A stretch of 51,248 bases of DNA, from NCBI GenBank assembly GCA_017545165.1, contig JAFWQQ010000008.1, positions 1 through 51,248 on the forward strand, read 5' to 3'. The notes beneath the pieces were generated by a model. That model was not told where the DNA came from, searched no databases, and saw only the letters and a list, made by a program, of their open reading frames with translations. The DNA comes from Oscillospiraceae bacterium (GTDB lineage Bacteria > Bacillota > Clostridia > Oscillospirales > Oscillospiraceae). A program made the position numbers and the translations under genes. Shown here piece after piece: positions 1-51,248 of this stretch; the first letter of the stretch is position 1; each line of letters starts with the position of its first letter.

Positions 1-80
1 CCTTCATTCCTTCATTCCTTCATTCCTTCATTCCTTCATTCCTTCATTCCTTCATTCCTTCATTCCTTCATTCCTTCATT
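1..80. repeat. (CCTTCATT)10 simple tandem repeat
   Basis: Ten uninterrupted copies of the 8-bp unit CCTTCATT fill the window edge, so the array may extend further left. It ends 5 bp before the -35 box of the murI promoter. Copy-number change by slippage would alter what lies directly upstream of that promoter. Confidence 0.95.
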
Positions 81-85
81 TGTTC

Positions 86-114
86 TTGCCAAGCGCGGCC
101 TTTTGCGCTATAAT
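86..114 (+). promoter_or_regulatory. Sigma-A type promoter for murI
   Basis: TTGCCA (86-91) and a perfect TATAAT (109-114) are separated by 17 bp. Transcription would start near 121, giving a short leader with the GAAAGGGGG ribosome site at 131-139. Confidence 0.8.
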
Positions 115-147
115 CAGGGAAAATTTTGGGGAAAGGGGGCTGCGGCC

Positions 148-951
148 ATGGATCCTCGGCCCATCGGCGTGTTCGACTCCGGCCTGGGCGGGCTTACCGC
201 GTTGCTGGAGCTGCGCCGACTGATGCCGGATGAGAATATCGTCTACTTCGGCGACACGGGCCGCCTGCCCTACGGGGAGAAGACCCTGGCGCAGCTGCGC
301 GTCATGGCGGAGCAGGACCTGGGGCTCATCGCCCAGCAGGGGGTCAAGGCCATTCTGGTGGCCTGCGGCACCCTCTCCAGCAACACCCCCGAGCAGCTGG
401 ACGCCTTCCCCATCCCCTGCACCGGCGTGCTGCGCCCCAGCATCCGGGCCATGGCCGAGGCGCCGGGAACCGGGGCCCTGGGTATCCTCGCCACCCCCGC
501 CACCATCCGCAGCGGCGCCTTTGCGCGGGCCCTGCGGGAAGCCTGCCCGGGCCGGGAGATCCTTCCCGTGGCCTGCCCCAGGCTGGTGCCCCTGATCGAG
601 TCCGGCCACGCCGGGGCGGAGGATCCCCTGCTGCTGGAGGCGGCGGAGGAATACACCGCGCCGCTGCGGCGTGCTTCCGCGGTGCTGCTGGGCTGCACCC
701 ACTATGGAATCGTGGAGGAGGCCCTGCGCCGCTTCCTGCCCGAGGACACCGCCCTGGTCAGCGCCGCCGCCTGCGGAGCCGGGGCCGTGAGAGAGCTGCT
801 GGACCGGGAAGGCCTGCGGGGCGGCAGCGGAGAAGAACAGTATCTGGTCAGCGGGGACCCGGAGGCCTTTGCCGCCTCCGCAAGCCTGCTGCTGGGCCGC
901 TCCATCGCCGGAAGGGTCCGGGGCGTGCCTGTGATGAGGATCGAGCTATGA
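148..951 (+). CDS. murI: Glutamate racemase
   Basis: Interconverts L- and D-glutamate in the cytoplasm to supply D-Glu for peptidoglycan. The N-terminus has the family signature GVFDSGLGGLT. The first catalytic Cys is in VACGTLSS and the second in LLGCTHYG, the two-cysteine base pair of the Asp/Glu racemase family. At 267 aa the length is normal. The ATG at 148 follows GAAAGGGGG at good spacing; the upstream in-frame TTG at 103 lies inside the promoter and is unlikely. The stop overlaps the start of the DUF1934 gene by 4 nt (ATGA), so the two are translationally coupled. Confidence 0.95.
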   Translation: MDPRPIGVFDSGLGGLTALLELRRLMPDENIVYFGDTGRLPYGEKTLAQLRVMAEQDLGLIAQQGVKAILVACGTLSSNTPEQLDAFPIPCTGVLRPSIRAMAEAPGTGALGILATPATIRSGAFARALREACPGREILPVACPRLVPLIESGHAGAEDPLLLEAAEEYTAPLRRASAVLLGCTHYGIVEEALRRFLPEDTALVSAAACGAGAVRELLDREGLRGGSGEEQYLVSGDPEAFAASASLLLGRSIAGRVRGVPVMRIEL

Positions 952-1376
952 TGAAGGACGTTGTCATCTCCATCAACAGCACCTTCGCCTTCGAGGAGGG
1001 GGAGGAGCAGCGCATGGAGTTTACCACAGACGGACAGTATTTCTATGAGGACGAGGTGGGCTGCCTCAGCTACGAGGAGAGCCCCGTCACCGGCCTGGAG
1101 GGCACCCGCACCAGCCTCTTCGTGATGCCGGACCAGGTGGTGGTGGACCGGGAGGGCACCGTCACCAGCCGGATGATCTTCAAGGAGGGACTGAAAAGCG
1201 CCTTCCAGTACGCCACGCCCTTCGGCAGCGCCAACATGGGCATCAATACCCGCCGGATCACCCAGAACATGGGCCAGAACGGCGGCAGCGTGGAGATCGA
1301 CTATGTGGTGGACATGGAGCACGTGGTGGCCTCCCGCAACAAGTTCGAGATCACCGTGCGGGAAGTCCAGCTTTGA
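948..1376 (+). CDS. DUF1934 (YwiB-like) beta-barrel protein
   Basis: A 142-aa protein that resembles the DUF1934 family, small lipocalin-like beta barrels of unknown function in Firmicutes. The start fits the family: VVISINSTFAFE, then a glutamate-rich turn and YFYEDEVGCLSYEESP, followed by alternating strands ending VEIDYVVDMEHVVASRNKFEITV. It is coupled to murI by a 4-nt overlap and is the last gene before a terminator. No catalytic motif is visible. Assignment is by remembered family pattern. Confidence 0.85.
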   Translation: MMKDVVISINSTFAFEEGEEQRMEFTTDGQYFYEDEVGCLSYEESPVTGLEGTRTSLFVMPDQVVVDREGTVTSRMIFKEGLKSAFQYATPFGSANMGINTRRITQNMGQNGGSVEIDYVVDMEHVVASRNKFEITVREVQL

Positions 1377-1396
1377 AAATTTTGTTTTGAGAAAAT

Positions 1397-1421
1397 GCCC
1401 TGACTTTGTCGGGGCGTTTTT
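1397..1421 (+). terminator. Intrinsic terminator of murI-DUF1934
   Basis: An 8-bp stem, GCCCTGAC with GTCGGGGC (one G-U pair), closes a 3-nt loop and is followed by GTTTTTCTTTT. Confidence 0.85.
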
Positions 1422-1455
1422 CTTTTCAAAATGAAAAACTTTTTCAAAAAAGCTG

Positions 1456-1501
1456 TTGACAAAGCTGTATGACTGTGTTATTGTACTACTCGTCTAATAC
1501 A
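1456..1501 (+). promoter_or_regulatory. Promoter and overlapping operator of the YtrA-type operon
   Basis: TTGACA (1456-1461), 17 bp, TATTGT (1479-1484). Overlapping the -10 box and the start point is an imperfect palindrome at 1482-1501, TGTACTACTCGTCTAATACA, with half-sites TGTAnTA and TAnTACA. Its position suits repression by the adjacent GntR-type regulator (inference). Confidence 0.7.
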
Positions 1502-1523
1502 TTGACACAAAGGAGGCCTGTCC

Positions 1524-1907
1524 ATGGAATGGAACTTCCGCGGGGATCAGCCCATCTATTCCCAGCTGATCCAGCGCATCAAGCAGGGCATCGTCTCCGG
1601 CGAGCTGCCGCCCGGCGGACGGCTCCCCTCGGTGCGGGACCTGGCCATGGAGGCCGGGGTCAACCCCAACACCATGCAGCGGGCGCTGCAGGAGCTGGAA
1701 CGGGAGGGAATGGTTTTTTCCCAGCGAACCGCCGGCCGCTTTGTCACGGAGGACGTAAGGCTCATCGAAGGAGCCAAGCGGGCCTTTGCCCAGGAACACA
1801 TCCGCGCGTTCCTGGAGGGCATGCACAAGCTTGGCTATGGCAGGGAGGAGATCCTTTCCCTGCTGCAGGAAGAAAAGGAGGAAGAACATGGCAATTCTGG
1901 AATGTAA
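1524..1907 (+). CDS. GntR family transcriptional regulator, YtrA subfamily
   Basis: A 127-aa repressor with an N-terminal winged helix (about residues 8-75; the segment LPSVRDLAMEAGVNPNTMQR holds the recognition helix) and a short C-terminal helical tail instead of a ligand domain. That is the architecture and length of the YtrA subfamily, whose genes usually precede ABC exporter genes answering to cell-envelope stress. AAAGGAGG precedes the ATG. Its end overlaps the ABC ATPase gene by 20 nt. Autoregulation through the palindrome at 1482-1501 is likely. Confidence 0.9.
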   Translation: MEWNFRGDQPIYSQLIQRIKQGIVSGELPPGGRLPSVRDLAMEAGVNPNTMQRALQELEREGMVFSQRTAGRFVTEDVRLIEGAKRAFAQEHIRAFLEGMHKLGYGREEILSLLQEEKEEEHGNSGM

Positions 1908-2583
1908 AAATCTTTCCAAGCGCTACGGCAAAAAGACGGCGCTGGAAAGCGTGAACCTGAGCATCGAGCCCGGCCGGGTGGTGGGCCTGCTGGGGCCCAA
2001 CGGCAGCGGCAAGACCACTCTGATCAAGCTCATCAACGGCCTGCTGACCCCCAGCGCCGGCGAGGTCCTCATCGGCGGGCAGAAGCCCGGGCCCCTGACC
2101 AAGGCGGCGGTGGCCTACCTGCCGGATCGGGACTATCTGGCGGACTGGATGACGGTTCAGCAGCAGATCCGCCTGTTCCAGGACTTTTATCCGGATTTCG
2201 ACGCGGATAAGGCCATGGAAATGCTGCTGCGCCTGAACGTGGACCCGAATCAGAAGTTCAAGGCCCTGTCCAAGGGCACCCGGGAGAAGGTCCAGCTCAT
2301 CCTGGTGATGAGCCGCAAGGCCCAGCTCTATCTGCTGGACGAGCCCATCGGCGGCGTGGACCCCGCCACCCGGGACTATATCCTGGACACCATCATCCGC
2401 AACTACAACCCCGAGGCCGCCGTGGTGATCTCCACGCACCTGATCGCCGATGTGGAGCAGGTGCTGGACGAGGCGATCTTCTTGCAGAACGGCTCTGTGC
2501 TCCTGCATGAGTCCGTGGACGACATCCGCGAGACCAGGGGCATGAGCGTGGACCGGTATTTCAGGGAGGTATTCAAATGCTGA
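1888..2583 (+). CDS. ABC transporter ATP-binding protein
   Basis: A 231-aa nucleotide-binding subunit. Walker A is GPNGSGKTT, Walker B is LYLLDEP, followed by the D-loop GGVDPATR and the H-loop STHL. The signature motif is atypical: LSKGTREKVQ in place of LSGGQ, as is common in the YtrB/EcsA-like exporter group. The ATG at 1888 follows AGGAGGAAGAAC. It overlaps the regulator upstream and the permease downstream, so all three are one translational unit. Substrate unknown; drug or peptide export or envelope stress is the usual role of this layout. Confidence 0.93.
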   Translation: MAILECKNLSKRYGKKTALESVNLSIEPGRVVGLLGPNGSGKTTLIKLINGLLTPSAGEVLIGGQKPGPLTKAAVAYLPDRDYLADWMTVQQQIRLFQDFYPDFDADKAMEMLLRLNVDPNQKFKALSKGTREKVQLILVMSRKAQLYLLDEPIGGVDPATRDYILDTIIRNYNPEAAVVISTHLIADVEQVLDEAIFLQNGSVLLHESVDDIRETRGMSVDRYFREVFKC

Positions 2584-3389
2584 GCAAACTGTTGAAATAT
2601 GAATTCCGCGCCACCGGGCGGATCCTGCTGCCCATGCTGGGCGCGGTGACGGGTCTGATCCTGCTGGCCAATCTCTCCGTGCGTCTGCTGGACCGGGTGC
2701 AGAGCGGTCTGCTGGTCTTTGTCTTTGGTTTTGTCATCGTGGCCGCTTTCATCGCCGTGATCCTGGCGGAGATCATGCCGGTCATCGTCATGGTACTGCG
2801 CTTCTACCGGAATCTCCTGGGCAGCGAGGGCTATTTGATGCACACCCTGCCGGTGAACGTCCACCAGCTGGTCTGGTCCAAGCTGATCGTCTCCCTGGTC
2901 TGGGTGCTGGTCACCAACCTGTTCATCTTCCTGCTGGGCGGCCTTTCCGCGCTGTTCCAGTCCGGCACCAACCTGGCGGAGATCTTCCGCGGCCTCCCCT
3001 CGCTGGCGGAGCTGGCGGAGATGTTCCCGGGCGTCACCGCGGCGAATCTTACGACTCTGCTTGTTGAGATCTGCGTCCTCATCATCCTGGCCAGTCTGGT
3101 CAGCTGCCTGCACTTCTACGCGGCCATGTCCCTGGGGCACATCTTCTCCCGGGACAAGATCCTGATGAGCGTGCTCTTCTTCATCGGCATCACCATCCTC
3201 TTCAACGTCCTGGGCAACCTGCTGAGCCTGGCAGGGATCCGCCATGCCGTGAATCTGGAAAGCTTTGAGGCAACCTGGCGCACGGTCCTCACCGCCGGCG
3301 GCTGGGCCATGCTGGGCCTGGCCATCCGCGGGGCGATCCTCTACCTCCTCACGGTGTTGGGTCTGCGGCGCGGTCTGAATCTGGCATGA
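2577..3389 (+). CDS. ABC transporter permease (membrane subunit)
   Basis: A 270-aa integral membrane protein with about six hydrophobic segments. The first is near residues 15-35, with others in GLLVFVFGFVIVAAFIAV, KLIVSLVWVLVTNLFIFLLG, VEICVLIILASLVS, VLFFIGITILFNVLGNLL and the C-terminus. It starts within the last codons of the ATPase gene and its stop overlaps the HAD gene start (ATGA). The pairing with a YtrA-type regulator and ATPase makes it the channel of the same transporter. It has no recognisable substrate motif. Confidence 0.88.
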   Translation: MLSKLLKYEFRATGRILLPMLGAVTGLILLANLSVRLLDRVQSGLLVFVFGFVIVAAFIAVILAEIMPVIVMVLRFYRNLLGSEGYLMHTLPVNVHQLVWSKLIVSLVWVLVTNLFIFLLGGLSALFQSGTNLAEIFRGLPSLAELAEMFPGVTAANLTTLLVEICVLIILASLVSCLHFYAAMSLGHIFSRDKILMSVLFFIGITILFNVLGNLLSLAGIRHAVNLESFEATWRTVLTAGGWAMLGLAIRGAILYLLTVLGLRRGLNLA

Positions 3390-4231
3390 TCAGGAAGCTC
3401 ATCGCCTTCGACCTGGACGGGACGCTGTTCGACGACGACAAGGGCATCCCCGCGGAAAACCTGCGGGCGCTGGAGGCGGCCGCGGACCGGGACTGGGTCC
3501 TGGTCCCGGCCACCGGGCGCATGGCGCCGGGCATCCCGGAAAACGTCCGCTCCCTCCCCTTCTGCCGGTACTACATCGTCTCCAACGGGGCCGGGGTCTA
3601 CGACGCCGCGGAGGACAAGGTCCTGCTGCGGGAGGAGATCCCGGCGGAGCTGGCCATCCGCTGCTGCGAGCACATGGACACGCTGCCGGTGGTCTACGAC
3701 TGCTATCAGAACGACAGGGGCTGGATGACCCGCAGCATGTACGACAGCTGCGAGGACTTCTTCCCCTTCGAGCCCCACATGTACCGGATGGTGAAGCTGC
3801 TGCGCGTCCCCGTGGAGGAGCTGAAGGCGACCCTGCGGGCGCGGGGAGAGCCGGTGCAGAAGATGCAGATGTTCTTCCGGCCCCGGGATCTGGCCCTGCG
3901 GGCGCAGGAGCTGGAGCGCTTCCCAAGGCTGTTCCCGGAGCTCTGCGGCACCACCTCGGTGTCCAACAACATCGAGATCAACAGCGCCCGGGCCGGGAAG
4001 GGCAAGGCCCTGCTGGCCCTGGCGGAGCTGCTGGGCATCCCCCGGGAGGACACCGTGGCCTTCGGCGACGGCACCAACGACTGCGAGATGCTGGAGATGG
4101 CGGGCCTGGGCGTGGCCATGGGCAACGCCGACCCCCAGGTCAAGGCCATTGCGGATGAGATCACCGGCAGCAACCGCGAGGCGGGTGTGGGAAAGCTCCT
4201 CCTTCGCCTGCTGGCGGAAGACGGGACCTGA
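3386..4231 (+). CDS. HAD-superfamily phosphatase, Cof/YidA type
   Basis: A 281-aa HAD hydrolase. Motif I is AFDLDGTLFDDD with the nucleophilic Asp, motif II is in VPATGR, motif III lies near the Lys in ARAGKGKAL, and motif IV is FGDGTNDCEMLEMAG. The large C2-type cap between residues about 85 and 190 is that of the Cof/YidA group, which dephosphorylates sugar phosphates and cofactors such as FMN or PLP. It overlaps the permease stop by 4 nt, so it rides in the transporter operon, although a functional link is not obvious. Confidence 0.92.
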   Translation: MIRKLIAFDLDGTLFDDDKGIPAENLRALEAAADRDWVLVPATGRMAPGIPENVRSLPFCRYYIVSNGAGVYDAAEDKVLLREEIPAELAIRCCEHMDTLPVVYDCYQNDRGWMTRSMYDSCEDFFPFEPHMYRMVKLLRVPVEELKATLRARGEPVQKMQMFFRPRDLALRAQELERFPRLFPELCGTTSVSNNIEINSARAGKGKALLALAELLGIPREDTVAFGDGTNDCEMLEMAGLGVAMGNADPQVKAIADEITGSNREAGVGKLLLRLLAEDGT

Positions 4232-4253
4232 TCCAAAAAATGCAGAAAAAGAC

Positions 4254-4289
4254 GGAAAAGCGCAGAGGCTCCGGTCTCTGTGCTTTTCC
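4254..4289 (+). terminator. Hairpin terminator after the HAD gene
   Basis: A 14-bp stem, GGAAAAGCGCAGAG with CTCTGTGCTTTTCC (one G-U pair), closes an 8-nt loop. The T run is short and sits inside the stem, so termination strength is uncertain. Confidence 0.7.
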
Positions 4290-4424
4290 TCCTCGCCCAT
4301 CCGGCGTACTTGCGCGGAATGTGGAAAAAGAATATTATAAATCCATCCTCCCGATGAAACCTTTTGCGCCGCTCATCCGTTTTTCTGATACAGGCAAAAA
4401 AAGAGAACGAAGGAGGGAACCTCG

Positions 4425-4868
4425 ATGTATCCATCGACCCTGCGCCGGACAGGCGCCCTGTTTCTTCTGCTGGCCCTGACGCTCACGCTGGCGGGCTGCG
4501 AAATGCTTAAAACCGAAGACATGGAGCAGCGGGTCCGCGCCATGCTGGATATGAATGTGGCCGGGGACCGGGAGGGCTCCTATGCGCTGCTGTTTCCCGG
4601 AATCACCGACGAGGAAACCTACCGGGAGACCTTTCCGCTGATCCAGGAGTATTTCCCCATCACGGAGGGATATTCCCTGACGCTGGAGAGCTACCATATC
4701 ACAAAACAGATCGGAACGAGCCGTCGAACCGTCGAAGACGCGGAATACCGGATAAGCTTTGACGAACAGGAATTCAAAATCTACGTCCAGTACGTCACGG
4801 AAGCGAAGCTGGCAGGCTTCACCGAGTTCCGTGTGGTCAGCCAGAGGGACCTGATCGGGGCCGCGTGA
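4425..4868 (+). CDS. Small predicted lipoprotein of unknown function
   Basis: A 147-aa protein with a type II signal peptide: basic start MYPSTLRR, hydrophobic core LFLLLALTLTL, lipobox LAGC with the lipidated Cys near residue 25. The rest is a small alpha/beta domain rich in acidic residues with no catalytic motif I recognise; the helix-then-strands pattern recalls DUF3887/NTF2-like folds, but this is a guess. AAGGAGGGAACCTCG precedes the ATG. It is monocistronic and followed by a repeat-rich gap. Confidence 0.75.
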   Translation: MYPSTLRRTGALFLLLALTLTLAGCEMLKTEDMEQRVRAMLDMNVAGDREGSYALLFPGITDEETYRETFPLIQEYFPITEGYSLTLESYHITKQIGTSRRTVEDAEYRISFDEQEFKIYVQYVTEAKLAGFTEFRVVSQRDLIGAA

Positions 4869-4957
4869 GCGGGACCTCCCCGGCGCTTCACGGCAGCTTT
4901 CCGCCTTGCGGCGCGGGGAGAGGCAAGTGCGTAGGGTCTATCTCTCCGGCGCGGGGC

Positions 4958-5180
4958 GGCGGGCGATTCGTGAATCGCCCCTACGAAGGAGGACGGGACG
5001 CAGGTGCGGAGCGGCGGGCCGCCGAGGGCGTCGGCCCCTACGGGAGCGCGGACGCCGCCGCGGGACGGCGGGCGATTCGTGAATCGCCCCTACGAAGGAG
5101 GACGGGACGCAGGCGCGGAGCGGCGGGCCGCCGAGGGGCAAGCCCCTCCCCTACGGTGGGGACGGACGCCGCCGCGGGGC
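4958..5180. repeat. Two-copy tandem of a 109-bp GC-rich palindromic unit
   Basis: The palindrome GGGCGATTCGTGAATCGCCC occurs at 4961-4980 and again at 5070-5089, exactly 109 bp apart. Each is followed by CCTACGAAGGAGGACGGGAC and a second palindromic block around GGCGGGCCGCC. A third copy of the palindrome is at 15132-15151. Open frames across this region come from the GC-rich repeat and are not believable genes. Confidence 0.85.
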
Positions 5181-5187
5181 GGAACGC

Positions 5188-5242
5188 AACAGAAGGGTGC
5201 GGCGAATTCGTACAAGCTGCGAATTCGCCACACCCTTCTGTT
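5188..5242. terminator. Long intergenic hairpin
   Basis: AACAGAAGGGTG plus GGCGAATTCG pairs with CGAATTCGCC plus CACCCTTCTGTT: 22 pairs with one mismatch and an 8-nt loop. There is no strong T tract, so it may be a repeat-associated structure rather than a true terminator. It is followed at 5262-5285 by another short palindrome, GGGCGACCAAAGGTCGCCC. Confidence 0.6.
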
Positions 5243-5293
5243 TACATGATCCCTGTTCCGCCGGGCGACCAAAGGTCGCCCCTACGGTGACTC

Positions 5294-5456
5294 ATACTAA
5301 AACCTAATAAGAAGAAGACAAAGACTTGCGAGATGGATTTGTGTCAGGCGAGGCGCTTTTCGCAGCGAAAAATGGAGATATATTTGCAAGGAAAGCAACG
5401 AAGCATGGCGCGAATCCAGCCGCAAAGATTGTCTGATTTCTATTAGGTTTTAGTAT
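5294..5456. mobile_element. 163-bp MITE-like element with 16-bp perfect terminal inverted repeats
   Basis: ATACTAAAACCTAATA (5294-5309) is repeated inverted and perfect at 5441-5456. The interior continues as an imperfect palindrome (AGACAA...TTGCG and GGATTtGtGtCAgGC have inverted partners on the other side). It encodes nothing convincing. Its last base is also the last base of the trxB stop codon. Confidence 0.85.
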
Positions 5457-6358
5457 CAGCGGTCCAGCCAGCGGCAGGCGGCCAGGGCGGCCACGGCTCC
5501 GTCGGCGGCGGCGGTGGTGAGCTGGCGGACGGTCTTCTTTCGGCAGTCTCCGGCCACGAAAAGGCCCTCGGCGGCGGTCAGGCAGTCCTCGCCGGAATCG
5601 GCGTAGCCGGCCTTGTCCCGCCGGAGCCAAGGGGCGAAGGCCTCCAGATCCGGCTGGTGGCCGATGGCCACGAAGAGCCCCTCCACGGGGATCTCCCGGC
5701 TCCGGCCCTCCTGCTCCACCAGGACGCCGCGCAGCTCGTCCTCCCCCAGCAGGGCGGTGACGGAGGCGTTCAGCACGAACTCCACGTTCTCCCTCTGCCC
5801 CAGGGCTTCCACCAGCTTCTGCTCGCCCCGGAAGGAATCCCGGCGGTGGATGAGATAGACCTTCGAGCAGCTCTCGCTCAGAAGCAGAGCGTCCTGCAGG
5901 GCGCTGTTGCCGCCGCCATTGACGGCCACGGCCTTGCCCTTGTAAAAGGCCCCGTCGCAGACGGCGCAGTAGCCCACGCCGCTGCCTACCAGCTCCTCCT
6001 CCCGCTCCACGCCCAGCATCCGGGGCCGGGCGCCGCAGGCCAGGATCACCGCCCGGCCCTCGAAGGCCGCGCCGGAATCGCAGCGGGCGGTCCAGGTCTC
6101 GCCGGTCTTCTCCAGGCCGGTGACCTCCTCCAGCTCCACCTCGGCCCCCTGCTCCATGGCCTGCTCCAGCAGCTTGTCCCCCAGCTCGCTGCCGCTGACG
6201 GACAGGAAGCCCGGGAAGTTCTCCACCCGGGGGGACCAGGTGATCTGCCCGCCGAAGGCGGCCTTCTCCAGCACCAGGACGCGCTTGCCCGCCCGGCAGG
6301 CGTAGGTGGCGGCGGTCAGCCCCGCGGGCCCTCCGCCGATGATCAGAATATCGTACAT
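5456..6358 (-). CDS. trxB: Thioredoxin-disulfide reductase
   Basis: An NADPH- and FAD-dependent reductase that recycles thioredoxin. The 300-aa protein starts MYDILIIGGGPAGLTAATYA, the FAD dinucleotide fold. The redox-active pair is CAVCDG near residue 130, followed by the NADPH-binding GGGNSALQDALLL. The C-terminal FAD motif is GLFVAGDCRKKTVRQLTTAAA. I chose the ATG at 6358 because it directly precedes the FAD fold and has AAGGATG upstream; a longer frame adds 40 unrelated residues. It lies 34 bp downstream of the DUF5050-like gene. A MITE ends exactly at its stop codon. Confidence 0.95.
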   Translation of the reverse strand: MYDILIIGGGPAGLTAATYACRAGKRVLVLEKAAFGGQITWSPRVENFPGFLSVSGSELGDKLLEQAMEQGAEVELEEVTGLEKTGETWTARCDSGAAFEGRAVILACGARPRMLGVEREEELVGSGVGYCAVCDGAFYKGKAVAVNGGGNSALQDALLLSESCSKVYLIHRRDSFRGEQKLVEALGQRENVEFVLNASVTALLGEDELRGVLVEQEGRSREIPVEGLFVAIGHQPDLEAFAPWLRRDKAGYADSGEDCLTAAEGLFVAGDCRKKTVRQLTTAAADGAVAALAACRWLDR

Positions 6359-6392
6359 GTTGAACATCCTTTCAAAAGCGCAGATGTCTGTT

Positions 6393-8114
6393 TCAGCCCA
6401 GGGCTTCAGGCAGACTCCCGTCCAAATTGCTCCGATACAGTTTCGTGCTTTCGTAATAGTAGAGCTTGTCTCCGACAATGCAGAGCTCGTCGTATCTTCC
6501 GGAGCAGACCAACTCCCACGACAGGGAATCGTTCAGGCGGTACAGCCCGTCGGACAAAGAAGCGTAGATCCTTGTCCCGTCACAGTTGAAGGAAGGGCCG
6601 GTATAAATATACAGAGAGCTCAAGCCGCTTCCATCCAGCCGGCAGCGGAGGAACTCGCCTGTCGCGGAATTGCCGGTCCCAAGAAAATACAGCCACTCTC
6701 CGTCGGAGAAAAGATATTCGCAAAGAACCGAATGCTTTGAGCTAAGATCGGCTTTGTTGCTCCCATCCAGATCCATGACGCTCAGTTTTCCGTAGTAGAG
6801 ACCCCCATGGGCCCATTCCACAGGATCGGAGAAGTAGATCTTGTCGCTGACAATGCAGAAGGGGATTCCGTATCCGCTTCCCCGGAACAGGACCTGCAGA
6901 TCGCCCCCGTCCAGATCACAGCTCACCAGGTCCGTTCCCGCGCCGAAATAAAGCCGGCCGTCATAATAGGTCACGTCAAACACGCCTTTATCGCAGGAAT
7001 AGATCTTTTCCGCGAAATCAGAGCCCTCCTGGACCCGCATGAGAGCGTAGGGCGCCTGAAAATACAGCGTCCCATCCACCAGATTCAGCCCGCCGATCAG
7101 GCCTGCGGACATCAGGCTGGTTGTTTCCCTTGTCTCCAGATCCTCCCGGATCAGGCTCTTGAACCTGCTGCCGGACCAAGTAACGTAATAGGCATATTGG
7201 CTGTCTCCCGTGGCAAATCCTCCGTTGGCAAGATTGCCATAGCCGAGGGACAACGGGCTTGCCTTCTCGGCGGTCTGCGGCGAAGCCCCCAGAATCTCCG
7301 CCAGCTTGTCCAGTGACTTCCCCTGAACGGGAACGCCAACTTCCCTATCCTCGGGAGCCAGCGTTGCCAGCCACTTTCCGCGGTTAAATTCCATGAGCTG
7401 CGCGTAATAGCTCTCCCTGTCCACCTGCTCCTGATTGATGGTGAAGACCTCGCTGTCCTCCTTCGGCATGCTCAAGCCGCCTGCCGAATAGAATTCAGCA
7501 GCCTGGTAACAGAATTCATAGGCCAGGGGGCAGTCTTCTTCCAGAAGATAGTAAAAATAGGACCAATATCCCTTTACTCCGGCGCTGATATACAGATAGT
7601 TCTTCCCTTGAAACGCGAGGACTGAAACGCCGCCAAGGTGCATCCCCTTCGCCTGGGAGAGATCGATCTGCTGCTCAAACAGGCAAAGCGCCCCCTCGTC
7701 TTCCTCGACCCAAAGGCTGACATAGCTTCCTTCGTCCCGCTCTTCGCTGAAAGGCAGCTCGACCCAGAGCACCAAGGCTTTTCTCCCGTCCAGTTCGAAC
7801 AGCTCGCCCAGGCAGGCGTCCTTCTCCTCCTGAGAATAGTCCTCATAGCCGGCCTCCTGCATGGTCAGCTCCAGAGCCGCCGCCAGGGAGCCCGCCGTTC
7901 TGGCCTCTTCTTCGGCAGGCAGGTCCTCGGCCAGAGCCTCCATCCCCCCGCAGCTCCATACCCCGGCAGCGGAAGAAAGAAACAGGGCCAAACTCAGCAG
8001 CGCCGCCAGCGCCGCTTTCATTCCGCAGCCTTTCCCTGGGATCGTTTTTCTCCGGGAATCGCTTCGGCGCGCGCCTTTCTCCCGGGCAATTCCGCGCGGA
8101 GGACAGGTTTTCAT
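6393..8114 (-). CDS. Exported DUF5050-like repeat protein
   Basis: Up to 573 aa. A hydrophobic segment (AALAALLSLALFLSSAAG) marks a signal peptide. The C-terminal half, from about residue 290 on, consists of repeated units such as LNLVDGTLYFQAP, VTYYDGRLYFGAG, CIVSDKIYFSDP, FSDGEWLYFLGTG and CIVGDKLYYYES, the DUF5050 beta-propeller pattern. The start is ambiguous: ATG 8114 has GAGAGGAG 8 nt upstream but gives a long basic extension, while ATG 8021 has AGGGAAAGG and gives a compact signal peptide. Probably outside the cell, in adhesion or sensing (inference). Confidence 0.75.
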   Translation of the reverse strand: MKTCPPRGIAREKGARRSDSRRKTIPGKGCGMKAALAALLSLALFLSSAAGVWSCGGMEALAEDLPAEEEARTAGSLAAALELTMQEAGYEDYSQEEKDACLGELFELDGRKALVLWVELPFSEERDEGSYVSLWVEEDEGALCLFEQQIDLSQAKGMHLGGVSVLAFQGKNYLYISAGVKGYWSYFYYLLEEDCPLAYEFCYQAAEFYSAGGLSMPKEDSEVFTINQEQVDRESYYAQLMEFNRGKWLATLAPEDREVGVPVQGKSLDKLAEILGASPQTAEKASPLSLGYGNLANGGFATGDSQYAYYVTWSGSRFKSLIREDLETRETTSLMSAGLIGGLNLVDGTLYFQAPYALMRVQEGSDFAEKIYSCDKGVFDVTYYDGRLYFGAGTDLVSCDLDGGDLQVLFRGSGYGIPFCIVSDKIYFSDPVEWAHGGLYYGKLSVMDLDGSNKADLSSKHSVLCEYLFSDGEWLYFLGTGNSATGEFLRCRLDGSGLSSLYIYTGPSFNCDGTRIYASLSDGLYRLNDSLSWELVCSGRYDELCIVGDKLYYYESTKLYRSNLDGSLPEALG

Positions 8115-8190
8115 ACGCGTTTCTCCTCTCAAAAAGATTTGATGCAGCTTCGCATGATCAAAGGTAGTTTACCATTTTCCGGACTTCTTT

Positions 8191-8229
8191 ACAACAAAAA
8201 AGGAACCTCGAGGGTTCCTTTTTTGTTGT
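8191..8229 (-). terminator. Terminator downstream of nrdD
   Basis: A perfect 17-bp stem, ACAACAAAAAAGGAACC with GGTTCCTTTTTTGTTGT, closes a 5-nt loop. The A/T flanks supply a T tract on both strands, but only nrdD points into it. Confidence 0.9.
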
Positions 8230-8245
8230 CGTCCCGCAGGATCGT

Positions 8246-10630
8246 TCACTGGGTCACGTAAGCCTTGATGGCGCCGGCGCCGGCGATCTTGTCAAAGCCC
8301 GTGCCCTTGGGGATGATCAGCGTGGGGGCCTGCTTCACGCCGTACTCCTTGGCCAGCTCCGGGTGCTCGTCCGCCAGGATCTTGTCATAGCGGAAGCCGG
8401 CCTTGTCCATATAGCTGCACGCGATGCGGCAGTTGGGGCAGGTGGCGGTGGCGAAGAGGATGGGCGTGGGATCGGCGGCGGGGGCCTTCTCGGGAGCCGG
8501 GGCGGCCGCGGCGGGCTGCTGGATCTTCTCGGGCTGCACGGGGCCCAGGTGGGTCAGGTGGGAGTGGCCAAGGTCATACTCCCGGCGCTCCTTGTACTCC
8601 TGGGTCTTGCCGTCGTTCCAGTTCTGGACCGGGCGGTAGTAGCCGGTGATGCGGCTGTAGACCTCGGCGCTCTTGCCGCAGTGGGGGCAGGTGAAGTGCT
8701 CGCCGGTGAGGTAGCCGTGGTCCTTGCACACGCTGTAGGTGGGGCTCAGGGTGTAGTAGGGCAGGCGGTAGTTCTCGGCGATCTTGCGCACCAGGTTGGC
8801 GGCGGCTTCCCAGTCGGGCAGCTTCTCGCCCAGGAAGGCGTGGAAGACGGTGCCGGAGGTGTAGCGGGTCTGCAGATCGTCCTGAATGTCCAGGGCGGCG
8901 AAGATGTCCTCAGTGTAGCTCACGGGCAGGTGGGAGCTGTTGGTGTAGTAGGGGGCGCCGCCGGGCTGGGCCGCGGTGATGATGTCAGGGAAGTCCTCCA
9001 CGTCGTGCTTGGCGAAGCGGTAGGAGGTGGACTCGGCGGGGGTGGCCTCCAGGTTGTACAGGTCGCCGTACTGCTCCTGGTAGTCGCTCAGGCGCTCGCG
9101 CATGTGGTCCAGCACCTGCTTGGTGAACTCCTGGCAGCGGGGATCGGTCATGTTGCAGCGCAGCCACCTGGCGTTGAGGCCCGCCTCGTTCATGCCCACC
9201 AGGCCGATGGTGGAGAAGTGGTTCTCAAAGGTGCCCAGGTAGTGCTTGGTGTAGGGGTACAGGCCCTCGTTCAGGAGCTTGGTGATGACGGTGCGCTTGA
9301 TCTTCAGGGAGCGGGCCGCCAGATCCATCAGCTTGTCCAGCCGGCGGTAGAAGTCCTGCTCGTCCTTGGACTGGTAAGCCAGGCGGGGCATGTTCAGGGT
9401 GACCACGCCGATGGAGCCGGTGGATTCGCCGGAGCCGAAGTAGCCGCCGGACTTCTTGCGCAGCTCGCGGAGGTCCAGACGCAGACGGCAGCACATCGAG
9501 CGCACGTCGGAGGGCTCCATGTCGGAATTGATGTAGTTGGAGAAGTAGGGGGTGCCGTACTTGGCGGTCATCTCGAAGAGGAGCTTGTTGTTCTCGGTGG
9601 GAGACCAGTCAAAGTCCCGGGTGATGGAGTAGGTGGGGATGGGGTACTGGAAGCCGCGGCCGTTGGCGTCGCCCTCGATCATGACGTTGATGAAGGCCTT
9701 GTTCACCAGGTCCATTTCGGCCTTGCAGTCGCCATAGGTGAAGTCCACCTCCTTGCCGCCCACGATGGCGGGCAGGTCCTTCAGGTCGGCGGGAACGGTC
9801 CAGTCCAGGGTGATGTTGGAGAAGGGCGCCTGGGTGCCCCAGCGGCTGGGGGTGTTCACGCCGAAGACGAAGGACTGGATGCACTGCTTGACTTCCTTGT
9901 AGCTCAGATTGTCGATCTTCACGAAGGGAGCCAGATAGGTGTCAAAGGAGGAGAAGGCCTGGGCGCCGGCCCACTCGTTCTGCATGATGCCAAGGAAGTT
10001 CACCATCTGGTTGCAGAGGGTGGACAGGTGGCTCGCCGGGGAGGAGTTGATCTTGCCCGGGATGCCGAGGCCCTGCTGAATGAGCTGCTTCAGGCTCCAG
10101 CCGGCGCAGTAGCCGGTGAGCATGCTCAGGTCGTGCAGGTGAATGTCACAATTGCGGTGGGCGTTGGCGATCTCCTGGTCATAGACCTCGCTGAGCCAGT
10201 AGTTCGCGGTGATGGCGCCGGAGTTGGAGAGGATCAGGCCGCCCACGGAGTAGGTGACGGTGGAATTCTCCTTCACGCGCCAGTCGGTGACGTTCAGATA
10301 CTTGTCCACCGTGTCCTTGTAGTCCAGGTAGGTGGACTTCATGCTGCGCAGTTTCTCCCGCTGCTTGCGGTACAGGATGTAGGCCTTGGCCACGGTCTCG
10401 TAGCCGCCGCGGGACAGGACCGCCTCCACGCTGTCCTGAATATCCTCCACCGCCACCTTGCCGTCCCGGATCTTGGGCAGGAAGTCCGCGGAGGTCTTCA
10501 GCGCCAGAAAGTCGATGACGCTGTCGTTATAATCCGTCTGGGTCGCCTCGAAGGCCTTCTTGATGGCCTCGGCGATCTTGGTGATGTCAAATTCGACGAC
10601 CTTGCCGTCTCTCTTTACGACCTGATACAT
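8246..10630 (-). CDS. nrdD: Anaerobic (class III) ribonucleoside-triphosphate reductase with C-terminal redoxin domain
   Basis: Makes deoxyribonucleotides under anoxia using a glycyl radical. The 794-aa protein has an ATP-cone (about 1-92, MYQVVKRDGKVVEFDITKI), then the catalytic barrel with Cys candidates in LTGYCAGWSL and RSMCCRLRL. A metal site (CKDH...CPHC) leads to the glycyl-radical loop RITGYYRPVQNWNDGKTQEY. After an Ala/Pro-rich linker the last ~74 residues form a thioredoxin/glutaredoxin-like domain with CPNC at about 731-734 and a cis-Pro motif QAPTL. GGGGAGGAT precedes ATG 10630. It is second in the nrdG-nrdD operon. Confidence 0.95.
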   Translation of the reverse strand: MYQVVKRDGKVVEFDITKIAEAIKKAFEATQTDYNDSVIDFLALKTSADFLPKIRDGKVAVEDIQDSVEAVLSRGGYETVAKAYILYRKQREKLRSMKSTYLDYKDTVDKYLNVTDWRVKENSTVTYSVGGLILSNSGAITANYWLSEVYDQEIANAHRNCDIHLHDLSMLTGYCAGWSLKQLIQQGLGIPGKINSSPASHLSTLCNQMVNFLGIMQNEWAGAQAFSSFDTYLAPFVKIDNLSYKEVKQCIQSFVFGVNTPSRWGTQAPFSNITLDWTVPADLKDLPAIVGGKEVDFTYGDCKAEMDLVNKAFINVMIEGDANGRGFQYPIPTYSITRDFDWSPTENNKLLFEMTAKYGTPYFSNYINSDMEPSDVRSMCCRLRLDLRELRKKSGGYFGSGESTGSIGVVTLNMPRLAYQSKDEQDFYRRLDKLMDLAARSLKIKRTVITKLLNEGLYPYTKHYLGTFENHFSTIGLVGMNEAGLNARWLRCNMTDPRCQEFTKQVLDHMRERLSDYQEQYGDLYNLEATPAESTSYRFAKHDVEDFPDIITAAQPGGAPYYTNSSHLPVSYTEDIFAALDIQDDLQTRYTSGTVFHAFLGEKLPDWEAAANLVRKIAENYRLPYYTLSPTYSVCKDHGYLTGEHFTCPHCGKSAEVYSRITGYYRPVQNWNDGKTQEYKERREYDLGHSHLTHLGPVQPEKIQQPAAAAPAPEKAPAADPTPILFATATCPNCRIACSYMDKAGFRYDKILADEHPELAKEYGVKQAPTLIIPKGTGFDKIAGAGAIKAYVTQ

Positions 10631-10706
10631 ACTTTTATCCTCCCCTGTCAAATCGAAAAGCGTTTCTCCCTCCGCTTTTCACTGTTATCTGTTCTCTGTT
10701 CTCTAT

Positions 10707-11408
10707 TTATTCAACGCCTCTGACCCGGACGGACGGCACGATGGGCCGCACCGCCTCCGCCAGGGCGTGCATTTCCTCTCCCGTGAAGGCCGAGAGGCCC
10801 TCGATGGCGATCACATCGCCGGAATCCTTGAATTGCTGCAGGTAATACTCTTGGGCGCCTTCGATCCAGCGGGCCGCCTCCAGCAGGCTCTCCCGGGTGT
10901 GCAGGCCCTTCACCACCGTGGTGCGGAACTCGTAGTCCACGGCGCCGGAAAGCAGGTAGTTCTTGGTCCGCTCCACCGGGGCCAGATCGAAGCCGGGGAC
11001 GCCGACGGTTTTGGCGTACAGGGCCGGGGAATTCTTGACGTCCACCGCCACCCGGTCCACCAAGCCCTCCTCCACCAGGGCGATGAGCCGATCCGGGAAG
11101 GAACCGTTGGTGTCCAGCTTCACGGCGTAGCCCAGGGCCTTGACCTGACGGAGGAAAACGTCGATATCCTTATGCAGCAGGGGCTCGCCGCCGGTGACGG
11201 CCACCCCGTCCAGGATGCCCTGCCGCTTTTTCAGAAAGGCCAGCACCGTCTCGGCGCCGTTCTCGTCCCCCGCCAGGCGCTCCGGCAGCACCAGGGGCGC
11301 GTTGTGGCAGAAGGGACAGCGGAAGTTGCAGCCGCCGGTGAATACCGTGCAGGCCACGCGGCCGGGATAGTCCAGCAGGGTCAGCTTTTGCAGACCGGAT
11401 ATGCGCAA
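10707..11408 (-). CDS. nrdG: Anaerobic ribonucleotide reductase activating protein (radical SAM)
   Basis: A radical-SAM enzyme that installs the glycyl radical on NrdD. CNFRCPFCHN is the CxxxCxxC iron-sulfur motif, followed by the GGEP motif (VAVTGGEPLL). The best start is TTG 11408: GAGGAGG lies 8 nt upstream and the product begins RISGLQKLTLLDYPG as in relatives. An ATG at 11441 would lie at the predicted -10 box, upstream of the transcript start, so it cannot be the start if that promoter is right. The 233-aa form is normal for the larger NrdG-like group. It is first gene of the operon. Confidence 0.93.
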   Translation of the reverse strand: MRISGLQKLTLLDYPGRVACTVFTGGCNFRCPFCHNAPLVLPERLAGDENGAETVLAFLKKRQGILDGVAVTGGEPLLHKDIDVFLRQVKALGYAVKLDTNGSFPDRLIALVEEGLVDRVAVDVKNSPALYAKTVGVPGFDLAPVERTKNYLLSGAVDYEFRTTVVKGLHTRESLLEAARWIEGAQEYYLQQFKDSGDVIAIEGLSAFTGEEMHALAEAVRPIVPSVRVRGVE

Positions 11409-11441
11409 GGCGCTCGCCTCCTCTTGCTTGCTGCGAGGCAT

Positions 11442-11470
11442 ATGATAGCGCTATCTAGTCCCTTTGTCAA
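11442..11470 (-). promoter_or_regulatory. Promoter of nrdG-nrdD
   Basis: Reading the minus strand, TTGACA (complement of 11465-11470), 17 bp, TATCAT (complement of 11442-11447). The spacer contains the 12-bp palindrome GATAGCGCTATC. Transcription would begin near 11435, downstream of the ATG at 11441 and upstream of the TTG at 11408. Confidence 0.8.
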
Positions 11471-11478
11471 GGGGTCAG

Positions 11479-11536
11479 ACACAAAATATAGGAAGTTTAA
11501 CTGGTCTGTAACCACTTTGACCACAAAATATAGTGC
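11479..11536 (-). promoter_or_regulatory. Two NrdR-box-like sites upstream of nrdG
   Basis: ACACAAAATATAGGAA (11479-11494) and CCACAAAATATAGTGC (11521-11536) match 12 and 13 of 16 positions of the NrdR consensus as I recall it (acaCwAtATaTwGtgt). They are 42 bp apart, four helical turns, where NrdR sites more often sit three turns apart. Both are just upstream of the -35 box. Confidence 0.6.
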
Positions 11537-11647
11537 CAGTCGGGAAATTGTTCCCGTCTGACACCGTTTGACATTTTACCCGATCCCGCGGCGTTTTGCA
11601 AGCCCTTTCGCACAAAAAGTTTTTACAAAGCTGCCCCTTCGGAGTGC

Positions 11648-11676
11648 TTGTCCTTCTGTGCATTTTGTGCTATACT
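11648..11676 (+). promoter_or_regulatory. Promoter of glmS
   Basis: TTGTCC (11648-11653), 17 bp, TATACT (11671-11676). The leader before the ATG at 11715 is only about 30 nt, too short to hold a glmS ribozyme. Confidence 0.75.
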
Positions 11677-11714
11677 GTGCACCTACACTACAAGATAAGG
11701 GAGTGTGTCTATCA

Positions 11715-13553
11715 ATGTGCGGTATCGTAGGCTATGTGGGAAGCGCCCAGGCCGGGCCCATCCTGCTGGACGGGCTGGAGCGCCTGGAATACCGGGGCTA
11801 TGACTCGGCGGGTATCGCCGTGCTGTCCCCGGAGAAGGGCCTGCAGGTCAAAAAGGCCAAGGGCCGGCTGAAGGTCCTCAGCGCCCTGGTGGACGAGGGT
11901 CGGGCCGTGGAGGGCACCATCGGCATCGGCCACACCCGCTGGGCAACCCATGGGCAGCCCAACGACGTGAACTCCCACCCCCATCTGAGCCAGGACAGCC
12001 GCATCGCCGTGGTGCACAACGGCATCATCGAGAACTATGTGGAGATCAAGGAGTATCTGATCGGCAAGGGCATCCGCTTCCGCTCGGAGACGGACACCGA
12101 GGTCGTGGCCCAGCTGCTGGCCTACCACTACCGGAAGACCGGGGATCTGATGACCGCGGTCTACCGGGTGCTGCACCGCATCGAGGGGGCCTACGCCCTG
12201 GGTATCCTCTGCGCCGACATGCCCGACGCCTTCATCGCCGTGCGCAAGGACGCGCCGCTGCTGCTGGGCTACGGCCAGGGCTGCAGCTTCATCGCCTCGG
12301 ACGTGACGGCCATCATCAAGCACACCCGGGAGGTCTCCTATATGGAGGACGGGGAAGTCGCCGTGGTGAAGGCCGACGGGATCCAGGTCTACGACGCCCT
12401 GGGCCAGCCCGTGGAGAAAGAGCGCTGCACCATCGACTGGGACGTGAGCGCCGCGGAAAAGGGGGGCTACGCCCACTTCATGTTCAAGGAGATCATGGAG
12501 CAGCCCGAGGCCGTGCGCAAGACCGTCCATCCCCGGCTGAAGGACCGCCGGGTGGTCTTCGACGAGCTGAAGGTGACACCGGACGAGATCCGGGGCCTGC
12601 AGCGCATCGTCATCGTGGCCTGCGGGTCCAGCTACCATGTGGGCATGGTGGGCAAGTATAACCTGGAGCGGCTGCTGCGCCGCCCGGTGGAGACCATGCT
12701 GGCCTCGGAATTCCGCTACTGCGACCCGCTGGTGGATGAGCATACCCTGGTCATCGTCATCAGCCAGTCCGGCGAGACCCTGGACACCATGGCAGCCCTG
12801 CGCCAGGCCAGGAGCCTGGGCGCCCGCATCCTCTCCATCGTGAACGTGGTGGGCTCCTCCATCGCCCGGGAGTCGGACGAGGTGCTCTACACCTGGGCCG
12901 GGCCGGAGATCGCCGTGGCCACCACCAAGGCCTACAGCACCCAGCTGGTGCTGCTGGACATGCTGGGCCTGTATTTTGCCGACATCCTGGGCAGCGTGAA
13001 GCCTGAGGAATACGAGAGCATCATCGAGGAGCTCCAGGCCCTGCCCGCCAAGATGGAGGAGGTGCTGGAGAACACCGAAAAGATCAAGTACCTGGCTTCC
13101 GTGTGCTTCAACCACAATTCCATCTTTTTCATCGGCCGCAATCTGGACTATGCCCTGGGGCTGGAGGGCAGTCTGAAGCTCAAGGAGATCTCCTACATCC
13201 ACTGCGAGGCCTACGCGGCGGGCGAGCTGAAGCACGGCACCATCTCCCTCATCGAGGACGGCACCCTGGTGGTGGCCCTGTGCACCTACGCGCCGCTCTT
13301 TGACAAGAGCCTGTCCAACATCGTGGAGGTCAAGGCCCGGGGCGCCGACGTGGTGGCCCTCACCGACGACAGCCACGCCGAGGAGCTCAGAAAGACCGTG
13401 GGCAACGTGCTGACTATCCCGGACACCCACACCATCTTCAAGCCCTCCCTGGGCGTGATCCCTCTGCAGATCTTCTCCTACTACATGGCCCTGCAGCGGG
13501 GCTGCGACATCGACAAGCCCCGGAACCTGGCCAAATCCGTCACGGTGGAATAA
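11715..13553 (+). CDS. glmS: Glutamine--fructose-6-phosphate aminotransferase
   Basis: Makes glucosamine-6-phosphate from fructose-6-phosphate and glutamine, the first step to UDP-GlcNAc. The 612-aa protein starts MCGIVGYVG with the N-terminal nucleophile Cys2 of the glutaminase domain, then GYDSAGIAV and HTRWATHG. Two SIS domains follow (IVACGSSYHVG with SQSGETLDT, and FIGRNLDYALGLEGSLKLKE). It ends in the conserved DKPRNLAKSVTVE. AAGGGAG precedes ATG 11715; in-frame codons further upstream lie in the promoter region. Monocistronic, with a strong terminator. Confidence 0.97.
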   Translation: MCGIVGYVGSAQAGPILLDGLERLEYRGYDSAGIAVLSPEKGLQVKKAKGRLKVLSALVDEGRAVEGTIGIGHTRWATHGQPNDVNSHPHLSQDSRIAVVHNGIIENYVEIKEYLIGKGIRFRSETDTEVVAQLLAYHYRKTGDLMTAVYRVLHRIEGAYALGILCADMPDAFIAVRKDAPLLLGYGQGCSFIASDVTAIIKHTREVSYMEDGEVAVVKADGIQVYDALGQPVEKERCTIDWDVSAAEKGGYAHFMFKEIMEQPEAVRKTVHPRLKDRRVVFDELKVTPDEIRGLQRIVIVACGSSYHVGMVGKYNLERLLRRPVETMLASEFRYCDPLVDEHTLVIVISQSGETLDTMAALRQARSLGARILSIVNVVGSSIARESDEVLYTWAGPEIAVATTKAYSTQLVLLDMLGLYFADILGSVKPEEYESIIEELQALPAKMEEVLENTEKIKYLASVCFNHNSIFFIGRNLDYALGLEGSLKLKEISYIHCEAYAAGELKHGTISLIEDGTLVVALCTYAPLFDKSLSNIVEVKARGADVVALTDDSHAEELRKTVGNVLTIPDTHTIFKPSLGVIPLQIFSYYMALQRGCDIDKPRNLAKSVTVE

Positions 13554-13559
13554 AAAAGG

Positions 13560-13591
13560 ATCCCGGAGGTCCGCAGACCTCCGGGATTCGT
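13560..13591. terminator. Bidirectional terminator between glmS and the convergent membrane-protein gene
   Basis: A 12-bp perfect stem, ATCCCGGAGGTC with GACCTCCGGGAT, closes a CGCA tetraloop. TTCGTTTT follows on the plus strand and A-rich sequence precedes it, giving Ts on the minus strand. Confidence 0.88.
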
Positions 13592-13592
13592 T

Positions 13593-14501
13593 TTACCGTT
13601 TTTTGCCGACCGAGTCGGCCAGGGCCAGGATCTCCGCATCGGTCCAGGCGTGCTGCTCCGGCTCTGTGGGCCCCTCCGCCGGGACGGGGGCCGGGGCCGC
13701 CTTTTGCTTCCGCAGGATCCCCCGGATCAGGGCGAAGGCCACGGTGCCCAGGATCAGCGCCATGCCGGAGGCCCGCAGCACCTGGGCCAGCTCCTCATAG
13801 CCGTCCCAGAACAGGGGCACCGTCAGGTCCGCGATCCCCAGGCCCAGACCGGCCAGGATGAGGCCCAGAAGGCTCTTCTTGTTGAAGATCTTCTTCAGGG
13901 GCATGTTGGGGAAAACGGTTTTCAGCCCCAGAGCCGCCGCGCCCAGCAGGGCGGCCAGCAGGAACAGCCAGCTCACGACCTTGCCGGCGATGGGCTGCAG
14001 CAGCACCGTCCAAACGCTGACGGCCACGTTCCAGATCACCGTGCCCAGGGCCCAGAGCGGCACCATCACGAAGACCCGCACCGCCAGGGGCAGCCCCAGG
14101 ATCCGCTGCCGCAGGGCCTCCCGCAGGCCGGCCTTCTCGCTTTCGCGCTCCGTCTCCTCCCGGTCGCCGCTGTCCTCCTCGTCCCCGTTCTGGTCGCCGT
14201 CGCCGTCGTTCTGGCTGACAACCACGGGATTCAGGTTCTGCTCCTTGGCCAGCAGCGCGTCCGGAGAGGAAAACAGGCCTCCCACCAGGACGCTGGCCGA
14301 GGTGACCACAGCCACTCCCGCCTTGACGGCCTTCTTTTTATAGTCCTTCTTTCCGTCCTCACCCTTTCGCTCCGGCTCGGCAGGGGCCGGCTTCGCGGGG
14401 ATCTCAAGCCCGGTCTGTCCCACCGGGACGGGAAGGCGCTCTTCGGCGGCGGCAACAGGCGCCGCTTCCGCCTCGGGGGCTTTTTTCTTCTGTTGATCCA
14501 T
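13593..14501 (-). CDS. Multi-pass membrane protein of unknown function
   Basis: A 302-aa protein. The first ~65 residues are charged and Pro/Ala-rich, followed by a hydrophobic segment (VKAGVAVVTSASVLVGGLF), an acidic stretch (GDGDQNGDEEDSGDREE) and four to five further membrane segments between about 140 and 270. The C-terminus is again Pro/Ala-rich and cytoplasmic-looking. I recognise no family. GGAGGAACGGC precedes the ATG at 14501. It has its own promoter and shares the glmS terminator from the opposite side. Confidence 0.75.
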   Translation of the reverse strand: MDQQKKKAPEAEAAPVAAAEERLPVPVGQTGLEIPAKPAPAEPERKGEDGKKDYKKKAVKAGVAVVTSASVLVGGLFSSPDALLAKEQNLNPVVVSQNDGDGDQNGDEEDSGDREETERESEKAGLREALRQRILGLPLAVRVFVMVPLWALGTVIWNVAVSVWTVLLQPIAGKVVSWLFLLAALLGAAALGLKTVFPNMPLKKIFNKKSLLGLILAGLGLGIADLTVPLFWDGYEELAQVLRASGMALILGTVAFALIRGILRKQKAAPAPVPAEGPTEPEQHAWTDAEILALADSVGKKR

Positions 14502-14561
14502 GCCGTTCCTCCTTCCCTTCGCAAACACGGGTCCCTTCGGCAGGCTTTCTCTTTTTTCTGT

Positions 14562-14590
14562 ATCATACGCCAGAAATGAGACGCTGTCAA
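14562..14590 (-). promoter_or_regulatory. Promoter of the membrane-protein gene
   Basis: On the minus strand, TTGACA (complement of 14585-14590), 17 bp, TATGAT (complement of 14562-14567). Confidence 0.8.
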
Positions 14591-14626
14591 ATATCCTTTG
14601 TTCCCGGAGGGGCGCTCCGCTTCGTC

Positions 14627-14794
14627 TCACAGCTCGATGGGACCGTGCTCCTTTTCGAAGGCCGCGATGCGGCGGCGGATCATGTGGACCAGCTCGCCGT
14701 TCTTGGTGCGGCCCTCGTACTCCGCGATATAGCCCAGCTTGTCCAGCAGCTCCTGGTCGATGCGCAGGGTGTACCTGCTCTTGTTGTCCTCCAT
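14627..14794 (-). CDS. Small ribbon-helix-helix (Arc-type) DNA-binding protein
   Basis: A 55-aa protein: a short strand (SRYTLRID) then two helices (QELLDKLGYIAEYEGRTKNGE and LVHMIRRRIAAFEKE), the Arc/MetJ ribbon-helix-helix layout in which the strand of a dimer reads DNA. AAGGAGGC lies 8-10 nt before ATG 14794. It is divergent from the small gene at 14898. The intervening 100 bp is full of TTGAC(G/A) motifs, the likely sites of this protein (inference). Confidence 0.8.
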   Translation of the reverse strand: MEDNKSRYTLRIDQELLDKLGYIAEYEGRTKNGELVHMIRRRIAAFEKEHGPIEL

Positions 14795-14809
14795 TTTGTC
14801 AACGCCTCC

Positions 14810-14880
14810 TTGACGAAGTATTGACAAAATAGTAGCGTCAAAATATACTGTGAAGGTAGTTTGACGCAGGATTGACGCAT
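14810..14880. promoter_or_regulatory. Operator-like region with phased TTGAC(G/A) repeats
   Basis: TTGACG at 14810, TTGACA at 14821, inverted GCGTCAAA at 14835-14842, TTTGACGC at 14860-14867 and TTGACG at 14872. The direct pairs are exactly 11 bp apart (14810/14821, 14861/14872) and the inner two form an inverted repeat. The region lies between the divergent RHH gene and the small gene. Confidence 0.6.
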
Positions 14881-14897
14881 GAACAGGAGGCAATGAA

Positions 14898-15422
14898 ATG
14901 TTCAAAACCATGTATCTGCATCTGTTCAATCGGGTCACCGACGCGCTGGAGGCCCTGGATGCGGGCGACCCCGACCGGGCCAGAGAGCTGCTGATCGCCG
15001 GCCAGCAGGAGTGCGAGGAGCGGTATCTGGCCGGCCGGGAGGACGACCGGCAGGCCGGGGGGGAACAAAAACGTGAGACGGAAGCGCCAGGGAGGCGGAT
15101 CTGTCTCACGTTTTTTTACGGCGTGGGCGGCGGGCGATTCGTGAATCGCCCCTACGGCCGGGGGCGGAGCGGCGGCGCGCTCTTGCCTCCCTCTCTGAGG
15201 GAGGCAAGGGACGGGCGGCGGGCGACCACAAGGGCGAAGCGAAGCGGAGGGCGCCCCTACGGCCGGGGCGGGGCTGCTCCCGCTCAGCGGCAGACCAGCT
15301 CGCCGTTTTCCGCGTCCACGGTGAGGGTGGAGCCGCTCTCCAGGTCGCCCCGGAGGATGGTGCGGGCCAGCAGGGTCTCCACGCTGCTCTGCAGCACCCG
15401 TCTGAGGGGCCGCGCGCCGTAG
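14898..15422 (+). CDS. Small conserved helical protein; frame runs through its own terminator
   Basis: The N-terminal ~50 residues ([20 protein letters not shown] and [18 protein letters not shown]) form two amphipathic helices like small proteins common in Clostridia. AGGAGG precedes ATG 14898. As written the frame has no stop until 15422, crossing a strong terminator at 15067-15117, a palindromic repeat and the end of clpB. A run of seven Gs at 15057-15063 lies just before the terminator; with one more G the protein would end at 59 residues with TGA at 15074-15076. The true product is probably the short form. Confidence 0.5.
15067..15117 (+). terminator. Intrinsic terminator of the small gene
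   Basis: A 13-bp stem, AAAAACGTGAGAC with GTCTCACGTTTTT, closes a 23-nt loop and ends in seven Ts. Confidence 0.85.
15128..15264. repeat. Palindromic repeat cluster between the small gene and clpB
   Basis: Contains a third copy of GGGCGATTCGTGAATCGCCC (15132-15151) followed by CCTACGG, a 12-bp-stem hairpin at 15182-15208 (CTTGCCTCCCTC with GAGGGAGGCAAG), and another GGGCGACC...GGGCGCCCCTACGG block. Confidence 0.75.
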
Positions 15423-17863
15423 AGGGGATCGTAGCCCCGCTGGATGATCAGGCTCTTGGCGGCGTCCGTCAGCTCCAGCTTCAGGTTCTGCTCCGCCAGG
15501 CGCTTGCGGAGGCTCTCCACCAGCAGGTCGATGATGCCGGTCAGATTCTCCTTCGTCAGCGGGCGGAAGAGGATGGTCTCGTCCAGGCGGTTCAGGAACT
15601 CCGGCCGGAAGGCCCGGCGCAGCTCCGCCATGACGGCGTCCTGGGCCTCCGGTGTGATGCTGCCGTCGGGGCCGATGCCCTCCAGCAGATAGGGGCTGCC
15701 CAGGTTGGAGGTCAGGATGATGATGGTGTTCTTGAAGTCCACGGTGCGGCCCTGGGAATCCGTGATGCGGCCGTCGTCCAGGATCTGCAGGAGGATATTG
15801 AACACATCCGGGTGGGCCTTCTCGATCTCGTCGAAGAGCACCACGCTGTAGGGCTTGCGCCGAACGGCCTCGGTGAGCTGGCCGCCCTCGTCGTAGCCCA
15901 CGTATCCCGGAGGGGCGCCGATGAGCCGGGAGACGGAGAACTTCTCCATATACTCGGTCATGTCGATGCGCACGATGTTGTGCTCGTCGTCAAACAGGCA
16001 CTCGGCCAGGGCCTTGGCCAGCTCCGTCTTGCCCACGCCGGTGGGGCCCAGGAACAGGAAGGAGCCGATGGGCCGGTTGGGGTCGGCGATGCCGGCCCGG
16101 GAGCGCAGGATGGCCTCGGTGACCTTCTGCACCGCCTCGTCCTGGCCCACCAGGCGCTTGTGCAGCTGCTCGTCCAGGTGCAGGAGCTTCTCCCGCTCCC
16201 CTTCCATCAGCCGGGACACGGGGATGCCGGTCCACTTGGCCACGATCTCGCTGATCTCCTCCTCGGTGACGGTGTCGTGGACCAGGCCGCTGTTCTTGCG
16301 GTTCTCGCTGTTCTTCTCCGCCTCCCGGAGCTGGCGCTCCAGCTCGGGCAGGTCGGAATACTTGAGCTTGGCGGCCTTCTCGTACTCATAGCGCAGCTGG
16401 GCGTTTTCGATCTCGCCGTGGAGCTTTTCGATCTCGCCCTTCAGGCGCTTGACCTCGTCCACACTGTTCTTTTCCGCCTCCCAGCGGGATTTCATGGCGT
16501 TGAAGCTGTCCTTCTGCTCCGCCAGCTCCTGCCGGAGCTTGGCGAGACGGTCCTGGCTCAGGGGGTCCTCCTCCTTCTTCAGGGCCATCTCCTCGATCTC
16601 CATCTGCATGATCTTCCGGCGGATGTCGTCCAGCTCGGCGGGCATGGAGTCGATCTCGGTGCGGATCTTGGCGCAGGCCTCGTCCACCAGGTCAATGGCC
16701 TTGTCCGGCAGGAAGCGGTCGGTGATATAGCGGTGGCTGAGGGTGGCGGCGGCCACCAGGGCGGCGTCGTGGATGCGAACGCCGTGGTAGACCTCGTAGC
16801 GCTCCTTCAGGCCCCGGAGGATGGAGATGGTGTCCTCCACCGTGGGCTCGTCCACCAGCACGGGCTGAAAACGCCGCTCCAGGGCCGCGTCCTTCTCGAT
16901 GTACTTGCGGTACTCGTCCAGGGTGGTGGCGCCGATGCAGTGGAGCTCGCCCCGGGCCAGCATGGGCTTGAGCAGGTTCCCGGCGTCCATGCTGCCCTCG
17001 GTCTTGCCGGCGCCCACGATGGTGTGCAGCTCGTCGATGAAGAGCAGGATCTTGCCTTCGCTCTTGCGGATCTCCTCCAGCACGGCCTTGAGCCGTTCCT
17101 CGAAATCGCCCCGGTACTTGGCGCCGGCGATCAGGGCGCCCATGTCCAGGGAGAAGATGGTCTTGTCCTTCAATCCCTCGGGCACGTCCCCCCGGACGAT
17201 CCGCTGGGCCAGTCCCTCGGCGATGGCGGTCTTGCCCACTCCGGGCTCGCCGATGAGCACCGGATTGTTCTTGGTCTTCCGGGAGAGGATCCGGATCACG
17301 TTCCGGATCTCGTTGTCCCGGCCGATCACCGGGTCCAGCTCGTTCTCCCGGGCCCGCTTCACCAGATCGGTGCCGTATTTGGTCAGGGCGTCGTAGGTGC
17401 TCTCCGGGTTGTCCCCGGTGACGGGGGCGGATTTCACCTTGCTCAGCTCCTCGGTAAAGGCGTTTTTGGTGATGCCGTGGTCGGCGAAGATGCGCTTGAT
17501 GGCCGGGGTGGCCGCGGCGAAAATGCCGATCATCAGGTGCTCCACGGAGATGTATTCGTCCCCCATGGACTTGGCGGCCTTCTCGGCGGCGTTCAGGGCC
17601 CGGTTGGCCTCGGCGGAGAGATAGACGGAGTCCACGTTCCCCACCTTGGGCAGCTGCCGGATGGCGCTGTCCAGCTCGGCCAGCAGCCCGTCGGCGTCCA
17701 CGCCCATCTTGCCCAGGAGCGAGGGGATCAGTCCCCCGTCCTGGTCCACCAGGGCGTAGAGCAGATGCTCCGGCGTCAGATAATTGTTGTGGTTCTCCTG
17801 GGCCATGGCCTGGGCGGTCTGCACGGCCTCCAGAGACTTGCGGGTATAATTCTCAGCGTTCAT
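15284..17863 (-). CDS. clpB: ATP-dependent disaggregase ClpB
   Basis: A hexameric AAA+ chaperone that works with DnaK to pull apart protein aggregates. The 859-aa protein has the Clp N-domain repeat (1-145), NBD1 with Walker [14 protein letters not shown] and LFIDELHT, a coiled-coil middle domain (about 400-520, rich in Glu/Lys/Gln) that distinguishes ClpB from ClpA/C, NBD2 with [12 protein letters not shown] and [11 protein letters not shown], and a C-terminal sensor region [13 protein letters not shown] 17863 follows a weak GGGGGTG. I see no CIRCE-type inverted repeat upstream; the gene is preceded by simple repeats. Confidence 0.96.
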
Positions 17864-17883
17864 AGGAACACCCCCAGTACGAA

Positions 17884-17975
17884 TGAAGAATGAAAAATGA
17901 ATAATGAATAATTATGGTGTCGGCTTCGCCGACGGATCATAATTCCGAATTCCGAACTCCGAATTCCGAATTGCT
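17884..17975. repeat. AT-rich intergenic simple repeats
   Basis: Degenerate GAATGAAAAATGAATAATGAATAATTATGG, a small hairpin GTCGGCttcGCCGAC, then four copies of an AATTCCGAA/ACTCCGAA unit. The same two motif types recur at 48655-48800 and 49010-49052. Confidence 0.7.
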
Positions 17976-18622
17976 CAGATGTGCAGCTTGGCCTGGAGCA
18001 TGTGGGCGTAGTAGGCGGCCTCCACCTCGTGGGCGTCGTAGCGGCCCGAGAGGTAGCCCTTCATCAGCCGGTCAAAGAGCTGGATGTACTCGGACAGGGC
18101 CCCGGCCAGCTCCTCGGCGCTGCAGTCCCGCTCCGGCACGGCCAGGGAGCGCAGGAACTTCCCGTCGTAGAGGGCGTAGTCGATCCGCGCGCCGGTGACG
18201 GGCGCCAGATGGGCGTCCTCGATCCCCTTCCAGAGGCGGAAAAACGCCGTCATGGCCTGCAGCAGCGGGGCCGAGGTGGTGCGGAACAGCACCGACAGCT
18301 CGCCGATGGACTCTCCCCCGCCCCGGTACAGCTCCACCTCGTATTTCACCGTGGGCCGGTACTTGTATTCCAGGGAGCTTTTCAGGGACATGCTGGAGGA
18401 GTTGGGCGCGAAGAAGGGCACCAGGTCCCGGCTGGGGCTCAGCAGGGCCTGGATGGTGCTCAGCACGTCGTTGATGCGCCGCTCCGGCGTGGTATAGCCC
18501 ACATACTCCGCCAGGATCTGGTTGATGAGGCTGGAGCGGTTGGTGCCCATGCGGTGGGCCAGGGCGTCCACCTCCCGGACCACCTCGTCGTTGAGCATCA
18601 GACTGTAGAGCGTCTTTTTCAT
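17975..18622 (-). CDS. Ribbon-helix-helix domain protein of unknown function
   Basis: A 215-aa protein. The first ~50 residues (KKTLYSLMLNDEVVREVDAL and HRMGTNRSSLINQILAEYVG) form an RHH DNA-binding domain. The remaining 160 residues are a mixed alpha/beta region I do not recognise. The ATG at 18622 is preferred because GGAAAGGATG is then about 6-8 nt upstream; the ATG at 18631 abuts the ribosome site. It has its own promoter, with a 13-bp inverted repeat immediately upstream that is a natural operator for such a dimer. Confidence 0.8.
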   Translation of the reverse strand: MKKTLYSLMLNDEVVREVDALAHRMGTNRSSLINQILAEYVGYTTPERRINDVLSTIQALLSPSRDLVPFFAPNSSSMSLKSSLEYKYRPTVKYEVELYRGGGESIGELSVLFRTTSAPLLQAMTAFFRLWKGIEDAHLAPVTGARIDYALYDGKFLRSLAVPERDCSAEELAGALSEYIQLFDRLMKGYLSGRYDAHEVEAAYYAHMLQAKLHI

Positions 18623-18687
18623 CAGGATCATCCTTTCCCGGGGTCCGGAGCGCCCAACGGCGTCCCGCCCCCTTTTCTCATGGCTGT

Positions 18688-18716
18688 ATCATACACCCGC
18701 GGAAAACTTTTGTCAA
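18688..18716 (-). promoter_or_regulatory. Promoter of the RHH-domain gene
   Basis: On the minus strand, TTGACA (complement of 18711-18716), 17 bp, TATGAT (complement of 18688-18693). Confidence 0.82.
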
Positions 18717-18719
18717 TAC

Positions 18720-18752
18720 CAATATATAAATTCATAAACAATTTATATATTG
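18720..18752. promoter_or_regulatory. 13-bp perfect inverted repeat, likely operator
   Basis: CAATATATAAATT (18720-18732), 7-nt spacer, AATTTATATATTG (18740-18752). It sits 3 bp upstream of the -35 box of the RHH gene and 20 bp upstream of the -35 box of the divergent tRNA-Ser promoter. Confidence 0.7.
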
Positions 18753-18772
18753 CAAACGCAAAATACTTGCCC

Positions 18773-18801
18773 TTGCATTTTGCCCGGCCATCGGTTATAC
18801 T
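18773..18801 (+). promoter_or_regulatory. Promoter of the split host tRNA-Ser gene
   Basis: TTGCAT (18773-18778), 17 bp, TATACT (18796-18801), 12 bp before the first base of the 5' tRNA half. It may also read into the replacement tRNA at 19007. Confidence 0.75.
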
Positions 18802-18813
18802 ATTACAGCAATT

Positions 18814-18852
18814 GGAGGGTTACTCAAGTGGTCGAAGAGGCGTGACTCGAAA
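18814..18852 (+). pseudogene. 5' half of host tRNA-Ser(CGA), split by the island
   Basis: GGAGGGT (acceptor 5' strand), D-arm CTCAAGTGGTCGAAGAG, anticodon 5' strand CGTGA and loop CTCGAAA with anticodon CGA. Beyond 18852 nothing pairs: there is no 3' anticodon strand, variable arm or T-arm. The missing part is at 35279-35338, whose ACCCTCC fully complements GGAGGGT. Confidence 0.85.
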
Positions 18853-18858
18853 CCGAAC
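18845..18858. other. attL core and left core-type arm
   Basis: The core ACTCGAAA (18845-18852) is followed by CCGAAC (18853-18858). Joined to the right end, attP would read GTTCGG, 16 nt including the core, CCGAAC: an inverted repeat flanking the crossover, as expected for a tyrosine integrase. Confidence 0.7.
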
Positions 18859-18889
18859 GGTCATTTTGGAAGTCATTCCCGAAAATGTC

Positions 18890-18918
18890 TTGATTTTTCA
18901 AGGCTTTCACGGTATCAT
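18890..18918 (+). promoter_or_regulatory. Island-borne promoter for the replacement tRNA
   Basis: TTGATT (18890-18895), 17 bp, TATCAT (18913-18918). It lies inside the island, about 90 nt before the complete tRNA-Ser at 19007. Confidence 0.65.
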
Positions 18919-18939
18919 AGGAAAGCGATTTTGAGTCTT

Positions 18940-18960
18940 TTCTCTCCTGCTTTTCTCTCC
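18940..18960. repeat. Left arm-type direct repeats TTCTCTCC
   Basis: TTCTCTCC at 18940-18947 and 18953-18960, 13 bp apart. The same octamer is repeated at the right end of the island. Confidence 0.6.
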
Positions 18961-19006
18961 TTTTTCCAAGGTGCTTCGGAGCACACCGCCATTGCCAATC
19001 AAATAC

Positions 19007-19095
19007 GGAGCGGTATCGAAGTGGTCATAACGGGGCTGATTCGAAATCAGTTTGAGGGCAACCTCACGTGGGTTCGAATCCCACCCGCTCCGCCA
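19007..19095 (+). tRNA. Complete tRNA-Ser(CGA) carried by the island
   Basis: An 89-nt type II tRNA with encoded CCA. The acceptor is GGAGCGG/CCGCTCC. The anticodon stem GCTGA/TCAGT closes loop TTCGAAA (anticodon CGA, reading UCG). The long variable arm is TGAGG/CCTCA and the T-arm GTGGGTTCGAATCCCAC. Its sequence is clearly different from the host tRNA-Ser(CGA) that the island splits, yet the anticodon is the same. It has a promoter inside the island and a terminator directly after it. Confidence 0.93.
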
Positions 19096-19142
19096 AACGC
19101 CAGTTTTCATGCGGTTTTGTCGCTTGGAAGCTGGCGTTTTTT
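19096..19142 (+). terminator. Terminator of the replacement tRNA-Ser
   Basis: AACGCCAG pairs with CTGGCGTT across a 27-nt loop that can add pairs, followed by TTTT. It starts at the base after CCA. Confidence 0.75.
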
Positions 19143-19144
19143 GC

Positions 19145-19398
19145 TTATTGGATCGCGGTCAGCGCGCCTTTCAGGCCATTCACCATCGCGTCCGCAGAGG
19201 AAAGCTTGGAATTGTAGTCCAGATGGGCATATACGTTGGCTGTGGTCGAGAAGTCGCTGTGACCGAGCCACTCCTGGATCTGTTTCATCGGGACGCCGTT
19301 GGAGAGTAAAAGAGACGCGCAGCTATGCCGGAGATCGCGGAAACGAATATGCCGCAGGGTGTTCTTAGCAAGCAGCTTCGAAAATGCAGCGGTACATT
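19145..19398 (-). pseudogene. C-terminal remnant of a tyrosine integrase
   Basis: About 84 codons ending AMVNGLKGALTAIQ. Present are the RDLRHSCASLLL box, QEWLGHSDFSTT (catalytic His) and NVYAHLDY (catalytic Tyr). An in-frame TAA sits immediately upstream and the whole N-terminal part (arm-binding domain, first catalytic Arg) is absent; the next sequence belongs to another gene. It lies at the tRNA end of the island, where integrase genes normally are, so it is probably the decayed integrase of this element or of a relative. It cannot be active alone. Confidence 0.85.
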
Positions 19399-19439
19399 AA
19401 TCATTTTGAGGTCATATGGAACAATTTCGATAATTCATC

Positions 19440-20378
19440 TCATATTTCTCGGCCTTTCTGCTTCGACTTGATGGCTCTGCCCTCGGCGTCATAGTTTTTT
19501 GGGTCGGCGGCAGGCGTGTCCCAGCCAAAAATGGAACCCGCAGACATGGCCGCTTCCTGTTGCTTGCTGACGCCCAGCTTTCGATTGAGAAGATCGGCGA
19601 CCATCCGGGCACTCTCCGGGGTGCAGTCATCGTCAGTGACTAAATACCCGTCCTTCCCGCGCTGCAATGCGATGACGCTGCCGGTAGATTGCAGCACGGA
19701 GAAGCACTGCTCTGGGAGAGAGGATCGGATAGGAATGACGGTGGCTCCCGTCATTTTCATTCTTTCGGCAAATTCGCAGATATGATAGAGATTATCTCCG
19801 ATCTCCACATGATAGTCGTCGATATACCGGCATACATAATCGCGGGCTGCCTGCCCCTCGCGCATCATGCGGATGCTGTCGCCGTCGTCGATGCGGAACT
19901 TCTCGTTGTAGTCCGGGGTGATGAAGCGGATGCCCCGCGCGGCATGGGTCATGTGTCGATCCAACCAATCTCTCTTGAAGCAGTAGCAGTACAAGTTGTA
20001 TTCGCCCTGGTTTGGATTGAGCCGGAGCATGAAGGTGTAGGAAGGTGTATCCGCCCGGAAGCCAAATTCCCGATCATTTCCATAATTGCTTTCCGGATGG
20101 CTGAAGCAGAACTTGGCTAGGCAGCGGCGACTCTTTAAGATGCCGCCATACTGATCGTCAAAACGCAGGGCATTGATGACATCATCGAATTCGTCTTTGA
20201 AATCCTGCGTTTTCAGATCGTCCCGGTGACCTGTCCATGAGGAAAGGAAGGCCTCTCCGTCGCCGTCCAGATCGCCGCGAAGATGCCCAATGCATCCGGC
20301 CTGTCCCTCAATTTGACTGCTCTGGGAATAGCTGTACATCCGCTCCTGCGGCGTCATAGGTCTGATAGTAAGTTCCAT
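19440..20378 (-). CDS. ICE-associated protein of unknown function
   Basis: A 312-aa soluble protein starting MELTIRPMTPQERMYSYSQS. It resembles proteins I know only as hypothetical cargo of Clostridia conjugative elements. Visible blocks are QIEGQAGCIGHLRGDLDGDG, a long mixed region rich in Tyr/Cys (GEYNLYCYCFKRDWLDRHM), and a basic C-terminal tail (AIKSKQKGREI). There is no membrane segment or catalytic motif I can name. Its ATG overlaps the stop of the upstream gene (TAATG), so the two are coupled. Confidence 0.75.
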   Translation of the reverse strand: MELTIRPMTPQERMYSYSQSSQIEGQAGCIGHLRGDLDGDGEAFLSSWTGHRDDLKTQDFKDEFDDVINALRFDDQYGGILKSRRCLAKFCFSHPESNYGNDREFGFRADTPSYTFMLRLNPNQGEYNLYCYCFKRDWLDRHMTHAARGIRFITPDYNEKFRIDDGDSIRMMREGQAARDYVCRYIDDYHVEIGDNLYHICEFAERMKMTGATVIPIRSSLPEQCFSVLQSTGSVIALQRGKDGYLVTDDDCTPESARMVADLLNRKLGVSKQQEAAMSAGSIFGWDTPAADPKNYDAEGRAIKSKQKGREI

Positions 20379-21016
20379 TATCGTTCACGCTCCTTATTGG
20401 ATTTATTGTGTTTGTTCTGTAGCGCCGGCAAGAGATGCCGCTTGCGGAATGCCCAGTATTCCGGATGATTTCTCTGAACGCTTGCGTCGATCACGCTTTC
20501 ATATTTGCCCGGAGGATAATGCTCGTTGACGGGCGCCTGGTACAGCTTTCTGTCCATCAGTTCCCGGATGACCACCTGCGCGTCACAGTCTTCCTCAAAG
20601 CAGAAATAACTGCCGTCAGTAAAGCCGCATTTTATCGCGGCCCCGGAAAGCACATTGCCTGCGACGATTTGATGCACCATGATGCCGCCATGGCTTTCCG
20701 TGCCGACAGAGAAAACGCCGTCGCAAAGCGTGTGGCAGCTTTGTACTTTCCCCCAGGGGGAGTAGCCTGGTTCCATCACTTTCTTCGCATCCAGCACATC
20801 TTGGATCTCTGCAACCCTTTCTGCTGCGCGCGCCACCAAATCTTTCTGAGCACTAAACAGATTGCTGTGGTAATGCCCCCAGTAATAGTTGTCATTGGAA
20901 CATCTCCAGGTGACAAAATCATTGGGAATATGCTGGCTGACGCCAAGGGCAAATTCGGTATCTCCGACATGGACAGAGTCCGTGATGATATACCCGGCGT
21001 TCGTTCTTTGGCTCAT
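20378..21016 (-). CDS. ICE-associated DUF-type protein
   Basis: A 212-aa protein starting MSQRTNAGYIITDSVHVGDT, followed by FVTWRCSNDNYYWGHYHSNL and a helix (AQKDLVARAAERVAEIQDVL). I do not recognise a function; similar proteins sit beside the 312-aa gene in other elements. It begins one base after the TGA of the small upstream gene, and GAGGC lies before the ATG. A longer reading from GTG at 21112 would run inside the upstream gene and is unlikely. Confidence 0.72.
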   Translation of the reverse strand: MSQRTNAGYIITDSVHVGDTEFALGVSQHIPNDFVTWRCSNDNYYWGHYHSNLFSAQKDLVARAAERVAEIQDVLDAKKVMEPGYSPWGKVQSCHTLCDGVFSVGTESHGGIMVHQIVAGNVLSGAAIKCGFTDGSYFCFEEDCDAQVVIRELMDRKLYQAPVNEHYPPGKYESVIDASVQRNHPEYWAFRKRHLLPALQNKHNKSNKERER

Positions 21017-21017
21017 A

Positions 21018-21254
21018 TCAGCGAGCCTCCTTCTCTGCTTCCCGCAGCAGGGCAGCCACGGCTTTCCCCTTGCGGACAGTGTTCTTTTCGGACAGCACCT
21101 TGTTCTGCACACAGAGGACGGCCCGGATATTCGGCACCGTGATCCCCGGTATCTCCACCATTTCCTCCGGCGTCAACGTGAGTATCTGGATCGGGGAATA
21201 CCCAGCCTCCTCAAAGATGCGGAACAGGCGTTTTTCAAAGCGTTCACGCTTCAT
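21018..21254 (-). CDS. Small helix-hairpin-helix-like protein
   Basis: A 78-aa protein, MKRERFEKRLFRIFEEAG..., with the stretch LTPEEMVEIPGITVPNIRAV that resembles a helix-hairpin-helix DNA-binding motif (hydrophobic-x-x-I-P-G-I). The C-terminus is basic and helical. GAAAGGAG stands 9 nt before the ATG at 21254. It is first of a three-gene chain with the two ICE-associated genes downstream. Confidence 0.75.
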   Translation of the reverse strand: MKRERFEKRLFRIFEEAGYSPIQILTLTPEEMVEIPGITVPNIRAVLCVQNKVLSEKNTVRKGKAVAALLREAEKEAR

Positions 21255-21409
21255 ATTTGCATACACTCCTTTCACCTGTGATATGTATGATCGGCGCTCC
21301 TGCAGAAAAATGTGTAAATATATGTCTAATAGCCAAAGAAAAATGTGTTTAGTTGGCGTTGATAACATCAGAAAAATGTGATAAAGTATAGAAGACCTCT
21401 CGATGAAGG

Positions 21410-22714
21410 ATGGTGACCTGCTTGAAACGCAATGCGATTCAGATACTGATCAATTGGAAAGCCAGCGATGACCGCAAGCCTATGGTCCTTAAGGGTGCAC
21501 GACAAGTCGGTAAGACATGGCTGATGAAAGAATTTGGGAGAAGCTGCTACGACAGCGCAGTCTATTTTAACTTTGACGAAGAAGACCAGCTCAAATCCAT
21601 TTTTGAAGCAAACAAAAACCCCCATCGGATAATCGAACTGCTTTCTCTGATTGCTGGAGAGAAAATCGTTCCCGGCGAGACGCTGATTATTTTCGATGAA
21701 ATCCAGGAATGCCCGGAGGCACTGAATTCCCTGAAGTATTTCAAAGAGAAGGCGAATGAATATCACGTCATTGCGGCTGGCAGCTTGCTTGGTACACTTC
21801 TTGCAGAGCCCAAATCCTATCCGGTGGGTATGGTCAATTTACTTGACATTTTCCCGTTAGGCTTCGATGAGTTTCTGGACGCAACCGATCCCGCACTTTT
21901 CGCCTATTATGAAAGCATCCAAAAAGGTCAGGAGATTGAGGAGATCTTTCACCATCGCTTGCTGGATGCCTACAACAATTACTTGATTATCGGAGGAATG
22001 CCGGAATGCGTTGCCTCGTGGGTGAAATACAAGGATCCTGCGCGTATTTCTCAAATCCAGAAAGAGCTGATCGAGGTTTACGAAAACGACTTTTCCAAAC
22101 ACAATGGCAAGGTCAACAGCGGGCGCATTCTCATGGTCTTTCGCAGCATCGTCGCGCAGCTTGCCAAACCCAATGAGAAGTTCATGTATGGGGCTGTCCG
22201 GGAAGGCGGCAGAGCGCGTGATTTTGAAGAAGCGATTGAATGGCTTGTTTCTGCCGGTATGTTGAACCGTGTCTACAATGTCTCCAAGATGGAGCATCCG
22301 CTTGCCGCTTTTGATAAGCTGGATCAGTTCAAGCTGTTTGTGTTTGATACCGGCCTTCTCAAACACATGGCCGGTATTGATAACAGCGCGATCCTCTTGA
22401 AAAGCGACTATCAGTTCAAAGGTCCACTGACAGAGAACTACATTTTGCAGCAGCTTCGCGGCCAGTTCGATGTTGAACCCCGATATTACTCAGACAAGAA
22501 CAGTGAGATAGATTTTGTTCTGCAATACTGCACAGAGATTATCCCTGTTGAAGCCAAAGGAGGAGAAGACAAGTCTGCACCTTCGTTCAAAAGGTATATC
22601 TCTGAGCATCATCCAGCTCATGCCATCCGGTATTCAAAACGTGGTTACAGAAAAGATGGGGAAATAACAAATCTGCCGCTGTATCTAGCGCGAAAAACAA
22701 AAGACCTGCTATGA
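21410..22714 (+). CDS. AAA-family ATPase with DUF4143 domain
   Basis: A 434-aa protein. Walker A is GARQVGKTWLMKEFG (residues ~28-42), Walker B is LIIFDEIQECP (~90-100), followed by the sensor AAGSLLG. The C-terminal DUF4143 region ends with a PD-(D/E)xK-like arrangement, SEIDFVLQY then IPVEAKGG, seen in this family. Such ATPases are very common in gut anaerobes and mobile elements; their role is unproven. The true start may be TTG 21422. It is the only plus-strand protein gene in the island and ends in a strong hairpin. Confidence 0.88.
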   Translation: MVTCLKRNAIQILINWKASDDRKPMVLKGARQVGKTWLMKEFGRSCYDSAVYFNFDEEDQLKSIFEANKNPHRIIELLSLIAGEKIVPGETLIIFDEIQECPEALNSLKYFKEKANEYHVIAAGSLLGTLLAEPKSYPVGMVNLLDIFPLGFDEFLDATDPALFAYYESIQKGQEIEEIFHHRLLDAYNNYLIIGGMPECVASWVKYKDPARISQIQKELIEVYENDFSKHNGKVNSGRILMVFRSIVAQLAKPNEKFMYGAVREGGRARDFEEAIEWLVSAGMLNRVYNVSKMEHPLAAFDKLDQFKLFVFDTGLLKHMAGIDNSAILLKSDYQFKGPLTENYILQQLRGQFDVEPRYYSDKNSEIDFVLQYCTEIIPVEAKGGEDKSAPSFKRYISEHHPAHAIRYSKRGYRKDGEITNLPLYLARKTKDLL

Positions 22715-22715
22715 A

Positions 22716-22747
22716 AAGCCGCCCCTCAATGATGCGAGGGGCGGCTT
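22716..22747. terminator. Hairpin between the ATPase gene and the convergent surface-protein operon
   Basis: A perfect 12-bp stem, AAGCCGCCCCTC with GAGGGGCGGCTT, closes an 8-nt loop. It begins right after the ATPase stop codon. Few Ts follow on the plus strand; on the minus strand the tail is TTTTCAT. Confidence 0.75.
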
Positions 22748-22787
22748 CCTCACTCGGAAAAGGGCGGCCTTTCAGCGCCCCAGGGTC

Positions 22788-22880
22788 TTATTTGCGCTTA
22801 CTTGCCCTGATGTGCAGGAACACCAGGCCGCCGAGAATAAACACGGCCAGCGCGACGGAAATGATTGTTTTCGGTTCCAT
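22788..22880 (-). CDS. 30-aa single-span membrane peptide coupled to the surface-protein gene
   Basis: Encodes MEPKTIISVALAVFILGGLV followed by FLHIRASKRK: one hydrophobic helix with a basic tail, so probably anchored with the tail in the cytoplasm. Its ATG overlaps the TAA of the large surface-protein gene (TAATG), which supports real, coupled translation. Function unknown; it could assist export or anchoring of the large protein (inference). Confidence 0.65.
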   Translation of the reverse strand: MEPKTIISVALAVFILGGLVFLHIRASKRK

Positions 22881-25800
22881 TACTTCTTCTCCTTCCGTTT
22901 TTTCTTACATGCAAAGAAGCCGCAGACAGCAGCCCCGGCGAAGCCCACGCCCGTCAGCGAATACCAAAGGACAGGATTGCGGTCATCGCCGGTCTTGGGC
23001 GTGTCGCGCAGCTCGTTGTGCATTTCGATTTTGACCTCCGCGTCTGCACTGATGGTCACGATCTTATCCACGGCCAGCACATAGGCTGCGGAGGCGTTGT
23101 CGGACACCTCGGACACGCGGTAGTCGCCGCACCGCAGCCCCTCGATGAAGATTTCGCCCTTCTTGTCCGTGGTAAAGACCTTTTCATAGCCGTTCGGCCC
23201 GGTTACGCGGAAGGAGAAACCTTCGATCTTCTTGTCCGAGGAAGTCTTGAAGATTTTGAGAGCGCCGGTCTGCGGGTCGTTGATAAAGCAGCCTTTCCCG
23301 GCCTCGTTTTCCACGATCACGGTCTTGCCATGCTCCACGATCTCAAAGTAGTAGGCGTTTTCATCCAGGACAAAACCTGCCGGTGCTTTCGTCTCGCGCG
23401 TGAAGTAGCCGCCATAGGTGAGATCGCCCTGCTCATAGACACCCACGCTCACCTCCGGCATCGTTCCGAGCTTTTCATCGTCCTTATCCAGCTCCATATT
23501 GCCGTTGCTGTCGCGGTAGAGTTCAAACACAGCCCCGGTCAGCTTGTTTTCGGGGTAGTCCCGATCCACCTTGGTAAGCTGCACCGCGCCGCGGATCAGC
23601 GTGTTTTCCAACTCCAGTTCGATCACAGCGCCGTCCTTATCCATGTTGACCTCAAAGGTCTTGTCGGAGAGAACATAACCGGTGGGCGCGGAGATCTCAT
23701 GCACGATCCAGTTGCCATAGGGGACTTTGGCAAAAGAAAAGCCGCCGTCCTCGGCAGAGGTGGCGGTCAGAATGGCAGTGCCGGTGGTAAACTCGATTAT
23801 TTCTGGCTTGAACAGTCCGATGACTGCCCCGGCCAGCGGCGCGCCTGCATCGTCCTTTTTCAACCCGTGGACTTCACCGTACATCAGACGGTTTTCTATG
23901 CGCTTACCCTCATTGACCTTGATTTCCACCAGCGCAGTATCTTGCCCGGCGTAATCGAAGCTGATGGGATACTTGGTGTCGGGCAGGATATAGTGTTCAT
24001 CCGTGGACAGCTCTTTCAGATAGTAGCTGCCCAGCGGCAGGTTGGTCTTGATGGCGGCATAACCGTTGCTGTCAACGGAAACGATCTCCATGATGCCGTC
24101 CACGGGGATGGTGCTGCCATCGGCGGCGGTCAGTTCCTGCGCGGCATAGAGGCCAAAGGTGACGGCGCTGATCTCGCCGCACATGCCGATGCCAAACTTC
24201 TCGTCGGCAATCAGCACCTTGTTTAGTGTGACAGCGGCTTTCTGACGCTCGTTGTTGAAGCTGGCGGCTGTCTCGGTGATCTCCACCTCCTGCCCGGCAT
24301 AGATAAGTTCCACGGCTCGGACTTCGGTATTCAGCACCATGCCGTAGGGCGCTGTGACCTCGGTGATCTCATATTTGCCCAGGTACAGCGGCTGGCTGAC
24401 AGCTTCGCCGTCCTCGCCGGTGGTGATGGTATCCACCACGTCCCCGGCAGAATAGCGGAGGGTGCCGTCCAGCGTGACCACATCTTCGGCAGCGTGAATC
24501 TCATAGACCGCGCCGGGAAGCCCGCGCAGCTCATAGATCGGCTGGTAATAGCCCTTGGCGGTGACGGTGGCAAACACCTCGCCACTCTTGCTGATCTTGA
24601 TAACGCCTTTCTGCGCCGTGTTTTCCTTGGTGACTTCCACGACGGTGATCGCGTTTTCCTCGGTGGCGTCCTCGGCGGTCACATCGAAATACACGGGGTT
24701 GCTGTTCAGCACATAGCCATAGGGCGCGGATACCTCCACAAGCGAATAGCCCGTGCCGTACTCCAGCTTTTCGGGCGTAATCAAATAGCCCTCGTCGTTG
24801 GTATAGAAGGTGTCTATCACCGTCACTTCGGGATAGGTGAAGGTCTGCGTAATGAGCGATCCATCCGGGCGGTAAAGCTGGAAGCCAGCGCCCGCATAGG
24901 GGATGGGCTTGCCCGTCTCGGCGTCCACCTTGATGACCTTGATATAACTCTGGAACACGGCGTTATTGATGAGATAGCGGTAGGTGTGGCTATTCTCCGC
25001 AATATACACATCAAAGGCGGGCATCAGCTCCCGGCCATCCCAGCCGGATACCTGCTCCACGGTATAGATGCCATAGGGTAGGTCTTTACTCTGTGCAAAG
25101 CCGTTCTCGTCACAGGTGAGGAAGTCTTTCTCGCTCTCTTTGGCAGAGCCGTAATCCCCGGCAGCTTTCAGATAGATGGCAAAGGTTGCGCCTACCTCCG
25201 GCGTTTCGATCTGCGTCTCGCCGTCGTCGCAATGCTTGATGTTGGCGATGTTGCCCTTGATGATCTGCTCGGTCACGTCCAGAGAAACAGAGTTGTATTC
25301 CACGGTGAAGTTCCCGGCCTCCACTCCGACATGATGGATTGTGGTGTCCAGCAGATAGCCTTCGGACGGGGTAATCTCCCGGATCGACCAGTCATCGCCG
25401 CACACATAAGAGGCCGTCACAAACTGGCCGTTTTTGTCCGTGGTATAGGTGTCGATCAGCGTATCGCCCTGATACACACCGTAGACCGCCCCGGCCAGCG
25501 TCGCGTCGCCCTGCGCCGTGCCATTGCTGCTGTCGCTCTTGGTTACAGTAGCGTTCCACTTCTTCAGAATATTGGAAAAGCTCTTTTCGGTGACCTTGTT
25601 CCATTCGATAGCGGCTTTCTGGCTGGCAGGGACAACATATTTTACCGAAACGTCCACTTCCTCCAGCGTGTAGCCGGAGCCGATCAGCACATCCTTGAAA
25701 GATGCCTTGCCGGTGCTGTCCGTGACGGCGTATTCGTCCACGGCCAGGCTGGAGAGGGATGTCCCGTACAGGTGGAATTTGATCCCCTCCACCATCCCGT

Positions 25801-27016
25801 CCTCGGAAGTCTTGGTGACAGTCAGATCGCCGCGCTTGAGTACATTATTAAAGGTCACGGTGGTCGTGCGGCCTCCGATCACAGTCACGCGCTGCACATC
25901 CTGCGGCAGATAGCGGTCAAAGCTCTGCTCGGTCACGGTGTAGACGCCGGGGATTAGGCCGTCCACAAAGATGGTGCCATCTTCGGCGGTGGTGACAGTG
26001 CGCTCCATCTTCTCGCCGGAGATGGTGAAGCGGATACCAGCCACAACGCCGTCCTCCGAAGTCTTTTTCAGATCAAGGTTACCGGTGGGCGTCTCCACAT
26101 TCAGATAGGCGTACACGGGATCAGCGTTCTCCACGCCGGTCACAACATCCTGCAGGTTAGGATCACCATAGGCGATCAGTTTGGCGCTGGAGCTGACAGT
26201 GGGAATGTTGTTTCGGCTGGCTGTGATCGTCACCGTGCCGTCGAAGGGATCATCAGCAGAGAGGGTCAGCTTGTTCCCGGACTTGGAAACGGATACCTTG
26301 CTGTTGGAGCTGGAGAAATTAAATTCGGCCAGAACTCCGTTCGTATCCGTGAAGGTAAGGCTGTATGTTCCGTCCTTATACTCCAGATCCTGCGAGGCTA
26401 CGTCGGCAGAGCCTGACATAAAGCTGGGAATGACGCTGTGCCGCTGCATCCAGGCCACGATCTGATTGTAGTCGGCCAGTACGCCGGTGTTCGGCTGATT
26501 GCTGCCAAACTGAATGTCATAGATGGCGGTGCTGACCTGTTTATACGGCGGGGTGGATTCGCGGCAGCCGGTAACAAACTCCCACACAAGCTCGGCGGTG
26601 GCCACCCATTTCTCATCGTCGCTCCCGCTGAGGTTGCTCCAGTTGCCCTGATAACCGTACAGAAGCGCAAGGCCGATTGCCCTTTTTTGACCGGCTGAAA
26701 GAGCATCCCAGGCAGCAGAGGAGCTGCGGTACAGCGTGTCGTTCACCAGAAGATGGCGGCCCGGCTGGATACAGTAGGCGGTTTCTCCATCCACAAACAT
26801 CCTGGGCTTGGGATGGCCCGTGCCTCCGGCCAGATACCCGTCCACATCGGTTTCTCCGTTGTAAAGGATCATGTTGCCGTTGGAGTCGTAGCAGTAGTCG
26901 AATGTGATATTCCCGGCTTCCCCGGCAGCAAAAGCGGTGATTCCCGGAATAAAGGAAAATGCTGTGATCGCCGCCAGGACAAAAGCGGCGATCCGTTTGA
27001 AGATTTTGCTTTTCAT
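22880..27016 (-). CDS. Large cell-wall-anchored thioester/SpaA-repeat adhesin
   Basis: A 1378-aa surface protein with signal peptide 1-31 (ending TAFAAG). An N-terminal thioester-type domain carries YCIQPG (Cys82), the Cys of covalent host-binding bonds in this family. From about residue 310 there are many Cna-B/SpaA repeats, each with a GxY-x-(L/V)-x-E-type strand (GVYTVTEQS, GKYEITEVTAPYG, GSYYLKELS, GNWIVHEISAPTGY) that usually form Lys-Asn isopeptide bonds. It ends with the sortase-type signal TPKTGDD (~1339-1345), a hydrophobic span and KKKRKEKK; Thr replaces the usual Leu of LPxTG. Related proteins lie next to ParAB in Clostridia ICEs. Confidence 0.9.
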   Translation of the reverse strand: MKSKIFKRIAAFVLAAITAFSFIPGITAFAAGEAGNITFDYCYDSNGNMILYNGETDVDGYLAGGTGHPKPRMFVDGETAYCIQPGRHLLVNDTLYRSSSAAWDALSAGQKRAIGLALLYGYQGNWSNLSGSDDEKWVATAELVWEFVTGCRESTPPYKQVSTAIYDIQFGSNQPNTGVLADYNQIVAWMQRHSVIPSFMSGSADVASQDLEYKDGTYSLTFTDTNGVLAEFNFSSSNSKVSVSKSGNKLTLSADDPFDGTVTITASRNNIPTVSSSAKLIAYGDPNLQDVVTGVENADPVYAYLNVETPTGNLDLKKTSEDGVVAGIRFTISGEKMERTVTTAEDGTIFVDGLIPGVYTVTEQSFDRYLPQDVQRVTVIGGRTTTVTFNNVLKRGDLTVTKTSEDGMVEGIKFHLYGTSLSSLAVDEYAVTDSTGKASFKDVLIGSGYTLEEVDVSVKYVVPASQKAAIEWNKVTEKSFSNILKKWNATVTKSDSSNGTAQGDATLAGAVYGVYQGDTLIDTYTTDKNGQFVTASYVCGDDWSIREITPSEGYLLDTTIHHVGVEAGNFTVEYNSVSLDVTEQIIKGNIANIKHCDDGETQIETPEVGATFAIYLKAAGDYGSAKESEKDFLTCDENGFAQSKDLPYGIYTVEQVSGWDGRELMPAFDVYIAENSHTYRYLINNAVFQSYIKVIKVDAETGKPIPYAGAGFQLYRPDGSLITQTFTYPEVTVIDTFYTNDEGYLITPEKLEYGTGYSLVEVSAPYGYVLNSNPVYFDVTAEDATEENAITVVEVTKENTAQKGVIKISKSGEVFATVTAKGYYQPIYELRGLPGAVYEIHAAEDVVTLDGTLRYSAGDVVDTITTGEDGEAVSQPLYLGKYEITEVTAPYGMVLNTEVRAVELIYAGQEVEITETAASFNNERQKAAVTLNKVLIADEKFGIGMCGEISAVTFGLYAAQELTAADGSTIPVDGIMEIVSVDSNGYAAIKTNLPLGSYYLKELSTDEHYILPDTKYPISFDYAGQDTALVEIKVNEGKRIENRLMYGEVHGLKKDDAGAPLAGAVIGLFKPEIIEFTTGTAILTATSAEDGGFSFAKVPYGNWIVHEISAPTGYVLSDKTFEVNMDKDGAVIELELENTLIRGAVQLTKVDRDYPENKLTGAVFELYRDSNGNMELDKDDEKLGTMPEVSVGVYEQGDLTYGGYFTRETKAPAGFVLDENAYYFEIVEHGKTVIVENEAGKGCFINDPQTGALKIFKTSSDKKIEGFSFRVTGPNGYEKVFTTDKKGEIFIEGLRCGDYRVSEVSDNASAAYVLAVDKIVTISADAEVKIEMHNELRDTPKTGDDRNPVLWYSLTGVGFAGAAVCGFFACKKKRKEKK

Positions 27017-27065
27017 CTTTGACCTCCTGTTGGTTTGCTGGCTGAAATAATCAGCCGCAGAAATG

Positions 27066-27096
27066 AAAAAAGCTCCTGCCTTTTTTCGGTAGGAGC
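27066..27096 (-). terminator. Terminator between parB and the adhesin gene
   Basis: On the minus strand, GCTCCTACC, 7-nt loop, GGCAGGAGC (one G-U pair), then six Ts. Expression of the adhesin therefore needs read-through or its own promoter. Confidence 0.75.
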
Positions 27097-27211
27097 AAGG
27101 GGAACAGTCTCTTTTTCGGCTGGTACAGCTGGCTTGAGGGGGGTGAGGTGTGGAGAGGGGGAACAGCCGATTTCCCCGGCACAGTATATAGGCACACTAC
27201 CCCCTTGGCGG

Positions 27212-28150
27212 CTATCTTTCCATGCTGCGCTGGCGCTTGTAGTACATGTCCAGCGCCTTGACGATGGTATCCTCGATCTTCTGCGCGGGCGTCCCCGTGG
27301 GAAAATACTTGCTGATACGCTCTCTCGGCATACGAAACTGCTCCTTTTGGTTGGGCTTTTCCTCCTGCATGATGGACAAGATGACCTCCTCGGTCAGCTT
27401 GCCACTCTCGGAGAATTGGCGCATTTTGATGGTTTGGGCATGGGAGGGTGTGCAATCCTCCATCTCCATTATTTCATGGAGTATGGTCTGCTCGTTTTCA
27501 GGCAGGTAGGACAGCTCCACAGCGGGACGCATGGCGATCTTGTCCTCGTCCACCATGTCCAACAGCGGCGGGATTAGATAAGTGAGCCGGATATACCGTT
27601 GAATTTGCCTTGCACTATCTGGAGCATTATTCGCTAACTGCTCATCAGATCGTGTATCTCTCAACTTCGCGCCCACTGGGCGCAAAGTTTCGTCAAGGTC
27701 TGTTCTTTGACCTTGACGCCGCATGGCTTCCAGCTTCATCTTGTAGGCAAAGGCTTTCTCCGAGGGGAGGATGCTTTCACGCTGCAAGTTGCTGTCCACC
27801 ATGATAATGGTGGCCTCATCATCGGTCAGATCGCGCACCAGGCAGGGCATGGTGGGTTTCTGTGCCAGTTCGCAGCCCATCTTGCGCCGGTGGCCTGCTA
27901 CCATCTCATAGCCGCCGCCCTCCTTGGGGCGTACCATGCCCGGAACTAGAACACCATACTGCCGGATGCTGTCGGCCATTTCCATCATAGCCTCGTCCAT
28001 CTTCACCTTAAAGGGATGGTTGGGAAAGTCGCTGATCTCGTCCAGCGGTATGTCTACAACCGTTTCCCGCTTGGCTGCGTCCCGTTCCTCCTGTGTGGTA
28101 AAGAGGTCATCTACCGAGGTCAAAAGACTTGCCACGTTGCTTTTCCCCAA
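27212..28150 (-). CDS. ParB-family partition protein
   Basis: A 312-aa protein. The ParB/Srx-type N-terminal nuclease-like domain (about 30-135) contains VDIPLDEISDFPNHPFK, GVLVPGMVRPKEGGGYEMVA with GHRR, and NLQRESILPSEKAFAY. A helix-turn-helix region follows (residues ~175-230, ARQIQRYIRLTYLIPPLLD). It binds a centromere-like site and stimulates ParA in stable inheritance of plasmids and circularised ICEs. It overlaps the parA end by 44 nt, so both are one operon. Confidence 0.9.
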   Translation of the reverse strand: MGKSNVASLLTSVDDLFTTQEERDAAKRETVVDIPLDEISDFPNHPFKVKMDEAMMEMADSIRQYGVLVPGMVRPKEGGGYEMVAGHRRKMGCELAQKPTMPCLVRDLTDDEATIIMVDSNLQRESILPSEKAFAYKMKLEAMRRQGQRTDLDETLRPVGAKLRDTRSDEQLANNAPDSARQIQRYIRLTYLIPPLLDMVDEDKIAMRPAVELSYLPENEQTILHEIMEMEDCTPSHAQTIKMRQFSESGKLTEEVILSIMQEEKPNQKEQFRMPRERISKYFPTGTPAQKIEDTIVKALDMYYKRQRSMER

Positions 28151-28928
28151 AGCCCGTCACCTCCTTTATCAGTTCGCGGTAGGCATCCGCCGCCCGTCCT
28201 TTGGGGTCGTGCCGGAAAATGCTTTTGCCTGCGGTGCTGACTTCCGCCAGCCGCACCGTTGCGGGGATCACGGCCTCCATGACGGGCAGGCGCTTTCCGT
28301 AGTTCTCCTTGACCGACTTCACAATGTCTTTGCGGAAATTTGTCTCATTCGCCATCGTGAGAAACACGCCGCCGATCTTCAGCTTGGGATTGATCTGCCG
28401 CTTGATGCTCTGCACCGTGCCAATCAGCTCCGCCATGTCCTCAGCGGCAAGATAGTCCGCCTGCACGGGAATGAGAACATAGTCTGATGCGGACAGGGCG
28501 TTGATGACCAGCATACCGAGGGACGGGCGGCAATCCAGCAGCACATAGTCATAGTCCTTTTTTACGCTGTCCAGATACCGCTTCAAGACTGTCTCGCGGT
28601 TCATGGTGTTGACCAGCCCGATCTCTACCGCCGAAAGGGTGCGGTTTGCCGGGATGAAATCAAAGCCCTCTTCATGGTGCATGATCTCCGGGTGTTCCTT
28701 GCTGTCCTGTCCCGCCACAATGTCATTCATCACATTGCTGAGCGTCAAGGGCAGCTCATGGGGCTTGCGCTCGCCCAGCATCTTTGTGAGGTCGCCCTGC
28801 GGGTCAACATCCAGAAGCAAGACCTTGTTCCCATCCTGCGCCAGCCCTGCGCCGATGCAGTACACGCTGGTGCTTTTGCCGACGCCGCCCTTTTGGTTGG
28901 CAACGGCAATCACCTTTGTTTTCGCCAT
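28107..28928 (-). CDS. ParA-family partition ATPase
   Basis: A 273-aa Walker-type ATPase. The deviant Walker A is NQKGGVGKST near residues 11-20; Walker A' is LLLDVDPQGDLTKML; Walker B is YVLLDCRPSLGMLV. It works with ParB to segregate the element. GAAAGGAGGAAACC precedes the ATG at 28928. Retention of parAB on an element without visible transfer genes suggests a formerly mobile, possibly replicating circular form. Confidence 0.93.
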   Translation of the reverse strand: MAKTKVIAVANQKGGVGKSTSVYCIGAGLAQDGNKVLLLDVDPQGDLTKMLGERKPHELPLTLSNVMNDIVAGQDSKEHPEIMHHEEGFDFIPANRTLSAVEIGLVNTMNRETVLKRYLDSVKKDYDYVLLDCRPSLGMLVINALSASDYVLIPVQADYLAAEDMAELIGTVQSIKRQINPKLKIGGVFLTMANETNFRKDIVKSVKENYGKRLPVMEAVIPATVRLAEVSTAGKSIFRHDPKGRAADAYRELIKEVTGFGEKQRGKSFDLGR

Positions 28929-29020
28929 ATTGGTTTCCTCCTTTCGCAGATTTAGCCACCCACGGCGATGGTGGACGGCTATGTACCTCTATCGAAATTG
29001 TCGGTGATTATCATGGAAAC

Positions 29021-29049
29021 TAAAAACAGGCCGCGATACTGCGGCCTGT
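29021..29049 (-). terminator. Terminator of the membrane/metallopeptidase operon
   Basis: On the minus strand, ACAGGCCGC, 6-nt loop, GCGGCCTGT, then TTTTAG. It lies about 95 nt past the stop of the peptidase-like gene, separating it from parA. Confidence 0.85.
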
Positions 29050-29142
29050 AAAGGGAAGGTATGGCCAAAAGGTCACTGCCTCTGGCGAAAAACAAACGTA
29101 AGCAAGCTTTTTGAAATCCAATTCGTTATGATATTGGGCCTT

Positions 29143-31491
29143 TTATGTTTTTTGAAGTTTGCTCCGATATTCTTCGATGCGTTTTTGAAATTCATCGTAG
29201 TTCATGTTTGGTGAATTGACATTCTGAAACATATCCCGTAGTTCTATAGTGTCGGCAGGGGAAATGGATTCCTTCAGTATTTTTTTGCATTCTTTCAAAT
29301 AGCTACAAAGAGAGTAAACGGCTAAGAGAGGAAGTCGGCGTCCCTTCTTCGATTCTACTCCGGATGCAATGCCACGGGATAAGGTGAGCAACTCATCTTT
29401 CATCCTTAAGAAAACCAAGTTGTCCACTTGTTTTTGATTTGTAGGCAGACAGAGCAGAGAATCGAAGATTTCCGAGAGACTGCTGGGAGATAATTCATTG
29501 TCAGCATACAAAACGGCGTATATTCGTACACCCACCTGCTCATATGGCCTTTCGTCCGATTTTGAGGGGAGGGCGAAATCCTTTAACTGACCTAGAATAT
29601 AGTCTGAGGGTGAGAGCGAGAGAAGATGTAACATACATAGATCAGCAAAGCATTCCCGGAACAGGATAGATATATCTCGTAAGGCATTAGTAAACTTGTG
29701 CTCATTTGTCTGCTTCCCTTTGGCGAGAATCTCAGGGAGATATTTTAGCGGAGGATCATCGGGCTTGCGTTTCTTTTCATCGTATTTCTTAATCACTTCA
29801 ATAGTCGAAGACAGACTCTGCACAGATTCGCGGAAGTCATACAGCCAGCCCATGACTTCTGCGTTCATTTCCTCGATGGTTCTTTTTCCCTCTAGACGCT
29901 TCAATAATTCTGATGAGAGCGCCAAAATGACACTGTTGTGATTATAAGAAAAAATCTGATCGGCAAGAAGTGCAGCCGCCGCCATTGCATATTTCTTGGT
30001 ACGTATATCTCGTTTACGAAACGATTCCCCTATATAATGTGACATCTCATGGCAGAGGGTTTTTTGCATTTCAGGAGAATCATACAACATTTCGATAGGT
30101 ATTTTGATAAGAATCAGGCCTGGGAGATTGCCCATAGGAGAAAAGAGTTCTGATGCTAAGATTCTCTGATAAAAACCAGGGACTGGAAACAGGGCAATCT
30201 GGTGCTTACGTGTGTCCTCCTTTTGCAACAACAAAGCAACATGGTTTAAAAAAGCAAGTACATATTCCAACATAGCAATTGGGATATCAAAAACAGGAGG
30301 CCGGAGCTGTGGATACTGCGACAACTGACCTTCCGTCCGCATGACCTGTTCCATCACATTAGTCCAGCTTTCAATGAAAAGCTGAAAAGCAGTATGATCC
30401 GGCAGTGGCCCTTTCACCAACCGCAAGAGGAAGGCTCGTACGCCGGGGAGCATGAGATAGAAAAACTCATCAAGCATCGGCATTTGACTGAGGCGTAGCA
30501 GGCTGTAGCTAAGTTCTGAAATAGGACGAAGCCATGCGGGAGGGGAAGGTTCCTGCTGTTGTATCTGCACGACATCTCTACATAGGGACTCCAATTCAAG
30601 ATAATGCCGACTAAGGCTTTCATCCTGATGGAATTCAGGCCAGTCTCCGGTATCAACCGAGGCAATTCCCAACCTGGTCGTTATGGAGGAAAAAGCCTCA
30701 TCGAGCCGATTCTCCGCCGACCCTGTAAACCAGCGTCGAAAAAGGAAAAGGAGGGTGTTTACAGGTAAGTTTGGCCAACTCACTACAATATCATCGACTC
30801 CCGTTACAAAATGGGGCTGATCCTCTCCAAGCCCGCATTGCTGTTTGATCGCGTTTATCTCACCATTGGCCTTTGAGAATGATGAGACAGCGAAACGGAT
30901 GGTACATAGTGGGAGCCGCTCCTCTTCCGACACGACCTCATTGGTGCGCAAAAAAAGGTTATTGATGGCGCAATAGGTATAGATGCGCGCAATGCCTGGA
31001 TTTTTGCGTAGGGAGAGTGAGACACCAAGAAGGTGAGGAAGATTCTCTGACTTCCCGACTAGCACAGCGTCACAAAGCTCTATCGTGTGGAACAGCTGAA
31101 ATGTCTCGCATGTTGGGTCCAATTCTTTCAGCATCTGTAGAAGCTTGTCGTAAATCTCTCTGGCACCGGTAGTTTTTCCAAAGTGGATTCGTGAAACGAC
31201 AAGAAAACTCGTCCTCCTCTTCCAAAACATGTTGGCTCTATACTTCGCGATAAGGTAGAGCGGATGGAAATAATGTTCGCCACAGTCCATTTCAGCGAGT
31301 AGAGAATTTGACTTTTGAATTAACTTGAAAGGGTTAGCTTGCTCTTGACTGAGAGTACAAGTGTGGATTGCATCAAAGTGCCCAAGGGAGAACCAAGATT
31401 GACAGTCATTGCCAAAAGGCATTTTCAGTTCCGAAAATCCCTCCTTCTTCAGAGATGCCTTCTTCTCAAAAATAACAGCATAAAGTATCAT
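29143..31491 (-). CDS. Large HExxH metallopeptidase-like protein of unknown family
   Basis: A 782-aa soluble protein. LCHEMSHYIGE holds a zinc-binding HExxH (residues 481-485), and FRECFAD (E613, D617) is a plausible third-ligand helix as in gluzincins. The first ~250 residues look like three ~100-residue repeats, each with a strand motif ending in Asp plus hydrophobics: SLGHFDAIHTC (D40), TIELCDAVLVG (D141), VTGVDDIVVSW (D233/D234). Predicted beta-alpha-beta order suggests ferredoxin-like sensor domains (inference). No signal peptide or membrane span. Its ATG overlaps the membrane gene stop (ATGA). AT-rich. I recognise no named family. Confidence 0.8.
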   Translation of the reverse strand: MILYAVIFEKKASLKKEGFSELKMPFGNDCQSWFSLGHFDAIHTCTLSQEQANPFKLIQKSNSLLAEMDCGEHYFHPLYLIAKYRANMFWKRRTSFLVVSRIHFGKTTGAREIYDKLLQMLKELDPTCETFQLFHTIELCDAVLVGKSENLPHLLGVSLSLRKNPGIARIYTYCAINNLFLRTNEVVSEEERLPLCTIRFAVSSFSKANGEINAIKQQCGLGEDQPHFVTGVDDIVVSWPNLPVNTLLFLFRRWFTGSAENRLDEAFSSITTRLGIASVDTGDWPEFHQDESLSRHYLELESLCRDVVQIQQQEPSPPAWLRPISELSYSLLRLSQMPMLDEFFYLMLPGVRAFLLRLVKGPLPDHTAFQLFIESWTNVMEQVMRTEGQLSQYPQLRPPVFDIPIAMLEYVLAFLNHVALLLQKEDTRKHQIALFPVPGFYQRILASELFSPMGNLPGLILIKIPIEMLYDSPEMQKTLCHEMSHYIGESFRKRDIRTKKYAMAAAALLADQIFSYNHNSVILALSSELLKRLEGKRTIEEMNAEVMGWLYDFRESVQSLSSTIEVIKKYDEKKRKPDDPPLKYLPEILAKGKQTNEHKFTNALRDISILFRECFADLCMLHLLSLSPSDYILGQLKDFALPSKSDERPYEQVGVRIYAVLYADNELSPSSLSEIFDSLLCLPTNQKQVDNLVFLRMKDELLTLSRGIASGVESKKGRRLPLLAVYSLCSYLKECKKILKESISPADTIELRDMFQNVNSPNMNYDEFQKRIEEYRSKLQKT

Positions 31492-32861
31492 GTATTCAGT
31501 CCCACTTCCTGCTTCGATGTTTCCGGCGAAGCGGTTTTCAAACTCCCAGTAACCCGCGCATTAATCTGTTCCAAAGCAAAAACTGCCTTCTCTTCTCTAT
31601 TCGATACCCATGGTAGCGAGAGTTGTAGGAAAATCTTCCAGCAAACTTCTTCTTTTTTAGAAATTTTTCTTTGAAGAGGCATACCATCCAAGCGGTCTTT
31701 GTCAACAATCGAGATTCCTTGAAAAATACAGATAAACCACATGATTAGTAAGTAACCAGTTGTAATGTACGCAACGAGCTCTTCCTCCTTATCGTGGAGA
31801 TAGGAGTGAATCGTAATAGACAAGTCGTTATTGATGCGAGGAAGCAAGTCAGTCATACGGCTTTGATCATCTCCAGAAGAAGCTTTTAGAGTTTCCTCTG
31901 TCAGCCAGAGCACATAGGCTTGTCCCAGAGCGAGCAGAGCCTGACTTTTGATTTCAGAACTATTCTCAACCTCGGAATCCGACCATTTGGTATCTTGCGC
32001 AAGTCGGAAATCAAGAAAAACTTCTCTGAGTAGGATGTTTCGATCTCCTTGAGCACGATTTCGCAGCAGATGTTCCCAGCAACTCGTAAGGTGGATTATA
32101 AGGTTTTTGTATTCCTCGTCTGACATTTTATTGACATTGTTTGTCAGATGGCACAGCGCTTTCGCAAAACAGCACAGCAAGTCTCTGTAGCCTGGTGATT
32201 CCATCGATATTGCATCAATCAGACGGTACACGCTCTCCACTGCAGATTCCGCCCCGCTTTTCTTCCTAAAAGCCTCATCAATCTCAGCTTCCCAACAGCG
32301 CTGAACGAGGCGCCGTCTACAGACAGGGAAGAAAACTAAAAAGCTTAGAGCTCTCCAGAGCGGGATACTATATGTAGTAATTACAATTAGAGCCAAAACG
32401 GATCCCTCTCTGGAGCCGGAAATAGCTTGCCAGAGGCCAACAAGATAAGCGATTACATACACCAAAACAAACTGGTTGTAACGGGGATAAAGCAATTCAA
32501 GGAGTTCACTGTAGTAGAGTCCACTGTCCTCTTTCTGTAGAACACCGTAAAGCCAGCCGATCAGTAGGCTGCTGACCCCAATTACCTTTAGGATTTCCTT
32601 AATTCCCACCGCTGTTAACACTGAACAGGAAAAAGTATATAGAGATCCAAGGCACGAGACCTTTTGCGTCAGCCAGCATGCAATACTGAGTCGCTCCTCC
32701 GAAAACCGGATATAGCGAAAATAAAGGGAGCCGGCCAGCATGATGATTAGAAATACAAGCAGCCAGAATCGGAATGGGCACTTCCGTTGATTTGCATCAA
32801 TAATCATATCGACCTTTGTAGTTTTTTCCTTTTTACCGCCATAATCGCTGTTTATCTCCAT
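31488..32861 (-). CDS. Polytopic membrane protein, partner of the metallopeptidase-like protein
   Basis: A 457-aa protein. After a basic N-terminus (KKEKTTKVD) there are about four membrane segments: 32-48 (WLLVFLIIMLAGSLYF), ~92-108, 131-147 and 155-180. A large, mostly helical soluble region follows (190-360), then another hydrophobic stretch at 361-380 (ELVAYITTGYLLIMWFICIF). I recognise no domain. AAAAGGAGC stands 8 nt before the ATG at 32861. It is cotranscribed and translationally coupled with the metallopeptidase gene, so the two products probably act together at the membrane. Confidence 0.8.
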   Translation of the reverse strand: MEINSDYGGKKEKTTKVDMIIDANQRKCPFRFWLLVFLIIMLAGSLYFRYIRFSEERLSIACWLTQKVSCLGSLYTFSCSVLTAVGIKEILKVIGVSSLLIGWLYGVLQKEDSGLYYSELLELLYPRYNQFVLVYVIAYLVGLWQAISGSREGSVLALIVITTYSIPLWRALSFLVFFPVCRRRLVQRCWEAEIDEAFRKKSGAESAVESVYRLIDAISMESPGYRDLLCCFAKALCHLTNNVNKMSDEEYKNLIIHLTSCWEHLLRNRAQGDRNILLREVFLDFRLAQDTKWSDSEVENSSEIKSQALLALGQAYVLWLTEETLKASSGDDQSRMTDLLPRINNDLSITIHSYLHDKEEELVAYITTGYLLIMWFICIFQGISIVDKDRLDGMPLQRKISKKEEVCWKIFLQLSLPWVSNREEKAVFALEQINARVTGSLKTASPETSKQEVGLNT

Positions 32862-32882
32862 TTTTCGCTCCTTTTAGTGCAG

Positions 32883-32910
32883 AAAAAAAGGGCCGTTAAC
32901 TGGCCCTTTT
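32883..32910 (-). terminator. Terminator or attenuator immediately before the membrane/peptidase operon
   Basis: On the minus strand, AAAAGGGCC, 7-nt loop, GGCCCTTTT extending to seven Ts. The T tract ends only about 20 nt from the ATG at 32861, leaving no room for a separate promoter, so it lies inside the operon leader unless transcription is pure read-through. Confidence 0.8.
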
Positions 32911-33012
32911 CTTCATATCTATTCCGTGTGCGCCTCCGATAGCATTATTCGGGACTCACGCGGAAAAAGACCCCCTGAAAGATATCGGCTTTCGCGTAAT
33001 CTTTGTGGGTAT

Positions 33013-33321
33013 TTAATCATCATCTAAGGATGGAAAACGCATGGTAAGCCTGTCGTACTCATCAGGAGTAAAGGTTGAGAAGAGTTCATAATTAGCATAA
33101 TATGAATTCCTTGCAAAACTGTCTACATACGGTACACGTTCTACATTGTTGGAGATGGGCACAACAACAGACTTTGCGGTCTGGACAGACGCGAAGTCAG
33201 CCGGGACACCACGTAGAACGGAAGAAACGCTAATCAACAATACCCTCTCTTTCCTGTTGGAGAGCCAGCGTTTAGCCAAAGCTCCAAAAACCACAACAAT
33301 CCTTACACTGGCTGAATGCAT
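33013..33321 (-). CDS. Hypothetical protein, possibly the 3' part of a frameshifted gene
   Basis: A 102-aa frame whose second half looks protein-like (NNVERVPYVDSFARNSYYAN and FTPDEYDRLTMRFPSLDDD, acidic end). The ATG has no clear ribosome site. Directly upstream, in another frame, 33272-33454 encodes a hydrophobic segment (FMFLSSFFLLFLCTSSFLW) that overlaps it; joined by one frameshift near 33300 they would give a ~145-aa protein with one membrane span. I cannot tell a broken gene from chance. Confidence 0.4.
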   Translation of the reverse strand: MHSASVRIVVVFGALAKRWLSNRKERVLLISVSSVLRGVPADFASVQTAKSVVVPISNNVERVPYVDSFARNSYYANYELFSTFTPDEYDRLTMRFPSLDDD

Positions 33322-34178
33322 GCATCAAGCCACATGCATCCATAAACCAACCTATGTACAGTATCCATAAAAAGGAACTTGTACATAAGAATAGTAGAAA
33401 AAACGAGCTCAAAAACATGAAAATTGTTTCTATATAGCTCGTTTCAAGAAGCACCGCGACGCGGTTGCCTTTATGGTAGATATAATAAAACTATGGTTAC
33501 AAATTGTCAACTATTTTTTGGGATAATTTGTTTTCCTGAGTGCTACCTGAGTGTGGCACCCTGCCTGTGCGAGCGGCTATTGCGGTGCAGGATCGCTGCG
33601 TCCGTAGAGCACTCCATTGCCTCTGCCTTAAATAGTATACCCGGGATTTGCGGAATAATACCCCTGGCTCCACTGTCAAGTGTTTTCCCTGATGAAGGAT
33701 ATTTTGCGTTCCAAATTGTGCATTGCCTCTTACATAAGTATACTATATTATTTCAGAGGAAAGCTTATTCTGGATAATGCGGTAAACGATTTATAAGCAA
33801 AGAAGGAGGGCTTTATATCTGGACATTGAAATTCTTACAAGGCTTTCACGGGCCGTGGGGAAGGGTTTGAACAAACTGTTGGCCTCGGGCTTGGAAAATG
33901 GAAAGGGGCTTCCCGCACAATCCGTTTAAGGTCAGAGCCGTCATCGTGGTGCACAATCTATGGAAGTCCTGTGTTCTCGTAGCCTGCTACTACACCGTTC
34001 ATCACAGAACTGATTGTCAACGGCATTTCATGTAACTTTCGTTGCTAGACATTTCGGTTGCCACCGACTTTACCAAATTTGCAGCTCACGATGTTGACCG
34101 GCTATGTATGTGCATGAAAAAAGCCGCCTATTCCGAAGGGAATAAACGGCTGAATAATCCATATGTAATTATAATCTG
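33322..34178. other. Region without a convincing gene
   Basis: About 850 bp of mixed composition. Short frames on both strands lack ribosome sites and family resemblance. One possible remnant is at 33827-33930 on the plus strand: AAGGAGG, then a frame beginning DIEILTRLSRAVGKGLNKLL without an ATG. I read the stretch as decayed element sequence, but an unrecognised RNA cannot be ruled out. Confidence 0.4.
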
Positions 34179-34328
34179 TCATTTGGCGGCGATCTTTGCG
34201 ATCAGTTCATCCACGCAGTCCGTGTAGCGCCCTTCCTGTATCAAGCGGTTCTTCATGCGGATGAGGCTCCGCAGCACAAGCCGCGTTTCCTCGGCGTTGA
34301 GGGTGACGTAGTATCTTGGCTTTCTCAT
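34179..34328 (-). CDS. Small ICE-type protein of unknown function
   Basis: A 49-aa basic helical protein, MRKPRYYVTLNAEETRLVLR..., typical of small hypothetical genes next to excision genes in Clostridia elements. GAAGGGAG precedes ATG 34328 at 8 nt. The content (strand YYVTL, then a long helix LVLRSLIRMKNRLI) could be a mini ribbon-helix-helix-like protein, but that is a guess. Confidence 0.65.
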   Translation of the reverse strand: MRKPRYYVTLNAEETRLVLRSLIRMKNRLIQEGRYTDCVDELIAKIAAK

Positions 34329-34375
34329 ATAACTCGCTCCCTTCGATTCCATAATACGCATTATTGGTTTTCTAT

Positions 34376-34954
34376 TCAAGGCTGCGTTTTCGCCTGCGCC
34401 CATATTCGTTTGTTCCGCTGAATATGTAAGTCTGATTTCACAGCAATCCCTATGTAGGCCCAACTCATAATGAAATCCAGTAAGTAGATTTTGGGGACAA
34501 GGTATTTCTGTTTGATAAAGAAATGCTGTAAATGCCCTTTAGTACACCATCGTTCAACAGAGGTTTTTCCGTACCCTGTGAAAGCGGACACTTGCTTTAT
34601 GGTCATAACATCCGGCCAAGATGCCAGTTCCTTTTCATAAAACTGCCTCATCACAAGCAAATCATGCTCGGACAACGCTCGCGCCTGCGGAATATGGGGC
34701 TGCTTGTAATAGCCCTCCGGCGGCTTGTAGTGTTCGGGGTGAAGTTCCCGATCCTCCAGATAATGTATTACATCGGTTGTCTTAATCTTGAAGCGCCGGG
34801 TTTTCTTCCCGCTGTCCAGGCAAGGGACGAGGCCACTTTTCAGAAGAAACAGGCAGGTCTTTTTGCTGATATGACAGACTCGGTACATCTGATCTTTTGT
34901 TATGTAGATGGGGTACTGCTCTAATATGTATTGATATTCGGTTGTTGCGTTCAT
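34376..34954 (-). CDS. Double helix-turn-helix protein (excisionase-like)
   Basis: A 192-aa protein with two HTH_17-type units. The first (about 17-65: YITKDQMYRVCHISKKTCLF, then SGKKTRRFKIKTTDVIHYLE) and the second (about 115-165: MTIKQVSAFTGYGKTSVERW) share the winged-helix pattern of MerR-like excisionases. Being the last gene before the right end it may steer excision or act as an element regulator. The second ATG (34954) is preferred because GAGAGGTG is then 6 nt upstream; the ATG at 34963 is too close. Confidence 0.75.
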   Translation of the reverse strand: MNATTEYQYILEQYPIYITKDQMYRVCHISKKTCLFLLKSGLVPCLDSGKKTRRFKIKTTDVIHYLEDRELHPEHYKPPEGYYKQPHIPQARALSEHDLLVMRQFYEKELASWPDVMTIKQVSAFTGYGKTSVERWCTKGHLQHFFIKQKYLVPKIYLLDFIMSWAYIGIAVKSDLHIQRNKRIWAQAKTQP

Positions 34955-35002
34955 GTCATACACCTCTCATCTTTTTTACCAACAGCAGAAGATCGGTGTT
35001 TT

Positions 35003-35098
35003 TTCTCTCCAACGTGATCATCAAATTGCCTGTTTTTGTTGAGAAACAAGGGCTTGCGTTCTCTCCTGATTTCTCTCCGTTCTCCCCAAATTCTCTCC
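35003..35098. repeat. Right arm-type direct repeats TTCTCTCC
   Basis: TTCTCTCC at 35003-35010, 35059-35066, 35071-35078, the variant TTCTCCCC at 35080-35087, and TTCTCTCC at 35091-35098. The octamer is shared with the left end (18940-18960), as expected for integrase arm-binding sites. Confidence 0.65.
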
Positions 35099-35263
35099 TT
35101 TTTCCGGTTTTGGAGGCTGTTTTTAGGGCTAAGGCGGTGAGTTCGAATTTTCCTTGACACCCTGCGGCTTTGCGGGTAAAATCCCCTTGAAACAAGCGGC
35201 TTTGAAGGTCCTCCGAGGCTTCCAATATGAGGCGCTATTTTCGCCCAATTTCCGCTAAAGTCT

Positions 35264-35285
35264 GTTCGGAGTACAACACTCGAAA
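35264..35285. other. attR core and right core-type arm
   Basis: GTTCGG (35264-35269) precedes the core ACTCGAAA (35278-35285). The arm is the reverse complement of CCGAAC at the left junction. Confidence 0.7.
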
Positions 35286-35338
35286 TCTCGTAGGCCGGTA
35301 ACTCCGGTGCTAGGGTTCAAATCCCTAACCCTCCGCCA
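35279..35338 (+). pseudogene. 3' half of host tRNA-Ser(CGA), split by the island
   Basis: Anticodon loop CTCGAAA, 3' anticodon strand TCTCG, variable arm GGCCGGTAACTCCGGTGC, T-arm TAGGGTTCAAATCCCTA, acceptor 3' strand ACCCTCC and GCCA. It joins to the 5' half at 18814-18852: the acceptor pairs perfectly, and the anticodon stem pairs with one T-T mismatch. Confidence 0.85.
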
Positions 35339-35340
35339 TG

Positions 35341-35381
35341 AAAAAAGCCTTATTTGTCCGGTAAACAAATAAGGCTTTTTT
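35341..35381 (+). terminator. Terminator of the original host tRNA-Ser gene
   Basis: A perfect 17-bp stem, AAAAAAGCCTTATTTGT with ACAAATAAGGCTTTTTT, closes a 7-nt loop. It starts 3 nt after the 3' half's CCA. Confidence 0.9.
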
Positions 35382-35382
35382 C

Positions 35383-35452
35383 AGTTATATTCGCCTGCGG
35401 CGAGTTATATTGCTTCGCAGTGATATTCGGCTTACGCCGAGTGATCTTGAAC
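35383..35452. repeat. Tandem mini-hairpin repeat (GTTATATT / GTGATATT units)
   Basis: Three consecutive ~16-21-bp units of the form GT(T/G)ATATT plus a small hairpin: CGCCtgcGGCG, GCttcGC, CGGCttacGCCG. It sits between the tRNA terminator and the HIT gene. Confidence 0.65.
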
Positions 35453-35473
35453 TCACAGTCAGGGAGAGAGAAC

Positions 35474-35968
35474 ATGGACGAAATCGAATTGCTGAAATTG
35501 ACTCCTGGGGAATTGGTGGATCGGGGCATCTGCCCGACGTGCCTGAACCGGAAATATCCCGGGGCGATCTACGGCGATCTGACCGATAAGATGCTCTATG
35601 CGGACGATGACATCGAGTGCTTTTTTGTCGGCAACCCGAGGGCAAAGGGACATATGTGCATCTCGACCATCGAGCATTATCAGGATTTGAGCGAAGCCCC
35701 GGATCGGATCAATGAAAAGATCGTCCGCTTCGCCAGGCAGTTCATGATCATCCTCCGGGAAGTGTATCAATGCGAGCGGGTATACCTGTGCTCCATGTGC
35801 GATGGCCCGGTGAATCATTATCACGTCCAGCTGATCCCCCGTTACGGCTTTGAAAAACGCGGCAGCCAAAACTTTGTAAAGCCGAGAACAGATTATGCCT
35901 TCGAGGAAGCGCGTTTCCATCTGGTGAGGGAGCGGATCGCGGCTTATGCAAAAGCAGTCTCCGAGTAG
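35474..35968 (+). CDS. HIT-family protein
   Basis: A 164-aa nucleotide-hydrolase/transferase-type protein. The catalytic signature is NHYHVQLIPRYG, with the third His of the HIT triad replaced by Gln, as in branches closer to GalT. An N-terminal CPTC may bind zinc with CSMC further on. ATG 35474 follows GGGAGAGAGAA; the longer frame from 35354 runs through the mini-hairpin repeat and is not credible. The role is probably hydrolysis of a nucleoside phosphoramidate or similar small nucleotide; the substrate cannot be read from sequence. First intact gene after the island. Confidence 0.85.
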   Translation: MDEIELLKLTPGELVDRGICPTCLNRKYPGAIYGDLTDKMLYADDDIECFFVGNPRAKGHMCISTIEHYQDLSEAPDRINEKIVRFARQFMIILREVYQCERVYLCSMCDGPVNHYHVQLIPRYGFEKRGSQNFVKPRTDYAFEEARFHLVRERIAAYAKAVSE

Positions 35969-36136
35969 AGCCTTTTGTCTTCCAGGCCATGTGCTTTTTA
36001 CGCGGACTTTCCTATCCAAGAAGCCTCTTTTGTCTGCCGAAAGGACAAGAAAGGTTTCTTGTTGTACAGCGGGGGCTGGTTATGGTATAATCATCTCGAT
36101 AAATGGCACGGACAAGGATGAGGCAGGTGGATCGAA

Positions 36137-36988
36137 ATGAGGATAAGACACATCCTTTCCCTGATCAGCGCGGTGCTGCTGATTGCAGGCTTCAAGGGAT
36201 GCGGAGCGGCTGAATACAGGCTGACATTTGACGGATACGGTCTTGAATCCGAGAAGAGCTCCTATGCGGAGGGAGAAAAGGTGACCGTCACCTATGCCAT
36301 GGTCGCGACGGACACCGACTATACCTTCTATGCCGACAGCGACGATGTGAACTTGCATCAGGAATTCGACGGCCGTCACGGATATGTTTTTACCTTCACC
36401 ATGCCCGGGCATGATGTGAAGATGTCCGTCAAGTCGAGAAACAGCATGGAGCGGGATCCTTACGCGAATCCGCCCGGACCATCCGATCCCGGTTCTCCCG
36501 GGAACTGCATCCAAAACGAGAAGCTTCTCTTTGACTATTATGAGGCGACCGCGGCAAGCGTCGGAGGAGACGAGAGCACGGAATACTGCCTGTATTCCTA
36601 TACCGACACCTGGCTGGTCCTTGCGCAGTACCGAAAAACCGAGGGCGCAGAGGAAACCATGGCCTTCTGCACCGTGCCTGCCTCCCTGCTGGACGACTGC
36701 ATGGATCTGGTAAACCGGTATCAGATGCAGACGTGGAAACACGGATCCGGCTTGGAGGGGAAACAGTACGTTGTCAAGTTCCCGGTCGACGGCGCGCTGA
36801 CAAGGGTCTCCTCCGACGTCATGCCGGAGGACGGGCAGGAGGCGTTCAGCGCGATCCGTGAGGTCCTCAGGACGGCCTGGAGTCAGTACGATTCGGCGCT
36901 GGATACCGAACCCTGGTTCTGCCCGGAGTGCGGCACCAGGAACGAGAGAAGATACTGCAGCGAATGTGGCCTGGAGAAGCCGGATTGA
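36137..36988 (+). CDS. Predicted lipoprotein with C-terminal zinc ribbon
   Basis: A 283-aa protein. N-terminal signal MRIRHILSLISAVLLIAGFK with a lipobox-like FKGC (Cys22). An Ig-like/beta-rich segment follows (YRLTFDGYGLESEKSSYAEG and TFTMPGHDVKMSV), then a Pro/Gly linker (~108-123), a mixed domain, and a C-terminal four-Cys zinc ribbon CPECGTRNERRYCSECG. An exported protein with a zinc ribbon at its end is unusual, since such ribbons are mostly cytoplasmic. Function unknown. Confidence 0.75.
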   Translation: MRIRHILSLISAVLLIAGFKGCGAAEYRLTFDGYGLESEKSSYAEGEKVTVTYAMVATDTDYTFYADSDDVNLHQEFDGRHGYVFTFTMPGHDVKMSVKSRNSMERDPYANPPGPSDPGSPGNCIQNEKLLFDYYEATAASVGGDESTEYCLYSYTDTWLVLAQYRKTEGAEETMAFCTVPASLLDDCMDLVNRYQMQTWKHGSGLEGKQYVVKFPVDGALTRVSSDVMPEDGQEAFSAIREVLRTAWSQYDSALDTEPWFCPECGTRNERRYCSECGLEKPD

Positions 36989-37123
36989 CACCGGCTCTCG
37001 GGCACCCGGAAGGCCGTCAATCCTGACGCCTTCCGTCGCCGGGATGCTGAAAAGCGCCGCTGCGGCGTGGATCGGCAACGGACACAGGGATCTGGAAGAC
37101 GCCTGAAATTTGAGGAGGCCGCC

Positions 37124-37777
37124 ATGCGAAGGAGAGAAGATATCCTGCGGGACGCGGAGCTGCTGTACCGCTTCCACGCCGACTGCGGCGAGCCGCCGGC
37201 CAGGGCGGACCTGCTGCTGGCCGCCGGCAGCCATGACCTGCGGGTCCCCCGGCACGCCGCGAAGCTGTTCCTCGCCGGCGCAGCCCCCTGGCTGATGTGC
37301 ACCGGGGGCCTGGGCAAGATCACGGAGGGGCTCTGGTCGGAGCCGGAGGCGCTGCTCTTCGCCCGGGAGTGCCTTGCCCTGGGGGTGCCGGAGGAGCGGC
37401 TGCTGCTGGAGGACCGCTCCACCAACACGGGAGAGAATTTCCGCTTCGGCCGGGAGCTGCTGGAAAGCCGCGGCATCCCCGCCGAGAGCGGCATCATCGT
37501 ATGCAAGCCCTATATGTCCAAGCGCTGTCTGGCCACCGCCCGGAAGCAGTGGCCGGCGCTGCGCTGGGCCGTCAGCGCCCCGCCGATCCCCTTTTCGGAC
37601 TACGCCGACGGCAGCTGCCCCCTGGAGCAGGAGATCCAACTGATGACCGGGGACCTTCAGCGGCTGCGGGTCTACGCCCAGCGGGGCTATCAGGTGCCGG
37701 TGGAGGTCCCGGAGGCGGTCTGGCAGGCCTATGAGCGGCTCGTCGCCGACGGCTACGACCGCTATGTGCTCCGATGA
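37124..37777 (+). CDS. YdcF-like (DUF218) protein
   Basis: A 217-aa DUF218-family protein: DLLLAAGSHDLRVPRHAAKL and a small-residue-rich loop (CTGGLGKI), a conserved Glu region (SEPEALLFARECLALGVPEE), and STNTGENFRFGRELL. Members bind S-adenosylmethionine or act on cell-wall intermediates; the function of this soluble type is not established. GAGGAGG lies 6 nt before ATG 37124. Followed after 12 bp by a GNAT gene. Confidence 0.85.
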   Translation: MRRREDILRDAELLYRFHADCGEPPARADLLLAAGSHDLRVPRHAAKLFLAGAAPWLMCTGGLGKITEGLWSEPEALLFARECLALGVPEERLLLEDRSTNTGENFRFGRELLESRGIPAESGIIVCKPYMSKRCLATARKQWPALRWAVSAPPIPFSDYADGSCPLEQEIQLMTGDLQRLRVYAQRGYQVPVEVPEAVWQAYERLVADGYDRYVLR

Positions 37778-37789
37778 GGTGCTTAAAAG

Positions 37790-38413
37790 ATGCAGATCCA
37801 GGCTGAAGACTATTTGCGGGACCCCTGCGGCGCCTCGTCGCTGCCCTTCTGGAAAACGGAGCGGCTGGTCCTGCCGGACAACATGTCCGTCCTCCGCGAG
37901 GATTCCTTCCCTGCCGGAGAACCGGGCGGCAGGGACGAGCCCTATTTCAAGCTCCTGCACGACCTGCGGCAGATCCCGCATCGGACGCTCCCGCCCGGCT
38001 TTGAGCCCGCCGCCTGCGGGATCGAGGAGTACGCGGCGCACATCAACGCCTGCTACACCCGGGAGCGGGTATCGCCGGAGGAGCTGGCCGCCTGTTCCTC
38101 TCATCCGGGTTATGACCCCTTGCTCTGGCTCGCGATCCGCGAGAGGGCGAGCCGCCGGCTTGTCGCCAGCGGGATCGGAGAAATCGACCCGCGCATCGGG
38201 GAGGGGATCCTGGAATGGATCCAGGTATCCCCGGCGTATCGGCGCAGAGGGCTGGGACAGGTCCTGGTGTGCCGGCTGCTGGAGCACATGCGGGGAAAGG
38301 CCCGCTTTGTCACCGTCTCCGGGAGATTGAACAGTCCCAGCCAGCCACTCGCGCTGTATCTCTCCTGCGGCTTTCAGCACCCGGTCATCTGGCACGTGCT
38401 GACCAGAGACTGA
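37790..38413 (+). CDS. GNAT family N-acetyltransferase
   Basis: A 207-aa protein whose C-terminal half has the acetyl-CoA-binding core: EWIQVSPAYRRRGLGQVLVC (the RxxGxG/A pyrophosphate loop) and LYLSCGFQHPVIWHV. The N-terminal ~90 residues (FWKTERLVLPDNMSVLRED) are a separate segment seen in proteins of similar length. The substrate is unknown. It follows the YdcF gene closely and precedes a kinase-like gene. Confidence 0.85.
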   Translation: MQIQAEDYLRDPCGASSLPFWKTERLVLPDNMSVLREDSFPAGEPGGRDEPYFKLLHDLRQIPHRTLPPGFEPAACGIEEYAAHINACYTRERVSPEELAACSSHPGYDPLLWLAIRERASRRLVASGIGEIDPRIGEGILEWIQVSPAYRRRGLGQVLVCRLLEHMRGKARFVTVSGRLNSPSQPLALYLSCGFQHPVIWHVLTRD

Positions 38414-38460
38414 TCCTGCCGGGGAGGCCGGATCCATCGTTTGCTTTTGGAGGAAAAGGT

Positions 38461-39060
38461 ATGGTCATTTTGATCGCCGGCGCGTCCCACACCGGGAAGA
38501 CCCTGCTGGCCCAGAGGCTGTTGGAGCGGCTGCGTTTCCCCTGCCTCTCCATCGACCATCTGAAGATGGGCCTGATCCGCAGCGGGCAGACCCCGCTGAC
38601 GCCGGAGGAGGACGAGGCGCTGACGGGCTATCTCTGGCCCATCCTCCGGGAGATGATCAAAACCGCCGTGGAAAACCGGCAGAATCTCATCATCGAGGGC
38701 TGTTACATCCCCTTCGACTGGCGGCGGGACTTTGACGAGCGGTATCTGTGCCAGATCCGCTTCGTCTGCCTGGCCATGAGCGAGGGCTACATCGACGGCC
38801 ATTTCCCCGAGATCCTGGCCCACGGCTCGGATGTCGAGGCCCGACTGGACGATTCCTGCTGCAGTCCGGAGCGGCTGAAGGAGGAAAACCGGATCACTGC
38901 GGCGGGCTTTCGGGCCTGGGGGGAGCCGGTGACTCTGATCGAAGAGGATTACGAGGGGACGATCGGAGCCCTTCTGGATAGGCTGAACCGGAGCAAAGCA
39001 CGGAAGGAGGGACTGTCATGTCCGATACCAGCTGCGCCACCCGATACCCCATCGTTCTGA
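38461..39060 (+). CDS. P-loop nucleotide kinase-like protein
   Basis: A 199-aa protein starting MVILIAGASHTGKTLLAQRL (Walker A GASHTGKT). It has a LSIDHLKMGLIRSG substrate-side segment and LIIEGCYIPFDW (Walker-B-like, as in phosphoglycerate kinase/adenylate-kinase-type P-loop kinases). A metabolite or tRNA kinase role is plausible but not decided by sequence. GGAGGAAAAGGT directly precedes ATG 38461. Its last 43 nt overlap the lipase gene in another frame. Confidence 0.8.
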   Translation: MVILIAGASHTGKTLLAQRLLERLRFPCLSIDHLKMGLIRSGQTPLTPEEDEALTGYLWPILREMIKTAVENRQNLIIEGCYIPFDWRRDFDERYLCQIRFVCLAMSEGYIDGHFPEILAHGSDVEARLDDSCCSPERLKEENRITAAGFRAWGEPVTLIEEDYEGTIGALLDRLNRSKARKEGLSCPIPAAPPDTPSF

Positions 39061-39836
39061 TCCACGGGGCAGGCTTTCGGGATCTGAAATGGCCGGTCTA
39101 CTGGGGCCGGATCCCCCGCGCCCTGGAGGAGCGGGGCGCGGCGGTCTTCTACGGCCTGCAGGACTGCTGGGGCAGCGTGGAGACCAACGCCGCCGTCCTC
39201 GCCGGGCGCATCGACGCCATTCTTCAGGAGACCGGCGCGGAAAAGCTCAACCTGATCGCCCACTCCAAGGGCGGTCTGGACGCCCGCATGGCCGCCTCCT
39301 CCCTGGGCTGCGGCGGGAAGATCGCCAGCATCACCACCGTCGCCACGCCCCACCGGGGCTCCAAGACCATCGACCGGTTGCTGCGCTTTCCCGATGGTTT
39401 CTTTCGGCTGGCCGCCTTCGCCGTAGACAACTGGATCCGCCTGATCGGAGACAAGAAGCCGGACTTTTTGAAGGTCTGCCAGGGCTTTTCCACCGCCGCC
39501 ATGGAGCGCTTCAACCGAGAGAATCCCGATGTGCCGGGCGTGTTTTATCAGAGCTACGCCTGCGTCATGTCCCATCCCCTGTCGGATATCAACCTGTCCA
39601 CCGCGAACTTCGTCCTCAACCGGATCGAGGGGCCCAACGACGGGCTGGTCTCGGTGGAATCCGCCGCCTGGGGCGAGACCCATGTCCTGCGCGCCAGGGG
39701 CTTTCGCGGCATCTCCCATCTGGACGCCATCGACCTGCGGCGCGCGCCCCTCTCCCGGAAGCAGGGCGAAGGCGTCGGCGACATCTGCCGGGTCTACACG
39801 GAGATCGCGGAGGACCTGAAGCGGCGGGGATACTAA
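39018..39836 (+). CDS. Alpha/beta-fold lipase
   Basis: A 272-aa serine hydrolase. The oxyanion-hole HG is in YPIVLIHGAGF; the nucleophile elbow is AHSKGGLD (Ser in SxG context, G-x-S-x-G with Ala in place of the first Gly); the later GPNDGLVSVES and SHLDAID supply the Asp and His of the triad. It matches triacylglycerol-lipase-like esterases. No signal peptide, so it acts in the cytoplasm unless exported otherwise. GGAGGG precedes ATG 39018; it overlaps the kinase gene by 43 nt. Confidence 0.88.
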   Translation: MSDTSCATRYPIVLIHGAGFRDLKWPVYWGRIPRALEERGAAVFYGLQDCWGSVETNAAVLAGRIDAILQETGAEKLNLIAHSKGGLDARMAASSLGCGGKIASITTVATPHRGSKTIDRLLRFPDGFFRLAAFAVDNWIRLIGDKKPDFLKVCQGFSTAAMERFNRENPDVPGVFYQSYACVMSHPLSDINLSTANFVLNRIEGPNDGLVSVESAAWGETHVLRARGFRGISHLDAIDLRRAPLSRKQGEGVGDICRVYTEIAEDLKRRGY

Positions 39837-39848
39837 ATGAGGTGCGCC

Positions 39849-40349
39849 ATGATCGACATTGCCAGGCTCAGCAGCCAATATGAAGTCCGCGCCATGGGAG
39901 AGGCCGACGCGGAGGAGATCCTGCGCCTGTGCCAGGCCAACACCCTGTTTTACGACTATTGCGAGGCCCGGCCCACGCGGGAGCAGGTCCTGAACGATCT
40001 GCGCGTCACGCCCCCGGGGAAGGACCGCTCCGACAAGTACTATCTGGGCTTTTATCGGGACGGGACCCTGGTGGCCGTGCTGGATCTGATCGACGGCTAC
40101 CCGGAGCCGGAAATCGCCTATCTGGGCTTTTTCATGATGAACGCGGCCTTCCAGGGCCGGGGCCTGGGCAGCGCGATCATCACGGAGCTGGCGGCGGCCC
40201 TGAAGGGCATGGGCAAGACCGCCGTCCGCCTGGGCATCGACAAGGGCAACCCCCAGTCCACCCATTTCTGGAAGAAAAACGGCTTCCGGATCCTCCGGGA
40301 GGTGGAGCGGCCCGGCTGGACCGTGCTCCTGGCGGAGAAAGGGCTCTGA
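39849..40349 (+). CDS. GNAT family N-acetyltransferase
   Basis: A 166-aa acetyltransferase: YLGFFMMNAAFQGRGLGSAI contains the QGRGLGS acetyl-CoA loop, and STHFWKKNGFRILREVERPG is the C-terminal FWxKxGF motif. Similar to streptothricin/aminoglycoside-type and protein N-acetyltransferases. ATG 39849 has GAGGTG 4-6 nt upstream; ATG 39837, directly after the lipase stop, is an alternative. Last gene before a strong hairpin. Confidence 0.85.
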   Translation: MIDIARLSSQYEVRAMGEADAEEILRLCQANTLFYDYCEARPTREQVLNDLRVTPPGKDRSDKYYLGFYRDGTLVAVLDLIDGYPEPEIAYLGFFMMNAAFQGRGLGSAIITELAAALKGMGKTAVRLGIDKGNPQSTHFWKKNGFRILREVERPGWTVLLAEKGL

Positions 40350-40397
40350 CGGGGCCTGGCGCAGAAGCGCCTCCCGCTCCCCCGCCGCCCTGCTGAT

Positions 40398-40449
40398 ACA
40401 GAAGAAGCCGGGTTTCTCCGCAGCTGCGGAGAAACCCGGCTTCTTCTGT
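40398..40449. terminator. 52-bp perfect palindrome, bidirectional terminator
   Basis: ACAGAAGAAGCCGGG..., two 26-nt arms meeting at GCAG/CTGC without a spacer. It separates the plus-strand GNAT gene from the minus-strand TlpA-like gene. Few pure T runs, but A/T-rich stem ends. Confidence 0.85.
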
Positions 40450-40492
40450 TGTCTGTCGGCGGGCTGAGGAGCCGACGCGGAGCGCTTAAATA

Positions 40493-41563
40493 TCAGTTGC
40501 CGGTCTTCCGGAAGGAGAGCCAGATGTTCTGTCCATAGGGCTCGGTATAGAAATCGCCCTCGTCCACCAGCTCATAGCCCTCGGGGATCCCGATGACCTG
40601 GACATGATAGCGGCCCGGCGGGGCGATAAAGCTGGCAAAGCCTTCCTCGTCGGTGACGATCGGGGTGCAGGTGGTATCCGTGCAGAAATAGACGGTCACG
40701 TCCGGCAGCAGATTGTAGTCCAGGTCAAAGGTGGTCACGCTGTACTCGCAGAGATTGGGGTCATAGTCGGGGCCGGTAAAGCGGTCAAAGAGCTCGAGGA
40801 ACTCCTCCGTCTCCGTCAGGGCGCCGATCTCCACCGCGGCAACCTTGCCGGTGCGATCCACCAGGATCGTGGTGGGGATGCCAATGGTCACATAATCTTC
40901 CAGATCGGTCCCCTCCGCGTTCGCCATGGGAAGCTGGATCCCCAGGTCGGCGGAGAATTCCCGCAGTACCTCGTCGGTATCCGTGGGCTCAATGGACAGG
41001 GCGATCACGGCAACCTGGTCCGATCTCTGAGACAGGGCTTCCTGCAGATAGGGGAACTCCATCCTGCAGGGGCCGCACCAGGTGGCAAAGAGGTTGATCA
41101 GCACCAGCTCGTGATTCTCCAGCGCCTCAGAGAAGGTAAAGGTCTCGCCGTAAATGGTCTCAACGCTGAAATCCTCCATCAGGATGACATCCGCTGCGGC
41201 GTCCTTGGTGAAGACCATACGGATGTCTCCCTCTTCCATGGTCAGAACACCGTTCTCAAAGGTGTAGGGAGTCGAAACGCCATCTTCATCGTAGATATTG
41301 TTCTCGTCCCAGGTAAGAAGCAGCTGCTCCTCGCCCTGGACAAGAAGGCCGGTCCCGTCTTCATGGAGTTCAAGGGTAAAGACAATGCCGGCGCTGATAA
41401 TCGCCTCGCCGTAGTCCTCCCCACCAATGGTAAATTCGGTCAGCGTGTAAGTGCCGACCCGATCCTCCGGAGTATCCGCCAGAGCGCGGCCGTTCCAGCC
41501 CCCAAACATTCCCAGGGAAAGGAACAGCGCCAGCATCAGGACGCAGGACAGTGCTTTCTTCAT
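40493..41563 (-). CDS. Exported TlpA-like thioredoxin with N- and C-terminal accessory domains
   Basis: A 356-aa protein. Signal peptide MKKALSCVLMLALFLSLGMF with likely cleavage after RALA. An N-terminal beta-rich segment resembling a lipocalin-like DUF comes first (about 35-130), then a TlpA/ResA-type thioredoxin domain with FATWCGPCRMEF (WCGPC) and IPTTILVD cis-Pro. The C-terminal ~85 residues (DYNLLPDVTVYFCTD and GRYHVQVIGIPEGYEL) form a Cna-B/prealbumin-like sandwich. It probably reduces disulfides outside the membrane. GGAGGAAGCG precedes the ATG. Confidence 0.88.
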   Translation of the reverse strand: MKKALSCVLMLALFLSLGMFGGWNGRALADTPEDRVGTYTLTEFTIGGEDYGEAIISAGIVFTLELHEDGTGLLVQGEEQLLLTWDENNIYDEDGVSTPYTFENGVLTMEEGDIRMVFTKDAAADVILMEDFSVETIYGETFTFSEALENHELVLINLFATWCGPCRMEFPYLQEALSQRSDQVAVIALSIEPTDTDEVLREFSADLGIQLPMANAEGTDLEDYVTIGIPTTILVDRTGKVAAVEIGALTETEEFLELFDRFTGPDYDPNLCEYSVTTFDLDYNLLPDVTVYFCTDTTCTPIVTDEEGFASFIAPPGRYHVQVIGIPEGYELVDEGDFYTEPYGQNIWLSFRKTGN

Positions 41564-41615
41564 GGATCGCTTCCTCCTTTTTCTTTTCGCATGTTTTACT
41601 CATGCCAGTACATTT

Positions 41616-41644
41616 AGTATAAACTTGTTCTCTCGCCCTGTCAA
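41616..41644 (-). promoter_or_regulatory. Promoter of the TlpA-like gene
   Basis: On the minus strand, TTGACA (complement of 41639-41644), 17 bp, TATACT (complement of 41616-41621). Confidence 0.82.
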
Positions 41645-41689
41645 GGAACCGGTCGGAGAGCTGCAGGCCTTATCCGACGTCTCAGGCCC

Positions 41690-41740
41690 TTGACAGGGAA
41701 ACGCCCGTTTGCTACAATGTGTAGTAAACGAGCGTTTACT
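41690..41740 (+). promoter_or_regulatory. tetR promoter with two palindromic operators
   Basis: TTGACA (41690-41695), 17 bp, TACAAT (41713-41718). AAACGcCCGTTT-type palindrome at 41699-41710 lies in the spacer, and AGTAAACGAGCGTTTACT at 41723-41740 lies over the start point. Both share AAACGnnCGTTT, with centres 27 bp apart, and fit autorepression by the TetR protein. Confidence 0.75.
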
Positions 41741-41762
41741 TTTTGGAGAGAGAGGTCTGTTT

Positions 41763-42386
41763 ATGCGCAATACGAAGGAGCAGATCCTGCTGACGGCCTT
41801 GGAGCTCTTTGCCCGCGAGGGCTTTGACGCCGTGTCCGTGCGGGACATCGCGGCGGCCCTGGGCCTGAGCAAGGGAGCGCTGTACCGGCACTACCAGAGC
41901 AAGCGGGAAATCTTCGAGAGCATCCTGCGCCGGATGGAACGGCGGGATGCGCAGCAGGCCCGGGATCGGGACCTGCCCGAGGAGACAGCGGAGCAGACAC
42001 CGGCAGCCTACCAAGGCGCCAGTCTGGATGACATCGCCGCCTTCAGCAAGGACATGTTCCGCTACTGGACAGAGGACCCCTTCGCCTCCCGCTTCCGCAG
42101 ACTTCTGACTCTGGAGCAGTTTCGGAACGCGGAGATGGGCGCGCTGTACCAGCAGTATCTGGCCGCCGGACCTCTGGAGTATCTGAGAGACCTGTTCTCC
42201 GCCCAGGGTCTGGCCCGGCCTCAGGAGGAGGCGGCCCTCTTTTATGGGCAGATGTTCCTCCTGTACAGCGTCTATGACGGTTCAGAGAACAGGCAGGCGG
42301 CAACGGAGCTGGCTGACCGGCTGATCGACGGACTCAGAGACCGGCTGCAGCGCTTGCAGAATGAAGAAAGGCGGAAAGAACCATGA
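41763..42386 (+). CDS. TetR family transcriptional regulator
   Basis: A 207-aa regulator. The N-terminal HTH is canonical: TKEQILLTALELFAREGFDA, then VSVRDIAAALGLSKGALYRH and YQSKREIFES (residues ~1-55). The C-terminal ligand domain is helical. GGAGAGAGAGG precedes ATG 41763. It overlaps the downstream GNAT gene by 4 nt, so both respond to the same ligand (inference). The two AAACGnnCGTTT palindromes in its promoter are the obvious binding sites. Confidence 0.9.
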   Translation: MRNTKEQILLTALELFAREGFDAVSVRDIAAALGLSKGALYRHYQSKREIFESILRRMERRDAQQARDRDLPEETAEQTPAAYQGASLDDIAAFSKDMFRYWTEDPFASRFRRLLTLEQFRNAEMGALYQQYLAAGPLEYLRDLFSAQGLARPQEEAALFYGQMFLLYSVYDGSENRQAATELADRLIDGLRDRLQRLQNEERRKEP

Positions 42387-43018
42387 AAAAGGAAATCCTT
42401 GTGATCCGCAGGGAGACCACGGCGGATCACCGAGCGGTGGAGGAGCTGATCCGGGAGAGCTTCTGGAACGTGTACCGCCCGGGCTGCCTGGAGCACTTCG
42501 TGATCCACCGGCTGCGGGAGGACCCGGCCTTCGTGCCGGAGCTGGACCTGGTGATGGAGCGGGACGGCCGGCTCATCGGGCAGAACATGTTCCTGCGGGC
42601 AAAGATCCAGGCCGACAACGGACGGGAGATCCCCATCATGACCATGGGGCCCATCTGCATCGCACCGGACTGCAAGCGGCAGGGCTACGGCAAGCTGCTG
42701 CTGGACGAGTCCCTGGAGCGGGCCACGGCCCTGGGCTGCGGCGCCCTGTGCTTCGAGGGGAACATCGACTTCTACGGCAAGAGCGGCTTCACCTATGCCA
42801 GCGCCTTCGGCATCCGCTACCACGACCTGCCGGAGGGGGCGGACGCCTCCTTTTTCCTGTGCAGGGAGCTGATCCCAGGCTATCTCCGGGACGTCACCGG
42901 GGTCTACAGCCCGCCGGAGGGCTATTTCGCCGCCGACCGGGAGCCGGAGGCCTTCGCGGCCTTCGACGCCCTGTTCCCGCCGAAGGAGAAGCTGAAGCTG
43001 CCGGGACAGCTGGTTTGA
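42383..43018 (+). CDS. GNAT family N-acetyltransferase
   Basis: A 211-aa acetyltransferase. The acetyl-CoA loop is in MGPICIAPDCKRQGYGKLLL (KRQGYGK), followed by CFEGNIDFYGKSGFTYASAF. It is similar to the YhbS-like group (predicted, broad). It is coupled to tetR through ATGA, so it is likely the gene that regulator controls, for instance acetylation of a toxic compound. Convergent with the small gene at 43023, only 4 bp away and with no terminator between. Confidence 0.85.
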   Translation: MKKEILVIRRETTADHRAVEELIRESFWNVYRPGCLEHFVIHRLREDPAFVPELDLVMERDGRLIGQNMFLRAKIQADNGREIPIMTMGPICIAPDCKRQGYGKLLLDESLERATALGCGALCFEGNIDFYGKSGFTYASAFGIRYHDLPEGADASFFLCRELIPGYLRDVTGVYSPPEGYFAADREPEAFAAFDALFPPKEKLKLPGQLV

Positions 43019-43022
43019 GCGC

Positions 43023-43358
43023 TTACCAGAGGCCGCAGAGCTTCAGGATCAGGGCAGCGCCCAGAACCAGGGCCGCCGCCGGCCAGAAGGCCGGAGGGCG
43101 GTCCCGGGGAAGGGTGCGGCCCGTCTCTGCCCGGGCGGCCTCCAGGGCCTGACGCAGCAGCTCCTTCCGCTCCTCCGCCGCCCCGGGCAGTCCCTCCTCC
43201 CGCAGCACGTAGATCACCTCCTGAAAGCGGGGATCCCGGGGCTTGACCACGATCACGTTCCGCAGCTTCCCCGGGGGCGGCGGCGGGCCGGGGCGGCGGC
43301 CAGAAGGGCGCAGACGCCGCAGCAGGTCCCCCAGACGCAGGCGCAAGCTCCCGATCAT
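43023..43358 (-). CDS. Small membrane-anchored protein coupled to spoIIE
   Basis: A 111-aa protein: basic start MIGSLRLRLGDLLRRLRPSG, Pro-rich stretch (PPPPPG), a central segment NVIVVKPRDPRFQEVIYVLR, and a C-terminal membrane span (PAAALVLGAALILKLCGLW). The ATG overlaps the spoIIE stop (ATGA), so translation is coupled and a role alongside SpoIIE in sporulation is plausible (inference). I recognise no family. Confidence 0.7.
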   Translation of the reverse strand: MIGSLRLRLGDLLRRLRPSGRRPGPPPPPGKLRNVIVVKPRDPRFQEVIYVLREEGLPGAAEERKELLRQALEAARAETGRTLPRDRPPAFWPAAALVLGAALILKLCGLW

Positions 43359-45676
43359 AGCCGCTCCTCCACCCGCAGGGCCAGCACCGTCATGTCGTCC
43401 CCGGCGCCGTAGCGCTCCTCCGCCTCCCGCAGGACCGTCCGGGCCAGGCCGCGCATGTCGTCCTGCTCCGTGCCCAAAATCTCCCGGATCCAGCCGTCCT
43501 CCGGCTCGGCCAGGACCCCGTCGCTGGCGATGAGGGCGGTGCTGCCCGGCTTCAGGCGCATCCGCACCAGATCCGGCGCGGCCCCCTCCCCCAGGGCCAG
43601 TCCCGCGGCCAGGCTCTCCCCCTTCACCGGGCGGATCTGCCGGCCGCTTTTCACATAGGAGGGGGCGGCCCCGTACTTGTAGAAGCAGGTCTCCCCGGTG
43701 AAGAGGTCCACGCACATCAGGTCCACGGTGGTGAAGCCCCAGTTGTCCCCGCCCCGGAGGAGCAGCACCGAGTTCAGCACCTTCATGGCTACCGCCGGGT
43801 CCGCCCCGGCCCGCAGGAACTTCTCCAGGATCTGCACCACCCGGGCGCTGTCCCGGGCGGCCTCGTCCCCGGTGCCCATGCCGTCGGCCAGGATCACGCA
43901 GAGGATCCCGGCGTCGGTCTTGAAGTAGCTGCCCCGGTCCCCGCTGACCCGCTCGCCCTTCTTTTTCAGGGCCGCGATGCCCACGGACACCGCCAGGGGC
44001 TCCGCCTCCAGCAGGATCAGGCGGGAGCTGCCCTCCCGCTCCTCCGGGCGGCAGAGCCGCAGCCCCACCACCCGGCTGAGCTTTTCCAAGTAGTCCGGCT
44101 GCTTTGTCAAGGGCGAGAGGCGGCCGCTCTCGATGACCACCCGGAGCCTGCCCCGGCCGTCCCGGTAGACGGAGACCTCCGCGTCCAGGTCCAGACTGCG
44201 CAGATAGCGCAGGAGACGCCGCTCCGCCAGGGGATCCGCCCCGTTGAGGCTGCCAAGCTCCGCGGCCAGGCGGCTCAGGAGCCGGGCCATGTCCGAATAC
44301 TGGCCCCAGGCCACGCTCCGGTTCTCCTCCAGCCTGGCGCGCAGCTCCCGCCGGTAGTTGAGGGCCCGCAGCTCCCCGTTCACCGCAGTGACAAAGGCCT
44401 CCAGCGAGGGGCAGCGCTCCCGGAAGTGGGCAGGGATGTCCTCCGGGCTCAGGCTCCCCTTGGCCTTCATGGCCTGGCTGGCGTCGTTGAGGGCGGCCAG
44501 GGTGTCCATGTACTCGGCGTTCCAGCAGCGGTTTTTGTGGGGACAGGCGGCGCAGACCGCGTCTGCCGCCCGGTCGAAGACCAGGGCCACGTTCTCCTCG
44601 CTGTAGGGCTCGGTGAGCCCCTGCTGCACCGCCTCCACCAGATCCCCGTAGGCCTCCCCCAGCTTTCGCACCCGGCCCGCCACAAAGCGGCGCAGGCCCG
44701 ATTCCCCGCTGCCCCGCTCCCCGCCCTGGAGCAGCAGCCCCAGCTGGCTCAGCAGGGACTGGGGCAGCAGCATGAAGAACACCGAGGCGCAGAAGCACTC
44801 GATGAGGGCCCCGGTATAGACCTCCGTGTTCCAGGCGCAGACCACCGCCAGGGCGTCGGCCAGCAGGAAGGACAGCACAAAGAAGAAGCGGCCGTGCCGG
44901 CCGAAGATCCCGGCCAGCAGCCCGGAAAAGGCATAGGCCATGGTGTAGAAGGGCGCGCCGGTGTTGGCCACGTCCACCGCCAGGCCCAGGACCGTGCCCA
45001 CGGCGGCCCCGGCAAAGAGCCCGCCCTTCATGGCGGAGGCCATCACCAGCAGCAGGGCCAAAAGCCGACCCACGGAGACCGCGCCGAAGAGCGTGAGCCG
45101 GGAGAGGGCCATGAGCAGGCAGGCCGCCAGCACCATCAGCGACACGCCCCGGCGCAGTTCCTCTGTCTCCGTGGTTCGCGCGCCGCCGGTCAGCGCGTCC
45201 CGGAAGAAATACGCGCCGCCGAAGGCCAGGGAGCCCTCCAGCAGCAGCTCCGCCCAGAGGGGCCGGGGGCTCGGACCATAGGCAAAGCTGCCGAGAAAAC
45301 CGGTCATGGCCATGACGATCCCCGCCGCCGCAGGCATGAACAGGGCCTGGAGGGAGACGGGCTGCTCCTGGAAGAGATAGGCCACGGTGAACACCAGCAC
45401 CGAGGCCGCGATGTAGCGCAGGCTCCAGTCCAGCCCGCCGTTGACCAGATAGCCCAGCGCCGCCCCCAGCAGGGCGCTGATCCCCGCTCCGCCGGGCCCC
45501 GAGGCCGCCACCAGCGCCATGCCGAAGGGCCCGCCGGTGCCCAGCACCCGGGCGCAGGCCGTGGTAAAGCCCAGAAGGAAATAGAGGCCCCAGCGGGCCA
45601 GCGTGGGGGTCTGCCAGCCCCGGTTCAGGGCCGCCGCCTGCAGCGCCCCCATCCGCTTCTGTCCGTCAACTGCCAT
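43355..45676 (-). CDS. spoIIE: Stage II sporulation protein E (serine phosphatase)
   Basis: A membrane-bound phosphatase that dephosphorylates SpoIIAA-P to release sigma F in the forespore. The 773-aa protein has about ten membrane segments in the first ~330 residues and a central region that includes a CAACPHKNRCW cysteine cluster. The C-terminal PP2C phosphatase contains LCVILADGMGTGDEAARDS (metal-binding DGMGTG), TALIASDGV and GDDMTVLALRV. GGAGGCGGAG precedes ATG 45676. The promoter has an unusual 21-bp spacer. Confidence 0.95.
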   Translation of the reverse strand: MAVDGQKRMGALQAAALNRGWQTPTLARWGLYFLLGFTTACARVLGTGGPFGMALVAASGPGGAGISALLGAALGYLVNGGLDWSLRYIAASVLVFTVAYLFQEQPVSLQALFMPAAAGIVMAMTGFLGSFAYGPSPRPLWAELLLEGSLAFGGAYFFRDALTGGARTTETEELRRGVSLMVLAACLLMALSRLTLFGAVSVGRLLALLLVMASAMKGGLFAGAAVGTVLGLAVDVANTGAPFYTMAYAFSGLLAGIFGRHGRFFFVLSFLLADALAVVCAWNTEVYTGALIECFCASVFFMLLPQSLLSQLGLLLQGGERGSGESGLRRFVAGRVRKLGEAYGDLVEAVQQGLTEPYSEENVALVFDRAADAVCAACPHKNRCWNAEYMDTLAALNDASQAMKAKGSLSPEDIPAHFRERCPSLEAFVTAVNGELRALNYRRELRARLEENRSVAWGQYSDMARLLSRLAAELGSLNGADPLAERRLLRYLRSLDLDAEVSVYRDGRGRLRVVIESGRLSPLTKQPDYLEKLSRVVGLRLCRPEEREGSSRLILLEAEPLAVSVGIAALKKKGERVSGDRGSYFKTDAGILCVILADGMGTGDEAARDSARVVQILEKFLRAGADPAVAMKVLNSVLLLRGGDNWGFTTVDLMCVDLFTGETCFYKYGAAPSYVKSGRQIRPVKGESLAAGLALGEGAAPDLVRMRLKPGSTALIASDGVLAEPEDGWIREILGTEQDDMRGLARTVLREAEERYGAGDDMTVLALRVEERL

Positions 45677-45711
45677 GCTCTCCGCCTCCGAAGTTTACAT
45701 AAGATAGGATC

Positions 45712-45744
45712 ATTATAGTTATGTAATATGGAGAAGGGCGTCAA
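45712..45744 (-). promoter_or_regulatory. spoIIE promoter with 21-bp spacer and Spo0A-box-like -35
   Basis: On the minus strand, TTGACG (complement of 45739-45744), 21 bp, perfect TATAAT (complement of 45712-45717). The -35 lies in TTTGACG, close to the reverse of the Spo0A box (TTYGACA). A 21-22 bp spacer is known from Spo0A-activated sigma-A promoters of spoIIE and spoIIG in Bacillus. Confidence 0.65.
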
Positions 45745-45819
45745 ACGGCGCTGTTGAATCGGAAAACATTGCCGGGAGAAATGGAGGGAAAGGGCGGGGG
45801 CGGGGCGGCGGGCGACCCC

Positions 45820-45911
45820 CTGTCATCCTGAGGAGGCGGAGCCGACGAAGGATCTCGTCCGGGTCGACCTTGCGCCGGGGGCGGGATCCTTCGCTTCGCT
45901 CAGGATGACAG
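45820..45911. repeat. Dispersed imperfect palindrome
   Basis: Arms CTGTCATCCTGAG (45820-45832) and CTCAGGATGACAG (45899-45911), with inner GAAGGATC/GGATCCTTC pairs. This type of palindrome is widespread in gut Clostridia genomes; function unknown. Confidence 0.75.
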
Positions 45912-45975
45912 CGGGGACCGCCGGGCAAGCAGAGCTGGGAGCGTCGCAGACAAGCTTGGTTCGTCGCGCGTTTCT

Positions 45976-46082
45976 CGCGCGTCGCTATGCTTCCCGCGCG
46001 TCGCTATGCTTCCCGCGCGTCGGGATGCCCGGCGGCGCGGACGGAAGAGACACCTCATCCGCCCCAGTGTGCGCACTGGGGC
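45976..46082. repeat. 19-bp direct repeats and hairpin in the spoIIE-mgtE gap
   Basis: CGCGCGTCGCTATGCTTCC occurs at 45976-45994 and 45995-46013, followed by a partial third copy. A hairpin with arms CCCCAGTG and CACTGGGG follows at about 46062-46081. Nothing else gene-like is seen in this 620-bp gap. Confidence 0.7.
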
Positions 46083-46237
46083 ACCTGTCCACCTTGCGGT
46101 ACCCGGAAAAATGTTCGCGCGATCGCTTGCTCCATTTTTCCGACCGCTGCGGAAATTCCGGCTTCGCTTTTTCTGCCACCGGCAGCGCGAAGCCGCAATT
46201 CCCCTCAAGGGGAAGGCAACGGGGCCGTCGATTTTTC

Positions 46238-46266
46238 TTGTAATCCCATGGGGGGCATGGTAAAAT
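46238..46266 (+). promoter_or_regulatory. Promoter of mgtE
   Basis: TTGTAA (46238-46243), 17 bp, TAAAAT (46261-46266). The leader of ~30 nt leaves no room for an M-box magnesium riboswitch. Confidence 0.7.
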
Positions 46267-46300
46267 AAGTTGTTAAAACTGTTTGTCGGAGGTGAGCGGC

Positions 46301-47710
46301 TTGGAGGAGAACGAGATCCAGGAGGCATTGGATTACGAGGCCATCCAGGAGCAGCGCTACGGGGAGCTGGCGGAGCTGCTGGAGAAGAAGGACCGCAAGA
46401 CCCTGCAGCAGCGGCTGGAGGAAATGAACGAATTCGACGTGGCGGAATTCCTCACCGAGATCGACGACGCCCGGATGCTCACGGTGTTCCGCCTGCTCTC
46501 CAAGGAGACCGCCGCGGAGGTCTTCGCCAATCTGGAGGCCCCGGAGCAGGAGCGCATCATCAACTCCATCACGGACCAGGAGCTGTCCGGGATCATCGAA
46601 GAGCTGTATGTGGACGACGCGGTGGACATCATGGAGGAGCTGCCCGCCAACGTGGTCAAGCGCGTGATGCGCACCGCCACGCCGGAGACCCGCAGCCTCA
46701 TCAACCAGTACCTGCGCTATCCGGAGGACTCCGCCGGCAGCATCATGACCGCCGAGTTCGTGGACCTGAAAAAGTACATGAGCGTGAAGGAGTCCATCGC
46801 CCGGATCCGCCGCATCGGCGACGACAAGGAGACCATCTACGTCTGCTTCGTCACCAACGCCAGCCGGAAGCTGGAGGGCATCGTCACGGTGAAGGACCTG
46901 CTGCTCCACGACGACGATATGATCATCGAGGACCTGATGGACCGGAACGTGGTCTTCGCCACCACCACCGAGGACCAGGAGAGCGTGTCCGAGAAATTCT
47001 CGGACTACGACCTGATGGCCATGCCGGTGGTGGACAAGGAAGGCCGTCTCGTGGGCATCGTCACCGTGGACGACGTCATCGACGTCATGGAGCAGGAGGC
47101 CACCGAGGACATCGAAAAGATGGCCGGTATGACCCCCTCGGACAAGCCCTATTCCCGCAGCGCCCCCTTGGAGATCTGGAAGAACCGGATCCCCTGGCTG
47201 ATGTTTTTGATGCTCTCGGCCACCTTCACCAGCATGATCCTCACTTCTTTCGAGACCCGGCTGGCCGCCGTGGCCGGCCTGGTGCCCTTCATCCCCATGC
47301 TGATGGGTACCGGCGGCAACTCCGGCGCCCAGTCCGCCACCGCCGTCATCCGCAGCCTCTCCCTGGGAGACACCGAGCCCAAGGACGCCCTGCGGGTGCT
47401 GTGGAAGGAGTGGCGGGTGGCCTTCCTCTGCGGCCTGAGCCTGTCCGTAGTCAACTTCGGCAAGATGCTGCTGGTGGACGGGATGCTGCTGGGAAATCCC
47501 AACATCACCATCCAGGTGGCCGCCACCGTCAGCCTCTCCATCGTGTTCATCGTCATGTTCGCCAAGCTGGTGGGCAGCCTTCTCCCCCTGGGAGCGGAGA
47601 AGATCGGCATGGACCCGGCGGTGATGGCCAATCCCCTGATCTCCACCCTGACGGACGCCGTGTCCCTGCTGATCTATATCCTGATCGCCAAGATCATTCT
47701 GCATATCTGA
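46301..47710 (+). CDS. mgtE: Magnesium transporter MgtE
   Basis: A Mg2+ channel/transporter of 469 aa. It has an N-terminal MgtE_N helical domain (to ~130; LEEMNEFDVAEFLTEIDDAR), a CBS pair (~135-255; GIVTVKDLLLHDD and MPVVDKEGRLVGIVTVDDVI) that senses Mg2+, and a membrane domain of five segments with PFIPMLMGTGGNSGAQSATA, the conserved pore sequence. The likely start is TTG 46301, because GGAGGTGAG (46288-46296) lies upstream of it; an in-frame TTG at 46283 is upstream of that ribosome site. Confidence 0.93.
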   Translation: MEENEIQEALDYEAIQEQRYGELAELLEKKDRKTLQQRLEEMNEFDVAEFLTEIDDARMLTVFRLLSKETAAEVFANLEAPEQERIINSITDQELSGIIEELYVDDAVDIMEELPANVVKRVMRTATPETRSLINQYLRYPEDSAGSIMTAEFVDLKKYMSVKESIARIRRIGDDKETIYVCFVTNASRKLEGIVTVKDLLLHDDDMIIEDLMDRNVVFATTTEDQESVSEKFSDYDLMAMPVVDKEGRLVGIVTVDDVIDVMEQEATEDIEKMAGMTPSDKPYSRSAPLEIWKNRIPWLMFLMLSATFTSMILTSFETRLAAVAGLVPFIPMLMGTGGNSGAQSATAVIRSLSLGDTEPKDALRVLWKEWRVAFLCGLSLSVVNFGKMLLVDGMLLGNPNITIQVAATVSLSIVFIVMFAKLVGSLLPLGAEKIGMDPAVMANPLISTLTDAVSLLIYILIAKIILHI

Positions 47711-47722
47711 GGTGCTGTGGCT

Positions 47723-48646
47723 ATGGATTTTACCGCTCTTCTCAATAAAATGGTGGTGTTCCTGGCGCTGATGGTCATCGGCTTCGTCCTGGCCCGCCGG
47801 GGCAGGCTGGACCGGGGCTCCATCAAGGCCCTGAGCTCCCTGACCCTGAACGTGTTCCTGACGGGCAGCATCCTCAACTCCACCCTGGGCTCCAATGTGG
47901 AGCTCAGCTGGAGCGAGCTGGGCACGACCTTCCTGGTGGTCTGGGTCATGCAGCTGCTGGGCTATCTCATCGCCTGGCTGGTGACCCTGCCCATGCCGGT
48001 GGACAAGGAGCACAAGCCCCTCTTCGAGCTTCTCATGAGCATGGGCAACAGCATGTTCGTGGCCCTGCCCATCGTGGACGCCCTGTTCCCGGAAAGCCGG
48101 GCCGTGTTCTATGTCTCCCTGTCCTGCCTGCCCTTCAACGTGCTGCTGTTCACCTACGGGGTCTGGCGGCTCCAGAGCGGGAGGGAGAACGCCCGCTTCC
48201 GCTTCCGGAACATCCTCAGCGTGCCCCTGCTGGCCGCCCTGGCGGCCCTGATCCTCTTCCTGGTGAAGCCGCCGCTGCCCAAGGCCGTCACGGGCCTGAT
48301 CTCCACCCTGGCCGGAGCCACCACGCCCCTGTCCATGCTGGTGATCGGCGCGTCTCTGGGCTCGGTGAGCCTGCTGGACGCGTTTAAGAACGGCAAGCTC
48401 TATGTGGCGAGCGCTGTGCGGCTGCTGCTGATCCCGGTGCTGACCTGGCTGGTGCTCCGCCTGCTGACGGACGATCCGGTGCTGCTGATGACCAGCACCA
48501 TCGTGGCCGCCAGCCCCGCCGCGGTGATCATCACCGTCATGGCCAACCAATACGACCGGGATTCGGTCTATACCGCCGAGGGCACCCTGCAGAGCACCGC
48601 CCTGTCCATGCTCACCATTCCCCTGCTGGTGTGGCTGCTGGGCTAA
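47723..48646 (+). CDS. AEC family (auxin efflux carrier-like) transporter
   Basis: A 307-aa membrane protein with about ten hydrophobic segments in two halves, starting MDFTALLNKMVVFLALMVIG with LARRGRLDRGSIKALSSLTL as in the family. Bacterial members export organic acids such as malate. GAGGTG is 8 nt before ATG 47723. It lies 12 bp after mgtE and is probably cotranscribed. The final ~30 residues (AEGTLQSTALSMLTIPLLVW) are typical of the family. Confidence 0.88.
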   Translation: MDFTALLNKMVVFLALMVIGFVLARRGRLDRGSIKALSSLTLNVFLTGSILNSTLGSNVELSWSELGTTFLVVWVMQLLGYLIAWLVTLPMPVDKEHKPLFELLMSMGNSMFVALPIVDALFPESRAVFYVSLSCLPFNVLLFTYGVWRLQSGRENARFRFRNILSVPLLAALAALILFLVKPPLPKAVTGLISTLAGATTPLSMLVIGASLGSVSLLDAFKNGKLYVASAVRLLLIPVLTWLVLRLLTDDPVLLMTSTIVAASPAAVIITVMANQYDRDSVYTAEGTLQSTALSMLTIPLLVWLLG

Positions 48647-48654
48647 GGCGCGGG

Positions 48655-48817
48655 AAATGAAAAATGAATAGTGAATAATGAATAATTATGGTATCCCCTT
48701 CGGGGATGATTGAAAAATTGCCGCTGCGCGGCGTTTCGTCTTTTGCCGGAACGCTTCGTCTGCGGTCAATTCCGAATTCCGAATTCTCTTACCCCGAAAG
48801 TGTCCCCTTCGGGGATG
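48655..48817. repeat. AT-rich simple repeats and paired TCCCCTTCGGGGATGATT blocks
   Basis: A GAATAATGAATAATTATGG run resembling 17884-17915, then TCCCCTTCGGGGATGATT twice (about 48693 and 48803), and AATTCCGAATTCCGAATTC blocks. No gene is seen in the 420-bp gap between the AEC and DUF1643 genes. Confidence 0.65.
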
Positions 48818-48988
48818 ATTCTAAGTAACCGCTGATCAAATCGCCTTCGGCATCTTGCGGACAATTTGTGCTCTGATTTCGAGCCTTTTTCTTGCAATAC
48901 ACAAAGTATTCCTGCGAAAAACTGCCTTCATCAGAACCCAAATTCTCTCGCAATCTGCTCTCGCCGATTTAATCATCGTTTACCTAAT
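48818..48988. mobile_element. 171-bp MITE-like imperfect inverted-repeat element
   Basis: ATTCTAAGTAACCGCTGATC at the left matches the reverse complement of the right end (ATTAGGTAAACGATGATTAA) over about 28 bp with several mismatches. It has no coding content. Similar in size and style to the 163-bp element at 5294 but a different family. Confidence 0.6.
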
Positions 48989-49067
48989 TTGTCGCCGCAG
49001 GCGACTCCTCAATTATTCATTATTCATTATTCATTATTCACTATTCACTATCATCCGGAGGTGTCAA

Positions 49068-49688
49068 ATGCACATCCCAAGCGGCGAGAGCCAGACGATC
49101 GAGCTTCTGGATTTCGAGGAGGCCCTGGCGCTTTCCGGCAGATCCGGAGGCTACGACCCCGAAAAGTGGCTCTATGTGCCGGATTTCTATACCGAATACC
49201 GTTACATATTGGGCACCCGGGGGCGCAATCCCCTGATCTGCATCGGGGTGAACCCCTCCACCGCCGCGCCGGACGATCTGGACAACACGCTGAAATCCGT
49301 CTCCCGCATCGCGGCGGGAAACGGCTTTGACAGCTGGATCATGTTCAACGTCTACGCCCAGCGGGCCACCCGGCCCGATGACATGGACCGGGCGCTGAAT
49401 CAGGACCTGCACCGGGAGAACCTGCGGGCCTTCGCCTACGTCCTGGCCGGGGCCGCAGCGGGGGGCGTCAGCCCGGCGGTCTGGGCCGCCTGGGGCGCGG
49501 TGATCGAAAAGCGAGACTATCTGCCCGGCTGCGTCCGGGACATGGTGCGCCTGGGCAAGCAGTTCGGCGCCCGCTGGCTCTGCGCCGGGGCCTGCTCCAA
49601 AAAGGGCCACCCCCATCACCCGCTGTACCTGCGCAAGGACGAGAAGGTCCGGGACTTTGACGTGGAAGGATATCTGGATACGCTATGA
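49068..49688 (+). CDS. DUF1643 domain protein
   Basis: A 206-aa protein with the DUF1643 pattern: YRYILGTRGRNPLICIGVNP, STAAPDDLDNTLKSVSRIA, a helical middle, and ARWLCAGACSKKGHPHHPLY near the end. Family function is unknown; members are often next to restriction or nucleotide-processing genes. ATG 49068 follows GGAGGTGTCAA and sits right after an AT-rich repeat; a longer frame from 48855 crosses the MITE-like element and is not credible. It overlaps the nitrilase gene by 4 nt. Confidence 0.85.
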   Translation: MHIPSGESQTIELLDFEEALALSGRSGGYDPEKWLYVPDFYTEYRYILGTRGRNPLICIGVNPSTAAPDDLDNTLKSVSRIAAGNGFDSWIMFNVYAQRATRPDDMDRALNQDLHRENLRAFAYVLAGAAAGGVSPAVWAAWGAVIEKRDYLPGCVRDMVRLGKQFGARWLCAGACSKKGHPHHPLYLRKDEKVRDFDVEGYLDTL

Positions 49689-50506
49689 AAGACAGGCTGA
49701 AACTGGCCGTTCTGCAGCTGCGCACCGAGCTCAGCCGGGACGAGACCATGAAAAAAGCCGCCCGGATGCTCCGGGAGGCGGCGGAACAGGGCGCGGAGAT
49801 GGCGGTGCTGCCGGAGATGTTCAATTGCCCCTACGCAGGCAAATACTTCCGGGAAGCCGCCGCCCTGGGTCACGAGGACAGCGTGGCGGCCCTCTCCGCT
49901 CTGGCGAAGGAGACCGGGCTCTGGATCGTGGGCGGCTCCGTCCCCGAGCGGGAGGGCGACAAGCTCTACAACACCTGCTTCGTGTTCGACAGCGAGGGGC
50001 GGATCGCCGCCCGGCACCGGAAGGTGCACCTCTTCGACATCGACGCCCCGGGCATGCGCTTCCGGGAGTCGGACACCTTCAGCCCCGGGCGGGAGATCAC
50101 CGTTTTCGACACGCCCTGGGGCAAGATGGGCGCGGCCATCTGCTTCGACGTCCGCTTCCCCGAGCTCTTCCGGGCCATGGCGAAGCGGGGCGCAAGGCTC
50201 ATCCTGCTGCCCGCCCAATTCAATATGACCACCGGACCCGTCCACTGGGAGAGCACCCTGCGGACCCGGGCGGTGGACAACGAGGTCTTTCTGGCCGCCT
50301 GCTCCGCGGCCCGCTATGTGGGCTTTTCCTACGAGTGCTGGGGCCATTCTCTGGTCAGCGACCCCTGGGGGACGCTGCTGGCCGCGGCGGACGAGACGGA
50401 GCAGATCCTGTACGCGGACCTGGACTTTGCCCGGGTGGATGAGGTGCGGCGGCAGCTGCCCACCTTCCTGCACCTGCGGGAGGATGTATACGAGGTGGCG
50501 AAATGA
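49685..50506 (+). CDS. Carbon-nitrogen hydrolase (omega-amidase-like)
   Basis: A 273-aa nitrilase-superfamily enzyme. The Glu-Lys-Cys triad is visible: VLPEMFNCPY (Glu), RHRKVHLFDID (Lys) and GAAICFDVRFPE (Cys). It resembles Nit2/omega-amidases, which hydrolyse alpha-ketoglutaramate and alpha-ketosuccinamate from glutamine and asparagine transaminase reactions. It starts in the stop of the DUF1643 gene (ATGA) and its end overlaps the NUDIX gene by 4 nt, so the three form one coupled operon. Confidence 0.9.
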   Translation: MKDRLKLAVLQLRTELSRDETMKKAARMLREAAEQGAEMAVLPEMFNCPYAGKYFREAAALGHEDSVAALSALAKETGLWIVGGSVPEREGDKLYNTCFVFDSEGRIAARHRKVHLFDIDAPGMRFRESDTFSPGREITVFDTPWGKMGAAICFDVRFPELFRAMAKRGARLILLPAQFNMTTGPVHWESTLRTRAVDNEVFLAACSAARYVGFSYECWGHSLVSDPWGTLLAAADETEQILYADLDFARVDEVRRQLPTFLHLREDVYEVAK

Positions 50507-51066
50507 ACATTCTTGAAGAAATCGCCCGCTACGCGCCCTTCAACGAGCAGGAGCAGCGGGACAAGGCCCTGATCCTGGACTATCTGGCGGACAATCCGGG
50601 CTGCTTTTACCGGGCGGACCCCGTGGCCCACATGACCGCCTCCGCTTGGGTGGTGAATCCGGCCCGGGACAAGGTGCTGATGGTCTATCACAAGATCTAC
50701 GACTCCTGGTCCTGGACCGGGGGCCACGCCGACGGGGAGACGGATCTGCTGGCCGTGGCCCTGCGGGAGGTGACGGAGGAGACCGGCGTCCGCTCCGTCC
50801 GGCCGGTGACGCCGGACATCTTTTCCCTGGAGGTCGTCACCGTGGACGGGCACGAGAAGCGGGGCGCATACGTCTCCAGCCACCTGCACCTGAACCTGAC
50901 CTATCTGCTGGAGGCGGACGATACCGAGCCCCTGCGCATCTGCGAGGACGAGAACAAGGGCGTGGCCTGGTTCGGTCTGGACGAGGCTTTGGCGGCCTCC
51001 ACCGAACCCTGGTTCGTGAAGCGGATCTACGGAAAACTGAACGAAAAACTGAAAAAGACGCTGTGA
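50503..51066 (+). CDS. NUDIX hydrolase
   Basis: A 187-aa protein. The Nudix box is complete: GGHADGETDLLAVALREVTE followed by ETGV, fitting Gx5Ex7REUxEExGU, so it is likely active on a nucleoside diphosphate-linked substrate. The N-terminal ~45 residues (MNILEEIARYAPFNEQEQRD) and the downstream HLHLNLTYLLEADD segment resemble the ADP-ribose/NADH-type group. It overlaps the nitrilase gene by 4 nt (ATGA) and is followed by a cluster of hairpins. Confidence 0.9.
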   Translation: MNILEEIARYAPFNEQEQRDKALILDYLADNPGCFYRADPVAHMTASAWVVNPARDKVLMVYHKIYDSWSWTGGHADGETDLLAVALREVTEETGVRSVRPVTPDIFSLEVVTVDGHEKRGAYVSSHLHLNLTYLLEADDTEPLRICEDENKGVAWFGLDEALAASTEPWFVKRIYGKLNEKLKKTL

Positions 51067-51081
51067 CAAGAATCACAGCGT

Positions 51082-51155
51082 CTCAAGCTGTCGACAAAGT
51101 GTCGACAGCTTGAGCGCAAAAATGGGAACTTCCCGAAAAAGTTCCCATTTTTGCG
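51082..51155. terminator. Two stacked hairpins after the NUDIX gene
   Basis: First, CTCAAGCTGTCGAC/GTCGACAGCTTGAG (14 bp, 5-nt loop, 51082-51114). Second, CGCAAAAATGGGAACTT/AAGTTCCCATTTTTGCG (17 bp, 7-nt loop, 51115-51155), whose A/T ends supply Ts for both strands. Confidence 0.85.
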
Positions 51156-51165
51156 TAGATTGAAC

Positions 51166-51195
51166 GTGAAGAGGGGATTACCGTCCCCTCTTCAC
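51166..51195. terminator. Third hairpin near the window end
   Basis: GTGAAGAGGGG/CCCCTCTTCAC, an 11-bp stem with an 8-nt loop, with no clear T tract. It may belong to the next transcript. Confidence 0.5.
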
Positions 51196-51248
51196 AATCT
51201 CCCCATGCGAGTACGTACCTCGCCGCAGGGCTTTGTCTACAGTCTGAG

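Follow-up and report, generated by a model that had tools for sequence, protein, structure and literature searches.

An integrative element that splits a tRNA-Ser gene in its anticodon loop and appears to carry the replacement

Mobile elements at tRNA genes

tRNA genes are classic landing sites for mobile elements, and in tycheposons the tRNA is the attachment site itself rather than a second, different gene. In the island described here, by contrast with tycheposons so understood, the complete tRNA is not a restored attachment site at the end but a separate gene lying 154 bp inside the left crossover core. What the two share is a tyrosine recombinase in an island whose start is a complete tRNA, as described for tycheposons in PMC10872708.

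The accepted rule for mobile elements at tRNA genes is that the displaced piece is handed back. In Islander tRNA-targeting tyrosine-integrase islands, a tRNA fragment in attP restores the cut gene, as far as the available text of that account goes (PMC4383910). The anticodon-loop subclass in the same portion of PMC4383910 shares with the elements considered here a tyrosine integrase, crossover in the anticodon loop, an integrase gene near the attachment site and the possibility of tandem arrays, but attP here corresponds to the loop only and the element brings a whole matching tRNA. Searches keyed to a complete tRNA together with its own fragment may miss such elements.

A tRNA-Thr locus of Caldiarchaeum, in the accessible part of its description (PMC3293823), likewise has, at a mobile-element site, a 5' tRNA fragment separated by a recombinase from a complete tRNA downstream that has the same anticodon. 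That locus differs in being archaeal and single, and was put down to restoration of the gene together with gain of an intron. No description of elements that carry a replacement tRNA was found in the open-access literature searched.

The split gene and its empty site

The window is the whole stretch of 51,248 nucleotides that was analysed, from a gut bacterium of the Oscillospiraceae. The island within it is, with high confidence, a decayed tyrosine-integrase element of a class that crosses over in tRNA-Ser anticodon loops and carries a replacement tRNA that would spare the host. Its features are as follows.

18814..18852, forward: 5' half of the split resident tRNA-Ser(CGA) gene
18845..18852, forward: crossover core at the left end (attL), ACTCGAAA, comprising the anticodon loop and one further base
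18853..19006, forward: left arm of the element, from core to carried tRNA, aligning with the left arms in genomes G026, G022 and G025
18890..18918, forward: promoter-like site TTGATT-17-TATCAT, of uncertain function
18939..18960, forward: two copies of the repeat TTTCTCTCC, presumably arm-type sites for the integrase
19007..19095, forward: complete carried tRNA-Ser(CGA)
19096..19142, forward: intrinsic terminator-like hairpin 3' of the carried tRNA
19145..19390, reverse: C-terminal tyrosine integrase remnant of 81 residues (PF00589, E 1.6e-13)
22880..27016, reverse: island cargo, a surface protein with SpaA and thioester domains, from domain search
27212..28928, reverse: ParB-like and ParA-like genes, from domain search
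34376..34963, reverse: helix-turn-helix protein near the right end (PF12728)
35002..35078, forward: right-end TTTCTCTCC repeats (35002 and 35070, with variants nearby)
35278..35338, forward: right core, together with the 3' half of the split resident tRNA-Ser(CGA) gene, the half beginning at 35278/35279, from the G032 comparison

An earlier note on this DNA had read the two outer segments as halves of one tRNA-Ser(CGA) cut in the anticodon loop, and both the positions and the reading held: joined, the halves are identical at 92/92 positions to an intact gene in a congener (G032), and the acceptor stem that they form (GGAGGGT/ACCCTCC) still pairs at 7/7 positions. The gene is whole also in G035 and G013, at 95% and 88% identity, respectively, to the joined halves. 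In all three genomes, the intact tRNA lies downstream of the window's clpB and ribbon-helix-helix genes (72-91% identity), so that the comparison is one of true empty sites. Empty site and halves together show a tRNA target cut at a defined subsite, as in the Islander definition.

The T-T mismatch in the anticodon stem, which the earlier note had thought might come from the island, is already present in the uninterrupted G032, G035 and G013 genes; the window island therefore did not bring it. A carried tRNA on contig MT836101 has the same body and the same T-T mismatch as the resident gene, and the resident gene may thus itself descend from an earlier element (the two MT records used here, MT836101 and MT836946, are labelled unverified).

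The carried tRNA

The complete tRNA-Ser(CGA) that the earlier note saw just inside the left end of the element was found by ARAGORN and matches the Rfam tRNA family at 53.7 bits. It is oriented as the cut gene is. The predicted terminator behind it is borne out by a hairpin of -25.8 kcal/mol (z -6.1) followed by a T run, with no call from a simple terminator scan. The promoter proposed for the island fared less well: the site agrees with the consensus at 9 of 12 positions, but it is the one site of its kind found there, where chance alone would give 0.8. Nor is a conserved promoter belonging to the carried tRNA supported more widely, as the best consensus in 119 left arms scores no higher than in base-shuffled arms. 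By eye, TTGATT-17-TATCAT recurs in the arm of locus L239. The window's genome, only 74.6% complete, gave 36 tRNA matches, none of them a second tRNA-Ser(CGA).

Spread of the unit and agreement of anticodons

Like units, each a 5' half followed by a complete carried tRNA-Ser, recur across the order, in 51 of 394 genomes and 36 of 169 genera; a control search with the reversed pattern gave zero. Named isolates have the unit too, among them Lachnoanaerobaculum sp. OBRC5-5, Oscillibacter ruminantium GH1 and Caproiciproducens galactitolivorans BS-1. The genome_contigs loci number at least 119, and 80 of 119 were parsed for CGA- and UGA-type loops, yielding clusters in 72 and none in 8. The pattern expressions missed some tRNAs, and the complete tRNA of L313 and one half on MT836101 were read by eye.

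An improbable alternative is that the tRNA is passive cargo, or a mere landing site for later elements, with no rescue of the host. Carried tRNAs do serve as landing sites, and tRNA-Ser(UGA) might read UCG, so that a replacement may not be strictly needed. Against this, anticodons match in all readable pairs: both loops could be read in 167 of 174 adjacent pairs, the loop being unreadable in one or both partners of the other 7, and all 167 agree (120 CGA, 46 UGA and 1 GGA). That count covers all 149 ladder loci, is not deduplicated and is not limited to the CGA- and UGA-type loops to which the parsing of the 80 loci was confined. The carried stems are also perfectly kept: stem pairing is 816/816 across the 48 distinct complete carried tRNAs, and falls to 77.6% when 3' sides are reassigned among them; stems that stay intact through paired changes are as expected of functional tRNAs. 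In addition, the carried copy is the sole complete tRNA-Ser(CGA) found in 18/18 genomes chosen for holding the unit. With the empty site and the recurrence in many genera, these observations on sequence favour the earlier note's suggestion of a replacement tRNA.

Ladders and nested insertions

Newer elements insert in the carried tRNA of older ones, producing ladders of 5' halves. That such ladders arise instead by local duplication of tRNA and arm is quite unlikely: a few do repeat nearly the same arm (e.g. L171 and L197), but the left arms fall into 39 families, neighbouring rungs often differ, and nested 3' halves accompanied by integrases lie tens of kb away. In Caproiciproducens, one 3' half stands immediately before an older integrase, in nested order, and the outer displaced pair fits at 6/7 positions; in G044, the two halves do not fit each other. 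The idea that the TTCGAAA loop of the window's tRNA shields it from further insertion is weakened by cut TTCGAAA-loop tRNAs in 2 of 119 steps, in a count that covered CGA- and UGA-type loops.

Crossover sites and the failure to restore

The common stretch of attL and attR of the window island is a mere 8 bp, too short for any part of the tRNA to be rebuilt at the left end. Across nine attL/attR pairs, the cores measure 7-13 bp, and identity to the tRNA beyond the core is at chance-like levels. A faecal contig (MT836946) has an attP-type junction followed by the tRNA. As attP has little in common with the target beyond the 7-base loop, an inserting element cuts the gene in two with no means of restoring it.

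These sites bear on the possibility of an ordinary 3'-restoring island, in which attP would have rebuilt the target as the tRNA at 19007, leaving the 5' half as a duplication. Restoration is the rule for tRNA-gene islands in the accessible Islander text (PMC4383910), but here it is very improbable and is refuted by the G032 empty site, which matches the joined halves and not 19007-19095. As the earlier note had observed, the left end does not restore the tRNA: past the left core, only 6 of 50 bases match the 3' half, and the carried tRNA differs from the resident one throughout its sequence. That the halves are transcribed separately and joined, as split tRNAs are in some archaea, is scarcely credible even with a fully paired acceptor stem, as the distance between them is 16 kb in the window and reaches 67 kb in other elements, the sequence preceding the 3' half varies between elements, some displaced halves are imperfect and such joining is not known to occur in bacteria.

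Gene content and integrase

The window's own integrase is truncated, and its remnant adjoins the carried tRNA. Intact relatives are found in G026, whose protein is 91% identical to the remnant, and in G022; a tyrosine integrase gene thus belongs to the island, as the Islander definition has it. No phage-structure domains were detected by Pfam in 18 window proteins, and no conjugation genes among the window-island proteins scanned. The elements of G106 and Caproiciproducens encode a T4SS coupling protein and a MobL relaxase, in common with integrative and conjugative elements of Bacillota, from which the class is distinguished by its replacement tRNA and the window island by its lack of conjugation genes in that scan. 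Beyond these three, the scan covered 10 proteins of G144 and G302.

In the integrase tree, from which four of 36 proteins (L149, L285, L306 and L229) were dropped beforehand by judgement and in which L188 and L111 carry long-branch warnings, carriers of CGA do not separate from carriers of UGA. The target has thus been switched among related integrases, and target and carried tRNA therefore change together. The L229 protein resembles an integrase of another subfamily. Elsewhere in the window's genome, a tRNA-Leu(CAG) adjoins a related integrase, with no 5' half upstream.

Phages as the main carriers are unsupported, with one ladder in viral_contigs, where two integrase relatives are both without a tRNA. 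Matches extended to 12 phage-collection records (E up to 1e-40) and four plasmid records (E up to 1e-60).

A proposed mechanism

In the mechanism favoured here, crossover in the anticodon loop of a tRNA-Ser gene splits the gene, attP being too short to restore it, and the element brings, just inside its left end and in the direction of the cut gene, a complete tRNA-Ser of the same anticodon. The carried tRNA, whose transcription might start either at a promoter within the element or at the one that served the cut gene, would probably be expressed and take over decoding of the codon, and insertion would for that reason be harmless. The carried tRNA can in turn serve as the next element's target, so that 5' halves build up into ladders and 3' halves become nested. 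The window island would be a decayed member of a class of which at least two elements appear to be conjugative.

Implications

A widespread class of elements thus appears to break a tRNA gene outright and to supply a whole replacement with matching anticodon, which would make a core translation gene horizontally replaceable. Such elements would account for tandem tRNA 5' halves, the ladders would offer a way of ordering successive invasions at one site, and island finders based on the restoration rule can miss them. As several carriers are isolates, the replacement idea is testable.

A broader proposal, for which belief and doubt are evenly balanced, is that in many Clostridia the only tRNA-Ser(CGA) gene, and perhaps that for tRNA-Ser(UGA) too, has ceased to be a fixture of the chromosome and is mobile cargo subject to serial horizontal replacement, every arriving element knocking out the isoacceptor in place and bringing in its own, with ladders as the record of invasions. 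If so, once the displaced halves decay, the host would depend on the element as its sole supplier of the tRNA.

The Split tRNA and Its Uninterrupted Relatives

The island interrupts the resident tRNA-Ser(CGA) of the window in its anticodon loop, as the earlier note had read it: the displaced 5' half ends, and the 3' half starts, with a common loop, and the intact tRNA-Ser(CGA) of the congener G032 is identical to the joined halves over 92 bases. Uninterrupted genes were also found at the syntenic site of two further genomes (G035, 95%; G013, 88%), and all three share with the window the left flank of clpB and a ribbon-helix-helix gene.

Features of the island and its target
ends 18852: displaced tRNA-Ser 5' half, its last bases being its anticodon loop
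19007-19095: complete tRNA-Ser(CGA), carried; sole complete tRNA of the window (Rfam, 53.7 bits)
22880-27016: surface protein, 1378 residues; ten SpaA stretches plus a thioester domain
29143-32861: two large adjoining genes, 782 and 457 residues, without Pfam match
starts 35279: displaced tRNA-Ser 3' half, its first bases being the same anticodon loop

Also as proposed, there is no rebuilt tRNA at the left end: attL and attR have only ACTCGAAA in common, and beyond it 6/50 bases downstream and 4/32 upstream agree. A T-T mismatch in the anticodon stem, thought possibly element-derived, instead belongs to the target, since the uninterrupted genes of all three genomes contain it. A Gut-1 RNA (RF01706, 53 bits; gathering score 50) lies at 35382-35452, directly downstream of the displaced 3' half.

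Passages of the Islander paper describe a tRNA fragment in attP that restores the gene (PMC4383910), and part of a review likewise has an intact tRNA reconstituted after integration (PMC8371274). Titles and abstract beginnings in the open-access literature yielded no description of elements carrying a whole matching tRNA; the nearest report found, to judge from part of its text, concerns an archaeal locus (PMC3293823).

Contents of the Island

The carried tRNA is followed on its 3' side by a terminator-like hairpin (-25.8 kcal/mol, z -6.1), past which lies, convergent with the tRNA, a C-terminal tyrosine integrase remnant of 81 residues (PF00589). The genome G026 encodes an intact relative, 91% identical over these residues. 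Because its integrase is truncated, the window island is probably immobile at present. The window holds five copies of TTTCTCTCC (0.68 expected), and the four at the island ends are presumed to be arm-type integrase sites. Further genes encode ParA, ParB, the SpaA/thioester surface protein, an AAA_14/DUF4143 protein, and a helix-turn-helix protein.

Recurrence in Clostridia

The arrangement recurs in G026 and G022, where the same chromosomal site holds a 5' half, a complete tRNA-Ser(CGA), and an intact integrase. The G022 left arm, between core and carried tRNA (L123, 6143-6463), contains an extra, truncated 5' half, which looks like a decayed rung in a ladder of such halves.

A pattern for the unit of displaced half and carried tRNA (two tRNA-Ser 5' parts spaced 168-198 bases) matched 51 of 394 genomes of the order, in 36 of 169 genera; its reversed control gave zero matches over the same 394. 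These counts are lower bounds, since the window's own case, with a differing D-arm in its 5' half, falls outside the pattern. In the named collection the pattern occurs in at least 119 stretches, and the titles of the 80 listed give Clostridia or wider groups. Isolates among the matches listed include Oscillibacter ruminantium GH1, Marasmitruncus massiliensis, Lachnoanaerobaculum sp. OBRC5-5, Caproiciproducens galactitolivorans BS-1, Sinanaerobacter chloroacetimidivorans BAD-6, Clostridium sporosphaeroides DSM 1294, and Ruminococcus flavefaciens MA2007. Clusters were obtained at 72 of these 80 loci: in 55 a complete tRNA, at the end or inside, comes after one to three 5' halves, and 15 of the other 17 reach to ~110 bases or less from the stretch end (L216 and L224 do not).

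Ladders, Nesting, and the Nature of the Elements

Were a carried tRNA to serve as the next target, insertion of the inner element would place the outer element's 3' half immediately ahead of the outer integrase. On contig C4 of C. galactitolivorans, two successive 5' halves precede a complete tRNA and integrase at 177 kb; one 3' half, at 114.7 kb, has an integrase after it, and another, at 100.9 kb, has none. C. sporosphaeroides has the same nested order, but its integrase is a fragment. Pairing of the displaced halves is complete (7/7 and 5/5) in the genomes G106 (67 kb apart), G144 (30 kb), and G302 (28 kb), and in Sinanaerobacter, there on two contigs. The outer pairs of Caproiciproducens and C. 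sporosphaeroides (the latter by eye) fit 6/7, and the 3' half in G044 shows no fit to its 5' half. Past the 3' half in G006 (L012, ~1560-1745) lie extra tRNA 3'-end copies, one inverted and one direct, perhaps another attachment site.

The elements of G106 and Caproiciproducens have genes for a T4SS coupling protein and a MobL relaxase; those of G144 and G302 contain type I restriction genes, with a reverse transcriptase domain in G144. One ladder was found in viral_contigs.

The human faecal contig MT836946 (8.2 kb, labelled unverified) begins with genes that tblastx relates to the ParB, ParA, and helix-turn-helix genes of the window, followed by the core CTCGAAA without a tRNA half, left arm, complete tRNA-Ser(CGA), and integrase. 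The arrangement is an attP-type junction, from either a circle or tandem elements, and points to a tRNA that goes along with its element. In another faecal contig, MT836101, two 5' halves, one of them recognized by eye, precede a carried tRNA whose 43-base body is that of the window's resident gene, T-T mismatch included. Since, in addition, the clpB site of the window's genus has resident 5' parts of differing kinds (GGAGGGTTACTC, GGACAGGTATCG, GGAGGTGTATCG), the comparison suggests that the resident gene itself derived from an earlier element.

The Carried tRNA as a Probable Replacement

In the 48 distinct complete carried tRNAs, 816/816 positions of the acceptor, anticodon, and T-stems form standard pairs; with 3' sides reassigned, the share averages 77.6% and never exceeds 80.9%. 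A second complete tRNA-Ser(CGA), which would have made the carried copy irrelevant, was sought in 18 unit-bearing genomes; in all 18 the one found is the carried copy (in G361, by eye). Applied to 14 of these genomes, a looser pattern gave two more tRNA-like matches, each a 3' half. Among 36 tRNA matches in the window's genome (74.6% complete), serine is represented by CGA, GGA, and GCU; tRNA-Ser(UGA) was not found.

Anticodons agree in 167/167 readable adjacent pairs (120 CGA, 46 UGA, 1 GGA) at 149 ladder loci, not deduplicated; another 7 of the 174 pairs have at least one unreadable loop. The first 5' part lacks a readable loop at L180, L196, L200, L214, L234, L235, and L260, several passing directly into other sequence or a hairpin. 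After deduplication, 119/119 steps with CGA- or UGA-type loops agree (91 CGA, 28 UGA; 110 loci). The GGA pair comes from one ladder locus among L142-L290 and points to a like use of tRNA-Ser(GGA).

The left arms fall into 39 families, and the agreement therefore does not stem from one copied element. CGA and UGA carriers are intermixed in an integrase tree of 32 carriers and 7 others, where L188 and L111 draw long-branch warnings; the UGA label requires 5 changes, and branches with good support force no fewer than 4 of them. The integrases of G026 (CGA) and G025 (UGA), 73% identical, form a clade with one other (support 100/97), and each element both occupies and carries its own isoacceptor. 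Because related integrases do so, target and carried tRNA, as read from these comparisons, change together.
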